From Oscillospiraceae bacterium NTUH-002-81 (GTDB lineage: Bacteria > Bacillota > Clostridia > Lachnospirales > Lachnospiraceae): a DNA stretch of 64,000 nucleotides. The position numbers and the translations under genes were made by a program. The notes under the pieces are model-generated. The model searched no databases. It was not told where the DNA came from and was given only the letters and a program-made list of their open reading frames with translations. Where the stretch lies: positions 403,001 to 467,000 of the forward strand of contig CP136052.1 of assembly GCA_032620915.1 (NCBI GenBank), given 5' to 3'. Positions 1 to 64,000 of this stretch are shown here, one piece after another; the stretch's first letter is position 1; each line of letters starts with the position of its first letter.

Positions 1-14
1 GAATAACATGCAAC

Positions 15-44
15 AAAATGGATGCTCTTTTGAGCATCCATTTT
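15..44. terminator. Bidirectional hairpin terminator
   Basis: A perfect 13-bp stem (AAAATGGATGCTC, 15-27, against GAGCATCCATTTT, 32-44) closes on a TTTT loop. The A-rich 5' side and T-rich 3' side let it work on either strand. It probably ends the gene left of the window. Confidence 0.75.
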
Positions 45-114
45 CAACATAAAATGTCGGAAAAAGGCAAAAAAAAATAAAAGAATAATCGACAGTTCTG
101 GTTAGTAGCGTTCG

Positions 115-143
115 TTGACAGTGGTTTTGCGCATTGGTATAAT
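115..143 (+). promoter_or_regulatory. Consensus sigma-A promoter of glgB
   Basis: TTGACA (115-120) and TATAAT (138-143) are separated by exactly 17 bp. Both hexamers match consensus and lie about 40 bp before the glgB start codon. Confidence 0.85.
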
Positions 144-181
144 AAAAATAGTAACAACTCTTGACGTGTTGAGGTGAAGGT

Positions 182-2142
182 ATGGGAGATAAGGCAAAGG
201 GGAATAAAAAGACGGGAAAGAAGACAGCAGCGCTGCCGTTCCCCGAGAAAATCACGGAATTTGACCAGTATCTGTTCGGACAGGGAACCCATTATGATAT
301 CTATAAGAAGCTGGGGGCGCACCCGACGGTAAAGGACGGGAAAAAAGGGTGTGTATTTTGCTGTGTGGGCACCCCATGCGGAAAAGGTAGAGCTGGTGGG
401 GGATTTTAACGGCTGGGACGGAAGCGATTACGAGATGACCCGCAACGAACCCAACGGTATTTACGATATTTTTGTGCCCGGTGTGAAGCTGGGCCAGCTG
501 TACAAGTACAAGATTTTTACACAGGATGGGCGGGAGCTTTACAAGGCAGACCCGTTTGCCAATTACGCGGAACTGCGGCCGGGAACGGCGTCTGCGGTGA
601 CAACGTTGGAAGGATTTTCGTGGAGTGACAGCGAGTGGATCGAGCACCGCGCAGGAAAAGATATGCGAAAGGAACCGCTGTCCATTTACGAGGTGCACAT
701 GGGCTCCTGGCGGAAGCATCCCCAGACGGAGGACAACGAGAAGGGCTTTTACACCTATCGGGAGTTCGCCGTGGAGGTCACCAAGTATGTGAAAGCCATG
801 GGCTACACCCACGTGGAGCTGATGGGCATTGCCGAGCATCCCTTTGACGGTTCCTGGGGTTATCAGGTGACGGGCTATTACGCGCCCACTTCCCGCTACG
901 GCACGCCCAGGGATTTCATGTACATGATCAATTACCTGCACCGGCACAAGATCGGCGTGATCCTGGACTGGGTACCGGCCCATTTTCCGAGAGACAGCCA
1001 TGGGCTGGCGGAATTTGACGGCACCTGCGTGTACGAGTATGCGGATCCCCGCAAGGGTGAGCATCCCGACTGGGGCACGAAGATTTTTGATTATGGGAAA
1101 AATGAGGTGCGCAATTTCCTCATTGCCAATGCTCTGTTCTGGGTGGAGCAGATGCACGTGGACGGCCTGCGGGTGGACGCGGTGGCATCCATGCTGTATC
1201 TGGATTATGGCAAAAAAGAGGGAGAATGGGTGCCAAACCAGTACGGCGGCAACAAAAATCTGGAAGCAGTGGAGTTTTTCAAGCATCTGAACACCTGCCT
1301 CACCGGCCGGAATCTGGGCACCATGATGATTGCGGAGGAATCCACGGCCTGGCCCAAGGTGACGGGCAAGCCGGAGGACGACGGCCTGGGCTTTACGTTC
1401 AAGTGGAACATGGGCTGGATGCACGATTTTCTTGATTATATGAAGCTGGACCCGTATTTCCGGAAGGATAACCACCACAAGATGACGTTTTCCATGATGT
1501 ATGCCTACAGCGAGAACTATGTGCTGGTGCTGTCCCACGATGAGGTGGTGCATCTGAAATGCTCCATGATCAACAAGATGCCCGGCATTTACGAGGACAA
1601 GTTTGCAAATCTGAAGGCGGGTTATTCGTTCATGATGGGACATCCCGGCAAAAAACTTCTGTTCATGGGACAGGATTTTGCCCAGTTCCAGGAGTGGAGC
1701 GAGGAGCGTCAGCTTGACTGGTATCTGTTAAAAGAAAACCAGCACCAGTGGATGCAGGCGTTTGTGACCCGTTTGCTTCATATTTATAAAAAATATCCGT
1801 GTCTTTACGAGCGTGATGATCACCCGGGCAGCTTTGAATGGATCAATGCGGACGACTGCTTCCGCAGCATTTTCAGTTTTGTCCGGTTATCAGAAAACGG
1901 AAAGAAAAAATCTGCTCTTCGTGTGCAATTTCACACCCATGGAGCGGGCGGATTACCGGGTAGGCGTTCCACGACGGGGCACCTACCATCTGATCCTGGA
2001 TTCCGACGATCCGGCTTTTGGCGGAAAAGCGCCGGAGGATAAGGCAAAGAGTTATAAAGCAGTGAAACAGGAGTGCGACGGAAGGGAGTATTCCTTTGGA
2101 TATCCACTTCCGCCCTATGGCGTGGCAATATTTGAATTCTGA
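182..2142 (+). pseudogene. glgB: 1,4-alpha-glucan branching enzyme, two +1 frameshifts
   Basis: Glycogen branching enzyme (GH13) that moves short alpha-1,4 chains to alpha-1,6 positions. The start ATG at 182 opens an N-terminal stretch of about 55 residues, after which the frame moves near 340-346 (AAAAAAGGG run, one base too many). The CBM48-type segment (YFAVWAPHAEKVELVGDFNGW) and the catalytic barrel then follow in the next frame. Visible active-site segments are GLRVDAVASM (nucleophile Asp), MIAEES (general acid Glu) and LSHDEVVH. A second extra base in the A6 run near 1905-1912 shifts the C-terminal beta domain, which ends in GVAIFEF at 2142. Removing one base at each site restores a continuous protein of about 650 residues. 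Both lesions are in homopolymers, so sequencing error is the likeliest cause. A consensus promoter precedes it and the pyrophosphatase gene starts 14 bp downstream. Confidence 0.85.
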
Positions 2143-2156
2143 CAGGAGAAGGGAAA

Positions 2157-3809
2157 ATGAGCACAGAAAAGAAGAGGGATATTTTTGTTATCGGCCACAA
2201 GAATCCGGATACGGATTCGATTTGCTCGGCCATCGCATATGCAGATCTGAAAAACAAGCTGACCCATGAGAGCTGCTATGTGCCGAAGCGGGCCGGTCAA
2301 CTCAACGAGGAAAGCCGGTTTGTTCTGGAATATTTTGGCGTGAAAACGCCGGAGTATGTGGCGGATGTGGGTACCCAGGTGAAGGATATCGAGATTCGGA
2401 TGACTGCGGGGGTAGATGCGAATATTTCCCTGAAAAAAGCATGGCAGCTCATGCGGCAGAATAACGTGGTGACGCTGCCCATCACTGAGGGGGAGAAGCT
2501 GAAAGGGCTCATCACCATCGGCGATATCGCCAAATCCTACATGGACGTGTACGAGAGCACGATCCTGGGCGTGGCGAAGACCCAGTACGCCAATATTATC
2601 GAAACCATCGACGGTCACATGATCGTGGGCGATGAAAATGCTTACGTGGATAAGGGAAAGGTGCTGGTGGCAGCGGCCAACCCGGATCTGATGGAGAGCT
2701 ATATCGAGGAAAACGACCTAGTGATCCTGGGAAACCGTTACGAGTCCCAGCTGTGTGCCATTGAGATGAGCGCAGGCTGTATCGTGGTGTGCGAGGGTGC
2801 CGAGGTGTCCCGCACCATCAAACGGCTGGCCGAGGAAAAGGGCTGCACGGTCATCATGTCGCCTCATGATACGTTTACCGTTGCCCGTCTCATCAACCAG
2901 AGTATGCCCATCAGCTATTTCATGAAGACCGACGGTCTGGTGACCTTCCGCATGGACTCCCTGGTGGATCAGATCAAGGACGTTATGGCGAAGCTCCGGC
3001 ACCGGGATTTCCCGATCCTGGATGGCAGAGGCCGGTACGTGGGGATGATTTCCCGCCGGAACCTGATGAATATGCGCCGGAAACAGCTGATCCTGGTGGA
3101 TCACAACGAGCGCGCCCAGGCGCCGGACGGCATCGACAACGCGGAAATCCTGGAAATCATCGACCATCACCGGATCGGCAGTCTGGAAACCATGGCGCCG
3201 GTATTTTTCCGCAACCAGCCGCTGGGCTGTACGGCCACGATCATTTACCAGTTTTACCGGGAGGCAGGCATTGAGATCGAGCCGAAGATCGCGGGCCTTC
3301 TGCTGGCAGCCATCGTGTCCGATACGCTCATGTACCGCTCTCCGACGTGCACGGCCATTGACCGGGCGGCAGCGGAGGATCTGGCAGCCATTGCGGGCAT
3401 TGATGTGAAGGATTTCGCCAAGCAGATGTTCAACGCGGGAAGCGATCTGAAAACAAAGACGCCGGAAGAGATTTTCTATCAGGATTTCAAGAAATTCAAC
3501 ATCGACGAGACGGAGTTTGGCGTGGGCCAGATCAGTTCCATGAACGAGGAAGAGCTGGAAAATCTGAAGAAGAAATTACTGCCTTATATGGAAAAGGTGG
3601 CTGCGGAGACAGAGCTCAGCATGATTTTCTTCATGCTCACCAACATCCTGGAAGAGTCCACCGAGTTGATCTATTGTGGAAAAAATGCAAAACAGCTGGT
3701 GGCAGACGGCTTTTACACCAAGGCCGGGGAAAATGCCACGGTGCTGCCGGGTGTGGTTTCCCGGAAAAAGCAGCTCATTCCGGCATTCATGAATGCTTTG
3801 TCTGCATAA
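2157..3809 (+). CDS. ppaC: Manganese-dependent inorganic pyrophosphatase with CBS/DRTGG insert
   Basis: Family II (DHH) pyrophosphatase of 550 residues, hydrolysing PPi to two phosphates in the cytoplasm. The N-terminal DHH signature is GHKNPDTDS (about residues 13-21), and the second metal-binding motif is IDHHRIGS near residue 338. Between them lies a regulatory insert of about 240 residues, with a CBS pair (ITIGDIAKSYMDV; FPILDGRGRYVGMISRRNL) flanking a DRTGG-type module. In this subfamily adenine nucleotides or Ap4A bind the CBS pair and control activity. The DHHA2 domain fills the C-terminus (to about 540). The length fits the CBS-DRTGG subclass, not the short 310-residue type. It starts 14 bp after glgB with a GGAGAAGGG ribosome site, so it is probably co-transcribed. 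Removing the PPi made by glycogen synthesis is a plausible link. Confidence 0.9.
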   Translation: MSTEKKRDIFVIGHKNPDTDSICSAIAYADLKNKLTHESCYVPKRAGQLNEESRFVLEYFGVKTPEYVADVGTQVKDIEIRMTAGVDANISLKKAWQLMRQNNVVTLPITEGEKLKGLITIGDIAKSYMDVYESTILGVAKTQYANIIETIDGHMIVGDENAYVDKGKVLVAAANPDLMESYIEENDLVILGNRYESQLCAIEMSAGCIVVCEGAEVSRTIKRLAEEKGCTVIMSPHDTFTVARLINQSMPISYFMKTDGLVTFRMDSLVDQIKDVMAKLRHRDFPILDGRGRYVGMISRRNLMNMRRKQLILVDHNERAQAPDGIDNAEILEIIDHHRIGSLETMAPVFFRNQPLGCTATIIYQFYREAGIEIEPKIAGLLLAAIVSDTLMYRSPTCTAIDRAAAEDLAAIAGIDVKDFAKQMFNAGSDLKTKTPEEIFYQDFKKFNIDETEFGVGQISSMNEEELENLKKKLLPYMEKVAAETELSMIFFMLTNILEESTELIYCGKNAKQLVADGFYTKAGENATVLPGVVSRKKQLIPAFMNALSA

Positions 3810-3825
3810 AAATGGAGGAAACGAT

Positions 3826-5532
3826 ATGAAAACAGCGGCGCAGCTAAAACAGCAGCTGCAGGAAATCAATCGCAGGAGCTATCCAGCCTACAAGGGGCTG
3901 GCCGGCGTTTATCAGTTTGCAACTTACCAGTTATCCATCGACCATGTGCAGGGGGATCCTTTTGCGGCTCCCTCTGCTTTGCATATCTGGATCGATCACA
4001 AAACAGCGGGGTTCCCGGCCAGTCTTTACGCCGGGGAGGCAGAGCGGGTGGCACTGCAGGATTATCTGATCCGACAGTTTGGCCGTCAGATCAACCGGTT
4101 TTGTTATCAGGCCAAGGGCTCGGGAAAGAGCGGCCTGATCTCAGTGACGCGATGCGGGCAGGAGATTCTGGAGCGAACGGCCTGTGCCATTGATGGCAAG
4201 GGCATCACGCTGCGGTTCGAGGTGGGTTTCCCGGCCAACGGCAGAACCATCAATTCTGGTGAATTGGAGAAGATTCTCTTTGATTTTCTGCCCAAATGTG
4301 TGGAGCAGGCGCTGATTTACCGGAATCTGCCGAAAAAGAAAGTGGAAGAGGTGTATTTCCTGGCCCAGGATCAGACAGCCATCCGGCAGGAACTGAAAAA
4401 CCGAAACTTGGTGGCATTTGTGGCCAACGGCGCGATTTTACCCAGAGAGAGCGGCGTGTCCGACCTGCCCATGAAGGAGGCAGTGCCTTTTCAGTCGCCG
4501 GAATCGCTGCAGGTGACGCTTGCACTTCCCCATCGGGGCGCAGTGACGGGCATGGGCATTCCCAAAGGCATTACCCTCATCGCAGGCGGCGGCTATCACG
4601 GCAAATCCACCCTTTTGCAGGCGCTGGAGCGGGGCGTGTACAACCATGTGGACGGGGATGGCCGGGAGCTGGTCATCACAGATGACAGCGCGCTGAAGCT
4701 GCGGGCGGAGGAAGGCCGGAAGGTCACAGACACGGACATTTCCCTGTTTATCAACGACCTGCCCAGCGGAAAAGATACGAGATCCTTTTCCACGCTGGAT
4801 GCCAGCGGCAGCACGTCCCAGGCGGCTAATATAATAGAAGGAATCGGTGCGGGCAGCCGGGTATTTCTCATTGATGAGGACACTTCGGCCACCAACTTTA
4901 TGATCCGGGACGAGCTGATGCAGCAGATCATCGCCCGGGAAAAAGAGCCCATCACGCCGTTTCTGGAGCGGGCCCGGGATCTTTACGAGCAGAGCGGCAT
5001 TTCCACCATTCTGGTGGTGGGCAGCAGCGGCTCCTATTTTCACATTGCGGATGTGATTTTACAGATGGACAACTACCAGCCCTTTGACATTACCGCCAAG
5101 GTAAAAGAGGTGCTAAAAAATCATCCCGCGCCGGTGACGCGCGCACCGGGCTATCGTTTGCCGGAGGGAAAACGGCAGCTGCATCTGGGGGCCTCGACGG
5201 CTCAGCGGAAAAGCTACCGCGGTGATAAGGTGATGACCGAGCGGCTGAAGGTGAAAACCATGGGCAAGGATGTCATCAACATTGGGAAAGAGACGCTGGA
5301 TCTGCGGCACATGGAGCAGCTGGTGGATCGGGAGCAGACGGCGGCGCTGGCGTATATGCTGCGCTATGCCAAGGAACACTACCAGAATCGGGATATCGAC
5401 AGCGTGGTGCGGGCGCTGAGCGCGCAGATCCGGGAAAAAGGACTGGCGTCGGTGTGCGATTCCTCCTATGTGCCCGCCGGGCTGGCATTGCCCCGGGTGC
5501 AGGAGATTTATGGGTGTTTTAATCGATACTAA
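3826..5532 (+). CDS. ABC-class P-loop ATPase of unknown role
   Basis: Soluble ATPase of 568 residues belonging to the 'predicted ATPase of the ABC class' family. The Walker A is GGYHGKST (about residues 254-261), an ABC-like segment DASGSTSQAANI follows, and the Walker B is VFLIDEDTSATNFM (about residues 346-359). No membrane segments are visible, so it is not a transporter permease. I chose ATG 3826, preceded by TGGAGGAAACGAT; an in-frame start at 3793 would overlap the pyrophosphatase and has no ribosome site. It lies 16 bp after the pyrophosphatase gene in the same direction. The substrate or process is not known to me. Confidence 0.8.
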   Translation: MKTAAQLKQQLQEINRRSYPAYKGLAGVYQFATYQLSIDHVQGDPFAAPSALHIWIDHKTAGFPASLYAGEAERVALQDYLIRQFGRQINRFCYQAKGSGKSGLISVTRCGQEILERTACAIDGKGITLRFEVGFPANGRTINSGELEKILFDFLPKCVEQALIYRNLPKKKVEEVYFLAQDQTAIRQELKNRNLVAFVANGAILPRESGVSDLPMKEAVPFQSPESLQVTLALPHRGAVTGMGIPKGITLIAGGGYHGKSTLLQALERGVYNHVDGDGRELVITDDSALKLRAEEGRKVTDTDISLFINDLPSGKDTRSFSTLDASGSTSQAANIIEGIGAGSRVFLIDEDTSATNFMIRDELMQQIIAREKEPITPFLERARDLYEQSGISTILVVGSSGSYFHIADVILQMDNYQPFDITAKVKEVLKNHPAPVTRAPGYRLPEGKRQLHLGASTAQRKSYRGDKVMTERLKVKTMGKDVINIGKETLDLRHMEQLVDREQTAALAYMLRYAKEHYQNRDIDSVVRALSAQIREKGLASVCDSSYVPAGLALPRVQEIYGCFNRY

Positions 5533-5672
5533 AGCAATAACAAACAGATCGAGAAATGTGCTAGCTAAAAAATGGCGATGATTCAAAATGCATGCTTTCT
5601 CAATGTTGTGTGTGATATGTAAGGACAGATAATAAGAACAAATAGTAAGGACAGAAAGAGCAGGGACAAGTG

Positions 5673-6323
5673 ATGGCAAAACAACTATGGAAACCGGGCA
5701 ATATGCTGTATCCGTTACCGGCGGTGATGGTGACGGTGGCTGACCGGCAGGGCAATTCCAATATTATCACGGTGGCATGGACGGGAACGGTGTGCACCAA
5801 CCCGGCGATGACGTATATTTCCGTGCGGCCGAAGCGGTATTCCTATGACATGCTCAAAGAGACGGGTGAGTTTGTCATCAACCTGACCACGAAGAAGCTG
5901 GCCTACGCTGTGGATTACTGTGGGGTAAAATCCGGCAGGGATGTGGATAAGTTTGCCCAGTGCGGCCTGACCCGTGGAAAACCTTCCGTGGTGCACGTGC
6001 CCCTCATCCAGGAAAGCCCGGTGAACATGGAGTGCCGGGTGACGGAGATCAAAGAGCTGGGGTCACACCATATGTTTCTGGCGGAGGTGGTGGCCGTTCA
6101 TGCGGACGAGGCATACATGAACGAAAAAGGCAGCTTCGATCTGGCCAAGGCGGAACCGCTGGTGTATTCCCACGGCGGCTACTATGCGCTGGGTGAAAAA
6201 CTGGGCACCTTCGGGTACAGCGTACGCAAAAAAGCTGTGCCAAAGGCGGAGGGGAAGTCTGCGAAAGCGAAAAGGCCAAATGCTCCAGAAGCTCGAAGAT
6301 CACGCGGAAATAAACGGAGATAA
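5673..6323 (+). CDS. Flavin reductase family protein
   Basis: FMN-binding split-barrel protein of about 216 residues. N-terminal PLPAVMVTVADRQGNSNIITVAW and SVRPKRYSYDMLKETGEFVINL are typical of flavin reductase-like and YwrF-like proteins that bind FMN and reduce or exchange flavins in the cytoplasm. The C-terminal 35 residues are lysine/arginine-rich and low complexity (KAEGKSAKAKRPNAPEARR), an unusual basic tail outside the barrel. ATG 5673 and GTG 5670 are both possible starts; the ribosome site is weak. It is separated from the ATPase gene by 140 bp in which I see nothing coding. The natural substrate is unknown. Confidence 0.8.
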   Translation: MAKQLWKPGNMLYPLPAVMVTVADRQGNSNIITVAWTGTVCTNPAMTYISVRPKRYSYDMLKETGEFVINLTTKKLAYAVDYCGVKSGRDVDKFAQCGLTRGKPSVVHVPLIQESPVNMECRVTEIKELGSHHMFLAEVVAVHADEAYMNEKGSFDLAKAEPLVYSHGGYYALGEKLGTFGYSVRKKAVPKAEGKSAKAKRPNAPEARRSRGNKRR

Positions 6324-6367
6324 GCAGCACAAAAACGAAAATTTACAAAAACACGGGGAGGGCGTCT

Positions 6368-7300
6368 ATGAAAAGAGGAACCTTTACGATGAATTCCCAT
6401 GACGGGAAGACGAAGCTCCACGGCGTGACCTGGGAGCCGGAGGGCGAGGTACGGGCTGTGGTGCAGATCGTGCACGGCATGATCGAATATATTGAGCGGT
6501 ATGACGGCTTTGCTTCCTATCTGGCAGAGCGGGGCTATTTCGTCATCGGCCACGACCATCTGGGCCATGGGGAATCGGCGGCGTCCCAGGACGACTGGGG
6601 ATTTTTTGAGGAAGAAAACGGCAACCGGGTGCTGCTGGAGGACATTCATCAGGTGCGGCGGCGGGCGCAGGAGCGTTATCCGGATGCACCCTATATCCTG
6701 CTGGGACACAGCATGGGCTCTTTTCTGGTGCGCCAGTATCTGTGTATCAAGGGGGAGGGCATCTGTGAGGCGGTCATTCTGGGAACTGGCAACATGCCTG
6801 CGGCGCTGCTGCGGTTTGGCATGTTTGTCACCAGTACCATGGCGGCAGTGACGGGCTGGCGGTTCCGCAGCCGCCTCGTCAAGCTGATGGTGTTTGGCAG
6901 CTACAACAAGGGGATCGTACCCCACCGAACGGCCTTTGACTGGATCAGCCGGGATGAGGCGGTAGTGGACACGTACCGCAGCGAGCCGAAGACGTCCTTT
7001 GATTTCACGCTGAACGGCTATTACAATCTTTTTTACAGTATGTTATGGCTGAAAAAAGAGGAACACCTGCGGCGGATGCGAAAGGATCTGCCCGTGCTGT
7101 TTGCCTCCGGGACGGCTGATCCGGTGGGCAGCTACGGCAAAGGCGTGGAAGCGGCGGCGGAGAGCTTCCGGGCCCACGGTGTAACCCATGTGGACGTGAA
7201 GCTGTATCCGGCAGACCGGCACGAGATTCTGAACGAGCTGGACCGGCAGCAGGTGTACGAAGACCTGTGGCGCTGGATGGAGGAAAATCGGATACCATAG
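6368..7300 (+). CDS. Alpha/beta hydrolase, lysophospholipase/monoacylglycerol lipase type
   Basis: Serine hydrolase of 310 residues in the Hydrolase_4 family. The nucleophile elbow is GHSMGS (about residues 115-120), the acid is probably in ASGTADPVGSYG, and the histidine in YPADRHEIL near residue 290. The oxyanion strand VVQIVHGMIEYIERY is typical of monoglyceride lipases. No signal peptide is visible, so it is cytoplasmic. ATG 6368 follows GGGAGGGCGTCT. It starts 44 bp after the flavin reductase in the same direction. The real substrate (lysophospholipid, monoacylglycerol or another ester) cannot be read from sequence. Confidence 0.85.
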   Translation: MKRGTFTMNSHDGKTKLHGVTWEPEGEVRAVVQIVHGMIEYIERYDGFASYLAERGYFVIGHDHLGHGESAASQDDWGFFEEENGNRVLLEDIHQVRRRAQERYPDAPYILLGHSMGSFLVRQYLCIKGEGICEAVILGTGNMPAALLRFGMFVTSTMAAVTGWRFRSRLVKLMVFGSYNKGIVPHRTAFDWISRDEAVVDTYRSEPKTSFDFTLNGYYNLFYSMLWLKKEEHLRRMRKDLPVLFASGTADPVGSYGKGVEAAAESFRAHGVTHVDVKLYPADRHEILNELDRQQVYEDLWRWMEENRIP

Positions 7301-7317
7301 CGAGGATTGGGAATACT

Positions 7318-7349
7318 CATGTACATACAACGAAAGGAGTGTGTACATG
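7318..7349 (+). promoter_or_regulatory. Hairpin enclosing the ribosome site of the dehydrogenase gene
   Basis: CATGTACA (7318-7325) and TGTACATG (7342-7349) form an 8-bp stem. The loop holds AAAGGAG (7333-7339) and the right arm contains the start codon ATG 7347. Folding would hide the start codon, so translational control is possible but inferred. Confidence 0.4.
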
Positions 7350-8334
7350 AGAATTTTATTTTACGGGACAAAAACCCTACGACAAGATCTGGTTTGAGCC
7401 GCTGGCGGAGGATTACGGATACGAGATCACGTTTCTGGACATCCAGTGTACGGCGCAGACAGTCATTTTTTCCAAGGGGTACGATGCCATCTGCGTGTTC
7501 ATCAACGACACCATCGATGCGCAGATGATCGACATTCTGTATGAAAACGGCGTGCAGGCGGTGCTGCTGCGCAGTGCCGGGTTCAACCATGTGGATATCC
7601 GGGCGGCGAAGGGGAAAATAAAAATTCTGCGGGTGCCCAGCTATTCGCCCCAGGCGGTGGCGGAGTATGCGGCAGCGCTGCTGCTGACGGTGAACCGTTT
7701 TACCCATCGGGCGTACACGAGAACCCGGGATTTTAACATGAACATCAACGGCCTTATGGGCCAGGATCTGTACCGGAAGACGGCGGGCATCATCGGCACT
7801 GGCAAGATCGGTCAGGCCATGATCGCCATCTGTCAGGGGTTTGGTATGCATGTGGTAGCCTACGACCCGTTCCCGGACGGCAGTCTGGATGTGGAGTACG
7901 TGCCGCTGCCGGAGCTGCTGGCCCGGGCGGATGTCATCAGCCTGCACTGTCCATTGACAAATGACACCAGATATATTATGAATGAAGAGACGATTTCGCA
8001 GATGAAGCAGGGCGTGCTGCTGGTGAATACGTCCCGTGGCGGCCTCATCGAGACGAATGCCCTCATTCAGGGGCTCATTTCAGGCAAGCTGGCGGGTGTG
8101 GGGCTGGATGTATACGAGGAAGAGGACGGCGTGTTTTTCGAGGATCATTCCAGTGAGATCATCGGGGACGAGCTGCTGGCCCGGCTCATGACATTTCCCA
8201 ACGTGCTGGTCACGTCCCATATGGGATTTTTCACGAAGGAAGCCATGCAGGCCATTGCCATCGAGACGCTGGAAAATGCCTATATGCTGGAGCAGGGGCT
8301 GCCGCTGGTGAATGAGGTAAAAGCGGATGCCTAG
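7347..8334 (+). pseudogene. ldhA: D-lactate/D-2-hydroxyacid dehydrogenase, one +1 frameshift
   Basis: NAD-dependent D-2-hydroxyacid dehydrogenase, LdhA-like, expected length about 328 residues, reducing pyruvate to D-lactate in fermentation. MRILFYGTK starts at 7347 behind AAAGGAG. An A5 run at 7370-7374 has one base more than needed, and the remainder (PYDKIWFEPLAEDYGYEI, then VFINDTIDAQ) continues in the next frame. Conserved features are the Rossmann motif GIIGTGKIGQAM, the substrate arginine in NTSRGGLIE, the glutamate in DVYEEEDG and the catalytic histidine in VTSHMGF. Apart from the single base it is complete, so a sequencing error is likely. It could act on another 2-keto acid, as family members differ little outside the active-site loop. 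Confidence 0.85.
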
Positions 8335-8388
8335 AAAAATGATATCTGCGGCGCATAGAGCGCGATACAAAAGAGGAGGAAAAACAAC

Positions 8389-8883
8389 ATGAAAAATATC
8401 GTACTGATCGGCATGCCCGGTTCGGGAAAGAGCACGGTGGGCGTTGTCCTGGCAAAAATGCTGGGGCTGCATTTCCTGGATTCCGACCTGGTGATCCAGG
8501 AGACGGAAGGCAAGCTGTTGAGCGAGATCATCGAGGAAAAAGGGCCGGACGGATTTCTGGCGGTGGAGGATCGGGTCAACGCCGATCTGCAGTGTGAGAA
8601 GACGGTCATTGCCACCGGTGGCAGCGCGGTATTTGGCGCCAATGCCATGGCGCATCTGAAAGAGATCGGTACGGTGGTTTATCTGAAATTATCTTACGAG
8701 GAGCTGACGACGCGGCTGGGCAACCTGAAAGGCCGGGGCGTGGTGCTGCGGGACGGCCAGACGCTGAAAGATCTGTATGAGGAGCGGATTCCGCTGTATG
8801 AAAAATATGCCGATGTGGTCATCGAGGAGCTTGGCGAGGGCATCGAGGAGACTGCGAGAAAGATCATCGATAAAATACGGTAA
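8389..8883 (+). CDS. aroK: Shikimate kinase
   Basis: Cytoplasmic kinase of 164 residues, phosphorylating shikimate at the 3-hydroxyl in the pathway to chorismate. The Walker A is GMPGSGKST (residues 8-16). The shikimate-binding DSD (about residues 32-34), the GG of ATGGSA (about residues 76-77) and the LID arginine segment GRGVVLRD are all present. Length is normal for the family. The ribosome site GAGGAGG precedes ATG 8389, 54 bp after the dehydrogenase. No other aromatic amino acid gene is adjacent, so it is an isolated aro gene here. Confidence 0.92.
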   Translation: MKNIVLIGMPGSGKSTVGVVLAKMLGLHFLDSDLVIQETEGKLLSEIIEEKGPDGFLAVEDRVNADLQCEKTVIATGGSAVFGANAMAHLKEIGTVVYLKLSYEELTTRLGNLKGRGVVLRDGQTLKDLYEERIPLYEKYADVVIEELGEGIEETARKIIDKIR

Positions 8884-8944
8884 ATGGGTTACCACTCATT
8901 TTTTCACAGTAAAAGGCGGTCGAAAAAGCGTGAATCTGGAAAAC

Positions 8945-8973
8945 TTGACAAATAGGCATGAGTTTGTTAATAT
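8945..8973 (+). promoter_or_regulatory. Sigma-A promoter of the SleB-like hydrolase gene
   Basis: TTGACA (8945-8950) is followed after 17 bp by TAATAT (8968-8973). It sits about 105 bp before the start codon at 9078 in an otherwise non-coding AT-rich gap. Confidence 0.65.
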
Positions 8974-9077
8974 AAGTTCGTAACATTTCTTAATAACTTT
9001 GTAATAATTGTAATGGAAATGCATAAACTACAGGGACTTTACTTAAAAAACCATTCACAATTGCTCAGGAGGTAATC

Positions 9078-10202
9078 ATGAGAACCAGAAAGACGCTGGT
9101 GCTTGCTGCCGGAATTGCAGCTGCAGCGATGGCACTTGCAATTTCCGTAATACCGGAAGTTACCCAGACAACAACCGTGAAGACAAATGAGATTTCTTAT
9201 AGTGAACTGTCCGCCGGTATCCAGAGCGTTCTGGATGAAGCGGTTGACAGCGAGAATAACGTGCACGAAGAGATTACAGAAGTATTAAACCAGGGCGTCG
9301 TACAGAATAACCTGCCGGGTTATGACTGGAACGAGATGGCCATTGCCAATGTGGAGGATACCGTCAATATGCGGGAGAATCCGGATCAGGAATCTGAGAT
9401 CGTAGGCAAGCTCTCCAAGGGCGCAGCCGGAACCATCGTGGATGGAACCGATGGCTGGACGAAGCTTTCCTCCGGTTCCGTAGAGGGCTGGATCAGCGAT
9501 GATTACCTGCTCTTCGGTACCGATGCAGAAGCCCGGGCAGAGGAACTGGGAAGCTATCAGGCAACCATCAACACCGAGGGTCTCCGGATCCGCAAGGAGC
9601 CCGCAGAAGACGCAGGCGTTTATGACCTGGCCCAGATGGGTGCTTCCTACACAGTGACGGAGCAGCTGGACGGCTGGGTCGGCATTCAGGTCGGTTCTGA
9701 TACAGGCTATGTAGCTGCTGATTATGTCAGCGTAGAATATAAACTTCCGGTGGCAAAGTCCATCGAGGAGATTCGTGCAGAGGAGGAGAAGGCTGCACAG
9801 GAGGCTGCCAAGGCAGCGAAAGAGGCAGAAGCGAAGAAACGTGCGGAAGCCGAGAAGAAGGCAGCCAATTCTTCTGATGTAGCAGTGCTGGCAGCGCTGG
9901 TGCAGCTGGAGGCAGGCGGTGAGTCCTACGAGGGCAAGCTGGCAGTGGCAAGCGTGGTCATGAACCGTGTGAGAAGCGGCGGCTATCCCAACAGCGTGTC
10001 CGGTGTAGTATACCAGAGCGGACAGTTCCCGCCGGCAGGTACCGCGAGAATGGCATCCCTTGTGGCAAACGGCGCAGGCTCTGACTGTGTGAAGGCTGCG
10101 AAGCAGGCCATCGGCGGTGTGTCCAACATCGGAAGCCTGAAACACTTCCATGCAGCAAGACTGGGCGGCGATGTGGTCATCGGCAATCATGCTTTTTATT
10201 AA
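9078..10202 (+). CDS. Secreted SH3-domain cell wall hydrolase (SleB type)
   Basis: Exported protein of 374 residues. The signal peptide is residues 1 to about 28 (MRTRK basic start, then an alanine-rich core). Two bacterial SH3 domains follow: ANVEDTVNMRENPD to GWISDDYLLFG (about 90-150), and TEGLRIRKEP to GYVAADYVSVE (about 158-217). An EAK-rich coiled linker spans about 228-265. The C-terminal Hydrolase_2 (SleB-like) domain begins VAVLAALVQLEAGGESYEGK, whose glutamate is the presumed catalytic residue for peptidoglycan cleavage. It ends with NHAFY as in family members. It has its own promoter and terminator, so it is a single-gene unit. The role could be spore cortex lysis or vegetative wall remodelling; SH3 targeting does not decide this. 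Confidence 0.87.
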   Translation: MRTRKTLVLAAGIAAAAMALAISVIPEVTQTTTVKTNEISYSELSAGIQSVLDEAVDSENNVHEEITEVLNQGVVQNNLPGYDWNEMAIANVEDTVNMRENPDQESEIVGKLSKGAAGTIVDGTDGWTKLSSGSVEGWISDDYLLFGTDAEARAEELGSYQATINTEGLRIRKEPAEDAGVYDLAQMGASYTVTEQLDGWVGIQVGSDTGYVAADYVSVEYKLPVAKSIEEIRAEEEKAAQEAAKAAKEAEAKKRAEAEKKAANSSDVAVLAALVQLEAGGESYEGKLAVASVVMNRVRSGGYPNSVSGVVYQSGQFPPAGTARMASLVANGAGSDCVKAAKQAIGGVSNIGSLKHFHAARLGGDVVIGNHAFY

Positions 10203-10226
10203 AAAAATATTTGGGTGAAGATAGAA

Positions 10227-10265
10227 GAGGCGCTGGCCGGGATTTTCCGGCCGGGGCCTCTTTTT
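10227..10265 (+). terminator. Rho-independent terminator of the wall hydrolase gene
   Basis: GAGGC...GGCCGG pairs with CCGGCC...GCCTC across a GATTTT loop, followed by TTTTT (10261-10265). It lies 24 bp after the stop codon. Confidence 0.88.
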
Positions 10266-10411
10266 GGCTGGGTACATGTGAACGGATTTCCCTTACTGCC
10301 CGGTAATAAAACCTTAAGAATATTTCGATAGTAAAAGATTCTGAATTATAGTACAATAAGAATGGAATCGAAATAATTGTGAAAATATATACAGCAGAAA
10401 GGAGCGGTTGC

Positions 10412-10873
10412 ATGAGCGCAATGTACTGGCTGATCATCATGCTCGTGCTGATTGTCATAGAGATCGCGACGCTGGGACTGACGACGATCTGGTTCGCAGG
10501 CGGCTGTCTGGCAGCGTTTGTCACATCCGTGGCGGGCGGCAGCCCGGTGCTGCAGGTGATGGTATTTTTCATTGTATCCCTGATCCTGTTGTTTGCCACA
10601 AGGCCCATTGCGGTGCGCTATCTGAACAAGGGACGGACACGGACGAATGTGGACAGCCTGATCGGACAGCGGGCAGTGGTGACAAAGACGATCGACAATC
10701 TGAAAGCGGAAGGGGAAGCCGAGGTGAACGGGCAGACGTGGAGCGCCCGGGCGGCTGAGGAGGGTCACCGCATCGAAGCGGGAACTGTTGTGGAAATTTG
10801 CCGGATTTCCGGTGTGAAATTAATAGTAAAAGAGAAAATGGAGGATGAAGCATGGGATTCATTATCGGAGTAA
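10412..10873 (+). CDS. NfeD family membrane protein
   Basis: Membrane protein of 153 residues. Two to three hydrophobic helices fill residues 3-70 (MYWLIIMLVLIVIEIATLGL; VMVFFIVSLILLFATRPIAV), followed by a C-terminal OB-fold domain (LIGQRAVVTKTID to VKLIVKEK). NfeD proteins pair with SPFH/stomatin proteins in membrane microdomains. ATG 10412 is supported by AAAGGAG 7 bp upstream; the longer in-frame start at 10379 has no site. Its last 22 bp overlap the SPFH gene, which indicates translational coupling and fits a physical complex. Confidence 0.88.
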   Translation: MSAMYWLIIMLVLIVIEIATLGLTTIWFAGGCLAAFVTSVAGGSPVLQVMVFFIVSLILLFATRPIAVRYLNKGRTRTNVDSLIGQRAVVTKTIDNLKAEGEAEVNGQTWSARAAEEGHRIEAGTVVEICRISGVKLIVKEKMEDEAWDSLSE

Positions 10874-11796
10874 TTTTGGTCGTTGTTATTTTACTGATCC
10901 TGGCATCCTGTATCCGGATCGTACCGCAGGCGCAGGCACTGGTCGTGGAACGTCTGGGCGGATATCAGGGCACCTGGTCTGTTGGTGTGCACTTCAAGGT
11001 GCCGTTCATTGACCGGGTAGCAAAGCGCGTGATCCTGAAGGAGCAGGTGGTGGATTTCGATCCCCAGCCGGTGATCACCAAGGATAACGTAACGATGCGG
11101 ATTGATACGGTGGTATTTTTCCAGATCACGGATCCGAAGCTGTTCGCATACGGTGTGGAGAACCCGATCATGGCCATTGAGAACCTGACCGCAACGACGC
11201 TGCGTAACATCATCGGTGAGCTGGAGCTGGATCAGACGCTGACTTCCCGTGAGATCATCAACGCGAAGATGCGGACATCCCTGGATGTGGCAACCGATCC
11301 TTGGGGCATCAAGGTCAACCGCGTGGAGTTGAAGAACATCATCCCTCCGGCAGCCATCCAGGACGCCATGGAGAAGCAGATGAAGGCAGAGCGGGAACGC
11401 CGGGAAGCCATTCTTCGGGCGGAAGGGGAAAAGAAGTCCACGATCCTGGTGGCAGAAGGTAAGAAAGCTTCCGCCATTCTGGACGCAGAGGCAGAGAAGG
11501 AGGCAGCCATTCTCCGGGCAGAGGCGCAGAAAGAACGCATGATCCGCGAGGCAGAAGGTCAGGCAGAAGCCATTCTCAAGGTACAGCAGGCGAATGCCGA
11601 CGGTCTTCGTTTCCTCAAGGAAGCGGCACCGGATCAGTCTGTGCTGCAGCTGAAAGCGCTGGATGCATTTATGAAGGCATCTGACGGCAAGGCAACCAAG
11701 ATCATCATCCCTTCCGAGATCCAGGGCATGGCCGGACTGGTGACATCCATGGCTGAGCTGGCGAAGAAGGATCAGAAGGAAGAGCCGAAGGCGTAA
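10852..11796 (+). CDS. SPFH/Band 7 (stomatin-like) membrane protein
   Basis: Slipin/QmcA-like scaffold protein of 314 residues. One N-terminal membrane segment (residues 2-23) is followed by the Band 7 domain (about 24-190; VPQAQALVVERLGGYQGTW to ALDVATDPWGIKVNRVELKNI) and a long charged coiled coil (about 185-260, repeats of RREAILRAEGEKK type) that drives oligomer assembly. The gene overlaps nfeD, the usual partner. These pairs organise membrane microdomains and quality control; the exact role here is not visible. The stop is at 11796 with no clear terminator before the repeat element. Confidence 0.9.
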   Translation: MGFIIGVILVVVILLILASCIRIVPQAQALVVERLGGYQGTWSVGVHFKVPFIDRVAKRVILKEQVVDFDPQPVITKDNVTMRIDTVVFFQITDPKLFAYGVENPIMAIENLTATTLRNIIGELELDQTLTSREIINAKMRTSLDVATDPWGIKVNRVELKNIIPPAAIQDAMEKQMKAERERREAILRAEGEKKSTILVAEGKKASAILDAEAEKEAAILRAEAQKERMIREAEGQAEAILKVQQANADGLRFLKEAAPDQSVLQLKALDAFMKASDGKATKIIIPSEIQGMAGLVTSMAELAKKDQKEEPKA

Positions 11797-11915
11797 AATT
11801 TTGTCGGCGCAGCAAGACAGCGATAAAGAACAGTAATACAGGAACAGTAATACAGGAACAGGGGCAGTATCTATTCGGGTGCTGTCCCTTTCTCTTTATA
11901 TGTTTTCGATGGGGT

Positions 11916-12075
11916 TTCAGTTCACTCGCGCCATTCGCAAAATTGCATCTTCGATGCTTTCCGCTACTTCGTAGCTTATTTTTGCTCATCAGCTGGCGCT
12001 CCCTTCGGACATTCACTAAGCCGGATTTTCATGCAAGCATGAAATCCAACTTTATGAATGTCCGAGTGAACTGAA
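11916..12075. repeat. Palindromic intergenic repeat, copy A
   Basis: Bounded by 13-bp perfect inverted repeats (TTCAGTTCACTCG, 11916-11928; CGAGTGAACTGAA, 12063-12075). The interior has a second hairpin (TCGGACATTCA ... TGAATGTCCGA) and the small palindrome GCATC-ttc-GATGC. The left half is the reverse complement of the 14,413 copy (same GCGGAAAGCATCG and GAATGGCGCG words). It lies in the 362-bp gap 11797-12158, which otherwise holds only the argF promoter. Confidence 0.7.
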
Positions 12076-12086
12076 TGGGAAAATAA

Positions 12087-12115
12087 TTGAAGAAATCCCG
12101 GAAGCATGGTATGAT
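12087..12115 (+). promoter_or_regulatory. Probable argF promoter
   Basis: TTGAAG (12087-12092) and TATGAT (12110-12115) have 17-bp spacing, 43 bp before the argF start. I see no clear ARG box. Confidence 0.55.
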
Positions 12116-12158
12116 GAAAAACAAGTAACAAAGGCAGCATCGAAAGGAGATCGTGACG

Positions 12159-13151
12159 ATGGATTTAAAAGGACGTAATTTTCTGACACTTCGGGATTAT
12201 ACACCGGAAGAGATCACCTATCTGCTGGATCTGGCAGCAGATCTGAAAGACAAAAAGAAGAAAGGCATTCCTGTGGATGTGCACAGAGGCAAGAATGTGG
12301 CACTGATTTTCGAGAAGACGAGCACAAGAACCCGCTGCTCTTTTGAGGTGGCTGCGCATGATCTGGGAATGGGAACGACCTACCTGGATCCGTCGGGATC
12401 ACAGATCGGCAAGAAGGAGAGCATCGCAGACACTGCCCGGGTACTGGGACGGATGTACGAGGGCATCGAGTACCGCGGCTACGGACAGGAGATTGTGGAG
12501 GAGCTGGCGAAATACGCCGGTGTGCCGGTGTGGAATGGCCTGACCAACGAATTCCATCCTACCCAGATGCTGGCAGATCTGCTGACCATCCGGGAGAAAT
12601 TTGGCTCCCTGGAGGGTGTGAAGTTTACCTACATGGGCGACGCCCGGTACAACATGGGCAATTCTCTCATGATCGCCTGCAGCAAGATGGGCATGCATTT
12701 CACCGCCTGCGCACCGAAGAAATATTTCCCGGCACAGGAGCTGGTGGATGAGTGCCGCGCCGTGGCAGACCAGACCGGCGCAACCATCACTCTGACTGAG
12801 GATGTGAACGAGGGAACAAAAGGTGCGGACGTGATCTACACCGATGTATGGGTTTCCATGGGCGAGCCGGATGCCGTGTGGGAAGAGCGGATCAAAGAGC
12901 TGTCTCCTTATCAGGTGAACGCAAAAGCTATGGCAAACGGTTCTGACCGGGTGATCTTCATGCACTGCCTGCCGGCATTCCACGATCTGAAGACGAAGAT
13001 CGGCAAGGAAATGGGCGAGAAATTTGGCGTACAGGAGATGGAAGTGACAGACGAGGTATTTGAATCCGAGCGCTCTGTGGTGTTCGATGAGGCAGAAAAC
13101 CGGATGCACACCATCAAAGCTGTTATGCTGGCTACCCTGGGAGAAAAATAA
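12159..13151 (+). CDS. argF: Ornithine carbamoyltransferase
   Basis: Cytoplasmic enzyme of 330 residues that makes citrulline from ornithine and carbamoyl phosphate. Signature motifs are all present: STRTR (about residues 54-58, carbamoyl phosphate binding), FHPTQ near residue 132 and HCLPAFHD near residue 269 (ornithine loop and catalytic Cys). ATG 12159 has AAAGGAG at 12143-12149, 9 bp upstream; the GTG at 12153 is too close to it. No other arg gene is adjacent. Without arcA or arcC nearby, a biosynthetic role (argF) is more likely than the catabolic arginine deiminase role, but sequence alone does not prove it. Confidence 0.93.
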
Positions 13152-13156
13152 CATTT

Positions 13157-13429
13157 ATGAAGCAGAATGAAAAGAAATTCAGCTGTGATATTGCCAGTAT
13201 GCTGTTTGCGGCTGGGATCCTTGGCTGCCTGGGATTGCTTTTGTGGGATCTGGAAAGCTTTATCCATATGTTGCCGCTGGTGTTTCTGCTGGGCGTGCTC
13301 ATGCTGGCAGTTATGGCTTTTCGGTTTTATCTGTGTAAAAAGAAGAGAGCGGTGCTGTTCTGTGCCGGAGGGGCGGTTGCCTGTGCGGCATTCGCTGTCA
13401 GTGCGCTGCTCTTTTTCGGAGGAATATAA
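13157..13429 (+). CDS. Small three-helix membrane protein of unknown function
   Basis: A 90-residue protein with a short basic start (MKQNEKKF) and three hydrophobic helices (about residues 12-30, 36-56 and 64-88). A cytoplasmic basic loop FYLCKKKRA lies between helices two and three. It is squeezed between argF (5 bp upstream) and birA (2 bp downstream), so it is transcribed with them. I recognise no family. The ribosome site is weak, which suggests coupling to argF. Confidence 0.6.
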   Translation: MKQNEKKFSCDIASMLFAAGILGCLGLLLWDLESFIHMLPLVFLLGVLMLAVMAFRFYLCKKKRAVLFCAGGAVACAAFAVSALLFFGGI

Positions 13430-13431
13430 AC

Positions 13432-14412
13432 ATGCGGGACAAGATTTTGAAAATGCTGGAGGATGCCGATGGATTTGTGTCCGGGCAGGAACTGTGCGAA
13501 AAGCTTGGGGTATCCCGGACAGCGGTGTGGAAGGTCATCGGCGCCCTGAGGGAAGAGGGCTATGTCATTGATTCCGTATCCCGCCGGGGGTATCATCTGG
13601 TGGAGTGCCCGGATATTCTGCGGCAGGAGGATCTGACAGCGGCGCTTACCACCCGCTGGATGGGTCGAAGCCTGCAGGTCTATGATGTAACGGACTCTAC
13701 CAATGTGCGGGCCAAGCAGCAGGCGGAGGAAGGTGCGCCGGAGGGCCATCTGGTCATGGCGGATATGCAGAGCGCGGGCCGGGGAAGCCGGGGACGAAGC
13801 TGGGATTCCCCCAGAGGCACCGGGATTTTCATGAGTCTGGTGCTGCGGCCGCAGCTCATGCCCCAGCAGGCTGCCATGGTGACGCTGACGGCGGCCTACA
13901 GCATTGTGTCCGTTCTGCGGGAGGATTACGGTGTTGCGGCCGGGATCAAATGGCCCAACGACGTGGTGCTGAACCGCAAAAAGCTGGTGGGCATTTTGAC
14001 GGAGATGAGTGCGGAGCCGGATCTGATCCATTATATCGTCACCGGCATCGGCATCAACGTGAATATGAAGGAATTCCCGGAGGAGCTGTCGGACAAGGCC
14101 ACGTCCCTCTGGATGGAGACGGGAAAAATCTATTCCCGGGCGGAGCTGGCGGCCCGGATCCTGAACCGGCTGGAGCCGGTGTATGAGACATATGTCCGCA
14201 CGGGAGATCTTGCTTTTTTACAGGATTCGTACAATGAGCTGCTGATCAACCGGGGCCAGGAGGTACGGGTCATTGGCCGGGAGGCAGAGTTTTCCGGTAT
14301 CGCGGAGGGCATCGGGGCTGATGGCGGACTGAAGATCCGCCGGGAGGATGGCCAGGTGCAGACCGTGTATTCCGGGGAGGTATCTGTCCGGGGACTGTAC
14401 AGCTACGTTTAA
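13432..14412 (+). CDS. birA: Bifunctional biotin ligase / biotin operon repressor
   Basis: A 326-residue BirA. It has an N-terminal winged helix (about residues 1-60; SGQELCEKLGVSRTAVWKVI), the catalytic domain with the biotinyl-AMP glycine-rich loop SAGRGSRGRSWDSP (about 113-126), KWPNDVVLNRKKLVGILTE (about 180-198), and a C-terminal SH3-like domain (about 275-325). It charges biotin onto acetyl-CoA carboxylase-type carriers, and the HTH domain implies it also represses biotin genes. GGAGGAATATAAAC precedes ATG 13432. It is close to coaX, an arrangement seen in several bacteria where birA and coaX are neighbours. Confidence 0.92.
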   Translation: MRDKILKMLEDADGFVSGQELCEKLGVSRTAVWKVIGALREEGYVIDSVSRRGYHLVECPDILRQEDLTAALTTRWMGRSLQVYDVTDSTNVRAKQQAEEGAPEGHLVMADMQSAGRGSRGRSWDSPRGTGIFMSLVLRPQLMPQQAAMVTLTAAYSIVSVLREDYGVAAGIKWPNDVVLNRKKLVGILTEMSAEPDLIHYIVTGIGINVNMKEFPEELSDKATSLWMETGKIYSRAELAARILNRLEPVYETYVRTGDLAFLQDSYNELLINRGQEVRVIGREAEFSGIAEGIGADGGLKIRREDGQVQTVYSGEVSVRGLYSYV

Positions 14413-14492
14413 GTAACAGTTCGCGCATGAGCTGCGCAGCAGCGGAAAGCATCGCAGATGCGATTTTTCGAATGGCGCGTGTGAACTGTTAC
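14413..14492. repeat. Palindromic intergenic repeat, copy B
   Basis: Bounded by 10-bp perfect inverted repeats GTAACAGTTC (14413-14422) and GAACTGTTAC (14483-14492), with the inner palindrome GCATC-gca-GATGC. It shares the words GAGCTGC, GCGGAAAGCATCG and GAATGGCGCGTGTGAAC with copies A (opposite strand) and C. It starts directly at the birA stop codon. Confidence 0.7.
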
Positions 14493-14521
14493 ATGTTAAA
14501 AGAAGATGGGAGAGAAATGGG

Positions 14522-14863
14522 ATGAAGGAAGAGAACACCGTTTTGTGCTGTTCCAATGCCTATGAGAAAAAGTTTTATCTGAATCAGGATTTTCAGGCGC
14601 TGCCACAGCACATAAAAGACGAGCTGAAAATCATGTGTGTACTGTATACAGAGGAGATCGGCGGTATTCTGACGCTGGAATACGATGAGAACGGGACACT
14701 GGAATTTTCCGTGCGGTCGGAAGAGGGAGATTTTTTCTTCGATGAGATCGGCAGCGTCCTGCGGATCAAGGAGCTGCAGCGGGACAAGCGGGAGCTGCTG
14801 GAATCGCTGGAGCTGTTTTACAAGGTATTTTTCCTGGAGGATGCGCTGCATCCCGGGGAGTAG
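14522..14863 (+). CDS. Conserved small protein, possibly DUF6145
   Basis: A 113-residue acidic cytoplasmic protein with no membrane segment. It resembles a small family I remember from Lachnospiraceae (DUF6145), but that assignment is from memory. Visible features are a conserved-looking core (IKDELKIMCVLYTEEIGG; LTLEYDENGTLEFSV) and a C-terminal helix rich in leucine and charge. It lies between birA and coaX in the same direction with GGGAGAGAAATGGG before the ATG. No function can be assigned. Confidence 0.65.
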   Translation: MKEENTVLCCSNAYEKKFYLNQDFQALPQHIKDELKIMCVLYTEEIGGILTLEYDENGTLEFSVRSEEGDFFFDEIGSVLRIKELQRDKRELLESLELFYKVFFLEDALHPGE

Positions 14864-14887
14864 CAAACATAAGGGAGGGCATGGAAC

Positions 14888-15655
14888 ATGCTGTTAGTTA
14901 TTGATGTTGGCAATACCAACATTACACTGGGAATTTTTCGGGAGGAAGAGCTGGTTGCCACGTTCCGTCTGACGACAAAGCAGGCGCGGACATCGGATGA
15001 GTATGGCGTGGCACTCTGTAACCTGCTGGAGCACCGGGATATCAACATCAAAGATATCCATGCGGTGATCATTGCCTCTGTTGTGCCGGATATCATGTAT
15101 TCTCTCAACAGTGCGGTGGTAAAATATCTGGATCGCACGCCGCTGGTGGTGGGGCCTGGCATCCGTACCGGGCTCAAGCTTCCCACAGAGAATCCGCGGG
15201 AGATCGGCGCAGACCGCGTCGTGGACTGTGTGGCAGCCTATGAGCTGTACGGCGGCCCGGTCATCGTCATGGATTTTGGCACGGCGACTACCTATGATGT
15301 GGTGACCAAGGACGGTGCATTTATCGCCGGTATCACGGCGCCGGGCATCCGGAGCGCCGGAAGAACGCTGTGGGATGACACGGCCAAGCTGCCGGAGGTG
15401 GAGATCAAGAAACCGGCGTCCATTCTGGCCCGGGAGACCATCAGCAGTATGCAGGCAGGCATCGTGTACGGCTGCATCGGACAGACGGAATATATCATCA
15501 ACCAGATCATCAAAGAAACCGGCTATACCGATGTGGTAACGGTGGCAACCGGCGGTCTGGGCAAAATTATTTTTGATGAGACGGACACGATCCAGATCTA
15601 CGATCCGGATCTGACACTGCACGGCCTCCGTCTGATCTATAACAAAAACCGATAA
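14888..15655 (+). CDS. coaX: Type III pantothenate kinase
   Basis: A 255-residue ASKHA-fold kinase, first step of coenzyme A synthesis. The phosphate-1 motif is [15 protein letters not shown] (residues 2-16), followed by [27 protein letters not shown] and [14 protein letters not shown] (phosphate-2 region, catalytic Asp), then GGLGKIIF near the C-terminus. Type III enzymes need a monovalent cation and are not feedback-inhibited by CoA. The ribosome site is AGGGAGGGC before ATG 14888. It lies downstream of birA, as in several other bacteria. Confidence 0.93.
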
Positions 15656-15673
15656 GTGGATGAATGTTTATCC

Positions 15674-15749
15674 GCATGTGTCAAACGAGCTGCACGGTTG
15701 CGGAAATCATCGAGGACATTGTTTGGCGAAGATACGTGTGAACAGTAAC
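15674..15749. repeat. Palindromic intergenic repeat, degenerate copy C
   Basis: Diverged copy of the 14,413 element. Shared order of words is CATGTGTCAAA, GAGCTGCACGGTTGCGGAAATCATCG, TTTGGCGAA and CGTGTGAACAGTAAC. The terminal inverted repeat is mostly lost. It lies in the coaX-dusB gap. Confidence 0.5.
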
Positions 15750-15765
15750 GTAAATGGGAGATGAA

Positions 15766-16746
15766 ATGGAAGAAAAGCAGGCGGGAAAAACGCTTACGAT
15801 AGGAAATGTGGTTCTGGACAATCCATTTATACTGGCACCAATGGCAGGGGTAACTGACCTGCCATTTCGTGTGCTCTGCCATGAGCAGGGCGCGGGGCTG
15901 GTGTGTATGGAAATGGTGAGCGCCAAGGCCATCTATTACCGGAACAAAAATACAGAGGCGCTGATGGAGATCGAACCCGGGGAGCGGCCGGTGTCCTTAC
16001 AGCTGTTTGGTTCCGATCCGGAACTCATGGGCGAGATGGCCCGGCAGATCGAGGAACGGCCTTTTGATATTCTGGACATCAATATGGGCTGCCCGGTGCC
16101 CAAGGTGGTCAACAACGGCGAGGGATCAGCCCTCATGAAAAATCCGGAGCTGGTGCGCAAAATCGTCACTTCTGTGGTAAAGGCGGTGCAGAAACCGGTG
16201 ACAGTGAAAATCCGGCGCGGATTTGACGAGCGTCATGTAAATGCGGTGGAGATCGCGAAGATCATCGAGGACTGTGGAGCGGCGGCGGTGGCTGTCCATG
16301 GCAGAACGAGAGAACAGTATTATGCCGGACATGCGGACTGGGACATTATCCGGCAGGTGAAGGAGGCCGTCTCCATTCCGGTCATCGGAAATGGGGACGT
16401 GGTGTCGGCCCAGACGGCGGCGCAGATGTTTGCCCAGACCGGCTGCGACGGTATCATGGTGGCCCGGGGTGCCAGAGGCAACCCGTGGATCTTCCGGGAG
16501 CTGGTGGCCTGGTATCGGGGCGAACCTATTCCGGCGGCACCGGGGATGGACGAGGTGCGGCAGATGCTCTTGCGGCAGGCGGAACTGCTGGTGAAATATA
16601 AGGGCGAGTACACCGCCATCCGGGAGATGCGCAAGCATGTGGCCTGGTATACGGCGGGATTCCCTCATTCCTCCAAGCTGCGGGCCCGGGTTAATGAAAT
16701 TAATACGATGGAAGATCTGGTTCGGTTGATGAACGAATGGGTATAG
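15766..16746 (+). CDS. dusB: tRNA-dihydrouridine synthase
   Basis: FMN-dependent TIM-barrel enzyme of about 326 residues that reduces uridine in the tRNA D-loop. Family motifs are PFILAPMAGVTDLPFR (residues 19-34), DINMGCPVPKVV (about 97-108) with the catalytic cysteine, and VHGRTREQYYAGHADW. Further matches are VIGNGDV and GCDGIMVARGARGNPWIF. The order and spacing fit DusB. ATG 15766 is preferred because GGGAG lies at 15756-15760; the in-frame ATG at 15754 would overlap that site and has none of its own. In many Firmicutes dusB lies before greA and lysS, as here. Confidence 0.92.
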   Translation: MEEKQAGKTLTIGNVVLDNPFILAPMAGVTDLPFRVLCHEQGAGLVCMEMVSAKAIYYRNKNTEALMEIEPGERPVSLQLFGSDPELMGEMARQIEERPFDILDINMGCPVPKVVNNGEGSALMKNPELVRKIVTSVVKAVQKPVTVKIRRGFDERHVNAVEIAKIIEDCGAAAVAVHGRTREQYYAGHADWDIIRQVKEAVSIPVIGNGDVVSAQTAAQMFAQTGCDGIMVARGARGNPWIFRELVAWYRGEPIPAAPGMDEVRQMLLRQAELLVKYKGEYTAIREMRKHVAWYTAGFPHSSKLRARVNEINTMEDLVRLMNEWV

Positions 16747-16771
16747 GGAACCTTCGTCCTGCATATATTGA

Positions 16772-17758
16772 ATGGAAAAGCAGTGGCGGAGAGAACAAGT
16801 GGACGGCGCGGATTTTTTGATCGTACGGCTTCGCGGCAGGGAGGAACCATTGCCTCCCGCTGCGGTGCCATTTTTTATGGCATTTCTAAATCCTTATGGG
16901 GATAGCGGATTAGCTTTGCTTCGCAGATTTTCGGGAAAATGGGGGCGGCGGCTCTGGTACCGGTGGCTTCGCTGGCGGCTGCCGGTGGCGTGTGGGCCGG
17001 TGGATTGCCTGGGAAGCTGCGGCACGGAGGCGGTACTGCCCTTTTCCTGCGAAGATCTTTCGGCGTACACAAAAGAAGAAATCCGGGATATGCTGCACCG
17101 TATCATGATGGAAAAAGGTGCGCAGAATATTGTCGTGGAGCGTTATCTGGAGCCCTATCTGGAAAAAAGCCTGCAGATCGACGGACGGATGATGCTGCTT
17201 TTGATGGCGGATGATATTTTGCGGCAGGTATGCAGGAAACATCAGATCGCCCGTCGGGAGCTGAATCTGGTCATCGTGGCCTCCGGCCCGTCGGAAACCA
17301 CATGGCTCATCCGCAAGCTGGGAAATGGTCTGAACCGACTCGCGGTAGTGACGAGAGAGCCGGAGGCGTATCAGGAGCTGGCCCGGGAATTCTTTGAGGA
17401 AGAGGGTCTGCTTGTGCGGGTGTGCGCCCGGCCGCTCACCCAGGAGCTGTATGGAAATGTGGTCATCGAGCTTGGCGGGCAGGGTAAAGAAGACTGGCTT
17501 TTCTACCGGCCGGGCACCATCGTGCTGAATTTATCCGGCAATGGGTTCCGCACGGTACAGGCCCGTACCTGCGGCAGAAATCTGACCTGTTACAACTGTT
17601 TTCTCATTCGTGCAGGCGGACAGGTGTGGGATCGGAGAATCCTGCAGGCGGTGATTTTCAAGACCAGCACATGGATGGGCGGCGGACAGCTGCAAAACAG
17701 TGGAAAAATCAAGGAAAAATACGGCCTGGAAGTGGAAAAAACGGGGCTTGAAACTTGA
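16772..17758 (+). CDS. Conserved protein of unknown function between dusB and greA
   Basis: A 328-residue soluble protein, basic in its N-terminal third (WGRRLWYRWLRWRL) and with many cysteines (CGPVDCLGSCGTE; CGRNLTCYNC). I see no P-loop, HTH or membrane segment. The middle (RRELNLVIVASGPSETTWLI, NVVIELGG) reads like alternating strands and helices of an alpha/beta fold. It sits 25 bp after dusB and its stop codon overlaps the -35 box of the greA promoter, so it ends the upstream unit. I do not recognise the family. The position suggests a conserved syntenic gene in this group rather than a mobile one. Confidence 0.6.
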   Translation: MEKQWRREQVDGADFLIVRLRGREEPLPPAAVPFFMAFLNPYGDSGLALLRRFSGKWGRRLWYRWLRWRLPVACGPVDCLGSCGTEAVLPFSCEDLSAYTKEEIRDMLHRIMMEKGAQNIVVERYLEPYLEKSLQIDGRMMLLLMADDILRQVCRKHQIARRELNLVIVASGPSETTWLIRKLGNGLNRLAVVTREPEAYQELAREFFEEEGLLVRVCARPLTQELYGNVVIELGGQGKEDWLFYRPGTIVLNLSGNGFRTVQARTCGRNLTCYNCFLIRAGGQVWDRRILQAVIFKTSTWMGGGQLQNSGKIKEKYGLEVEKTGLET

Positions 17759-17783
17759 CATTCCCAGGGGGATAAGTTATAAT
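17755..17783 (+). promoter_or_regulatory. Consensus sigma-A promoter of greA-lysS
   Basis: TTGACA (17755-17760) and TATAAT (17778-17783) with 17-bp spacing, both perfect. The -35 box overlaps the stop codon of the upstream gene. The transcript leader before greA is about 80 bases. Confidence 0.88.
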
Positions 17784-17868
17784 TTTGTGATTGCTGGAAG
17801 GTTCTCCGGGAGGGCTTTTGCAGCAGTGAGCCTGAACTTGGATTGAATTTGGAGGGTGAAGTTTTAAA

Positions 17869-18351
17869 ATGGAAGAAAAGAAAAACCTGCTTACTTTTAC
17901 CGGGTTAAAAAAACTGGAAGAAGAATTGCATGACCTGAAGGTCTTTAAGAGAAAAGAAGTTGCCGGCAAGATCAAAGAGGCAAGAGAACAGGGCGACCTG
18001 TCCGAGAACGCAGAGTATGATGCGGCGAAGGACGAGCAGCGCGATATCGAGGCAAGAATCGAGGAGATCGAGAAGATCTTAAAGAACGTGGAAGTCGTTG
18101 ACGAGGATGAGGTTGATCTGGATAAGATCAGCGTTGGCTGCCGCGTAAAAGTATATGACATAGAGTTTGATGAAGAGATGGAGTTCAGTCTGGTGGGGTC
18201 TTCCGAGGCAAACAGCCTGAAGGGCAAGATCTCCAACGAGTCCCCGGTGGGCAAGGCCCTGATCGGTGCGAAAGTCGGCGATGTGGTTGAGGTAGAGACA
18301 CAGGCCGGACTGATCCAGTATAAGGTGCTGGAGATCCAGCGCTCCAACTAG
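17869..18351 (+). CDS. greA: Transcription elongation factor GreA
   Basis: A 160-residue GreA that rescues backtracked RNA polymerase by stimulating cleavage of the 3' transcript end. The N-terminal coiled coil (about residues 12-80; LKKLEEELHDLKVFKRKEVAGKI) carries the tip motif EQGDLSENAEYDAAKDEQ with its two acidic residues. The C-terminal FKBP-like domain (about 85-160) ends GLIQYKVLEIQ. Length is standard. TGGAGGGTGAAG precedes the ATG. A perfect promoter drives it and lysS follows 58 bp downstream, a common pairing in Firmicutes. Confidence 0.95.
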   Translation: MEEKKNLLTFTGLKKLEEELHDLKVFKRKEVAGKIKEAREQGDLSENAEYDAAKDEQRDIEARIEEIEKILKNVEVVDEDEVDLDKISVGCRVKVYDIEFDEEMEFSLVGSSEANSLKGKISNESPVGKALIGAKVGDVVEVETQAGLIQYKVLEIQRSN

Positions 18352-18363
18352 GATTGTTTTTCT

Positions 18364-18388
18364 GAGAAACGCGGGGATCGTGTTTCTC
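18364..18388 (+). terminator. Weak hairpin between greA and lysS
   Basis: GAGAAAC (18364-18370) pairs with GTTTCTC (18382-18388), followed by GTTATTT. The short U-run suggests partial termination or attenuation before lysS. Confidence 0.45.
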
Positions 18389-18409
18389 GTTATTTAAGGA
18401 GGGAATATT

Positions 18410-20347
18410 TTGGGCGAACAGAAGAATGCTCAGGAACAGGACATCAATCAGCTCCTGAAGGTGCGCCGGGAGAAGCTTGCGCAGCTGCAGGAGGCAGGAA
18501 AGGATCCGTTCCAGATCACAAAATACGATGTAACACATCATAGCACAGAGATCAAGGATCAGTTTGACGAGCTGGAAGGCAAGGAAGTGACCATTGCAGG
18601 ACGTATGATGTCCAAGCGTGTCATGGGTAAGGCTTCCTTCTGCAACGTACAGGATCTGAAGGGCAACATCCAGTCCTACGTGGCAAGAGACAGCGTCGGC
18701 GAGGAATCCTATGCAGATTTCAAAAAATACGATATCGGTGATATCATCGGCATCCGCGGTGAGGTATTCCGCACAAAGACGGGCGAGATCTCTATCCATG
18801 CGGCATCGGTTGTTCTTCTGAGCAAGAGCCTGCAGATCCTTCCTGAGAAGTTCCATGGACTGACGAACACAGATATCCGTTACCGTCAGCGATATACCGA
18901 CCTGATCATGAACCCGGAGGTGCGCGATACCTTCGTGAAGCGTTCCAGGATCTTAAGCTCCATCCGCCGTTATCTGGACGGCCAGGGCTTTATGGAAGTG
19001 GAGACCCCTATGCTGGTGGCAAATGCCGGCGGTGCGGCAGCGCGTCCCTTCGAGACCCATTTCAACGCACTGAACGAGGATCTGAAGCTTCGTATCTCTC
19101 TGGAGCTGTATCTGAAGAGACTGATCGTCGGCGGCCTGGAGCGCGTCTATGAGATCGGCCGTGTATTCCGTAACGAGGGACTGGACACCAGACATAACCC
19201 CGAGTTTACCCTGATGGAGCTGTATCAGGCATACACCGATTACAACGGCATGATGGATCTCACCGAGAACCTGTACCGCCATGTGGCACAGGAAGTGCTT
19301 GGCACAACCGTGATCAATTACAAGGGCATTGAGATGGATCTGGGCAAGCCCTTCGAGCGGATCACCATGGTGGATGCTGTCAAGAAATATTCCGGTGTGG
19401 ACTGGAACGAGATCCATACACTGGAAGAGGCCCGTGCAGCCGCAGATGCGCACCATGTAGCATATGAAGAGCGCCATAAGAAGGGCGACATCCTGAACCT
19501 GTTCTTCGAGGAATTCGTAGAAGAGCATCTGCTTCAGCCAACCTTTGTTATGGACCATCCGATAGAGATTTCTCCGCTGACCAAGAAGAAACCGAGCAAT
19601 CCCGAGTACGTAGAGCGTTTCGAGTTCTTCATGAACGGCTGGGAGATGGCCAATGCCTATTCCGAGCTCAACGATCCCATCGATCAGAGAGAGCGTTTCA
19701 AGGCCCAGGAAGAGTTGCTGGCACAGGGCGATGAGGAAGCCAACACCACAGATGAAGACTTCCTGAACGCACTGGAGATCGGTATGCCGCCCACAGGCGG
19801 TATTGGTTTCGGTATCGACCGTATGTGCATGCTGCTCACCGACTCCGCAGCCATCCGTGATGTACTGCTCTTCCCGACAATGAAGTCCCTGGACGCTAAG
19901 AAGGGCGAAGGGAAGGCTGAAAAGGCAGTAGAAAATGCTGCTGTGGCAGAGGAAAAGGTTGCAGAAAAGATTGATTTCTCCAACGTAAAAATCGAACCAT
20001 TGTTTGAAGAAATGATTGATTTCGATACCTTTGCAAAGGCTGATTTCCGTGCAGTAAAGATTCTGGAATGTGAAGCAGTACCGAAGTCAAAGAAGCTTTT
20101 AAAGTTCACTCTGGATGACGGAACAGACCGGAAACGCACGATTTTAAGCGGTATTCACGAGTATTACGAGCCAGAAGATCTGATTGGCAAGACAGCGATT
20201 GCAATCGTAAATTTGCCTCCGAGAAAGATGATGGGCATTGATTCCGAGGGTATGCTGATTTCAGCAGTACACGAGGAAGATGGACATGAGGGATTAAATC
20301 TTCTCATGGTGAATGACTGGATTCCGGCAGGTGCGAAGTTGTACTAA
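18410..20347 (+). CDS. lysS: Lysyl-tRNA synthetase with C-terminal tRNA-binding domain
   Basis: Class II LysRS of 645 residues. Residues 1 to about 492 are the normal enzyme: OB-fold anticodon domain (about 55-150), then the catalytic core with motif 2 (YEIGRVFRNEGLDTRHNPEFT) and motif 3 (GIGFGIDRMCMLL). An EAK-rich linker (about 495-520) joins an extra domain (about 525-645; DFDTFAKADFRAVKILECE to WIPAGAKLY) of the Trbp111/EMAP-II type, as found at the end of MetRS, which should add general tRNA affinity. The start is TTG 18410, supported by AAGGAGGG at 18396-18403. Wobble positions change from GC-rich to AT-rich in the linker near 19,900-19,970, so the last ~450 bp resemble the ICE that follows, not the chromosome. 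Confidence 0.92.
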   Translation: MGEQKNAQEQDINQLLKVRREKLAQLQEAGKDPFQITKYDVTHHSTEIKDQFDELEGKEVTIAGRMMSKRVMGKASFCNVQDLKGNIQSYVARDSVGEESYADFKKYDIGDIIGIRGEVFRTKTGEISIHAASVVLLSKSLQILPEKFHGLTNTDIRYRQRYTDLIMNPEVRDTFVKRSRILSSIRRYLDGQGFMEVETPMLVANAGGAAARPFETHFNALNEDLKLRISLELYLKRLIVGGLERVYEIGRVFRNEGLDTRHNPEFTLMELYQAYTDYNGMMDLTENLYRHVAQEVLGTTVINYKGIEMDLGKPFERITMVDAVKKYSGVDWNEIHTLEEARAAADAHHVAYEERHKKGDILNLFFEEFVEEHLLQPTFVMDHPIEISPLTKKKPSNPEYVERFEFFMNGWEMANAYSELNDPIDQRERFKAQEELLAQGDEEANTTDEDFLNALEIGMPPTGGIGFGIDRMCMLLTDSAAIRDVLLFPTMKSLDAKKGEGKAEKAVENAAVAEEKVAEKIDFSNVKIEPLFEEMIDFDTFAKADFRAVKILECEAVPKSKKLLKFTLDDGTDRKRTILSGIHEYYEPEDLIGKTAIAIVNLPPRKMMGIDSEGMLISAVHEEDGHEGLNLLMVNDWIPAGAKLY

Positions 20348-20388
20348 GAATCAGAAAATCCATAGACTTTTATGAGTTTATCGAGTGT

Positions 20389-20419
20389 TTGACATCAAAT
20401 TGACATCAAATTTGTGTCA
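20389..20419. other. Tandem 11-bp repeats, candidate integrase arm sites at the ICE left end
   Basis: TTGACATCAAA occurs twice without a gap (20389-20399, 20400-20410) and is followed by TTTGTGTCA (20411-20419), an imperfect inverted copy. It lies 42 bp after the lysS stop, where a left attachment region is expected. Assignment as arm-type recombinase sites is inference. Confidence 0.5.
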
Positions 20420-20496
20420 TTCGGTGGACTAATATGGACTGAAAAGGGATGTTTTAGAAATCAGAACCTTTCAAAACTTAATAGTTGAATGCTATT

Positions 20497-20535
20497 AAAA
20501 GGACATTTTCCAATAAAACGGAGAGTGTCCTTTTT
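20497..20535 (+). terminator. Terminator after lysS at the ICE left end
   Basis: AAAAGGACA (20497-20505) pairs with TGTCCTTTT (20526-20534), and a T5 run overlaps the right arm. It would insulate ICE genes from lysS transcription. Confidence 0.7.
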
Positions 20536-20585
20536 CTGTTGTTATGGTCAAAACAAAATCAAAATAACACAAGGAGGGTTCTATT

Positions 20586-21059
20586 ATGACAAGTACAGCG
20601 TTAGGAGCAGAAACCAAAAAGGAAGAAAAGATTATTTTTATCAGCGATGCACATGAGAAATTCTACTACGAGAAGTTAAAGGAAGTCCGGTATCAGGATG
20701 TTTACCACAAGGCACTCTGCTATTGTCTTGGGATCAGCGATGATACCAGAAGAAATGTTTACAGAATTTATGATTTCAAAACAGGATGCGTAATAACAGA
20801 GTGTTTACACGAAGGCTGGCAGACCAGTGGAAGTGTGAGAGTGATCAGAATGGCATTCAATCTGTATTGCAATGGAACACCAAGTGTTTCCGATTATGAA
20901 GATGCAGAAGAACAGGTGGACGAGTGCAGGCAGTACACGGTGGAGGAAATATTCTGCTGTGCTTATGCACCATATTTCTGGCAGGCAATTCAGATTCGGT
21001 ATCCGGAATATGCCACATACAACCATAAGCTGTATGCCTTATTGGGAGGAACAGACTAA
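20586..21059 (+). CDS. DUF6075-like ICE protein
   Basis: A 157-residue protein of unknown biochemical role, resembling a family (DUF6075) common at the replication end of Clostridial ICEs. It starts at ATG 20586 behind AAGGAGGG. The C-terminal half (EQVDECRQYTVEEIFCCAYAPYFWQAIQIRYPEY) contains several cysteines and aromatics and no membrane helix. It is the first gene of the element and is coupled to the next ORF by a TAATG overlap. The family name is from memory. Confidence 0.7.
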   Translation: MTSTALGAETKKEEKIIFISDAHEKFYYEKLKEVRYQDVYHKALCYCLGISDDTRRNVYRIYDFKTGCVITECLHEGWQTSGSVRVIRMAFNLYCNGTPSVSDYEDAEEQVDECRQYTVEEIFCCAYAPYFWQAIQIRYPEYATYNHKLYALLGGTD

Positions 21060-21235
21060 TGTTAAAAGTCAGATTGATGGGAACAAAGAATGATATTAAG
21101 TGGTTCGGAAAGATTTTGCAGAGGAATCCGAAAGTGGAAGTAACGGAGTTTTCCGAGATGTATCCGAATAAGGGAACGAAGAAATTTTACAGGGCGTATG
21201 TAGAAGTAAAGAAAAGAAACGTAGCAGAAAAATAG
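21059..21235 (+). CDS. Small ICE protein, DUF3970-like
   Basis: A 58-residue basic protein (MLKVRLMGTKNDIKWFGKIL to VKKRNVAEK). Its ATG overlaps the upstream stop as TAATG, so it is translationally coupled to the DUF6075-like gene. It resembles DUF3970, small proteins of about 60 residues found beside ICE and plasmid replication genes. Function unknown. It ends 23 bp before parA. Confidence 0.6.
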   Translation: MLKVRLMGTKNDIKWFGKILQRNPKVEVTEFSEMYPNKGTKKFYRAYVEVKKRNVAEK

Positions 21236-21258
21236 CAGAAAACAAAGGAGAATCTATC

Positions 21259-22041
21259 ATGTGTAAAATAATCGCAATCGCAAACCAAAAAGGTGGTGTG
21301 GGCAAGACCACCACAACCAGTAATTTAGGCATAGGATTGGCAAAACAGGGCAAGAAAGTCCTGCTGATTGATGCCGATGCACAGGGCAGTCTGACAGACA
21401 GTCTTGGCTTCACAGAGCCGGACAAGCTAGAGGAAACACTTGCAACAGCACTTGGCAATATCATCAATGATGAAGATATGGAAGCGGATTATGGTATCCT
21501 GAAACACAAAGAGGGAATTGACCTGATGCCGGGAAACATTGAGCTTTCCGGTCTGGAAGTATCACTTGTAAATGTGATGAGCAGAGAGCTTGTGATGCGT
21601 TCCTACATAGAGCTGGTAAAGGATAATTATGATTATATTCTGATTGACTGTATGCCCTCTCTCGGCATGATTACTATAAACGCTTTTGCCTGTGCGGACA
21701 GTATTCTGATTCCAGTGCAGGCGGCATATCTTCCGGCAAAAGGGTTGCAGCAGCTTATTAAGACCATAGGAAAGGTCAGGAGACAGATTAACCCGAAGCT
21801 GATGATTGAGGGGATTCTGCTGACAATGGTGGATGCTCGAACCAATTATGCAAAGGACATTACTGCATTACTGGTGGAGAATTACGGTAGCAAGGTGCGG
21901 ATATTTGAAAACAGTATTCCCATTTCCGTCCGTGCGGCAGAGATTTCCGCAGAGGGTGTCAGTATCTACGAACATGATCCGAAAGGCAAAGTAGCCGCTG
22001 CTTATCAGTCTTTGACGGAGGAGGTGCTTGGGAATGAGTAA
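21259..22041 (+). CDS. parA: ParA family partition ATPase
   Basis: A 260-residue Soj/ParA protein. The deviant Walker A is QKGGVGKTTTTSNLG (about residues 10-24), Walker A' is LLIDADAQGSLTD (about 36-48) and Walker B is YILIDCMPSLGM (about 127-138). Such proteins form ATP-dependent nucleoid-bound gradients that position DNA with ParB. On an ICE it stabilises the excised circular form. GGAG lies before ATG 21259. Its end overlaps the parB start by 8 bp. Confidence 0.9.
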   Translation: MCKIIAIANQKGGVGKTTTTSNLGIGLAKQGKKVLLIDADAQGSLTDSLGFTEPDKLEETLATALGNIINDEDMEADYGILKHKEGIDLMPGNIELSGLEVSLVNVMSRELVMRSYIELVKDNYDYILIDCMPSLGMITINAFACADSILIPVQAAYLPAKGLQQLIKTIGKVRRQINPKLMIEGILLTMVDARTNYAKDITALLVENYGSKVRIFENSIPISVRAAEISAEGVSIYEHDPKGKVAAAYQSLTEEVLGNE

Positions 22042-22915
22042 AGCAGGAAGTGCCGCAAAGGTAAAATTAAGCAGTTATGATGATTTATTTGGAAATGCAG
22101 AAGAAAAGACAGGGAGCGAAGAGCAGATTATCAGAGCCAAGCTCACGGATTTGCATGAGTTTAGAAATCATCCGTTCCGTGTACTGGACGATGAAAAAAT
22201 GGAAGAAACAACGGAAAGCATCAGTAAGTATGGGGTGCTCGTACCGGGAATTGCAAGACCGAGGGCAGAGGGTGGCTATGAAATCATAGCCGGACACCGC
22301 AGAAAACGAGGTTCAGAACGGGCAGGAAAAGAGGATATGCCTGTGATAGTCCGCAATTATACAGACGATGAAGCTACGATTATCATGGTGGATTCCAACA
22401 TTCAGCGTGAGGACATTCTGCCAAGTGAGAAGGCGAAAGCTTATGCCATGAAATACGAGGCTATGAAGCATCAGGGCAGAAAAGGAAACGGAAATACGCT
22501 TGACGAGGTAGGAGAAGCTGCCGGAGAAAGCGGAAAGACGGTGCAACGGTATATCTGGCTTGCAAGGCTGTCCGATGAGCTGCTAGAGTTGGTTGACAGA
22601 AAGAAAATCGGTCTGGTACAGGGTGTTGACATTTCCTTTCTGTCGGAAGATGCACAACAGTGGGTGCTGGTAATCCTTGAGGAAAGCGGAGCAAATATTT
22701 CCACAGTACAGTCTGCCAAGCTGAAGGAATATGGGAAAAGCGGCGAACTGACGCTGCCGATGGTGCGTCTGATACTGACCGAGGAAAAGCCGAAAGAGAG
22801 GAAAGTTACAATCAAGTCTGAAAAAATCAGCCAGTTTTTTTCAGAGGAATACTCCAGCGAAGAGATTGAGGGGATTATCCTGCAATTATTGGAGGAATGG
22901 CAGAAGAAACAGTAA
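22034..22915 (+). CDS. parB: ParB/Spo0J family partition protein
   Basis: A 293-residue DNA-binding partner of ParA. The ParB N-terminal CTPase-like domain (about residues 35-130) contains the box IAGHRRKRGSERAG and ends DSNIQREDILPSEKAKAYAMK. The helix-turn-helix region (about 140-200) reads TLDEVGEAAGESGKTVQRYIWLARL. ATG 22034 has GGAGGAGG 8 bp upstream and overlaps the parA stop; a TTG at 22028 is less likely. The cognate parS was not identified; the dispersed TGGACA-cga-TGTCCA palindromes in this ICE are one candidate. Confidence 0.88.
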   Translation: MSKAGSAAKVKLSSYDDLFGNAEEKTGSEEQIIRAKLTDLHEFRNHPFRVLDDEKMEETTESISKYGVLVPGIARPRAEGGYEIIAGHRRKRGSERAGKEDMPVIVRNYTDDEATIIMVDSNIQREDILPSEKAKAYAMKYEAMKHQGRKGNGNTLDEVGEAAGESGKTVQRYIWLARLSDELLELVDRKKIGLVQGVDISFLSEDAQQWVLVILEESGANISTVQSAKLKEYGKSGELTLPMVRLILTEEKPKERKVTIKSEKISQFFSEEYSSEEIEGIILQLLEEWQKKQ

Positions 22916-22930
22916 AGGGGGTGCGGTAAA

Positions 22931-23980
22931 ATGGGTAAACAGATACAGTTTGATTATTACTATGGGATTGAAGCAGAACAGTTTTCCTTTTATCGTGTTC
23001 CTCGGTTGCTGATTAAAGACGAGCGTTTCAAGGGGCTTAGCAGCGATGCCAAGCTCCTGTACGGTCTGATGCTTGACCGTATGTCACTGTCTATGAAAAA
23101 TGGCTGGTTGGATGAAGAAAACAGAGCCTATATCATTTATACTCTTGATAATGTCATGGAGGATTTGGGATGTGCAAAAGCAACCTGTGTTAAGATTATG
23201 AAAGAGTTGGACAGTGATAATGGGATAGGATTGATCGAAAAGAAACGCAGGGGACTTGGAAAACCGGATATTATTTATGTAAAGAATTTTGCCACAATAG
23301 GAGAAGCAGAAGAAGAAACGCCTGCAAATGCTGATGTTTCCACAGAAGTTCAGGATTTGAACCTCAAGAGTTCTAAAAGTTATACTTCCAGAAGTTCAGA
23401 AACTGAACTTCAAGAGGTTCAAAAAGCAGACTTCCAGAAGTCTAAAAATTTTACTTCAAGAAGTACAATATCTGAACTTGCGGAAGTTCAAAAAGCAGAC
23501 CCTAATTATACTAACTATAATCATACTAACCAGAGTAATATTGATAGGAATTATATCAATCCTATCAATCAATCCGGCAGTGAGTTGGAAGGGGAGATTG
23601 ATGTGATGGAAGATGTCAATGCTTACATGGAAATCATCAAAGAGAATATTGAGTACGAACATCACATGAAATATGGCAGATGGCAGGACAAAGGGCTGTA
23701 TGAGGAATTGTATGAGGTAATCTGCGAGATTGTATGTGTGAAGCATAAGACTGTTAAAATCGGTGGAAATGATTATCCATATGAGCTTGTAAAATCAAAG
23801 TTCCTCAAACTGAATAGCTCCCATTTGGAATATGTGATAGGATGTATGCAGGAAACAACTACGAAAATTGCAAATATCAAGGCATATATGGTAACAGCTC
23901 TTTATAATGCACCCTCAACGATGAATCATTATTATCAGCAGGAGGTACAGCATGATATGTACGGAGGTGACAAACTATAA
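22931..23980 (+). CDS. repA: RepA_N replication initiator
   Basis: A 349-residue replication initiator of the RepA_N type, allowing the excised ICE to replicate. The N-terminal domain (about residues 15-120; FYRVPRLLIKDERFKGLSSDAKLLYGLMLDRM) is the conserved winged-helix DNA-binding part. The middle (about 130-205) is low complexity with an internal duplication (SSKSYTSRSS / SKNFTSRST, each before an EVQKAD word). The C-terminal part (about 215-345) is the DUF6017-like region of ICE RepA proteins. It starts 15 bp after parB with GGGGGTGCGG. Confidence 0.85.
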   Translation: MGKQIQFDYYYGIEAEQFSFYRVPRLLIKDERFKGLSSDAKLLYGLMLDRMSLSMKNGWLDEENRAYIIYTLDNVMEDLGCAKATCVKIMKELDSDNGIGLIEKKRRGLGKPDIIYVKNFATIGEAEEETPANADVSTEVQDLNLKSSKSYTSRSSETELQEVQKADFQKSKNFTSRSTISELAEVQKADPNYTNYNHTNQSNIDRNYINPINQSGSELEGEIDVMEDVNAYMEIIKENIEYEHHMKYGRWQDKGLYEELYEVICEIVCVKHKTVKIGGNDYPYELVKSKFLKLNSSHLEYVIGCMQETTTKIANIKAYMVTALYNAPSTMNHYYQQEVQHDMYGGDKL

Positions 23981-24037
23981 ACAGTCAAGTGTTTTTTTGG
24001 AATTTTATGGTTTATAAAAAAGGGTAACCTTAATAAA

Positions 24038-24065
24038 CCATCTGAAAATAGCGTATTTCAGATGG
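24038..24065. other. Hairpin between repA and the IS110 copy
   Basis: CCATCTGAAA (24038-24047) pairs perfectly with TTTCAGATGG (24056-24065). It may end repA transcription or mark the transposase-distal end of the IS; no T-run is present. Confidence 0.4.
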
Positions 24066-24090
24066 AGGGTGTTAACTTATGAACATGAGC

Positions 24091-25266
24091 TCATCGAAGT
24101 TTCTTTGGGTCAAAGTCGATATCTTGACTCTCCAATGCATAGATGACTCTGACAAGCTTCTTAGCTACATGAGTGATAGCAACCCGGTGAGGCTTGTTCT
24201 CTGAACGTTTTCTGGCATAGTATGTAGCAAATGTCACATCAAACCGTATCAACGGCAGACAGCAGTTGATAAGCACATATCGTAGCTGTGAGGAACCGTG
24301 TTTTACCATCTTGCCATTATATGCTTCAGTTCCTGACTCATGTACGCTGGGTTCTATTCCGGCAAAAGCAAGCATCTGGTTAGGACTGGAGAAGTTTGAA
24401 ATATCACCATATTCAGCGTAAATGATAGCAGCGGATATAGGACCGATACCTGGAATGGACATATAGTGTGGATGCACTTCATCTACCAGTCTGTTGATTT
24501 CGCTTTCTAATGTTTTGATTTCATCTACAAGGGACTTGTATAAGGTCAGCAGACTATTAAGTTCTACATCGAAGATAGAGTTGTTTACACCGACTGTATT
24601 AGCGGCAAGTTCTTTCAAGCGAATAAACTGCTGGGGAGAAAATTTTCCTCTGGAAATGGATCGAAGTTTCTCATAGGATGCGGAATTCATTCTTGCTATC
24701 TTTTCAGCGGAGCCGTAGTTTTCAAGGAGGTATAAGGCAGTTTTAGATAAACGCTCATGGAAGAACGGTTTGAACTCTGGAAAGGTGTGGTCAAGAACGT
24801 TTGTAATTTTAACAAGATAAAAAGAACGCTGGCGAACCAGCCTGTCCCGTAAACGAGTTAATGACTTTAAGGAATAAGCGTGGTAAAATCCTTTTGAATG
24901 GGGTTTGTATTCAACAGTCATTAACCAACGGGCTATTAACTCGCAGTCGATAGAATCGGTTTTGGTGCGTCGGAGAGTCTGAGACTTCTTGAAATCCTTG
25001 ATTAAAACTGGATTAATTTCCATGAAGCTGTGGTTGGCATTTTCAAGGAAGAGTTCAAGATTGAGGGCATAATGGGCAGTTGATTCAAACCCTATTTTTA
25101 TATCCTCAGGAGTGGAGAGTGAATTTAAGATAAGATTTAGTTGTTCAAAACCGGACTTATCATTTTTGAAAGTAAACTTTGAAACAACTTTCTGGTTGGC
25201 TGCTGATATGATGCAACAGTCGTGCTTGTACTTGGAAATATCGATTCCAACAAAGTACATGGTCAT
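24091..25266 (-). CDS. IS110 family transposase
   Basis: A 391-residue DEDD-type recombinase. The N-terminal RuvC-like domain begins MYFVGIDISKYKHD (first Asp) and continues with IGFESTAHYALNLELFL (Glu) and KTDSIDCELIARWL (Asp pair). The C-terminal Transposase_20 domain (about residues 255-340; YMSIPGIGPISAAIIYAEYGDI, then LAFAGIEPSVHESG) holds the conserved serine region. I start it at 25266, where the minus strand reads AAGGAGG 9 bp upstream; ATG 25260 is possible. The longer frame to 25344 lies inside the likely bridge-RNA region. It appears intact. Confidence 0.88.
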   Translation of the reverse strand: MTMYFVGIDISKYKHDCCIISAANQKVVSKFTFKNDKSGFEQLNLILNSLSTPEDIKIGFESTAHYALNLELFLENANHSFMEINPVLIKDFKKSQTLRRTKTDSIDCELIARWLMTVEYKPHSKGFYHAYSLKSLTRLRDRLVRQRSFYLVKITNVLDHTFPEFKPFFHERLSKTALYLLENYGSAEKIARMNSASYEKLRSISRGKFSPQQFIRLKELAANTVGVNNSIFDVELNSLLTLYKSLVDEIKTLESEINRLVDEVHPHYMSIPGIGPISAAIIYAEYGDISNFSSPNQMLAFAGIEPSVHESGTEAYNGKMVKHGSSQLRYVLINCCLPLIRFDVTFATYYARKRSENKPHRVAITHVAKKLVRVIYALESQDIDFDPKKLR

Positions 25267-25455
25267 AGAAATAAGCCTCCTTATAAGATATTTAGCACTG
25301 CTGTCTTCCACAGAGAATTCGGCTGCGTAATCACGTAAATACAAACGTCATGCGTTAACAAACTAATTACCAGTAGTAGACGAAAAGCTGTGGTCTGAGT
25401 CACCTCGGAACAGTCAAAGCCGTAATGAAATAGGTACAGATCCACAGTGCTGTAA
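25267..25455 (-). ncRNA. Candidate IS110 bridge RNA region
   Basis: IS110-group elements encode a bridge RNA of about 180 bases in the non-coding end upstream of the transposase; it pairs with target and donor DNA. Here 189 bp upstream of the transposase on its strand has no gene. It contains paired words such as GCACTGTGGA near the far end and TCTGTGGAAGACAGCAGTGC near the gene. The exact ends and loops are not resolved. Confidence 0.4.
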
Positions 25456-25553
25456 TTATTATAATGGAGTATTCAATAAAGCCCAAGAGATTGGGAGAAA
25501 GGGGAATAATCCATTACCCTCAAAAGAGGATAATTGGATTATACGTGGCTGGA

Positions 25554-25886
25554 ATGAAAAGAATATTGGTTAAAATTGTGCTTCCGGTATCGTTGCTGGC
25601 AGTTTGGATGATAACCTGTTATCCGATTTGCAGAAAAGCAGAAGGATTTGATTTTTTCCTGTATTGGGTACTGGTCGGCTGTCCTTATGGGATCAGAAAA
25701 ATGTGTATGATTCTCATACCAAAAAATTTCGGAATTGCAGGAAGTATAGGAATACTGGCACTGAACTGTATTGTAGGTGGTCTGATTGGCGGTGTGGTTG
25801 TAATTCTGAGAATGGTTATGGTGCTGATGGAGATAATAAAGATAATCAGTGATACTTCTGGACACGATGTCCAAAGGTGCAGATGA
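25554..25886 (+). CDS. DUF6050-like small membrane protein with palindrome-encoded tail
   Basis: A membrane protein of about 110 residues from ATG 25554 (MKRILVKIVLPVSLLAVWMI), or 140 from ATG 25464. Hydrophobic helices lie at residues 5-22, about 33-50 and 68-100. It resembles DUF6050 proteins of Clostridial ICEs (name from memory). The shorter form fits where the helix begins; neither start has a strong ribosome site, possibly because the IS110 insertion replaced the original upstream DNA. The last residues, TSGHDVQRCR, come from a copy of the ICE-wide 15-bp palindrome and look like an added tail. Confidence 0.55.
   Translation: MKRILVKIVLPVSLLAVWMITCYPICRKAEGFDFFLYWVLVGCPYGIRKMCMILIPKNFGIAGSIGILALNCIVGGLIGGVVVILRMVMVLMEIIKIISDTSGHDVQRCR
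25859..25873. repeat. ICE palindrome copy 1 (TGGACA-cga-TGTCCA)
   Basis: Exact 15-mer at the 3' end of the DUF6050-like gene, translated as SGHDVQ. Confidence 0.85.
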
Positions 25887-25932
25887 AAAGCGAAAATGAA
25901 AAAGGCATTGTTCATCAATCAGAACAACACCT

Positions 25933-26139
25933 TTAATTATCATCCGGGACGTATTCCATAATCTCTTCAATCCGGCAGTTAAGTATCTGGCAAAGCCTGT
26001 TTAAAATAAGCGTTTTTACAACAAGGTTCTGCCGAAGCCGCTGAAGCTGTGCTTTATCAATGCCATAATCTTTGATAAGCTGGTACTGGCTGATTCCTTT
26101 TTCCTTTAGCGTACGCCAAAGCGGATCGTATTTAATCAT
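25933..26139 (-). CDS. XRE-type helix-turn-helix regulator
   Basis: A 68-residue protein, MIKYDPLWRTLKEKGISQYQ to EEIMEYVPDDN, a minimal Cro/CI-like HTH (recognition helix within GIDKAQLQRLRQNLVV). ATG 26139 (minus) has AAAGGAG 8 bp upstream; the longer frame to 26223 runs through the divergent promoter region. It is divergent from the gene at 26240, and an operator-like palindrome lies between them. A repressor of itself and the rightward ICE genes is the natural reading. Confidence 0.8.
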   Translation of the reverse strand: MIKYDPLWRTLKEKGISQYQLIKDYGIDKAQLQRLRQNLVVKTLILNRLCQILNCRIEEIMEYVPDDN

Positions 26140-26191
26140 ACTGAAAGCTCCTTTCCACACTTGTATTCTAAGTGCATGAAACATATAATAA

Positions 26192-26213
26192 TATGGTGCG
26201 TGTACGCACCATA
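26192..26213. promoter_or_regulatory. Operator-like palindrome of the XRE regulator
   Basis: TATGGTGCG (26192-26200) and CGCACCATA (26205-26213) are perfect inverted arms around TGTA. It lies in the 100-bp gap between the divergent HTH gene and the gene at 26240, where a repressor would block both directions. Confidence 0.6.
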
Positions 26214-26239
26214 AAACATACAAGGAGAGTAAAAAAGTT

Positions 26240-26401
26240 ATGGAACATAATGAGTTTAAGGATCAGCTATACGAAGTATTAGATGAAAATGATGTGGCTT
26301 TAGGGATTGAGGATATAGATACCTCTGATGCCGCAAATATTTTTACAATAAAAACAAGGGACGGAAGTGTTTTTGAAATAGAAACACGGAAGATTGAATA
26401 A
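26240..26401 (+). CDS. Small acidic ICE protein of unknown function
   Basis: A 53-residue protein (MEHNEFKDQLYEVLDENDVA to FEIETRKIE). CAAGGAGAG lies 13 bp before ATG 26240, a long spacing. It is the first gene rightward of the operator-like palindrome, so it is probably controlled by the divergent HTH protein. I recognise no family. Confidence 0.5.
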   Translation: MEHNEFKDQLYEVLDENDVALGIEDIDTSDAANIFTIKTRDGSVFEIETRKIE

Positions 26402-26439
26402 GAGGCAGCACGATGCCTCGAAACAGGAGGTTTGCAACT

Positions 26440-26808
26440 GTGGAGAAAAGTTACATTACAGACATAGAACGGGAACGGTGCAAAAAGGTTGCCGCAGCCT
26501 ATGCAGAACTGTATGAGCTGGAAAGCATTTTGGTATTGGATGTAGGACGGTACGGTTTTGTGAAGCTGCAATATTACACACCGGAGTATGGATTTAATGA
26601 TGTTATAACCTATACAGACAGTGAGAGTATGTTTGAGGACTTATGGCAGGAATGGCTTGATACCCGGCTCTATCTCTTCGCAAAGGGAACGCCGATGCTG
26701 GAAATGGGATATGAGGAAATCTTCAAATGTCTGCCGGAGGAAAAACAGAAAGAGCTTTTAGAGCAAAAAGCAGTATTTGCAAAAATGGCAGAAATAGAAC
26801 TGAAATAA
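26440..26808 (+). CDS. ICE accessory protein of unknown function
   Basis: A 122-residue soluble protein starting at GTG 26440, chosen because AGGAGG ends 9 bp upstream; the ATG at 26413 precedes that site. The core (DIERERCKKVAAAYAELYEL, VLDVGRYGFVKLQYY, EDLWQEWLDTRLYLFAKGTP) belongs to a protein type I recall near virD4 in Clostridial ICEs, without known function. A terminator-palindrome block follows directly. Confidence 0.65.
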   Translation: MEKSYITDIERERCKKVAAAYAELYELESILVLDVGRYGFVKLQYYTPEYGFNDVITYTDSESMFEDLWQEWLDTRLYLFAKGTPMLEMGYEEIFKCLPEEKQKELLEQKAVFAKMAEIELK

Positions 26809-26818
26809 AACAGCGTCA

Positions 26819-26859
26819 GGGCAGTTATGAATTGAAAGATTTGTAGCTGCCCTTTTTTT
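26819..26859 (+). terminator. Terminator inside the duplicated block, copy 1
   Basis: GGGCAG (26819-26824) pairs with CTGCCC (26847-26852), followed by T7. Confidence 0.75.
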
Positions 26860-26867
26860 ATTGCTTT

Positions 26868-26882
26868 TGGACACGATGTCCA
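26868..26882. repeat. ICE palindrome copy 2
   Basis: Exact TGGACA-cga-TGTCCA, intergenic, about 9 bp before the ribosome site of the gene at 26901. Confidence 0.85.
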
Positions 26883-26900
26883 GAAGCGGAAAGGAGCAAA

Positions 26901-27557
26901 ATGGAATCATTACGAGATGTAAAAAGAGTTATGGAACGGGAGATAGAGAAAGGGAGCTGCCCATTACAGTTTGAATATCTGGAATTTGGAGAAAAACCGT
27001 TTCAGTTCATAGAATCAGAGGAAAAGCTGAATGAGGTGCTTTCGTATTTGTTGCGGTTGGGGGAATATAGAGGATATACGGAGCATCTTGTAGGAAATAA
27101 CGTGTATATGGATTTGGATATGTTGTGCCGGAAAATTCAGTTTAAGCGTACCCATTCCCCTGTGGAGCGTAGTGAAATCCAGTGGAAAATACAACGCTAT
27201 AAAAATAAACTGAAACCGGACTATGCAGGTAAGGTTTGTTTAGAAATAGTGCAGTGCGTTTTCAGTCTGCCGGAAGGAGCAGCGGAGAAGGACCAGATTG
27301 TATATGATGGACAGAAAACCTATGCTTTTGCCATGTCAAATAAGTATATTCTGGGACTTTTTACTCATTGTGAAGCCGCAAGAAAATCTGCTGTGGAGGA
27401 CGGTGTGGAGTTTGTACATCTGCCGGAGAATGAACAGAAAATCGTCAGTCTTGAAAATGTGAGGAATGTGTTGTTTCAGGCATTGCTGCTTGATAATGTT
27501 ACGGTGGAGAATGGTCTGTTCCATGCACAGATGTGTACGGTTATGCTGTTGAAATAA
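26901..27557 (+). CDS. ICE protein of unknown function
   Basis: A 218-residue soluble protein (MESLRDVKRVMEREIEKGSC to CTVMLLK) with no membrane segment and no motif I can name. AAAGGAG lies 6 bp before ATG 26901. It sits between two palindrome copies in a run of accessory genes before pcfB. Codon use matches the ICE. Confidence 0.6.
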   Translation: MESLRDVKRVMEREIEKGSCPLQFEYLEFGEKPFQFIESEEKLNEVLSYLLRLGEYRGYTEHLVGNNVYMDLDMLCRKIQFKRTHSPVERSEIQWKIQRYKNKLKPDYAGKVCLEIVQCVFSLPEGAAEKDQIVYDGQKTYAFAMSNKYILGLFTHCEAARKSAVEDGVEFVHLPENEQKIVSLENVRNVLFQALLLDNVTVENGLFHAQMCTVMLLK

Positions 27558-27572
27558 ATGTACCGGAAATAT

Positions 27573-27600
27573 TTGATACAGGCATAAATTTTGTTATAAT
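27573..27600 (+). promoter_or_regulatory. Promoter before the gene at 27636
   Basis: TTGATA (27573-27578) and TATAAT (27595-27600), 16-bp spacing. Confidence 0.65.
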
Positions 27601-27635
27601 GGCTTTGAACAGAATTTGTCCGAAAGAGGGATTGT

Positions 27636-27995
27636 ATGAAACCAAATCATCATTCACTGGCATATAAACAGCAGAAACAGCCGAATAAGACCTATAAGGA
27701 TTTAAAACAGAAGCAGAAGATGAAAATAGCAGACTGGATGTTTCGGGAAACCTGCATTTTCTATAAGGAAAATGGAGAGATACCAAATGAGGAGGTAGCA
27801 AAGCAGATTATTGACCGGATTTATGAAAAACTGAAATCTCTTGCAATCTGGGTTCCGTATGAAGAGGTTTACCGAGCATATCTTTTAAAATTGCCACGAT
27901 ATGAGCTTCGTATTGCGGAAAATGGGATACCGGAAGAAAAGCCGCCGAAGGAGAAAAAGGAGGATGTGCCGAAAAAGAAAAAAGGGAAGCAGTAA
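27636..27995 (+). CDS. Basic ICE protein of unknown function
   Basis: A 119-residue protein with lysine-rich ends (KQQKQPNKTYKDLKQKQK; PPKEKKEDVPKKKKGKQ) around a helical centre (IADWMFRETCIFYKEN; EEVAKQIIDRIYEKL). It may bind nucleic acid, judged only from charge. A promoter with near-consensus boxes lies 36 bp upstream. Its 3' end overlaps the next small ORF in another frame. Confidence 0.6.
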   Translation: MKPNHHSLAYKQQKQPNKTYKDLKQKQKMKIADWMFRETCIFYKENGEIPNEEVAKQIIDRIYEKLKSLAIWVPYEEVYRAYLLKLPRYELRIAENGIPEEKPPKEKKEDVPKKKKGKQ

Positions 27996-28185
27996 TAAGC
28001 GGTGTCCGGTATGCGGCAGGAGAATGAAACAGCAGTTTATTGGTTTGCAGCATTGCAAATGTGGAATGAGCTGGAAAAAGGACATCGGCTTTTTTGAGCG
28101 AACCGGAGATATGGTGTTTGCCTTGGAGCGGAGAAAAATAGGAAATAAACAAAAACAGTGCCCTGTCATTCGATATAAGGAATAG
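27964..28185 (+). CDS. Small zinc-ribbon protein
   Basis: About 73 residues from ATG 27964, overlapping the previous gene by 32 bp in a different frame. CPVCGRR and CKCGMSW form a CxxC/CxC zinc-ribbon-like pair, following a very basic start. AAGGAG lies about 10 bp before this ATG. The start is uncertain; the conserved part begins near KRCPVCG. Confidence 0.45.
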   Translation: MCRKRKKGSSNKRCPVCGRRMKQQFIGLQHCKCGMSWKKDIGFFERTGDMVFALERRKIGNKQKQCPVIRYKE

Positions 28186-28212
28186 GGCATGGAAAAACAG
28201 AAAACAGCGTCA

Positions 28213-28252
28213 GGGCAGTTATGAGTCGAAAGATTTGTAGCTGCCCTTTTTT
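28213..28252 (+). terminator. Terminator inside the duplicated block, copy 2
   Basis: GGGCAG (28213-28218) pairs with CTGCCC (28241-28246), followed by T6. Confidence 0.75.
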
Positions 28253-28260
28253 ATTGCTTT

Positions 28261-28275
28261 TGGACACGATGTCCA
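28261..28275. repeat. ICE palindrome copy 3
   Basis: Exact TGGACA-cga-TGTCCA, intergenic, 10 bp before the GGAGG site of the gene at 28300. Confidence 0.85.
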
Positions 28276-28299
28276 GAAGCCGGATGGAGGTCAGATGAA

Positions 28300-28725
28300 A
28301 TGAAAAAGAGAGAATTTCAGAAAAAAGCAGCCGCAGCGTTATTGGGAAAACTGGCAGATGTTGTGATGGAACTGGAAGAAAATCCAAACATCACAATAAC
28401 GTCGGAGTATCATAGTAGCTATTTTAAATTGAGAAAGAATTACAATCTGATTCAGATTTCGGTCAAGCAGACAGGAGAGCTGACGTATCAGTTGACGGAT
28501 ATGCTGGGAAACACAGGCAGAAGTCAGATTTATGTACAATATCATGCTGGAGATGATCCGGAACATTTGATAAAGAAGTTTGTTGAGGATTTTGGGCGGC
28601 TTTATAAGGATTTTCTTTTAGCGGGAACGCTGCATGATTTTGTTCGTATCCAGTTATCTGTGGATGCAGATACAGAGGAAGCATTAAGGGAGTACGAGGA
28701 CTGTATCAGAGCAGGCTGCCTGTAA
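28300..28725 (+). CDS. ICE protein of unknown function
   Basis: A 141-residue soluble protein (MKKREFQKKAAAALLGKLAD to CIRAGCL). GGAGG at 28286-28290 supports ATG 28300. Alternating strands (NITITSEYHSSYFKL, LIQISVKQTGELTYQL) suggest a small beta-rich fold. No family recognised. It stands between palindrome copies 3 and 4. Confidence 0.6.
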   Translation: MKKREFQKKAAAALLGKLADVVMELEENPNITITSEYHSSYFKLRKNYNLIQISVKQTGELTYQLTDMLGNTGRSQIYVQYHAGDDPEHLIKKFVEDFGRLYKDFLLAGTLHDFVRIQLSVDADTEEALREYEDCIRAGCL

Positions 28726-28736
28726 ATCAGAATTTT

Positions 28737-28751
28737 TGGACACGATGTCCA
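28737..28751. repeat. ICE palindrome copy 4
   Basis: Exact TGGACA-cga-TGTCCA followed by the same AGAAGCGGAAAGGAG as copy 2. Confidence 0.85.
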
Positions 28752-28770
28752 GAAGCGGAAAGGAGAGAAC

Positions 28771-28809
28771 ATGAAATATTTACTACATCGGCTGCTTGTT
28801 CCGCCCTGA
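28771..28809 (+). CDS. Possible 12-residue leader peptide before pcfB
   Basis: ATG 28771 to TGA 28809 encodes MKYLLHRLLVPP. AAAGGAG lies 6 bp upstream, a far better ribosome site than chance would give, and pcfB starts 35 bp after the stop. It may be a leader peptide or the remains of a longer gene. Confidence 0.3.
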   Translation: MKYLLHRLLVPP

Positions 28810-28844
28810 AGGAACAGCAGTAAAAAGGAAAGAAGGAGGTACAG

Positions 28845-29321
28845 ATGCAGGAAGAAGTAACGCAGAAAACAATCGCCCTTGTGATTAAGGCTGCAAAGCT
28901 GGATGCCAATATCCTGAAATCTGCCATGAGAATGTATCTGAATCATTGCAGAAAACAGGCACAGAAAACGCATGGGAAAGTGTCGGTTAAGGAACTGGTG
29001 GGCGAGGGTGCAGGTGCTTCATCCATTGAAATCACAGATGGCAATATCAAATCCTTTGAGCGGGTAGCTCGTAAATACAATGTTGATTTTGCTGTGAAAA
29101 AGGATAAGACCACCGAGCCACCGAAGTATCTGGTATTTTTCAAGGGCAGGGATGCCGATGCTGTGGCACAGGCATTTAAGGAATTTGTTTATGGAAATGA
29201 GAAAAAGAACAGTAGGACTTCTGTAAGGCAGAAATTAAAGCATTTCCGGGATGTGGTATCAAAGGATCAGAACAAAGAACGGAGCCGGGAAAAGAATAAG
29301 GACAGGGGGCAGAGCCTATGA
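28845..29321 (+). CDS. pcfB: PcfB family conjugation protein (DUF3801)
   Basis: A 158-residue cytoplasmic protein of the PcfB family, which in pCF10-type systems helps deliver the relaxosome to the coupling protein. The conserved part is residues 1-115 (EEVTQKTIALVIKAAKLDAN; KVSVKELVGEGAGASSIEI; KDKTTEPPKYLVFFKGRDAD). The last 40 residues are basic and disordered (KHFRDVVSKDQNKERSREKNKD). GAAGGAGG precedes ATG 28845. It overlaps the virD4 start by 4 bp, as expected for partners. Confidence 0.88.
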   Translation: MQEEVTQKTIALVIKAAKLDANILKSAMRMYLNHCRKQAQKTHGKVSVKELVGEGAGASSIEITDGNIKSFERVARKYNVDFAVKKDKTTEPPKYLVFFKGRDADAVAQAFKEFVYGNEKKNSRTSVRQKLKHFRDVVSKDQNKERSREKNKDRGQSL

Positions 29322-30624
29322 CTAATATCATAGCAGGCATTACCAAAGATTTAAAAGCTGTCCCCAAAAAGCTGAAGGAAAAAGCAAAAAGTGCAGATGT
29401 TAAAAAGCTGATACTGCTGAATCTTCCCTATGTGCTTGCCGGGTACTTCTGTAATAAGGCAGCATTTTTATGGAGAGTGGCAGAGGGCAGTAATGCGTCT
29501 GACAAGATGATGGTAGTAATGAGCCAAATGGACAGGATGTTTTCCAATCCGTTCCCCAGTTTTTTTCTGAGTGATTTGCTGATTGGAATCGCCGGAGGCG
29601 TTGCCTTAAAATTCATTGTTTATTATAAGGCGAAGAATGCCAAGAAATTCCGGCAGGGTGTGGAATACGGTTCTGCACGGTGGGGGAATGCCAAAGATAT
29701 AGAGCCATATATGGATTCTGTATTTGAAAATAATATTCTTCTGACCGCTACGGAGCGTCTGATGATGTCCGGCAGACCGAAAGAACCGAAGTATGCAAGA
29801 AATAAAAATATTCTTGTGATTGGCGGTTCCGGCTCCGGTAAAACAAGATTTTTCGTGAAGCCGAACCTGATGCAGATGCACTCGTCCTATTGCGTCACTG
29901 ACCCGAAAGGCACAATCTTAGTGGAATGTGGGAAGATGCTGAAGCGGGGCAAGTATAAGATTAAAGTCCTCAACACCATAAACTTTGCAAAATCCATGCA
30001 TTATAATCCATTTGCTTATCTGCGGAGCGAAAAGGACATTTTGAAACTCGTCAACACAATCATAGTCAACACAAAAGGAGAGGGGCAGCAATCCGGTGAG
30101 GACTTTTGGGTCAAAGCAGAAAAACTCTATTATACAGCATTGATTGCATACATCTGGTACGAAGCACCGGAGGAAGAACAGAATTTTGCCATGCTGATTG
30201 ATATGATTGATGCAAGTGAAGCAAGAGAGGACGATGAAAACTTCAAAAATGCTGTTGATCTGCTCTTTGAGGAGCTGGAGGAAAAAGACCCGAACCATTT
30301 TGCTGTAAGGCAGTATAAGAAATATAAGCTTGCGGCAGGAAAAAACAGCGAAGTCGATTCTGATTAGCTGCGGTGCGAGGTTAGCACCATTTGATATAAA
30401 AGAGCTGCGTGACCTGATGGAATATGATGAACTGGAGCTTGACACGCTGGGAGAGGAAAAAACAGCGTTGTTCGTTATTATTTCTGATACAGATGCTACG
30501 TTTAACTTTGTGGTGTCTATCATGTATTCCCAGCTCTTTAATTTGCTTTGCGACAAGGCAGACGATGTTTATAACGGAAGGCTCCCGGTTCATGTGCGTA
30601 TGCTCCTTGATGAGTTTGCGAACA

Positions 30625-33431
30625 GTGTGACACGTTCTACGCCGAAAACGGTGGGAATAACCGACAAAAGCGTAGCCTAAAGTCACAAATAATTTAATAA
30701 ATGTGGTTTTAGAGAACTGCATAACTGAAATTTCAAATGAAGGGGTAACGCCCTGAAGGGAATTCACTAATACTCCGAATAGCGTTAGTCGGATACAGAC
30801 GATTAAGGTTATAAGCTCGGGGAAGTCGTGCGAAGCACACCCTAACACTGCAAGGTGAGGAAAGGTTTGTAGAGGTACAAGCTGTGTGTGACAGTGCGGG
30901 TGGGGTTGCCATATGGTTAGAATGACCAGTAAGGCGGTCTGACAAAATTCCGAATGTACGGCTCTAAACGAATGGCTGGCAGAAATGCCAGTGTACCAGT
31001 AGGTACGCAAGTGGGGTAAAGTAAAAGTTGTTAGTATGAAATACCCTCTGTGTTTACAGGACACAGGTATCTATAAAGATAATACTTGCAGGGCTAAAGG
31101 AATGACCTAAGTGACAACAATCCTAAGTTATGTGGAACGTGGAAAGCAACCAATACGGGAACTGACTGTATCAGTGACAAAGTACCGTAGTTGTGTCGAA
31201 AAGGAAAGGTATAAAGGAATCCTTTCTACAATAAGCACATTTATGGTTGTGAGAGTAGTGGCACAGTACCGATGAAACCGTGATAATAAGCGGTGGAGGG
31301 ATAGCCACAAGCCGATACTAAGATTTCCTTTATGTCTATATAGTAATCACCAAATGGAGATTTTCATAGCTGTCGAGGTGAGACGAAGAAAAAATCATTC
31401 TCCAATAAGGAGTTGGTTACTATGGCAAAACGAATTGTAAATAAAGCAGAAAGAAATGCAGAAAGATATGACGCAAAAGAAACTGGATATCAGTTATATG
31501 AAGGCAGTCTGAAAGGTAATAAATTTGACAGGCTTATGCCCCTGATAGTATCAGAGCAGAATATCATACTTGCATATCGGAATATCTGCAAAAATAACGG
31601 GAGCAAAACCCCTGGAACAGATGGGAAGACAATAACAGAAATTCAGTCACTCCCAATCGAAACGGTCATTAAAACCGTCAGAAATAAATTGAACTTTTAT
31701 CAGCCTAAAAAGGTCCGGCGTGTAGAAATACCAAAAGACAATGGAAAAACCAGACCATTAGGAATCCCAAGTATATGGGATAGACTGATACAGCAATGTA
31801 TTCTGCAAATACTGGAACCGATTTGTGAAGCAAAATTTCATGAACGAAATAATGGGTTCAGACCATACAGGTCAACGCAAAATGCGATTGCTCAATGCTA
31901 TAAAATGGCACAGTTGCAAAATCTGCATTTTGTAGTAGATGTGGACATTGTTGGATTCTTTGACAATATTGACCATAATAAGCTGATTCGGCAGTTGTGG
32001 GGACTTGGAATACAGGACAGGAAACTGATTATGATAATCAAACAGATGCTAAAAGCAGAAATCCTGTTTAATGACATTGTAATTACCCCGGAAACAGGTA
32101 CACCACAGGGGGGATTTTATCCCCACTTCTTGCAAATGTAGTATTGAATGAGCTGGACTGGTGGATTGCTAATCAATGGGAGATGTTTAAAGTCAAAGAT
32201 GGAAAATCCGGACTGGAATTTTACAGGACTGATAAGGAGGGAAATATCCTCACAATAGACAGGTCACCAAAGTGGAAAAAGCTGAGGGAAAAGACAGAAC
32301 TTAAAGAAATGTACATCGTAAGGTATGCAGACGATTTTAAGATATTCTGTCGGGACTATGTAACAGCTAAGAAAGCCATGTATGCAACAAAACTATGGCT
32401 TGCAGAACATTTACATCTGCAAACAAGTGATGAGAAATCTGGAATCACAAACTTGCGTAAGAACTATACAACTTTTCTTGGAATCAAATTTAAAGTTGTT
32501 CCAAAAGGTGATAAATGGATAATCCGTTCACATATAGCCGACAAAAGTAAAGATAAGGTTATCAATAAGCTGCGGACTGTCTGGAAAGATATCAAAAATC
32601 CAAGCAAGCAAAGCGAAATTGATAAAAACATAAGTCTTTACAATTCAATGGTTATGGGTATGCACAATTATTATTGTATGGCAACAATGGTATCAGCAGA
32701 TTTTGCAGAAATCGCCTATAAAGTGAATGGGAAAAGTAACGGTATGAACCACAATAACCGATGTTTTCCGATAACAAAAACGGGTGAGATAACCAGTAAA
32801 TTTATCCAACAAAAGTATGGAAAGTCAAAGCAGTTCCGATGGATAAAAGGAAGAATGATTATTCCAGTAGGGTATGTGGCGTATGAATATCCAAAATACA
32901 AAAGGCGGGAAGTCAATAAATATGTGAGGAAGTATTCAGACATCGAAAACTGTATCAGTTATGATGTTATGAAATATATGATGGGAAATGCACATCTTTA
33001 TCCGACCTTGGAGATGGCAGATAATGCCCTTTCAAGGTATATAGCACAAAAAGGAAAATGTGCAGTAACACACAATGCCCTGTCAATAACAGACATGGTA
33101 TGTATACACATAAAACCGTGCAAAGGTGAGCGAAATGACACATATAGGAATTTGATAATTTTATCCAAAGATGTGTCAAAATTGGTTGATGCAACAGAAA
33201 ATAAAGTAATAAAGAAACTGTTGCAGAATTTAACATTGACCGTGGAAATGCAAGAAAAAATAAACAAACTCCGAAAATACAGGGAGTTGGAAGAAATACA
33301 ATTCGAGGACTATATAGGCACTAAAATGTAATCTTAGTCGGTGGAACGCCGTGTGATGGGAAACTATCACGCACGGTGTGGAGTGGGGGAAAAGCCCGAG
33401 GTGGTAACACCAGAGGCTTACCTATCACTAT
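30625..33431 (+). mobile_element. Group II intron 1 in virD4
   Basis: It begins GTGTGACA (30625) and ends CACTAT (33431), giving 2,807 bp. The 5' exon end AACA and the 3' exon TCGGGCAG rejoin to Asn-Ile-Gly-Gln in frame. A domain V-like hairpin lies at about 33342-33380 (CCGTGTGATGGGAAACTATC). It encodes its own reverse transcriptase/maturase. Confidence 0.88.
31422..33331 (+). pseudogene. ltrA: Group II intron 1 reverse transcriptase/maturase, -1 frameshift
   Basis: Intron-encoded protein with a reverse transcriptase domain (GTDGKTITEIQSLP; KTRPLGIPSIWDRLIQQCI; NNGFRPYRST; VVDVDIVGFFDNIDH), active-site YADD (RYADDFKIF) and a maturase/X region. At the C-terminus there is a degenerate HNH-like segment (CAVTHNALSITDMVCIHIKP). 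The G run at about 32108-32113 is one base short, so PQGG stops after 13 residues. The normal ILSPLLANVVLNELDWW continues in another frame from about 32115. ATG 31422 has AAGGAG 9 bp upstream. If the deletion is real, this intron would need a helper maturase. Confidence 0.82.
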
Positions 33432-33568
33432 TCGGGCAGATTCCACAGTTTGAGAAGCTGATTGCTACGATCCGAAGCAGGGAAATATCAGCTTCTATTA
33501 TTTTGCAGTCAAAATCACAGCTCAAAGCGATTTACAGGGACAATGCCGATACCATAGAGGGCAACTGC

Positions 33569-36078
33569 GTGCGCCCAGAAGTCGCCAGCGCAATATAAAT
33601 TGGCGACGTGGTATTTACAGGATACCGCCTTTAGCAAGCGGTAGGTAAAAGTATCAGGTGATGAAAAATCACAACCTATTATTCTACAACTTATCCGAGA
33701 GGGGAAACCCGAAGGGGAGTGTAGCATGTTGTTGTTCCAGTTGGAACGTAAATAGGAAAGGCGCTAATCCTATGCGTCAGAATATTTAAGAATAAAAATC
33801 AGTGTATGAGGTACAAAGCTAAACTGCCTAAACGATAGCCAGAGTGGGGGAACCTGTGCCCCGCATACGAAAAGGATTGAAACGTATGCTTTTCATGTTG
33901 GTTTCATTTCGCAGTTATGAAAGCAAGCGATACTCATGAAAGAGCAACCGCAAGACAGCGGATAAATGGCGAAAGTCGGTGCCGACAACACTGAATGCTA
34001 ATCCTGTATTTACTAACTGGGGATGACCTAAACCTGGTAACAGGCATGGTCACACAGCTCCCATAGTAGTCCGAGACGTTAATGACGTTCACATGGCGAA
34101 GGGGAGCAGCTTATCAGAAAATACTAAAATGAAGGAAGGTGCGAGAGGCATTGAGAAATCCAACTGAGGTATTGAAAAATTTGATGGAAAAGTCAAAGAA
34201 TGAAACTTACAGATTTCAGAGATTATACAGAAATCTGTACAATCCGGAGTTTTATTGGCTTGCGTATAAAAATATCTACGCAAATGATGGCAGTATGACT
34301 GCCGGAGCTGATGGAACAACGATTGATGGCATGGGTAACAAGAGAATTGAGAGGATTATTTTATCCTTAAAAGACCGAAGTTACCAACCTAAGCCTGCAA
34401 GAAGAGAATATATTGCAAAGAAAAACAGCAGTAAAAAACGTCCTCTGGGTATTCAGTCGGGGGATGATAAACTCGTGCAGGAAGTCGTTAAGATGATTTT
34501 GGAGAGTATTTATGAGCCTGTGTTCAGTAATAAATCACATGGGTTCAGACCAAACAGAAGCTGTCAGACAGCACTGAAACAGATACAGAACACCTTTACT
34601 GGTGCGAACTGGTTTGTGGAAGGAGATATACACGCTTGTTTTGACAGTTTCGACCACCATGTAGTTATCGACCTCTTGAAAAAGAGGATTGATGACGAAG
34701 CGTTTATCCAGCTTATATGGAAATTCCTAAAAGCAGGATATATGGAACAATGGACATTCAACAGAACCTATAGCGGAGTGCCGCAGGGGTCGGGAGTCAG
34801 TCCAGTGCTGGCAAATATTTACCTTCATGAATTGGACAAATTTATGGAAAATTATGCAGAAAACTTCAATACAGAAGCTAAGAAGAAACATTTTTCTACT
34901 GCATATAAGTCCAGTGTCGGTAAGGCATACAGATATAGGAAAAAGGGCAGAGAGATATGGGATAGTCTGTCTGACGAAGAAAAGAAAATCAGATGCAAAA
35001 ATCTTAAGGAACTGGAAATGATTGAAAAATCTACAACACCTTACGTCTATAACGACAGTAATTATAAAAGGGTGCAGTATACGAGATATGCGGATGATTT
35101 TATCATCGGGGTTATTGGTAGCAAAGCAGACGCAGAAGCTATCAAGAAAGACGTGAAAATATTCCTGCAAAAAGCATTGAAATTAGAAATGTCAGACACT
35201 AAGACAAAGGTTACGCACACTGGAGACAGAGCAAGATTTCTAGGTTACGACATTACGGTATCAAGAGTGCAGACGCTACAGAAGGCTTCTAACGGAAGGG
35301 TTCAGAGATGTCAGACAGGAGTTGTTAAACTGTACGTTCCACGCGAAAAATGGGTAGGTAAGTTAATTGAATACAAAGCAATGAAAATCAAAATCAACGA
35401 AAACGGAAAAGAGAGATTTGTAGCCCTTCATAGGGGAAAACTGGTAAACCAGAGCGATATTGAAATTCTCGCAAGATACAATGCAGAAGTCCGTGGACTA
35501 TATAATTATTACACCATAGCGAATGACTCCTTTAAAATAGGGAGATTTGCCAATGTAATGAAATACAGCATGTATAAAACATTTGCGTGCAAGTATAAGA
35601 CGAATGTTCATGAGATTAAGCGGAGATATTGCAGAAACGAATTATTTACAGTTGCGTATGAAACAAGGCAGGGAATGAAAACAACAACATTCTACAGGGA
35701 TGGTTATAAACGGAAGGAATGTGCTACAAAGTTTGATAATGTAAGCGAGCTTCCGCAGTTTTCAAGATATGCCAAAACTAACACTCTCAAACAGAGAGTG
35801 GAACGTCATACTTGTGAATTATGCCAAAAAGACTGTAGAAATCTGGTAATACACCAAGTTAAGAAACTCAAAGATTTAAAGGGAAATACAGAGTGGGTAT
35901 TACTCATGCGAAAAAGGAGACGGAAAACACTCGTGGTATGCCCCGAATGCCATAATTTAATTCATTCGTAACACCGCAAATGATAAGCGGAAAGCCGTAT
36001 ACATCGAGAGGTGTACGTGCGGTTTGGGAGGGAGTGGATGCAAGTCCTTTTCGAAGGATGAGCTGAAGCTTACCTCAT
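33569..36078 (+). mobile_element. Group II intron 2 in virD4
   Basis: It begins GTGCGCCCAG (33569), the classic start of Ll.LtrB-like introns, and ends CCTCAT (36078), giving 2,510 bp. The exons rejoin as GGC AAC TGC / GAC ACT ACG in frame. A domain V-like hairpin (AGCCGTATACATCGAGAGG) lies at about 35991-36025. It is unrelated in detail to intron 1 and lies only 137 bp of exon away from it. Confidence 0.88.
34139..35971 (+). CDS. ltrA: Group II intron 2 reverse transcriptase/maturase
   Basis: Complete intron-encoded protein of up to 610 residues. The reverse transcriptase domain (about residues 50-330) contains MTAGADGTTIDGMG, KKRPLGIQSGDDKLVQEVV, SHGFRPNRSCQTAL, GVPQGSGVSPVLANIYLHEL and the active site RYADDFIIG. 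The maturase domain is at about 400-520 (YNAEVRGLYNYYTIA). An HNH endonuclease with CELCQKDC and CPECHNLIH closes the protein. The start is either GTG 34139 or TTG 34151 (MRNPTEVL); GGAAGG precedes both. It could promote splicing and mobility of its own intron and possibly of intron 1. Confidence 0.9.
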   Translation: MREALRNPTEVLKNLMEKSKNETYRFQRLYRNLYNPEFYWLAYKNIYANDGSMTAGADGTTIDGMGNKRIERIILSLKDRSYQPKPARREYIAKKNSSKKRPLGIQSGDDKLVQEVVKMILESIYEPVFSNKSHGFRPNRSCQTALKQIQNTFTGANWFVEGDIHACFDSFDHHVVIDLLKKRIDDEAFIQLIWKFLKAGYMEQWTFNRTYSGVPQGSGVSPVLANIYLHELDKFMENYAENFNTEAKKKHFSTAYKSSVGKAYRYRKKGREIWDSLSDEEKKIRCKNLKELEMIEKSTTPYVYNDSNYKRVQYTRYADDFIIGVIGSKADAEAIKKDVKIFLQKALKLEMSDTKTKVTHTGDRARFLGYDITVSRVQTLQKASNGRVQRCQTGVVKLYVPREKWVGKLIEYKAMKIKINENGKERFVALHRGKLVNQSDIEILARYNAEVRGLYNYYTIANDSFKIGRFANVMKYSMYKTFACKYKTNVHEIKRRYCRNELFTVAYETRQGMKTTTFYRDGYKRKECATKFDNVSELPQFSRYAKTNTLKQRVERHTCELCQKDCRNLVIHQVKKLKDLKGNTEWVLLMRKRRRKTLVVCPECHNLIHS

Positions 36079-36496
36079 GACACTACGCTGTTTCTCGGAG
36101 GAAAGGAAAAGACCACCCTAAAGGAATTAGCAGAGGTATTGGGGAAAGAAACCATTGACCTGTACAACACCTCGGATACGAGGGGGACGAGCCAGTCCTA
36201 CGGTCTGAATTACCAAAAGACCGGAAAGGAACTGATGAGCCAAGATGAGATTGCTGTCATGGATGGCGGGAAATGTATTATGCAGCTTAGAGGTGTCAGA
36301 CCATTTTTCTCGGATAAATTCGATATAACGAAGCACAAGCGGTACAAAGAGCTGTCCGATTATGACAAGAAAAATGCCTTTGATATGGAACAGTATGTGA
36401 AACATCTGCACCACTTGAAGGTCACAGAAAAGACAAAGGTAGATGAAGCCTTTGAATGCGGGGAGATTTCCCCGGATACAACTGAATAGGAACATT

Positions 36497-36511
36497 TGGA
36501 CACGATGTCCA
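36497..36511. repeat. ICE palindrome copy 5
   Basis: Exact TGGACA-cga-TGTCCA, 8 bp after the virD4 stop codon. Confidence 0.85.
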
Positions 36512-36596
36512 GAGGTACAGGAGTTTTGCGGATAGAAAGCAATGCTCCTTATTTTTTGCAAAAAATAAATTTTCGGAAAGAACGAGGTAACTGAAT

Positions 36597-36812
36597 ATGG
36601 CATTTTTTACATCAGCAGTAACAGGATTAAAGACCGTTGTAACCGCAATCGGAGCAGGCGTGGCAGTATGGGGCGTTATCAATCTTCTTGAGGGATACGG
36701 AAATGATAACCCAGGGGCAAAATCACAAGGGGTCAAGCAGCTCATGGCGGGTGGCGGTATTGTAATTGTGGCACAGACGGTAATTCCGCAGCTTACAAGC
36801 CTGTTTTCCTAA
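36597..36812 (+). CDS. Maff2 family small membrane protein
   Basis: A 71-residue protein with two hydrophobic helices (about residues 10-30 and 48-66) around a glycine-rich loop (LLEGYGNDNPGAKSQGVKQL). This is the Maff2 family, found directly after virD4 in Clostridial ICEs. Its layout resembles VirB2/TrbC pilin-like subunits, so a role in the channel or pilus is inferred. It lies 3 bp before the VirB6-like gene. Confidence 0.8.
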   Translation: MAFFTSAVTGLKTVVTAIGAGVAVWGVINLLEGYGNDNPGAKSQGVKQLMAGGGIVIVAQTVIPQLTSLFS

Positions 36813-36815
36813 GTC

Positions 36816-37688
36816 ATGGGAGCGATTCTCGACAAGATAACTGAATTTATAAAGGAAATACTGCAAGGGTGGGTCATGGACAACCTTACTACGATGTTTA
36901 CAGATGTGAATGATAAGGTCGGAACAATCGCAGGGGAAGTCGGCAGGACACCCAGTTCATGGAACAGCGGAGTGTTTTCTATGATAGAGAACCTTTCGGA
37001 AAATGTGATGATACCCATAGCGGGCATGATCATCAGTGCGATACTCTGCTATGAGCTGATTACAATGGTCATGGATAAGAACAATATGCATGAAGTAGGA
37101 AGCGAGTTCTTTTTCCGTTACCTTATCAAAGCCTGTATCGCTGTGCTGCTTCTCAGCTACACCTTTGACATCACAATGGCGATTTTTGATGTGGGAAACC
37201 ATATCGTGACCAGAGCAGGCGGTATTGTTTCGGGTTCCACTACCATTGATGTGACGGATACCCTAAAAACCATGTTTGACAGTCAGATTGATACAATGGG
37301 CATCGGCGAGCTGATCGGGCTTGGTATCGAAACTATGATTGTCAGCTTATGTATGAAAATCATCTCCCTGCTTATTACCGTCATGCTTTTCGGGAGAATG
37401 ATTGAAATCTACCTTTATATTTCAGTAGCTCCGGTTCCCTTTGCCACATTCAGTAACCGGGAATGGGGCGGTATCGGCAACAATTATATCAAGGGACTGT
37501 GTTCACTGGCGTTTCAGGGATTTTTCATTATGGTATGCGTGGCAATCTATGCGGTGCTGGTATCCGGCATTGCGGTTGCGGACAATCTGCACACAGCACT
37601 GTGGTCGGTGGCAGCTTATACCGTTGTTCTGTGTTTCAGCCTGTTCAAGACAGGTTCCCTTGCGAAATCAATCTGGAATGCTCATTAG
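36816..37688 (+). CDS. VirB6/TrbL-like inner-membrane channel protein (CD0415/CD1112 family)
   Basis: A polytopic membrane protein of 290 residues. Hydrophobic segments lie at about residues 65-90, 105-125, 165-190, 205-225, 232-255 and 262-285. A conserved amphipathic start (LDKITEFIKEILQGWVMDNL) and the segment APVPFATFSNREWGGIGNNYIKG identify the CD0415/CD1112 family of Clostridial ICEs, the equivalent of VirB6/TrbL in the mating-pore inner membrane. It follows Maff2 directly and precedes prgI. Confidence 0.83.
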   Translation: MGAILDKITEFIKEILQGWVMDNLTTMFTDVNDKVGTIAGEVGRTPSSWNSGVFSMIENLSENVMIPIAGMIISAILCYELITMVMDKNNMHEVGSEFFFRYLIKACIAVLLLSYTFDITMAIFDVGNHIVTRAGGIVSGSTTIDVTDTLKTMFDSQIDTMGIGELIGLGIETMIVSLCMKIISLLITVMLFGRMIEIYLYISVAPVPFATFSNREWGGIGNNYIKGLCSLAFQGFFIMVCVAIYAVLVSGIAVADNLHTALWSVAAYTVVLCFSLFKTGSLAKSIWNAH

Positions 37689-37751
37689 AACACATTTCAA
37701 AGAAAGGAGGGAACAGCCGGGGCTTGCAGTATCAGCTCCGGCTGTGATGTT

Positions 37752-38147
37752 ATGGCAATATCCGTAGCAGTGCCAAAGAATTTAAGCGGCATAAAGACAA
37801 AAGTAGCGTTAAATCTGACGAAACGCCAGCTTATTTGCTTCAGCGGTGCAGGTGCGGTAGGGATTCCCTTTTACATTTTTACAAAAGGGTTTATCGGCAC
37901 ACAGGCATCGGCACTTTTGATGGTAGCGGTCATGCTGCCTTTTTTCTTTCTGGCAATGTATGAGAAGGACGGATTTCCGGCAGAGAAGATTCTGTATTTT
38001 ATGATAAGGCAGAAATTCCTCACACCGGGGATTCGTCCCTACAAATCAGAAAATATTTACAGAAGATTAGAAGAAACAGAGCGTATAAAAGAGGAGGTGC
38101 GTAAACTTGAAGAAAAAGCAGGCGGCAGAAAAGCCGGACAGACATAA
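37752..38147 (+). CDS. prgI: PrgI family mating-channel protein
   Basis: A 131-residue membrane protein, the VirB3-like component of Gram-positive conjugation systems. It has the typical start AISVAVPKNLSGIKTKVAL. Two transmembrane helices (about residues 27-46 and 52-70) follow, then YEKDGFPAEKILYFMIRQKF. The C-terminal charged helix overlaps the virB4 start by 41 bp, as usual for this pair, which acts together at the inner membrane. Confidence 0.88.
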   Translation: MAISVAVPKNLSGIKTKVALNLTKRQLICFSGAGAVGIPFYIFTKGFIGTQASALLMVAVMLPFFFLAMYEKDGFPAEKILYFMIRQKFLTPGIRPYKSENIYRRLEETERIKEEVRKLEEKAGGRKAGQT

Positions 38148-40557
38148 GAAAAAAGGAAAAACGAAGCCGGGGCTGACCTTTGTGGAGCGGAGAAGGCTTG
38201 CGGAGTTAAAACACATGCTTGCCGGAACGAATAAAAACGCAGAAAAGCCCACCACAGCACAGAAGACCATTACCTTTCAGAAGATGTACCGGGACGGTAT
38301 CTGTCAGGTCACTTCTGGCTTTTATACGAAAATGGTGGAGTTTTACGATATAAATTATGACCTGCTGGAAATCGAGGATAAGGGGGAAATACTGGAGGAA
38401 TACAGCAGGCTTATCAATTATTTTGACCCGTCTATTAAATTTGAGCTGTTCCTGTTCAACCGACAGGTTAACGAGCAGACCTTAATTGACCAGTTTGACA
38501 TTCCATTGCAGGCAGATGATTTTGATGATATTCGTGAGGAATACACGCAGATGTTAAAGAAACAGGCTGCAAAGGGAAATAACGGTATTATCAAATCAAA
38601 GTATCTGATTTTTGGAATTGAGAGTAAAGGCTTTAAGGAGGCAAGGGCAAAACTTGTCAGCATTGAAGCAGATGTGATTAAAAATTTGACTAATCTGGGC
38701 ACACACGCTAAGAGCCTTGACGGAAAGGAACGTCTGCGTATCCTGCATGAGTATTTTAACCAGGATACTATGGAGCCTTTCCGTTTTTCTTTTAAGGAAC
38801 TGGCGGAGTCGGGAAAAAGTGTGAAAGATTACATCGCTCCGCCGGGATTTGATTTTCGCTATCCGAGTCGTTTTAAGGCGGGAAAAATGTATGGCAGTGT
38901 GCATTATCTGGATATTATTGCCCCGAAGTTTGATGATGAGTTGTTGAAAAAGCTTCTTGATCTGGATGCGAACCTGACTATTACCATGCATATGCAGACA
39001 ATGGATCCGGTCAAGGCGATTAAGATGCTAAAAGGTGCTTTGACGAATATTCAGAAGATGAAGATTGAAGAACAGAAAAAGGCGGTAAGGTCAGGTTATG
39101 ACATGGACATTCTTCCAACGGACATTATCACTTATGAAAAAGATACCCTTGACCTTTTGGACGATTTAAACAGCAGCAATCAGAAAATGGTAAAGATGAC
39201 ATTTCTTCTGACCTGCTATGGCAGAAACAAGCGGGAACTGGAAAATATCACGCAGAGGGTATCCGGCATTATCCAACAGGCGAACTGCAACCTCAGATGT
39301 ATGCAGTATTTACAGGAGCAGGGACTGATGGCATCGGCACCAATCGGGTGCAACGATACGGGAATTGAACGGGATTTGACAACAAAGAGTACCGCTATCT
39401 TAGTACCGTTCTGTACGCAGGAATTATTTATGCCAGCTCCGGCTATTTATTATGGTTTAAATGCCCTTTCCAACAACATGATTATGGCAGACCGGAAACG
39501 GCTTCGTACACCAAACGGTGTGATTCTTGGTACACCGGGAAGTGGTAAGTCTTTTAGTGCAAAGCGTGAGATTCTTTCCTGTTTCCTGATGACAAAGGAC
39601 GATATTGTGGTCTGCGATCCGGAGGGCGAGTATTTTGCCCTTGTGGGAGCATTGCACGGACAGGTGGTAAGGCTGGCAACCAATTCCAAAGATTATTTAA
39701 ATCCGATGGACATTCAGCTTTCCCATAAAGGGGATAAGGAAGCCTTAAAGCTGAAATCCGATTTTATCATTACTCTGTGTGACTTGATTGCCGGAGGAAA
39801 GAACGGTCTGGAAAATGATGAGAAAGGTATCATTGACGAATGTATCCGTCATATTTACGATGCTTATTTTGAAAATCCCGTACCGGAGAATATGCCTATC
39901 CTTGAGGATTTGTATAATGCCCTGTTAGAGCATAAGAACAAAAAGGCAGAACGGATTGCAAACTCCCTTGTGCTATATGTGCATGGTTCGCAGAATTATT
40001 TTAACCACAGGACGAATGTAGACAGTCAGAACCGTATCATGTGCTTTGACATCAGGGACTTGGGAAACCAGTTGAAAGAGCTTGGAATGTTAATCGTACA
40101 GGATGCGGTCTGGAACAGGGTATCGCAGAACCGGGAGCGTAAGATTGCCACCCGCTATTATTGTGATGAGTTCCACCTTTTGCTGAAGGAGAAGCAGACC
40201 GCTATCTATTCGGTGGAAATCTGGAAGCGTTTCCGTAAGTGGGGCGGTATTCCTACGGGGCTGACGCAGAACGTAGGCGATTTTTTGAAGTCGGAGGAAA
40301 TCGAGGGAATCCTCGGCAATTCCGATTTTGTATATCTCCTGAATCAAAATGCAAAGGATCAGGCAATCCTTGCAGATAAGCTGGGATTGTCAGAAAAACA
40401 GCTTGCCCATGTAACCAATTCCGAGCCGGGGTGCGGACTGATTCTGTTTGACAACGTGGTTATTCCGTTCGTAGATAAATATCCGGTAGATACCAAGACC
40501 TTTGCGGTTATGAATACCAAACCAGAGGAAAGTGTAAGGCAGGAGGTAAATGAGTAG
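38107..40557 (+). CDS. virB4: VirB4/TraE-type conjugation ATPase
   Basis: An 816-residue ATPase that powers assembly of the mating channel. The N-terminal VirB4 domain covers about residues 45-440. Walker A is GTPGSGKSFSAKRE (about 475-488), DDIVVCDPEGEYF follows, and a Walker B-like segment TRYYCDEFHLLL lies near residue 685. A later conserved stretch is GGIPTGLTQNVGDFLKS. The start is TTG 38107 with GAGGAGGTG upstream; it overlaps prgI. It is intact and of usual length. Confidence 0.9.
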   Translation: MKKKQAAEKPDRHKKKGKTKPGLTFVERRRLAELKHMLAGTNKNAEKPTTAQKTITFQKMYRDGICQVTSGFYTKMVEFYDINYDLLEIEDKGEILEEYSRLINYFDPSIKFELFLFNRQVNEQTLIDQFDIPLQADDFDDIREEYTQMLKKQAAKGNNGIIKSKYLIFGIESKGFKEARAKLVSIEADVIKNLTNLGTHAKSLDGKERLRILHEYFNQDTMEPFRFSFKELAESGKSVKDYIAPPGFDFRYPSRFKAGKMYGSVHYLDIIAPKFDDELLKKLLDLDANLTITMHMQTMDPVKAIKMLKGALTNIQKMKIEEQKKAVRSGYDMDILPTDIITYEKDTLDLLDDLNSSNQKMVKMTFLLTCYGRNKRELENITQRVSGIIQQANCNLRCMQYLQEQGLMASAPIGCNDTGIERDLTTKSTAILVPFCTQELFMPAPAIYYGLNALSNNMIMADRKRLRTPNGVILGTPGSGKSFSAKREILSCFLMTKDDIVVCDPEGEYFALVGALHGQVVRLATNSKDYLNPMDIQLSHKGDKEALKLKSDFIITLCDLIAGGKNGLENDEKGIIDECIRHIYDAYFENPVPENMPILEDLYNALLEHKNKKAERIANSLVLYVHGSQNYFNHRTNVDSQNRIMCFDIRDLGNQLKELGMLIVQDAVWNRVSQNRERKIATRYYCDEFHLLLKEKQTAIYSVEIWKRFRKWGGIPTGLTQNVGDFLKSEEIEGILGNSDFVYLLNQNAKDQAILADKLGLSEKQLAHVTNSEPGCGLILFDNVVIPFVDKYPVDTKTFAVMNTKPEESVRQEVNE

Positions 40558-40696
40558 TGGCGGAGAAAAAGAAACAGAAACCGGCTGCATTTGCACAGGA
40601 GAAAAAAACCTTTACCGGAGAAATTCCAAAGAAAGCAAACGAGGGTAAAGGTAAAAAATCCGCAGCATATCAGCCGAGAGATGCAGATACCACTTC

Positions 40697-40711
40697 TGGA
40701 CACGATGTCCA
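40697..40711. repeat. ICE palindrome copy 6
   Basis: Exact 15-mer inside the CD1108-type gene, in frame as TSGHDVQRS. Confidence 0.85.
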
Positions 40712-40753
40712 GAGGTCGAAAAATACAAAGAAGTATCAGAAAGCAGATGCTTC

Positions 40754-40768
40754 TGGACAGAATGTCCA
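40754..40768. repeat. ICE palindrome copy 7, variant centre
   Basis: TGGACA-gaa-TGTCCA, in frame as ASGQNVQKS, 42 bp after copy 6. Confidence 0.75.
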
Positions 40769-43167
40769 AAAGTCCGAGGGAGCAGAAGCCGGAGAGAAGT
40801 CTAAAAGCGATTTTATGCAGCCGGACAGCACTTTTACGGAGGAAGCCGGAGAGGAGCAGGGTAGAAAAATTGCCAGCGATGACTACCGCCACAGGGACAC
40901 CTATCATTCGTCACAGAAAAAGGGCAGGTATCAAAGGCGGGAGATAAAGAGCCGGGAGCGAGTAAAGCAATTTGATTTTGAACAGGATTTCCAGACAAAG
41001 GACACTACCTTTACCGAAGAGGCAGAACCGGAATTTCATGGAAGCAAAAAGTTAGACCGACTGCAAAAGAAAGCGGAGAAAGCCAGAAAAAAGACGGAAG
41101 CTGCAAGAAAGAAGATTCCAAAGAAAACGGAGTATTCTCTGGAGCGTGTTTTTGATGAAAAGACGGGCAGAACAAAGTATGTATTGACTTCTGTAAAAAA
41201 AGAGAAACCATTCAAACCGGACAGTCCGGTAAAAAGAGCGGCTGGCAGGGTGGGAATGGAATCTTCTAATTTTGCCCATAGTAAGGTTGCCGAAGTGGAG
41301 AAAGAAAATTCCGGTGTGGAGGCTGCCCACAAGACAGAGCAGAGCGGGGAAGATGTTTACCGCTTTTTCAAAGGGCATTACAAAGGGAAAACGGAAAGAC
41401 GGAGAGCGAAAGCTGCAAAGCTGGAGAAAAAGCAGATGCAGAAAGAGGTCAATTTCCGTTATCAGAAGTTCTTGGAAGAAAATCCGGAAATGCAGGAAAA
41501 GACCATTCAGAAGCAGTTGCAGAAAAGACTGCAAAAGCAGCGTATCAAACGGGAATATGCAAAAGCAAGACGGGCGGGACAGACAGCGAAAGCCGCAAAG
41601 GAAACAGCGGCGAAGTCCGGGAATCTTTTTACAGCGGCAGCCAGAAAGATACAGGAGATTGCATCAAAAAATGTTTCGCTTCTGCTTGCCATAGGAGCCT
41701 TTTCGGTGCTTCTTGTGATGATTATGACAGCAGTATCTTCCTGTGGGGCGATGTTTGCCGGAGGAATCAGTACCACGCTGGCAGGAAGTTATATGAGCGT
41801 TCCGGCAGAAATAGATGCGGCAGATTTAGCTTTTTCTGAACTGGAAAAAGAATTGCAGGCAGAGATTGATGCCATAGAAACCACTTATCCGGATTATGAT
41901 GAGTACCGTTATAATCTGGCATCTATCGGGCATGACCCATTTGCACTGATCAGCTATCTGTCGGCAGTCCATACGGAATTTACTGCAAGTGAGGTACAGG
42001 CAGAAATAGAATATCTGTTTGATGAAATGTATGAGTTGACACTAAATCCTACAGAGGAAACGAGGACAAGGACGGTAACAAAAACAGGCACTCATACGGT
42101 AACAGACCCGGTTACGGGGGAAACAACAGAAGAGGAATACGAGTATGAAGTGGAAGAGGAATATACCGTAACCATTCTGGAAGTGACCCTGACAGCAAAA
42201 GATTTAAACGTAGTAGTTGCCGGACGCATGAATGAGGAGCAGAGAGAAATCTATGCTTTTTATAACCAGACCCACGGGCTGACACAGCAGTTTTATAAGC
42301 CCCTTGATTTATATTGGTACAACTATGTGAGCAGTTATTATGGCTGGCGTATCAATCCGGTCACAGGGCAGGAACAGTTACATCGGGGCGTAGATATTGC
42401 AGTACCTACCGGAACAACCGTATATGCGGCGATGGACGGGACAGTAACTACCGCAACTTATGACAGCTATTACGGAAATTATGTAGTGATTGAAGATGAA
42501 AAAGGCTACTGCACAAAATATGCCCACATGGATACCTTAAATGTCCGGGCAGGACAGAGCGTGACGCATGGAAATGTGATCGGAACAACAGGGAATACGG
42601 GAAGCAGTACCGGAAGTCATTTACATATCGAATGTCTGTATCAGGGGGAATATTATAACCCTCTTTTTTATTTTTGAAGCAGGCACGGATACGCTGTATG
42701 GCGAAACGCCGGGCAGCGGAAGCGGCGGAGGAAATGTGATACCGCCGGATTCCTATGACGATGCAACCGTGCAGGCACTTATGGAAGAAGCGGCGAGATA
42801 TTTAGACTATCCCTATGTATGGGGAGGCTCCAGTCCGTCCACCAGCTTTGACTGTTCCGGTTTTGTCTGCTGGGTATTTACAAACAGCGGTGTCCATAAC
42901 CTGCCACGAACCACAGCACAGGGCATTTATAACCAGTGTACGCCTGTGTCGGCGGCAGATGCAAAGGCGGGGGATATTATCTTTTTTACAGGTACATACA
43001 ATTCGGGCGTACCAGTCAGCCATGTGGGGATTTACTGCGGAAACGGGGTCATGATTCATTGCGGAGATCCAATCAGTTACGCTTCAATCAATTCGTCCTA
43101 TTGGCAGAGCCATTTTTATGCGTTTGGAAGATTATCAGGAAATTAAAATAACAGGAAGTGAGGAACG

Positions 43168-43453
43168 ATGACGAAAGAGAGAATTGTAAAGGAGCTTTCC
43201 AAAGTCCGGGAACAGCTTGCGGGATTGCAGGCGAGGGAGAGGGATTTGGCGGAACAGCTTCAGATGGCAGAGGATGCGGGAGAAGATGAAATTCATTGAA
43301 AAGAATAAAATCTCTCTGGATCGGCTGATTCTGTTAAACAAGGTCAGCGAAGAAGAAATTATGCGTCTGCTGAAAGAAAAAGAGCAGAAAGAAGCAGCAC
43401 AATCAGAAGAAAGGGAGGCTTACAGCCATGAAGAACAGGAAGTTATCATCTAA
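43168..43453 (+). pseudogene. DUF4315 family protein, one +1 frameshift
   Basis: A small coiled-coil protein of 94 residues once the extra G at 43278-43280 is removed: MTKERIVKELSKVREQLAGL, then AEDAEKMKFIEKNKIS and LDRLILLNKVSEEEIMRLL. DUF4315 proteins always lie between the CD1108-type hydrolase and DUF4366 in these ICEs; their function is unknown. GTGAGGAACG precedes ATG 43168. Its end overlaps the DUF4366 start by 26 bp. Confidence 0.78.
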
Positions 43454-45153
43454 GGCAGTTATATCACTGATATTGTCCGCTGTGCTATTTACCATGCCTG
43501 CGGTAGCGTTTTCTGTAAATGGGAACTACGCAATCAGCGCTTTTGCCGAAGAAACAAAAGAAACCGAAGAATCCAAACCGGAGGAAAGTACGGAGCAGAC
43601 ACCCGGCGAAAGTGAAACTGATGTCAGTACGGAGGAAAATACAGAAAACAGTACCGAGGGGAAGCACGGAAGAAACTACGGAGGGCAGCACGGAGGGAAG
43701 CACCGAAGGCGGCACCGAAGAGAATACAGAAGGCAGTACCGATGAAAGCACCGGGGATGGCACTGTATCGGGAAATGATAAACCGGAGCCGGTATGTAAT
43801 TGCGAAGATCAATGCGGTGCGTATGAGTATGACAAAAACTGTCCCGTCTGCGTCACAGATTATAAGCTCTGTACCTATAAAAAACCGAATGTGAGTATCA
43901 AAATCAGACAGCCGGAGGAGTGGCATAATGACATTGTTTCCGTTTCTTTCAGTGTAAAAGATACCGCAGATACGGGGAATTTTGAAATCGCAAAGATAGA
44001 GGCAAAGGTAGGGCAGAATGGAAGCTGGACAGATGTGACGGAGGAAAAGAAATTAAGGATTTCCGAGAACTGTACCGTGTATGTGCTTGTCACAGACCAG
44101 AAAGGCAATACCTATGAGAAGAACCGTGCCATAAAGTGCTTTGATACCGTAAAGCCGACCTTAAATGCGGCAGTCAGTGACGGGCTTTTAAGCATACAGG
44201 TACATGATACGGATTCCGGTGCAAAGGCGGTATATGTCAATGGATATGAGTTTACAGATCTGACGGGCGGTACGTTAAATATCCGCCTCCAGCAGTTTGA
44301 CGCAGGGTATGAGTATTTTACCATTTCTGCAATGGACAATGCCGGAAATATGTCTGAGGTTTATAAAACGAAAAATCCGTACTATAAAGACCCTGCCGAT
44401 ACCAGTGATGGGAATCCGGCGGAGCAGCTCCCGGAGAGTGCGACCCCGACGAAACCGGGGAGTGCTACGGGAACCGTGACGGAGCATACCAAAACAGACA
44501 GTAACGGAAATACCACATCACAGACAAGTCCTGCCGAACAGAAAAAGCAGGCAATGAAAGAAGCTGCGGAGGCAGAAAGCGGGAAAACAGAAAGTACGGA
44601 AAAATCCGGTCAGGGCAAGGAGTTTTATACTATTCAGACCGCCACGGAGAAAGTTTTCTATCTGATTATTGACCGGGACGGAGAGGAAGAAATGGTATAT
44701 TTTTTGACTGAGGTTACGGAAAATGACCTGTTAAATGCAACTTCCGATAACAGTGAAACCTTGCCGAAAAATTCCGCTGCGTTGGAATCTGCAATTCCGA
44801 ATGGGGAGAGTGCATTGCCAAACAACAACGGAGAGCAGGCAGATACAGAGGGAAAGGAAACGGAAACAGAAAAAGGTACGGAAGGTGCAGAGAGTACGGG
44901 AAATACAGAGGAAACCGAACCGGAGCCGGAAGTGAAAGAAGCACCGAATCCGATGATTTCGTATGTGCTGATTGGTAGTCTTGCCTTAATCGTTATCGGA
45001 GCTGCTTATTATTTTAAGGTTGTCCGCAAGAAAAAAGAGGACTTTATCGAGGACGAAGATGAAGATGAGGAAGATAACGAGGAGTATGAAAACGAAGATG
45101 AGGAATCGGAGGAAGATACGGAAGAAGATTTCTTTGACGAACAGGAGGAATAA
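43428..45153 (+). pseudogene. DUF4366 cell-surface protein, one +1 frameshift
   Basis: A secreted, membrane-anchored protein of 574 residues. The signal peptide is residues 1 to about 40 (SSKAVISLILSAVLFTMPAV). A Thr/Glu/Ser-rich stalk with TEGS repeats follows, and a G4 run at 43658-43661 within it is one base too long. Then come a cysteine-bearing segment (CNCEDQCGAYEYDKNCPVC), Ig-like beta domains (about 115-260) and the DUF4366 domain (EFYTIQTATEKVFYLIIDRD). A transmembrane helix (SYVLIGSLALIVIGAAYYFK) and a strongly acidic tail end the protein. It is probably a surface part of the mating apparatus. Confidence 0.82.
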
Positions 45154-45156
45154 GGT

Positions 45157-47256
45157 ATGCAGTTGGTGGTTACAGAGAAGCCCAGCGTAGCACAGGCAAT
45201 TTCCCATGTGATCGGGGCGAAAGAGAGAAAAGACGGTTACATGGAGGGAAACGGATTTCTCGTTTCATGGTGTGTAGGACATCTGGTAGAGCTGGCACAG
45301 CCGGAGATGTATTCAGAAGCATGGAAAAAATGGAGCTATGAGAGCCTGCCCATGATACCGGAGCAGTGGCAGCATGAAGTGAAAAAGGAAACAGCAACGC
45401 AGTATAAAATCTTGAAAAATCTGATGCACGATACAAGAGTTGAAAGTGTGGTGTGTGCCACCGATGCCGGACGGGAGGGAGAACTTATCTTCCGTCTGGT
45501 ATATGAACAGGCAGGCTGCCGGAAACCAATGAAACGCCTGTGGATTTCATCAATGGAGGAGAGTGCAATCCGTGACGGGTTTGAAAACTTAAAGCCGGGA
45601 AGCGATTATGACAGCCTGTACCAGTCTGCACTTTGCAGACAGCAGGCAGACTGGCTGGTGGGATTAAATGGTACGAGATTATTTACTGTACTGTATGGCG
45701 GAAAGGTATTAAAGGTGGGCAGAGTACAGACGCCCACCCTTGCCATGCTGGTAGACCGTGAAGTGAAGATTATGAATTTTGAAAAAGAGCAGTATTACAT
45801 GGCTCATATTCTGATGGATGGGATAGATGCCATGACAGAACGGATTGACGATAAGGCAAGGGCAGAAAGTATTGCTGCAGCGTGTGAAAGTCAGAGTGGA
45901 GTGGTTCGTTCCGTTATAAAGGAAAATAAAAGCGTTGCACCACCAAAACTTTATGACCTTACCACGCTTCAGCGGGATGCCAACCGTATCTTTGGTTTTA
46001 CTGCAAAGCAGACATTGGAGTACACCCAGAGCCTTTATGAGAAAAAGCTGGTCACTTATCCGAGAACGGACAGCCAGTATTTATCCGATGATATGGAAGA
46101 AACTGCAAAAGCGGTAATCGGGGCAGTTTATCAGGCGATTCTCTTTGAGGAACAGACCGGAGCAGAGCCGGATATAAAAAGAGTGTTGAACAGTACAAAA
46201 GTGACCGACCACCATGCAATTATTCCCACCATAGAAATTACAAAGACAGACCTTTCCGCTGTGCCGGAGGGAGAAATGAAAATCTTATCCCTTGTCGCTA
46301 ATCGTCTGTTATGTGCAACCGGGAAAAAGCAGTTGTATGAAACGGTAAAAGCAGAGTTTTCCTGCGGTGGTTACAGCTTTCATGTATCCGGAAAAACGGT
46401 TCTGCAGAACGGGTGGAAAGAATTTGAAGCAGCATTGAAACGTACCTACCGGGTAGAAAAAACAGATGAGGATAAGGAAGAGAAGAAACTGCCGGAGCTT
46501 TCTGAAGGCATGACGTTTCCAGTTATCCAGACAAAGGTAACAGAGCATTTCACGCAGCCTCCCAAACATTTTACCGAGGACAGCCTGCTTTCTGCGATGG
46601 AACGTGCCGGAGCAGAGGATATGGGCGATGAGGTGGAACGCAAAGGACTTGGCACACCTGCCACCAGAGCTGACATTATTGAAAAGCTGGTCAAAGACGG
46701 TTTTGTGAAACGGGAGAAAAAGCAGATGCTTCCCACCGAGGACGGGATGAAGCTCATTACTGTTCTGCCGGATATGGTAAAATCCCCGAAGCTTACAGCA
46801 GATTGGGAGAATACGCTGACTTTGGTTGAAAAAGGCGAATACACCATGCAGGAGTTCATGGATGGCATTGAAGATATGGTGCGGGAGCTGGTGCAAACCT
46901 ACCACAGTATCAGTGACGATCAGAAGTCTTTGTTTGGAACGATGCAGGAAGTGCTTGGAAAATGCCCGAAATGCGGCAGCGATGTAGTAAAAGGAAAATT
47001 CGGTGCTTACTGCAAACAAAAATGCGGCATGAATGTGGGTAGGGCAATGGGAGCAACGTTTTCCGATACACAGATGAAAAGTCTGCTTGAAGGGAAAAAG
47101 ACCCTTGTGAGAGGATTAAAAGGGAAAAAGGGAAGCTACGATGCGTACCTGATTCCGGAGGGAATTGAGGATTATTCTTATATCAAAGACGGAAAGGAAA
47201 TCAAAGGTTCGCAGTACAAATTCAAGATGGAATTTCCACCGAGAAAAAGCAAGTGA
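45157..47256 (+). CDS. topB: DNA topoisomerase III
   Basis: A type IA topoisomerase of 699 residues. The Toprim domain begins MQLVVTEKPSVAQAISHVIG and continues CATDAGREGELIFRLVY. The active-site tyrosine region is KLVTYPRTDSQYL (about residues 302-314). A C-terminal zinc-finger-like domain has CPKCGSDVVKGKFGAYCKQKCG. ICE-encoded TopB proteins resolve or relax transferred DNA, and in some elements are needed for transfer. AGGAGGAATAAGGT precedes ATG 45157. It is intact and is transcribed with DUF4366 (3-bp gap). Confidence 0.93.
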   Translation: MQLVVTEKPSVAQAISHVIGAKERKDGYMEGNGFLVSWCVGHLVELAQPEMYSEAWKKWSYESLPMIPEQWQHEVKKETATQYKILKNLMHDTRVESVVCATDAGREGELIFRLVYEQAGCRKPMKRLWISSMEESAIRDGFENLKPGSDYDSLYQSALCRQQADWLVGLNGTRLFTVLYGGKVLKVGRVQTPTLAMLVDREVKIMNFEKEQYYMAHILMDGIDAMTERIDDKARAESIAAACESQSGVVRSVIKENKSVAPPKLYDLTTLQRDANRIFGFTAKQTLEYTQSLYEKKLVTYPRTDSQYLSDDMEETAKAVIGAVYQAILFEEQTGAEPDIKRVLNSTKVTDHHAIIPTIEITKTDLSAVPEGEMKILSLVANRLLCATGKKQLYETVKAEFSCGGYSFHVSGKTVLQNGWKEFEAALKRTYRVEKTDEDKEEKKLPELSEGMTFPVIQTKVTEHFTQPPKHFTEDSLLSAMERAGAEDMGDEVERKGLGTPATRADIIEKLVKDGFVKREKKQMLPTEDGMKLITVLPDMVKSPKLTADWENTLTLVEKGEYTMQEFMDGIEDMVRELVQTYHSISDDQKSLFGTMQEVLGKCPKCGSDVVKGKFGAYCKQKCGMNVGRAMGATFSDTQMKSLLEGKKTLVRGLKGKKGSYDAYLIPEGIEDYSYIKDGKEIKGSQYKFKMEFPPRKSK

Positions 47257-47271
47257 AAAGGAGACAGAAAA

Positions 47272-47634
47272 ATGAATACAGAAATGAAAAAGACCGTTGT
47301 TTACAGCACCGGAGATAAAATTTTAAACATTATGAAAGAGCAGGATATGGATATTCCAGAACTTTCTTTGCGGTGCGGTGTCAGGGAAGATGTATTGATG
47401 GATATTCTGGCAGGTATCCGGGAAGCAGATATAAGTACGCTCTGCAAAATTGCAGACGGACTGGAGATTTGTGTACGGGAGCTTTGCCCTGATGAAGAAA
47501 GCTATGTCGTTCCGGTGGAAAAAGATATCCTTGCAAAGCTCATTGTGATCAGCGAGCTGAAGGAGATGGAATTGGAGGAGCTGATTGGCACAATTCTGGA
47601 AAACGGTATCGAAGAACACGGTTTTTATGAATAA
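47272..47634 (+). CDS. HTH (XRE-like) protein
   Basis: A 120-residue protein with a compact helix-turn-helix region (about residues 15-68; ILNIMKEQDMDIPELSLRCG, then DILAGIREADISTLCKIADG). An acidic leucine-rich C-terminal helix (LAKLIVISELKEMELEELIG) may dimerise. It probably regulates the downstream helicase or tra block. AAAAGGAGACAGAAAA precedes the ATG; it starts 15 bp after topB. Confidence 0.65.
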   Translation: MNTEMKKTVVYSTGDKILNIMKEQDMDIPELSLRCGVREDVLMDILAGIREADISTLCKIADGLEICVRELCPDEESYVVPVEKDILAKLIVISELKEMELEELIGTILENGIEEHGFYE

Positions 47635-48616
47635 GGCGGCGGGGGTTATCCCCTCCGTCATTTTGGAGGAATGCTTATGGTAACAAAATATCAGATGATT
47701 TCCTATCTGGCGGAGGATACCGCAAAAGAGATAGCGAAAAACGGGCAGGAGTGGACAAGGTATCTGACTACCGCTGCAAGGCTTTATAAATATCCGTTCA
47801 ATGAACAGATACTTATTTTTGCACAACGACCGGATGCAACAGCCTGTGCGTCCCTTGAACTATGGAATGAGAAGATGAATTGCTGGGTAAACCGTGGAGC
47901 AAAGGGAATTGCCCTGCTGGATACGGAAAATTCCTATACAAGATTGAAATATGTTTTCGATGTGTCCGACGTACATAAGGCAAGGCGGATAGGACGTGAT
48001 CCGAATTTGTGGGAGTTGCGTGAGGAGCATAAAGAAACAGTCCTGGCACAGCTTGAAAAGACATACGGAGAAACGGATAAAAACAGCTCCTTTGAACAGC
48101 GGATAATGGAAATATCCAATCGGATTGCTTTGGATTATTATGAAGAACTTCTGCCGGAAATCGAATATGTGAAAGAGGGCAGCTTTTTAGAGGAACTGGA
48201 CGAGTTAAATGTAGGTGTCAGGCTTCGTGATACGCTTTCTTCCAGTATTGCTTACACCATACTGTCACGATGCGGTGCAGATATGGAACTGTGGAAAGAC
48301 GAGCAGGGATTTGAATATATCAGCGACTTTAATACGATGAAAACCCTGTCTGTTGTTGGTACAGCCACCACAGATATGTGCAAGCCGCTTTTAATGGAGA
48401 TAGGCAGAACCATAGGAGCGTATGACCGCCAGATTGCCCGCAGGAAGGCACAGGAAAAAGCTAATGCAGGACGCACACAAACTTCTTTGGAAAATACGGA
48501 GAAAGTGCTTGCAAATGAAGCAGATACAGACTATAATGCTTTAAAGCGTGAAAGCGAAAAGGAGCTACAAAACAATCAGGAGATAGAAATACAGAGCAAA
48601 AAGGAGGATGCGGCAC

Positions 48617-48967
48617 ATGAAACTGACATACGAAAAGAACGGGGATTATCTGATTCCGAACCTGACAGCGAACGAGGAACCGGAGGGAACGCTGACGAAG
48701 TACGGTATGATGCGGAAGAACTTCTTACAGGAACACCGGAAAGGGATTTATCAGGGCATGATACTGGCGGGCGAGCTGAAAGCACACTGTCTGGAGATAC
48801 AGGAGCAGGCAGAGCAGAGAATGGAAGCCCTGAGCGAACAGATGGCGAAAGCAGAGGGAGTGAACGAGGAACTGAAAGCAGCCGATCAGATGAAGTGGGT
48901 AGCGAAGATGAACAACATCAGACATTCAGCGGAGGAGATCGTGCTGACGGAACTGATTTACAGTTAG
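48617..48967 (+). CDS. tnpV: TnpV-like protein nested out of frame in the helicase gene
   Basis: A 116-residue protein (MKLTYEKNGDYLIPNLTANE to AEEIVLTELIYS) of the transposon-encoded TnpV family (named after Tn4451-type elements; function not established). It is read in the +1 frame within the helicase linker. AAGGAGG at 48601-48607 stands 9 bp before ATG 48617; the ATG at 48608 is too close to that site. The helicase frame across the same bases is low complexity (Glu, Gly, Ser, Asp, Arg), whereas this frame reads as an ordered helical protein. The two coding frames therefore share about 350 bp. Confidence 0.75.
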   Translation: MKLTYEKNGDYLIPNLTANEEPEGTLTKYGMMRKNFLQEHRKGIYQGMILAGELKAHCLEIQEQAEQRMEALSEQMAKAEGVNEELKAADQMKWVAKMNNIRHSAEEIVLTELIYS

Positions 48968-51323
48968 AAAATGACATACAGGAAGAAGAAATACCAGAAC
49001 CGGATAGTGGAGAACATTCATTATCCGGTTCTTTTTTTCCGAAGCTGTCTGAAACAGAGCAGGGGGAGGACTTACAGCGTGGTATTTTATGCAGTGATGA
49101 GTTCCTGAAGCATAAAAGACCGGAAATAGCTGGGTATTTTCAGATAGAGCAGGATGCAAAGATTCAGGCGGATTATCTGAGAAATTCGTTCCGCATGGAA
49201 GAATACACCGAGTTCAATATCGGGGAAATGCGGGGCGGCTACCGTGCCGATGAGGACGGTATTACCTTATGGAAAGGCAATTATCTGACCCGTGAAGCGG
49301 AAAGCAGGCTGTCATGGGAGGAAGCACGTTTTCTTGTCAATTCCTATATGGAGGACGGAGTATATCTTCTTCCAGGAGAAACCGCAGAGCGGATTGAAAC
49401 AGCGGGAATGTACCAGCAGCTTGACTTATTTTCCATGTTTACGGAGCAGGCTGGCAATCTTGCCATGAAACAGGCGGAAACAGTGACACCGATACGGTCA
49501 GAAACAAAGATACCGCCGGAGCAGATAGCGGATATTCTGCGGAGCGGCGGAGGCAGGGATAACAGCAGAAAGCGTATCTACACCAAATATCAGCAGGGAA
49601 AGACACCGGAGGAGATGGCTGCTTTCTTACAGAAAGAGTATGGAACAACCGGAAAGGGCTTTGAATTTGACGGAAAGCAGTTAGCGGTATGGTTCAATGA
49701 GGATGGGATGCGTGTCGGATATGGCACATCGACAGAGCGTCCGGTGCTTCAGATGAACTGGCAGGAGGTGGAAGCAAAAATCCGCTCACAGGTAGTAAAC
49801 GGTACCTATATGGGAGCAAATGAAGCTTATCTGACTGACGAAGCAGAACGTGACCGGATTGCAGGGCATCTCTTTTTCTTTTTCCGGGATGGCATGGGAG
49901 AACTGCCGGAGGAGCTTGGGCTAAAAGCAGGAAATTATCCGGAGGCTCATGCAAGAATGATAGAATACCTTTCTACAAAAGAAGGAGTTGAGCTTGTGGC
50001 TTCCCACATGGATCAGGCACTTCATCAGCTTGAAACCGGAGAGAAAAAGCTACGTTTCCGTTCAGTTATGCCAAAAGAGGAGCTGCGGGAGGAACTTGAC
50101 AATCTGCTGATAGAAAAACAAATCTTTCCAACCGCAGACCATGTGGAAATAAAAAGGGAGGATTTTATTACTCAGGACGAGATAGACCATAATCTTGGCA
50201 GGGGAAGTGGATATTCACATGGTTCTTTCCGCATCTATGATTATTTTCAGGAAAAGCATGACAGCAAAGAAGCAGCGGAATTTCTGAAAAAAGAATATGG
50301 CATTGGAGGCGGCTCTCATGCACTTGCCGGAGCAGACCATAGCTGGCAAGACCACAACTTTAAAGGGATTGAATTAAAAAAGGGAAATATCTGCGAACCT
50401 TATGCGAAAGTGCTGCTGTCTTGGAAAGTAGTCGAAAAGCGTATCCGAAAGCTGGTGGCGGAAGATAAGTATTTATCTCCGGCAGGGAAAGAAGCCTATG
50501 CCCGGTACAAAGAGGAAGAAGCACAGAAAGCGCTGGAAAAAGCACAGGCGGTAATAGAACGGAAAACGAAGGTTGCCTGTAAAGAAGCCATTGAACGGAC
50601 GATTTCGGAAAAATTTGACGGGTATCGTCTGCCGAAAGATACACCGGATGAAGTAATCCGAAAATATGGTAGCGAGCGTGTCAGCTATGTACTTGCCAAT
50701 ACTGTCATGCACCTGACGCACGATGGCAGATTTTCTCCCGACAATAAGGCATGGGCAAAAGAAATAGAACCGTATGCCAAGTATGAGAACCGTGATTTGA
50801 TTGTTTCTTCCCATCCGGCGGTCTTAAATGGATTTATCAATCAGACAAGACGGTATATGGAGCAGGAAAAGGAGATTGCGGCACAGCAGATTACCATTGA
50901 CGGGCAGTTGTGTTTAAAGATTGATGAATGGAAGTCGGAAGAAAATAACTATGTGCTTGGAAATTCCATGCAGGACAATGCGTTCTTTTACGTACTCATA
51001 AACGAAAATGTCCATTTTGAATATGATTACAAACCGAGCAGGGAAGAAATTGAAAACGATTATTTGAATCTCATTGCAATGGAAGATATAGACCGACACG
51101 AAGCGGAGGTATTTTCACGCATTGAAGGAACGGAAGATGTAGCGGAAACAGAATCACGATTCTCAGTTGAGGAAACCAGCGATGCCTTTGAGCCGGGACA
51201 GGATTTTGCAGTATGGGATCATGGCAGGGAAGATTATTATATAAAAGAGGACGGTACAATTCCCACCTTTGAAACAAAAGAGGAAGCGGAACACTATCTG
51301 CAAAGCATGGAACCGGACACTTC

Positions 51324-51338
51324 TGGACACGATGTCCA
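51324..51338. repeat. ICE palindrome copy 8
   Basis: Exact 15-mer inside the helicase gene, in frame as TSGHDVQKS, just before the methylase domain. Confidence 0.85.
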
Positions 51339-54300
51339 AAAGTCAGTGGAAGAACCTGCCATAGAAAAGCCTGTGAAGCAGCCTGCACCAAAGATTGATA
51401 AATCCAATGCGGTCAATTTCCACATTACAGACGATGCGTTAGGAGCAGGCAGTGCGAAAGAGAAATTCCGACGAAATATAGAAGCAATCCGTACTTTGGA
51501 AAAGGTGGAGAGCGAGAACCGTATCGCCACACGGTCGGAACAGCAGATTTTATCACAGTATGTTGGCTGGGGCGGGCTTGCCGATGCCTTTGATGAAAGC
51601 AAATCTGCATGGGCGGGAGAATATCAGCAGTTAAAGGAATTGTTATCGTCGCAGGAGTACGCTTCTGCAAGGGAAAGCACCTTAAATGCCCACTATACCA
51701 GTCCTGCCATTATCCGCAGTATTTATGATACCTTAGACCGTATGGGATTTGAAAAGGGGAATGTATTAGAGCCTGCAATGGGTATCGGAAATTTCTTCGG
51801 AATGCTGCCGGAGAAGATGCAGGAAAGCCGACTTTATGGTGTGGAGCTGGATGGTATTACGGGCAGGATTGCAAGACAGCTCTATCCGAAAGCGGATATT
51901 AAAATATCCGGTTTTGAAAAAACAGACTATCCGAATGATTTTTTTGATGTAGCAGTCGGCAACGTGCCATTCGGACAGTATAAGGTAGCGGATAAACAAT
52001 ATGATAAAAATAATTTCCTGATTCATGATTATTTCTTTGCAAAGACATTAGATAAAGTCCGTCCCGGCGGTGTGGTTGCTTTTGTTACCAGTAAGGGAAC
52101 AATGGATAAAAAAAAAGTCCGGAGGTCAGAAAGTATCTGGCTCAGCGAGCGGAGCTTATGGGGGCGGTCAGACTTCCGAATACAGCATTTAAGGAAAATG
52201 CAGGGACAGAAGTCACTTCGGATATTTTGTTTTTTAAGAAGCGTGACCGTGTGATGGACATAGAACCGGATTGGGTACATTTATCAGAAGATGCAAACGG
52301 TATCGCCATGAATACCTACTTTGCGGAACACCCGGAAATGATTGTTGGGAAGATGGAAATGGTCAGCGGTCCCTATGGCATGGAAAGCACCTGCCAACCG
52401 GATGCCACAAGACCGTTTGCAGAGCAGTTAATGGATGCGGTCAGCCGGATTGACGGGGAAATCGAAGCAGTGGAGACGGACGAGCTTGCGGATGAGCTGG
52501 CAGATGCCACCATTCCGGCAGACCCGGACGTAAAGAATTACAGCTACACACTGGTGGAAGATAAGGTATATTACCGTGAAAATTCCATTATGAAGCCTGT
52601 GGATATGTCAGAATCCATGCAGGAACGCATAAAAGGCATGGTAGGAATCCGAAACTGTACGCAAGAGCTTATCAATTTGCAGTTGGAAGAATATCCGGAT
52701 ACTGTGATTAAGGAAAAGCAGAAAGAATTGAATACCCTTTATGATACGTTCAGCAGAAAATACGGTTTAATCAATTCCCAGACCAACAAAAGAGCCTTTA
52801 ATCAGGACAGCAGCTATTGTCTGTTATGTTCTCTGGAAAAGCTGGATGACGAGGGAAATTTCAAAGGCAAAGCGGATATGTTCACGAAACGTACCATTAA
52901 GAAAGCGGAAGTGGTTACAAGCGTGGATACAGCAACGGAAGCTCTGGCAGTATCTTTATCAGAAAAAGCAAAAGTTGACCTTTCTTATATGGCGGAGCTG
53001 ACCGGAAAAAGAGATTGATACAATCAAAGAAGAACTGACGGGCATTATCTTTCAGAATCCGGTCACAGACAGGTGGGAAGCAGCGGACGAGTATTTAAGC
53101 GGCAATGTCCGGGATAAGTTGCAAACAGCGAAGATTTACGCCGAAAACCACCCGGAATACAACATAAATGTGCAGGCACTTACACAGGTGCAGCCCACAG
53201 AACTGGATGCCAGCGAGATTGAGGTGCGTATCGGTGCCACATGGGTTGAACCGAAATATATTGAAGATTTCATGCGTGATGTTTTTGAAACACCGCAGCA
53301 TCTCTTCAACCGGAATACAATGGGGATTCAGTATTCCGATGTGACAGGACAGTGGAATGTAAAAGGAAAAAGTGCGGATTACGGAAACAGTCTTGTAAAT
53401 ATGACTTATGGTACAAACCGGAGAAATGCTTATCAGATTTTAGAGGATTCTCTGAATTTAAAGGACAGCCGGGTGTACGATACCGTGATAGAGGACGGAA
53501 AGGAAACGAGAGTCCTGAATAAAAAGGAAACCATGATTGCCAGTCAGAAACAGGAGGCAGTCCGGGAAGCCTTTAAGAACTGGGTATTTGAAGATCAGGA
53601 ACGTAGACAGGACTTGGTGGCGAAATATAACAAGCTCTTTAATTCTACCAGACCAAGAGAATATGACGGTTCCCATTTGAAATTCCCTGGCATGACACCG
53701 GACATCGACCTTAGACCGCACCAGTTAAATGCGGTGGCACACCAGCTTTACGGGGACAATACCCTGCTTGCTCATTGTGTGGGAGCAGGAAAGACTTTTG
53801 AAATGATTGCTGCAGCAATGGAAAGCAAGCGGTTAGGGTTATGCCAAAAGAGCCTGTTCGTTGTTCCCAATCATTTGACGGAACAGTGGGCGAGTGACTT
53901 TTTGCGGTTATATCCCGGAGCAAATATTTTAGCGGCAACGAAGAAAGATTTTGAGCCAGCCAACCGGAAGAAATTCTGTTCCAGAATCGCCACCGGAGAT
54001 TATGATGCTGTCATTATCGGGCATAGCCAGTTTGAAAAAATCCCGTTGTCGCAGGAAAGACAGATAGGCATTATCGAAAGACAGATTGATGAGATTGAGC
54101 TTGCCATAGAGCAGGCGAAAGCAGATAACGGGGAGCGTTACACCATTAAGCAGATGGAAAAGTCCAGAAAATCCCTTATGACAAGACTGGAAAAACTCAA
54201 CGATACTTCCCGGAAAGATAATGTTGTAACCTTTGAGCAGTTAGGTGTGGACAGGCTGTTTGTAGATGAAAGTCACAATTATAAGAACCTTTTTCTATAC

Positions 54301-56503
54301 ACGAAAATGCGGAATGTGGCGGGCATTGCACAGACGGAAGCACAGAAGTCCTCCGATATGTTTGCTAAGTGCCAGTACCTTGATGAGCTGACTGGCGGAA
54401 AGGGCATTACGTTTGCTACGGGTACGCCGATCAGCAACAGTATGACGGAGCTTTACACCAATATGCGGTATCTTCAGTATGGTACGCTTCAGAAGATGGG
54501 ATTAGGGCATTTTGACAGTTGGGCAGCTTCTTTTGGAGAAACACAGACCGCCATTGAGCTGGCACCGGAGGGAACAGGATACCGGGCAAAGACAAGATTT
54601 GCAAAATTCTTCAATCTGCCGGAGCTGATTGCACTTTTCAAGGAGAGTGCGGATATCCAGACACCGGATATGTTAAAGCTGCCTGTGCCGGAAGCAGAAT
54701 ATGAGAACGTGGTGCTGAAACCCAGCGAATATCAGAAAGAGATGGTAACATCGCTGGCAGATCGGGCGGAGGCAGTGCGTAACAGACTGGTAGAGCCGCA
54801 TCAGGATAATATGCTCAAGATTACCAACGATGGAAGAAAACTGGCACTCGACCAGCGTCTGATCAACGATATGCTCCCCGATGAGGAACATTCCAAAGCA
54901 AAAACCTGTGTGGATAAGGCATTTGAGATTTGGGAAGATACCAAAGGGGAGAAATCAGCACAGCTTATTTTCTGTGATTTATCGACACCGAAAGGAGATG
55001 GTACATTTAATGTCTATGAGGATATAAGAAATAAACTGATGGAAAAAGGTGTTCCCGCAGAAGAAATCGCCTTTATACATCAGGCAAATACGGAGCTTAG
55101 GAAAGCGGAGCTGTTCAGTAAGGTAAGAAGCGGACAGGTTCGTTTTTTATTGGGTTCTACTGCAAAAATGGGAGCCGGGACAAACGTGCAGGACAGACTG
55201 ATTGCTCTGCACCACCTCGATGTACCGTGGCGTCCGTCTGATATTGAACAGCAGGAGGGGCGTATTTTGCGGCAGGGCAACAGGAATCCAAAGGTTAAGA
55301 TTTTCCGGTATGTGACAGAGGGAACATTTGACAGCTACTCATGGCAGCTTATCGAGAATAAGCAGAAATTTATCGGTCAGATTATGACAAGCAAATCTCC
55401 GGTGCGAAGTTGTGAGGATGTGGACGAAGCAGCACTTTCTTATGCAGAGGTTAAGGCTCTGGCAACGGGGAATCCCTATATAAAAGAAAAGATGGATTTG
55501 GATATTCAGGTCAGCAAGCTGAAACTGATGAAAGCCAACCACACCAGTCAGAAATACCGTCTGGAGGACAACATTGCAAAGCATTATCCACAGCAGATAA
55601 CCATTCTGAAGGAGCGTATCAGTGGCTTGCAGGCAGATATTCAGACTGCAAAAACCAATCTCCCAGCAGATAAGGAGTTTTTCTCTATGAGGGTCGGGAA
55701 TAAGGTCTATACGGATAAAAAAGAAGCCGGAACTGCACTTGTGGAGATGTGCAAAGAAATCAAGAGCGTTAATGCTCCGGCAGTCATTGGAGAGTATGCA
55801 GGCTTTAAAATGGCGGTGTCCTTTGATTCCTTTAACCATAAATTCGTTATGAACATCAAAGGACAGCTCAGTCATAATCTGGAGATTGGTGTTGACCCGC
55901 TGGGTAACATTTCCCGTATCAACCATGCGTTGGAAGCCATGACAAAGGAACTGGCAGAAGCATCCACAAAGCTGGAGAATGTGGAGCGTCAGCTTGAAAC
56001 AGCGAAGGTAGAGGTTACAAAGCCATTTGCACAGGAAGCAGAGCTTTCAGAGAAGTTAGACCGCCTTTCTGCCTTAAATGCCCTGCTCAATATGGACGAA
56101 AAGGGAGATGACGGAATAGGTATGGAAGATGATAAATCGGAACTGGGTACTGAGCAGGTGGCAGATACCAGAAAACCGTATCCCATAGAAAATACCCGAC
56201 ATAATTATGCTGTGGAGAATGGAAATCCGCAGGGAATGAGGCTCACAGCAGCGATGGCGGATAAGCCGGCACAGAGGGTATCCTTGAAAGAAAAGCTTGA
56301 GACTATGAAAGTAAAGGCTGCGGGGAATAATATAGAAAATTCCGTGCAAAGAGATAAGGGGAAGGAGGAGTATTTGTAATTATTATATTTCTTTTTATGC
56401 AAATATGAAATATAATATTAGTTCAAGGGAAATATAGTGATAGAGCGATTTGGAAAAAGCTAAAGAGAAATGGAGACAACGTAATACATAAAAATGGAAA
56501 TTG

Positions 56504-56530
56504 AATTTGTCAGACACTGTCTGACAAATT
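56504..56530. promoter_or_regulatory. 27-bp palindrome upstream of the YhcG-type gene
   Basis: AATTTGTCAGACA (56504-56516) and TGTCTGACAAATT (56518-56530) are perfect arms around one C, 15 bp before the start codon at 56546. An operator, or a site recognised by the gene product, is possible. Confidence 0.6.
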
Positions 56531-56545
56531 CGGAAAGGATATATT

Positions 56546-57575
56546 ATGAATGATTTAGAGCAGACAAATATGCTTCAGCCATTGGTGGATGAGATTGAAA
56601 CAGCAGTTTCAAATGCCAAAAAAGAGATAGCTGAAAAAGTAAACAGTGTAATTACAGAGACGTATTGGAAAATCGGAAAATATATTGTTGAGTTTGAGCA
56701 GGATGGAAATGTTAAAGCAGCATACGGTTCAAAATTATTAACAACACTCTCGCATCAATTAACTTTGCGATTGGGACGAGGATACAGCCGCCCAAACCTC
56801 AACAATATGCGGAAGTTTTATCTTTGTTATGAGAATTGTCAGACGGTGTCTGACAAATTGACATGGTCGCATATTTGTGAGCTGATAAAGATTGATGATG
56901 AATTAGAAAGAAGTTTTTACGAAAAAGAATGTTATAAGGAAAAGTGGGATGTAAGAACACTCAGGCGACAGATGGATTCCGCTTTGTTTCTTAGATTAGC
57001 TACAAGCAGAGATAAAGAAGGAATTCTGGCACTTGCCAGAGAGGGAATTACTTATGACAAGCCAGAGGATGTTATCAAGGATACTTACACATTAGAATTT
57101 TTGGGACTTCCGGAGAAAGAGCGTTATAGTGAGGAAGACTTGGAGCAGAAAATAATAGATAATCTCCAAAAATTCTTGTTGGAATTAGGAAAAGGATTTA
57201 CCTTTGTGGGCAGGCAGTATCCCTTTAACTGTAAACAATATTCATTACCATGTGGACTTGGTATTTTACCACAGAATTTTGAAATGCTTTGTGCTGATTG
57301 ATTTAAAGAAAAATTCCGTCCAGCATATAGACATCGGTCAGATGAATATGTATATGGGGTATTTCGCAAAAGAAGAAAATATGGCAGATGATAACCCACC
57401 GATTGGCATTATCCTGAGTCATAACAAAGATGAACTGCTTGTAGAATATGCAACTTACGGTATGGACAGCAATTTATTTGTTTCAAAATATGAATTGTAT
57501 CTGCCAAATCGCAATGAACTCCAAAAATTAGTGAACAATATTTTAGAGAAGGATACAGAAAAGAAAGAAGAGTAA
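56546..57575 (+). pseudogene. YhcG-type PDDEXK nuclease (DUF1016), one +1 frameshift
   Basis: A 342-residue protein after removing one base near 57221-57226 (CCCTTT). The N-terminal DUF1016 domain (about residues 10-165; LTLRLGRGYSRPNLNNMRKF, LTWSHICELIKIDDELERSF) precedes the YhcG PDDEXK nuclease (about 175-335; FTFVGRQYPLTVNNIHYHVD, VDLVFYHRILKCFVLIDLK). Catalytic Asp and the LIDLK lysine are present. The family contains defence-associated or DNA-repair nucleases and is frequent on mobile elements. GGAAAGGAT precedes the start. A palindrome lies upstream and a near copy of it lies inside the gene. Confidence 0.82.
56834..56859. repeat. Second copy of the YhcG palindrome, inside the gene
   Basis: AATTGTCAGAC and TGTCTGACAAATT around GG, coding CQTVSDKL within the YhcG protein. 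Confidence 0.6.
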
Positions 57576-57619
57576 TAAAAAAGCAATCTAAAAAAGATGC
57601 AAATTGAATAGGCATATCG

Positions 57620-57650
57620 AAAAAGACAATCAGAGATGGTTGTCTTTTTT
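57620..57650 (+). terminator. Terminator after the YhcG-type gene
   Basis: AAAAAGACAA (57620-57629) pairs with TTGTCTTTTT (57640-57649), ending in a T6 run. Confidence 0.75.
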
Positions 57651-57680
57651 GCGTGGAAAAAAAGAAAGGACAATCGAATT

Positions 57681-60600
57681 ATGGAAGATAAAAATACCGT
57701 TTACATGAGTGAAAAGCAAAAAGTCAAAGAGATTACGGATAAGCTGGAAGCTGGTTTGAAAGAGCTTTTTGAGAGTGAAAAATATAAAAGCTATCTCAGT
57801 ACCATGTCAAAATTTCATAATTACAGTTTTAATAATACGCTGCTGATTGCCATGCAGAAGCCGGAAGCTACGCTGGTGGCAGGTTATCAGGCGTGGCAGA
57901 AGAACTTTGAGCGGCACGTCAATAAAGGAGAAAAAGGCAATCCGTATTCTTGCACCAGCTCCTTATAAAATCAAAGAGGAACGTGATAAGTTAGACCCTG
58001 TAACGGGAGAAATGATGTTTGATGAAAACGGTATGCCGCAGAAAGAGGAAACAGAGGTTACCATTCCTGCCTTTCGTGCGGTATCTGTTTTTGATGTATC
58101 GCAGACGGATGGCAAGCCTATTCCGGAACTGGAAGTGAATGAGCTGTTATCTACGGTGGAGGGATATGAGGATTTTGTCCAGGCGCTTATGAATATTTCT
58201 CCTGTTCCGATTGCATTTGAAGATATTCCCGGCGATTCCAAAGGGTATTTCAGTACAGCAGAAAAACGGATTGCTGTTCAGGAAAATATGAGCGAAAGCC
58301 AGACTTTGAAAACAATGGTGCATGAGGTGGCTCATTCCAGGCTGCATGATAAAGAAGTTAATCAGAGCATGGATATTCCGGTAAAGGACAGGAATACAAA
58401 GGAAGTGGAAGCGGAGAGTGTGGCTTTTACAGTGTGCCAGCATTTCGGTATAGATACATCCGATTATTCCTTTGGATATATCGCAGGCTGGAGCAGCGGC
58501 AGGAATATGAAAGAGCTGAAATCTTCCCTTGATACAATCCGAAAGACAGCTTCAGAACTGATTACAGGCATTGAGGGGGCAATGCAGGAGCTTCAGCTTA
58601 ACCGGGAGATGGAGCAGGAACATGGAAAGGAAAGCATTCTGCTGGTACATAACGAGGATTTTTCAGAATACAATCTTGTCAGTGTCCGTGGAATGGACAG
58701 TGCAGAACTTATATCCGCTCTTTCTACCATGAATGAAGAGGATAAATCGAATATATCATCTTATCTTGAAAGCAAAGGAGCATGGACTACCGAACTTGCT
58801 GACGAGCAGACGGAAGAAGCGGAGGAATATCATATTGATGTCCGCTATAACATGGATACAGACGAGCTTATTGATGTAAAGGAAAGAATGGAACACCCCA
58901 TTGATACCAATTTATCTGTCATGGGGCAGGCAGAACAACTTATCAATCAGTTGGAAGCAGAAAAAAATATTTTCACGTCTGAGGAGCGAAATCTGATTGT
59001 AAATTATGCCTATAAACTTGATGATATGAATAAAACAAGGGAACTTGCAGAGAAACTGGCATATAGGGAGCAGTATGCCCAACAGGATGTGGCATTGACC
59101 ATAATTGATGCAAAGGCGGAGATTGATGCCCTGCCTGATCCGATGATTGGTTTGTCGGAAATGAGGGAATATGGCTATCAATGGAATGAAATGCTGCCAT
59201 TAACACAAGAGAAAGCATTGGAATTATTTGAACATGATTTGCCTGTATATTTGCTTCATACTGACGGTGCGGAATCATTGGCAGAAAGCAGGGAGCGTAT
59301 AGAAGAGCATGAAGGTATCTTTGGGGTTGAAAAGGAAACATGGAATAAAGCATTGAAACAGCAGACTAAGATTACACTTATCTTAATGGACGAACAGGAG
59401 CGAGAATATACATACCCGTATCCAGTTGTGGCTGTCGATATAGAAGAAATGGGTGGGGATAGAACTGCGGTATTCAAGACCTCAGAGCCTATTTCAGATA
59501 CTGATGTGGCAGAAATTCATAATGCTTTTTATGGAACTGATTTGGAATTTGAAATAGAAAAAGAATTAGGTATCACATGGGTGGAATCTATTAACTATGA
59601 GGACGGATCTGTTATTACACCTGAAATGGCAAGAAAAGAGCAGCTCCTATATGCTAGTACTGATAAATATGGAATTTATCAATTAAAGCCTAATCCGGAA
59701 TTAGATTCCTTACGTTTTGAGGGGACGGAATCCTTAAAGCGTATGGGCATTACAAAAGATAATTTTGATGCAATTAAACCAGAGAATTATACACTTTTAT
59801 ATGTGGGCGAATTATCTGAACTGCAAAAAGAGACGCAGGGGGCAACTTTAGAGGCAATCTTTGAAAAATTCAACCTTGACCACCCAGAAGATTTCAGAGG
59901 ACATTCGCTATCTGTCAGCGATATAGTGGTGCTTCATCAGAACGGACAGAATACGGCTCATTTTGTGGATTCTTTTGGATATACGGAAATACCGGATTTT
60001 TTACGGGAGCAGACACCGGAAAAGGAAGAAATGCAGGACACTTCTGGACACAATGTCCAAAAGACAGAACCGGAAATAGATGGAGATGAAATCATTGATC
60101 TTGGCGATGAAACAGAACAGGTGCTTGCGGAAATGAAAAAAACTTTGGAAAGTGAACAGGAAACAGAACTGGCATTTTCTATTGCAGACCGTTTTATCAG
60201 CATTCAGGAAGTGGATGGCGGTTATGATTATTCCATTATGGGAGCTGATTATAAGGAGATTGACGGAGGAATTTATGATAATCCTGATGTGACGATAAGG
60301 GAAGCCTTGCATGATATTTTAGAGGATTTGAAGTCACAGCCGGATTACAATGGTGCAAAAGGAAATATCCAAAGAGAAGATGAACTGATACCGATGGATT
60401 ATGATGGACTGATGGAAAAAGCAGAGGAAGCAAATCGTATTATTCCGGAGAGTACACCAAGCAGTGTGGTGGCAGATTTTAAGGCAAAAACCGGGGAATT
60501 ATTCCACGATATTAGTGAAATGAATCCGGAAGAAATCGAGGAAACTGTGAAATGCCATGTGCAGGCGAAGATTGAAGAGTATGATATTAATGCAACAATC

Positions 60601-61710
60601 GTGGATGTTGCTGTAACAGGAAGCAGATGCAGGGGATTAGAGCATGAAGGTTCTGACCTTGATGTGGTGGTGGAACTTTCCACAGCGGAACGGGAGGACG
60701 ATTTATTTAATGCCTTTAATGAGGATGGACTTCATATCGGAGAAGTAAAAGTTGACATCAATCCAATTACAGCCCAACGAACAGGTACGCTGGAATCCTA
60801 TCTGCCACAGATGGAAGAATATTTGGAGGGCGTCAGACAGGTAAGAGAGCAGGAAAAGGAGAGCGCAGAAGTAACTTTAACTGTTTCGGAATGTGGAGAA
60901 TTTCATAATCTTGGTGAGTGTTATGAGAATATTCCTACGGTGGATGAAGCTATAGCAATCTGGAAGCAGATACCTTCAGAGCGGATGAATGGTATTCCGG
61001 CAATCGGAATCAATATCCTAGGGAGAGGGGCGGAACCCTTCGAGGATTACGAGATTGATGTTTTATCTGGAAAGAGGATTGACCTTGGGGTTTTGGACTA
61101 TGTTCCTGATATTAAAAACAATCCGCAGGCAATGGAAGTCATTACGGAACTGGTGGCTAAATTGCCCGATATGGAGATAGATGGCGTGATGAGTGAAGAA
61201 ATGGAAGCAAGAGTGTGGGAACTGCGTATGCCGGACTTGCCACAAGAGGAACAGCTTGCAGTAGAACTTGACCGACTTTCCTACGATTATGATACTGTAC
61301 TGTATCACGATAGTACAAGAAATATGACCGAGAATGTATCAGAGCTTGCAGAATCCATAAAACAGGGCGATACCGGACATTTAACAACGTGGCTTGCAGA
61401 CATTATTTCGGAGGGAGCTGTACCAGAGGAAATAAAACGAGCAACGGAGCTTCTGGAAAAACTGACAGAGTATAAGCCGCTTGCCAAGATTGAGGAGGCA
61501 GAAGAACAGAATTATAATATGATTGATAATGTGCTGAATAATGGTGTTGGGGAGAAAGCCCAAAGGGAAGAAAATAAGAGAATGGAGGAGAAGCCTACGG
61601 TAAGGCTTTCCTTAAAATCCCGTCTTGCGGAGAAAAAATCACAGGTAGAAGGGCAATCGAAAGAACATGATGTTCAAGAAAATGAAAAGAAAAGTCAGAG
61701 GGAGATGTAA
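57681..61710 (+). pseudogene. Polyvalent ArdC/zincin/YodL/nucleotidyltransferase protein, one +1 frameshift
   Basis: A 1,342-residue cytoplasmic protein once an extra base in AAAAAGGCAA (57931-57940) is removed. The N-terminal ArdC domain (about residues 5-130; SFNNTLLIAMQKPEATLVAG) binds single-stranded DNA. A zincin peptidase follows (HEVAHSRLH near 213). A YodL/DUF4316-like domain lies at about 660-770 (GIYQLKPNPELDSLRFEG). An in-frame palindrome copy (TSGHNVQK near 787) leads to a nucleotidyltransferase fold at about 975-1035 with GSRCRGLEHEGSDLDVVVE and VDINPI, all catalytic residues present. Further LPD-type domains end the protein. ICE and phage 'polyvalent proteins' of this kind are injected or expressed early to counter host defences. 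AAAGGA lies 10 bp before ATG 57681. Confidence 0.8.
60045..60059. repeat. ICE palindrome copy 9, variant centre
   Basis: TGGACA-caa-TGTCCA, in frame as TSGHNVQK in the polyvalent protein. A more decayed relative (GAACA-tga-TGTTC, coding EHDVQ) lies at about 61663-61675. Confidence 0.75.
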
Positions 61711-61713
61711 GTG

Positions 61714-61941
61714 ATGAATAAGAGATTTACCGTAGAAGAGAGTAATTTAATCAGTATTTTTATGGAAGAAGGTATAGATTCAGATGTGGGAGGCAGAAAA
61801 AATGTCATAAATGGTATCAATAAGACACTGAAACATCTGGAGGATGATGAGATGGTTGAATTGTCATTATGTGTCCTTGCAAAATTAAAGGAATTGACGG
61901 ATCATGAATTTATGAAGATGGAGTTTGTAGCGGCAGAGTAA
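61714..61941 (+). CDS. Transposon-transfer assisting family protein
   Basis: A 75-residue acidic protein (MNKRFTVEESNLISIFMEEG to MKMEFVAAE) of a small family found at the downstream end of Clostridial ICE transfer regions, named 'transposon-transfer assisting'; mechanism unknown. ATG 61714 and GTG 61711 are both possible; GAGGGAG lies upstream. It is separated from the polyvalent gene by 3 bp and is followed by a terminator, so it closes the transfer operon. Confidence 0.78.
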   Translation: MNKRFTVEESNLISIFMEEGIDSDVGGRKNVINGINKTLKHLEDDEMVELSLCVLAKLKELTDHEFMKMEFVAAE

Positions 61942-61951
61942 CATCAAACGT

Positions 61952-61992
61952 AAGGCAGAACATGGCTTTTGGTGGCTGTGTTCTGTCTTTTT
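61952..61992 (+). terminator. Terminator closing the transfer operon
   Basis: AAGGCAGAACA (61952-61962) pairs with TGTTCTGTCTT (61979-61989), followed by further T residues. It separates the tra block from the penicillin-binding protein gene. Confidence 0.7.
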
Positions 61993-62002
61993 GAATAAGA
62001 AC

Positions 62003-62034
62003 TTGACTGATAAATATTACGGGTGTAATATTTA
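62003..62034 (+). promoter_or_regulatory. Promoter with BlaI/MecI-like operator 1
   Basis: TTGACT (62003-62008) and TAATAT (62026-62031) have 17-bp spacing. The dyad TAAATATTAC (62011-62020) / GTAATATTTA (62025-62034) around GGGT covers the -10 region. Its TATTAC/GTAATA core matches operators of BlaI/MecI repressors. Confidence 0.65.
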
Positions 62035-62069
62035 TAACGAAAGGGAGTAAATTTTTTTGCTTCAAAATC

Positions 62070-62081
62070 TTACACTTGTAA
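62070..62081 (+). promoter_or_regulatory. BlaI/MecI-like operator 2
   Basis: TTACA-ct-TGTAA (62070-62081) is a TACAnnTGTA dyad typical of BlaI/MecI sites, 45 bp before the start codon. A second weak promoter (TTGCTT 62057, TAATAT 62079) overlaps it. Confidence 0.6.
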
Positions 62082-62126
62082 TATATAAGCGTAGTACATT
62101 GATACGAATAAGAAATGGAGGTAACG

Positions 62127-64000
62127 ATGAAGGCAAAACATAGAACCAAAAGAATACAAAGATATAGAAAAATGTTGGGCATTATAGTGTTAATGTTAAC
62201 AATTACTTTGATTGGAGTAGTTGTGAGTGCAACAGTATTATATAAAAGAAAAAATGCGTGTAAAACACCAGATACTATCTTAGTAGAGTATATGATGCAT
62301 ATTCCAAAACAAGAATACGAAGAAATGTATGCAATGATTGATTTGGAGTCATCTGGATATATCAGTAAGGAAGATTTTCTGAAGAGAAATTCCACTATTT
62401 ATGAGGGAATTGAAATGCAAAACATGTCGATAAAAAATGTCGAGTATGTGGAGGAAGATAAAAAAGTAACATATTTGACTTCGTTTGATACAGTGGCAGG
62501 AACTATCAGCTTTGAGAATGAGGCATTTTTTATAAATGGAGAAGAAGGATATAAATTGGTTTGGGATGATTCCATGATTTTTCCTAATCTGACTTCTGCA
62601 GATAAAGTAAGAGTTTCTACTACACAGGCAGAGCGAGGAGAAATTCTGGATAGGAACGGACGTGTCCTTGCAGGAAAAGGTACAGCATCTTCAGTTGGAA
62701 TTGTTCCGGGCAAGTTGGAAAACAGAGAGGAAGCAATCGCACAGATTGCAGGACTATTGGAAATCACAACGGAAGCGATAGAAAAGAACCTGTCTGCAAA
62801 GTGGGTAAAGGATGATTCTTTTGTACCTATTAAAACGATTCCAAGAGTGGAAGAAATTGAGTTAATGTCTATCAGTCCAGAGGAAGAAGTTTTAAAGGAG
62901 AAAGAAAGGCATGATAAGTTGCTGGAGATTCCCGGAGTGATGATATCTGATGTTGAAGTGCGTGAATACCCATTAGGGGAAGCCGCTGCGCATTTGGTCG
63001 GGTATGTTCAAAGCGTTACTGCGGAAGATTTAGAGGAACATGCAGGAGAAGGTTATACAGCCAATAGTGTAATCGGCAGAAGCGGAATGGAGGGCTTGTT
63101 CGAGAAAGAACTGAAAGGCCAGAACGGTTGCAGGATTTACATTGTAAATTCGGAAGATAAAGAGAAGGAGGAACTGGCTTGTATCCTGGTACAGCATGGG
63201 CAGGACATCCGGCTTACGATAGATACTGATTTGCAGGTTTCCTTGTACGAACAGTTTAAGGAAGATAAAAGCTGCTCGGTAGCCATAAATCATTATACCG
63301 GAGAGGTATTGGCTTTGGTCAGCACACCGGCTTATGACAATAACGATTTTATTATGGGATTATCGAGTGAGCAGTGGACTGTACTTAACGAGGACGAGAA
63401 TAAGCCAATGTATAATCGGTTCCGGCAAGTGTGGTGTCCGGGATCTACCTTCAAACCAATTATAGCTGCGATTGGTTTACAATCAGGAGCAATCGATCCA
63501 ATGGAAGATTACGGGAACGTAGGATTAAGTTGGCAAAAAGATGCATCGTGGGGTTCATATCATGTAACAACGCTTCATGCGTATGAACCAGTCATTTTAG
63601 AGAATGCCTTGATTTATTCTGATAATATTTATTTCGCAAAAGCAGCATTAAAGATTGGATCGGATGAGTTGGAGAATTCTTTGATACGGCTTGGTTTCAA
63701 TGAGGAACTACCATTTGAGATTAAGATGGCAGAATCTCAGTATTCCAATACAGAAGGCATTGAAACTGAAATACAGTTAGCTGACAGCGGTTACGGACAA
63801 GGACAGATTTTAGTGAACCCGTTGCATATGGCATGTATTTATTCTGCTTTCTGTAATGAGGGAAATGTAATAAAGCCTTATTTGGTATATCAGAATGAAG
63901 CGGAAGTTGAGTATTGGATTCCGGGTGCCTTTTCTAACGAGACAGCAAGTCGTGTATTGGAAGGAACAAAGAAGGTTGTGAATGATTCTAATGGAACTGG
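62127..64000 (+). CDS. MecA-like class B penicillin-binding protein (3' end outside window)
   Basis: Membrane-anchored transpeptidase, at least 624 residues, cut by the window edge. One N-terminal membrane helix (about residues 14-36) precedes an NTF2-like MecA_N domain (about 45-155; DTILVEYMMHIPKQEYEEMY). The PBP dimer domain (about 168-365; TTQAERGEILDRNGRVLAGK) and the transpeptidase domain (from about 375) follow, with the SxxK motif GSTFKP (Ser near 438) and SxN as YSDN near 498. The KTG motif would lie just past the edge. GGAGGTAACG supports ATG 62127. The PBP2a-like layout and the upstream BlaI/MecI-like operators suggest an inducible low-affinity PBP, that is, acquired beta-lactam tolerance. 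This function is inferred. Confidence 0.85.
   Translation, partial: MKAKHRTKRIQRYRKMLGIIVLMLTITLIGVVVSATVLYKRKNACKTPDTILVEYMMHIPKQEYEEMYAMIDLESSGYISKEDFLKRNSTIYEGIEMQNMSIKNVEYVEEDKKVTYLTSFDTVAGTISFENEAFFINGEEGYKLVWDDSMIFPNLTSADKVRVSTTQAERGEILDRNGRVLAGKGTASSVGIVPGKLENREEAIAQIAGLLEITTEAIEKNLSAKWVKDDSFVPIKTIPRVEEIELMSISPEEEVLKEKERHDKLLEIPGVMISDVEVREYPLGEAAAHLVGYVQSVTAEDLEEHAGEGYTANSVIGRSGMEGLFEKELKGQNGCRIYIVNSEDKEKEELACILVQHGQDIRLTIDTDLQVSLYEQFKEDKSCSVAINHYTGEVLALVSTPAYDNNDFIMGLSSEQWTVLNEDENKPMYNRFRQVWCPGSTFKPIIAAIGLQSGAIDPMEDYGNVGLSWQKDASWGSYHVTTLHAYEPVILENALIYSDNIYFAKAALKIGSDELENSLIRLGFNEELPFEIKMAESQYSNTEGIETEIQLADSGYGQGQILVNPLHMACIYSAFCNEGNVIKPYLVYQNEAEVEYWIPGAFSNETASRVLEGTKKVVNDSNGT

Follow-up and report, generated by a model that had tools for sequence, protein, structure and literature searches.

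The palindromes dispersed through the ICE of our window (a 64,000-nucleotide stretch from Oscillospiraceae bacterium NTUH-002-81) are very likely operators, i.e. parS-like sites, of the ParB that the ICE itself encodes. We consider them candidate ParB operators because a ParB residue covaries with a base of the site, because the site lies within parB beside the helix codons in relatives, and because the helix-turn-helix (HTH) changes together with the arm of the site. Judged by these sequence comparisons, the system is very probably parS/KorB-like, with an exchangeable site-plus-reader cassette.

Searching the genome for exact TGGACA-N3-TGTCCA, we found 11 copies, nine in the ICE and two elsewhere. 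The nine lie where a sequence-only reading of the window had placed them, and both 6-bp arms are exact in all. As that reading also remarked, the centre varies in two copies (CGA in 7/9, GAA and CAA once each). The nine palindromes, to which no strand is assigned, are listed below.

Palindrome 1, 25859..25873: tail of the DUF6050 gene, reading TSGHDVQR; the same place in the related ICE L045 reads FWTQCPEV, in a different frame
Palindrome 2, 26868..26882: preceded by a terminator-like hairpin (26818-26853) and followed by a ribosome site; 33 bp upstream of the ORF at 26901
Palindrome 3, 28261..28275: preceded by a terminator-like hairpin (28212-28247) and followed by the ORF at 28300
Palindrome 4, 28737..28751: 108 bp before the DUF3801 gene; orthologue distances are 108 (L044), 111 (L045) and 109 bp (L046)
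Palindrome 5, 36497..36511: after the end of T4CP and 319 bp upstream of the TrbL gene
Palindrome 6, 40697..40711: N-terminal linker of the M23 peptidase gene; the N-terminal part of the L044 M23 also has a site
Palindrome 7, 40754..40768: the same M23 linker as palindrome 6; centre GAA
Palindrome 8, 51324..51338: linker of the gene for a large DUF3849 protein
Palindrome 9, 60045..60059: YodL/LPD16 protein gene; centre CAA

The excess over chance claimed earlier is real: with exact-arm sites as dense as elsewhere in the genome, a stretch of 41.3 kb should hold 0.023 of them (P about 5e-21). With up to two mismatches allowed, there were 10 matches against 2.27 expected. The two copies in the rest of the genome also mean that the word is not as common in the host chromosome. 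The bare 12-letter word alone is not specific: 81 of 250 family genomes have one copy or more, usually just one, and a reversed control word is likewise found in many. The unusual feature is the clusters of the word.

Three intergenic copies lie directly 5′ of a ribosome site, and five copies fall within genes in the frame SG(H/Q)(D/N)VQ, both as described before. The frame holds for the five genic copies, but the peptide is not a conserved item, given the other frame at the same place in L045. Likewise, not all orthologues carry it: the M23 proteins of L044 and L087 do, and others either lack it or differ there. The 15-bp palindrome proved correct as a core and too short as a length, since most copies extend outside the 15 bp by an imperfect CTT(C/T)...(G/A)AAG. 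The places of the sites recur in related ICEs. In each of L044, L045 and L046, one site falls in the DUF6050 tail or past it, 77, 106 and 73 bp, respectively, before the gene orthologous to ORF 26901, and sites lie upstream of the TrbL orthologue by 446 bp in L044 and by 320 and 369 bp in L045.

The window palindrome is one type of a wider family, ACTTC-x4-CA-N3-TG-x4'-GAAGT. The inner arm (x4) differs from ICE to ICE yet keeps its palindromic symmetry, and we counted over 20 arm types. The canonical chromosomal parS or NBS sequence is absent, the palindrome differing in sequence and having an N3 spacer; that canonical sequence is not a feature of plasmid partition systems. Searching the literature on ParB/parS in ICEs, Tn1549 and conjugative transposons, in-gene parS, covariation, KorB and BisD, we found no description of the site in titles and the beginnings of abstracts, nor its literal words.

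The ICE has the protein parts of a ParABS system, namely a ParB with ParB_N and an HTH, and a ParA ATPase gene beside parB.

ParA ATPase, predicted partner of ParB, 21259..22041, + strand: AAA_31 / CbiA
ParB, predicted reader of the palindromes, 22028..22915, + strand: ParB_N; TIGR00180 above cut-off; covariation
HTH codons LDEVGEAAGESGKTVQRYIWL, 22499..22561, + strand: 21-residue windows here are the best arm predictors; model helix 169-178 (295-aa numbering)
Lys-174 codon, 22535..22537, + strand: covaries with arm position 4; second residue of model helix 169-178
RepA_N replication initiator, 22931..23980, + strand: 23-bp repeats inside the gene, 23343-23480

Residue numbers follow the stop-to-stop frame from 22016; with the TTG at 22028 as start codon, Lys-174 becomes Lys-170. 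By sequence and by model, the relatives of this ParB in the PDB are Spo0J, Noc, ParB and KorB. It has GHRR at the position of the GERR motif of Spo0J, which has a role in CTP binding and sliding.

We analysed how ParB residues go with the arm. At least 540 relatives in at least 591 stretches were listed, and the best 80 were kept. Among 137 distinct ParB frames, 115 were given an arm (92 from an in-gene site, 23 out-of-gene cases by hand from sites in the same locus), and 22 without an arm were left out. After the 115 were thinned to 52 non-redundant ParBs, residue 174 was Lys or Arg in exactly the 29 with G at arm position 4. On a tree, the two traits each changed 13 times. The highest-scoring column of the whole ParB lies in the HTH helix and adjoins a known specificity residue of Caulobacter ParB (PMC7383237). 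Columns outside the HTH score too (Y147, z 9.2; G203, 8.3), probably through shared descent. The window of ParB that best predicts the arm, 168-188, has no overlap with residues encoded by the in-gene site; windows 140-161 do overlap the residues that this site itself encodes. In the thinned set, 21/21 out-of-gene cases are Lys/Arg with G, so that these cases alone show no variation. It is the in-gene sites, in physical linkage with the helix codons, that supply the variation in residue-arm pairs.

In a further set, 23 of 57 ParB frames were typed (L217 and L219 included) and 19 of these 23 entered the tree; they are not a fully independent sample because several are near relatives of earlier ones. 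Five untyped frames (L273m12663, L244m8763, L268p1659, L228p6261 and L267) would disagree with the rule if the sole nearby site were theirs. For the first four, the nearby site is in a neighbouring ParB gene; L267 has a lone site. We also examined 80 of 120 viral stretches and checked eight ParB frames, apart from the previously sampled L128 and the contig of L282. Seven of the eight agree with the residue-arm rule; the disagreement is L315, whose only site lies 7 kb away from parB.

Among 92 near relatives of one ICE ParB, 88 have the palindrome within the parB gene itself, just 5′ of the DNA-binding helix. Comparing ParBs that are at least 90% identical elsewhere, we find an HTH identity of 51% when the arms differ and 97% when the arm is the same. 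We somewhat favour a broader proposal, in which ICE-borne ParBs of Clostridia carry their own centromere in the gene beside the recognition-helix codons, and the site-plus-reader cassette is swapped as a unit between otherwise near-identical ParBs. One exchange would then give a new, self-consistent partition or incompatibility type, under a simple code in which Lys/Arg-174 reads G4. Some lineages would have dispersed the site across the entire element, and ParB-less mobilizable elements would bear sites belonging to one or two ICE types in order to exploit the ParBs of those ICEs. Co-resident ICEs were not seen to avoid shared arm types (2/28 pairs share one; null 1.8).

The same sites do occur in small mobilizable (MobV) elements with no ParB match in the fetched stretch, and two mobilizable elements have two abutting sites of different arm types. 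Frame palindromes were also present in stretches lacking any ParB or MobV match (L229, L231, L232). In viral contigs, 15/26 palindromic matches came without a ParB match. No in-gene-type site is present in the 5.1 kb of a phage-like fragment whose ParB is 76% identical. In plasmid records the best ParB match is 46% identical, and the in-gene palindrome is present in an Enterococcus faecalis plasmid and a Subdoligranulum plasmid.

It is possible, though doubtful, that the sites are ParB operators whose main work is control of the transfer genes, as with KorB or BisD, partition being minor or absent. Dispersed candidate operators at the element's genes are a KorB-like feature. Sites outside ORFs number 43/96 against 11% expected, 14 of the 41 that precede a start codon end 15-31 bp upstream of it, and two of the window's own copies sit between a terminator-like hairpin and a ribosome site. 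ParA matches were not found in the fetched array stretches L119 and L084, which also fits control; in the window ICE, however, ParA and RepA_N accompany ParB, and in many relatives the site is within parB, not at a promoter. A consensus promoter scan of 25300-29400 only gave 3 matches against a shuffled mean of 9.2, none at a site. Sites in mobilizable elements lacking a ParB match fit hitch-hiking on partition, although regulation could explain them too. Reading by another DNA-binding protein of the ICE is improbable. In that case the ParB match would come only from the linkage of in-gene sites to the helix codons, which are indeed close, and the out-of-gene cases alone offer no variation. 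Linkage, however, preserves combinations and does not impose the same Lys/Arg-G rule over 13 separate changes. Moreover, the top column of the whole ParB falls in the HTH helix beside the Caulobacter specificity residue (PMC7383237), and array stretches without RepA or ParA matches still contain ParB and sites. RepA was considered as the reader and rejected: it has its own 23-bp repeats in repA, and no RepA match was found in the fetched stretches L119, L084 and L085.

The sequence-only reading had offered three explanations, of which parS-like sites for the ICE's ParB gained from the covariation, and the other two lost ground. An RNA hairpin near ribosome sites would suit the inverted repeats with a 3-nt loop, their symmetric changes and the places before ribosome sites, and in the window's ICE the centre reads CGA on the coding strand in 7/9 copies. 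Among 150 sites, G-U-compatible mispairs also outnumber their mirror A-C (48 against 31), but 61 of the 109 mispairs would not pair in RNA. L054 has kept three near copies of the mispaired type with mixed half-sites, TGGTCA...TGTCCA, which also occurs in L052, and several centres are seen as both complements (AGT 54 / ACT 23, AAG 6 / CTT 6). The arm, moreover, follows a ParB residue, and Rfam at gathering thresholds gave nothing at the palindromes and only group II introns in the ICE. We hold the hairpin to be very improbable. No more credible is a self-spreading palindromic DNA element, tolerated in linkers like the Rickettsia palindromic elements, even though copies are dispersed in unrelated genes, in frame and in linkers. 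A repeat search of the ICE found no common body past the palindrome and its outer arms, except one duplicated 52-bp terminator block, and the test for a common inserted body at differing places was negative. The places of the sites are kept between related ICEs at several genes, and arm sequence varies among ICEs in step with a ParB residue.

Returning to the ParB operators, we propose that a ParB dimer reads the split palindrome ACTTC-x4-CA-N3-TG-x4'-GAAGT through its HTH. Residue 174 of the recognition helix would read arm position 4, with Lys/Arg for G, which would be why ICE types differ in arm. In one large ParB group the site lies within parB beside the helix codons, and site and helix would be exchanged together as a cassette. 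In the lineage of the window's ICE, the sites appear to have left parB and are now scattered between genes or in linkers. By analogy with the ParB family, ParB would load at the sites as a CTP clamp and then slide, and ParB with ParA would keep the excised, RepA_N-replicating circle in both daughter cells. On the same analogy, clamps on the numerous sites close to gene starts probably also adjust the expression of transfer genes in a KorB-like manner.

For a family of conjugative elements widespread in gut Firmicutes, the proposal supplies a likely centromere and the protein that reads it. The arm types would make a natural set of protein-DNA specificity pairs with a directly testable code. 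The cassette suggests a one-step change of partition specificity without loss of the own site, a puzzle for two-part recognition systems. The proposal also points to mobilizable elements that may exploit ICE ParBs.

Among known systems, chromosomal ParB-parS (Spo0J, Caulobacter ParB) and Noc-NBS share ParB_N and the HTH, the fold and a palindromic site. In Bacillus subtilis, too, a parS lies inside spo0J. Unlike chromosomal parS and NBS, the ICE site is a 25-bp split palindrome with a central N3 and an arm differing by element. The Caulobacter study attributes ParB specificity to a few DNA-interface residues (R173, T179, A184, G201; PMC7383237), a likeness to the ICE ParBs, whose main covarying pair is instead residue 174 and arm position 4. 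KorB/O_B of plasmid RK2 differs in host group, site sequence and site length, and KorB matches the ICE ParB only weakly in sequence (E 8e-5). We know of no site inside korB. BisD of ICEclc is likewise a ParB-like protein of an ICE with its own boxes, starting from bisS and sliding; unlike here, it coactivates promoters with BisC (PMC13393423). The window ICE differs from it in having ParA and RepA_N beside ParB, and many relatives carry the in-gene site. The mobilizable SGI1 carries two copies of the parS of its helper IncC plasmid (PMC10954446). The MobV elements may likewise carry a helper's sites and use the ICE's ParB as SGI1 does with IncC; unlike SGI1 and IncC, the helpers would be Firmicutes ICEs, and two of the elements carry abutting sites of two different arm types.

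Checking the genome for the exact word TGGACA-N3-TGTCCA, we found all nine copies that the sequence-only reading had placed in the integrative conjugative element (ICE) of the window. The genome is a single contig of 3.62 Mb, the window spanning C1:403001-467000. Of its 11 exact copies, nine lie in the ICE, where the rate in the rest of the genome predicts 0.023 copies (P about 5e-21). The palindrome is mostly longer than 15 bp, with imperfect outer CTT(C/T)...(G/A)AAG. The bare word lacks specificity, being present at least once, mostly as a single copy, in 81 of the 250 family genomes.

The Tn1549/CTn-like ICE carries genes for ParA, ParB, RepA_N, T4CP, TrbL, PrgI, a VirB4-like protein, M23, a topoisomerase and an SNF2-like protein. 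A genome of another genus in the family (G222) holds an ICE copy with 98-100% identical proteins and the same nine sites; this copy is about 1.6 kb shorter from parB to palindrome 1 and about 5.3 kb shorter across the T4CP/group II intron region (29318-36489). The window shows these features:

22028-22915 (+), ParB gene, the predicted reader
23343-23480, 23-bp tandem palindromic repeats within the RepA_N gene, probably iterons; similar 23-bp repeats of different sequence occur in several related ICEs
24091-25344, IS110-family transposase gene, flanked by repA and the DUF6050 gene
26807-26858 and 28201-28252, duplicated 52-bp block (96% alike) holding a terminator-like hairpin and directly preceding palindromes 2 and 3
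29318-36489, T4CP gene interrupted by group II introns (Rfam matches at 30712, 33344 and 35990), which carry ORFs for reverse transcriptase

Related ICEs were found through ParB matches in the 250 family genomes, and a search with no preset word recovered this architecture with other arms, namely TGTGGTCA in G103, TTGCGACA in G028:C20 and TTCGGG(T/C)CA in G127 (13 copies within 20 kb). These sites share the frame ACTTC-x4-CA-N3-TG-x4'-GAAGT, in which the inner letters are symmetric; it is present in 52/250 family genomes vs 4/250 for a reversed control. Matches per genome reached 25 (G144), 17 (G127) and 16 (G038). Long ParB frames (374 to 574 aa) accompany dense site arrays in ICEs L119 (13 sites in 20 kb), L084, L216-L217, L219-L220 and L230; no ParA match was obtained in the L119 and L084 stretches. 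Examining 83 frame matches in 80 loci of viral contigs, we observed an inner arm with at most one mispair in 26, against about 4 by chance (13/256 of 83); such near-palindromes made up 11/11 matches in ParB-homologue loci vs 15/72 elsewhere (P 5e-7). Frame palindromes also occur in stretches with no ParB match, some of them viral contigs (L229, L231, L232, L301, L317, L318, L319, L338, L349, L355).

In many relatives the palindrome lies within parB itself, at codons 150-159 in 79/98, just N-terminal of the HTH. Querying named genomes with one of these ParBs, that of Hungatella hathewayi, gave at least 540 relatives; among the best 80 of these plus 12 from viral contigs, 88/92 had a palindrome inside the gene, allowing up to two mispairs. 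Comparing the 92 typed in-gene ParBs at backbone identity of at least 90%, we find HTH identity of 97% where the arm is shared (275 pairs) and 51% where arms differ (1634 pairs); over the ten residues that follow the HTH, identity is up again to 96%. No pair combined an identical HTH with differing arms, or a shared arm with HTH identity below 70%. Two ICE-type ParB genes lie close together in L273, L244, L268, L260, L240 and L115, and in the first four only one of the pair has the in-gene site.

Covariation between ParB and its site strongly suggests that the palindromes are read by the ICE ParB. We lean towards partition as the main role of the sites and regard regulation as a possible but rather doubtful one; the two may act together. 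Titles and abstract beginnings of the literature on ParB/parS in ICEs, KorB and BisD gave no description of this site.

Site positions persist across ICEs that have about 46-90% identity in their shared proteins. The site upstream of the DUF3801 gene lies 108 bp from it in our ICE and 108, 111 and 109 bp in L044, L045 and L046. From the DUF6050 tail to the 26901-type gene, our ICE has two sites and these three one clear site each; the site upstream of TrbL recurs in L044 and L045, and that in the M23 linker in L044. The more distant L047, L052 and L055 share fewer positions. The peptide read from the in-gene copies, to which the sequence-only reading had drawn attention, is not what these relatives conserve. 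Across 11 ICE sets, with ORFs taken as longest-frame guesses, 53/96 sites fall in ORFs vs 89% expected from coverage (P 4e-17), and 14 of the 41 intergenic sites with a downstream start codon end 15-31 bp upstream of it.

ICE-type sites also occur in small mobilizable elements. Seven were compared, their MobV relaxases being 92-100% identical to that of L224; six (L215, L222, L223, L224, L277, L279) have one or two sites 1.2-1.4 kb from mobV, and L108 has none. Their 7 to 20 kb stretches gave no ParB match; L215 and L224, the two checked by Pfam, encode RepA_N and a serine recombinase. L215, in our own genome (about C1:2.94 Mb), has two abutting sites near 10432-10482 (CGGGACA and CTGGACA), and an identical double site is found in L279 from a second genome. 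Our ICE has one of these two arm types; the other belongs to a second array elsewhere in this genome, with seven exact copies amid transfer genes at 3.43-3.45 Mb. This array probably goes with a Lys-174 ParB at 3.53 Mb, a pairing based on gene order, with another ICE sitting between them. MobV elements bearing ICE-type sites parallel SGI1 with IncC plasmids (PMC10954446).
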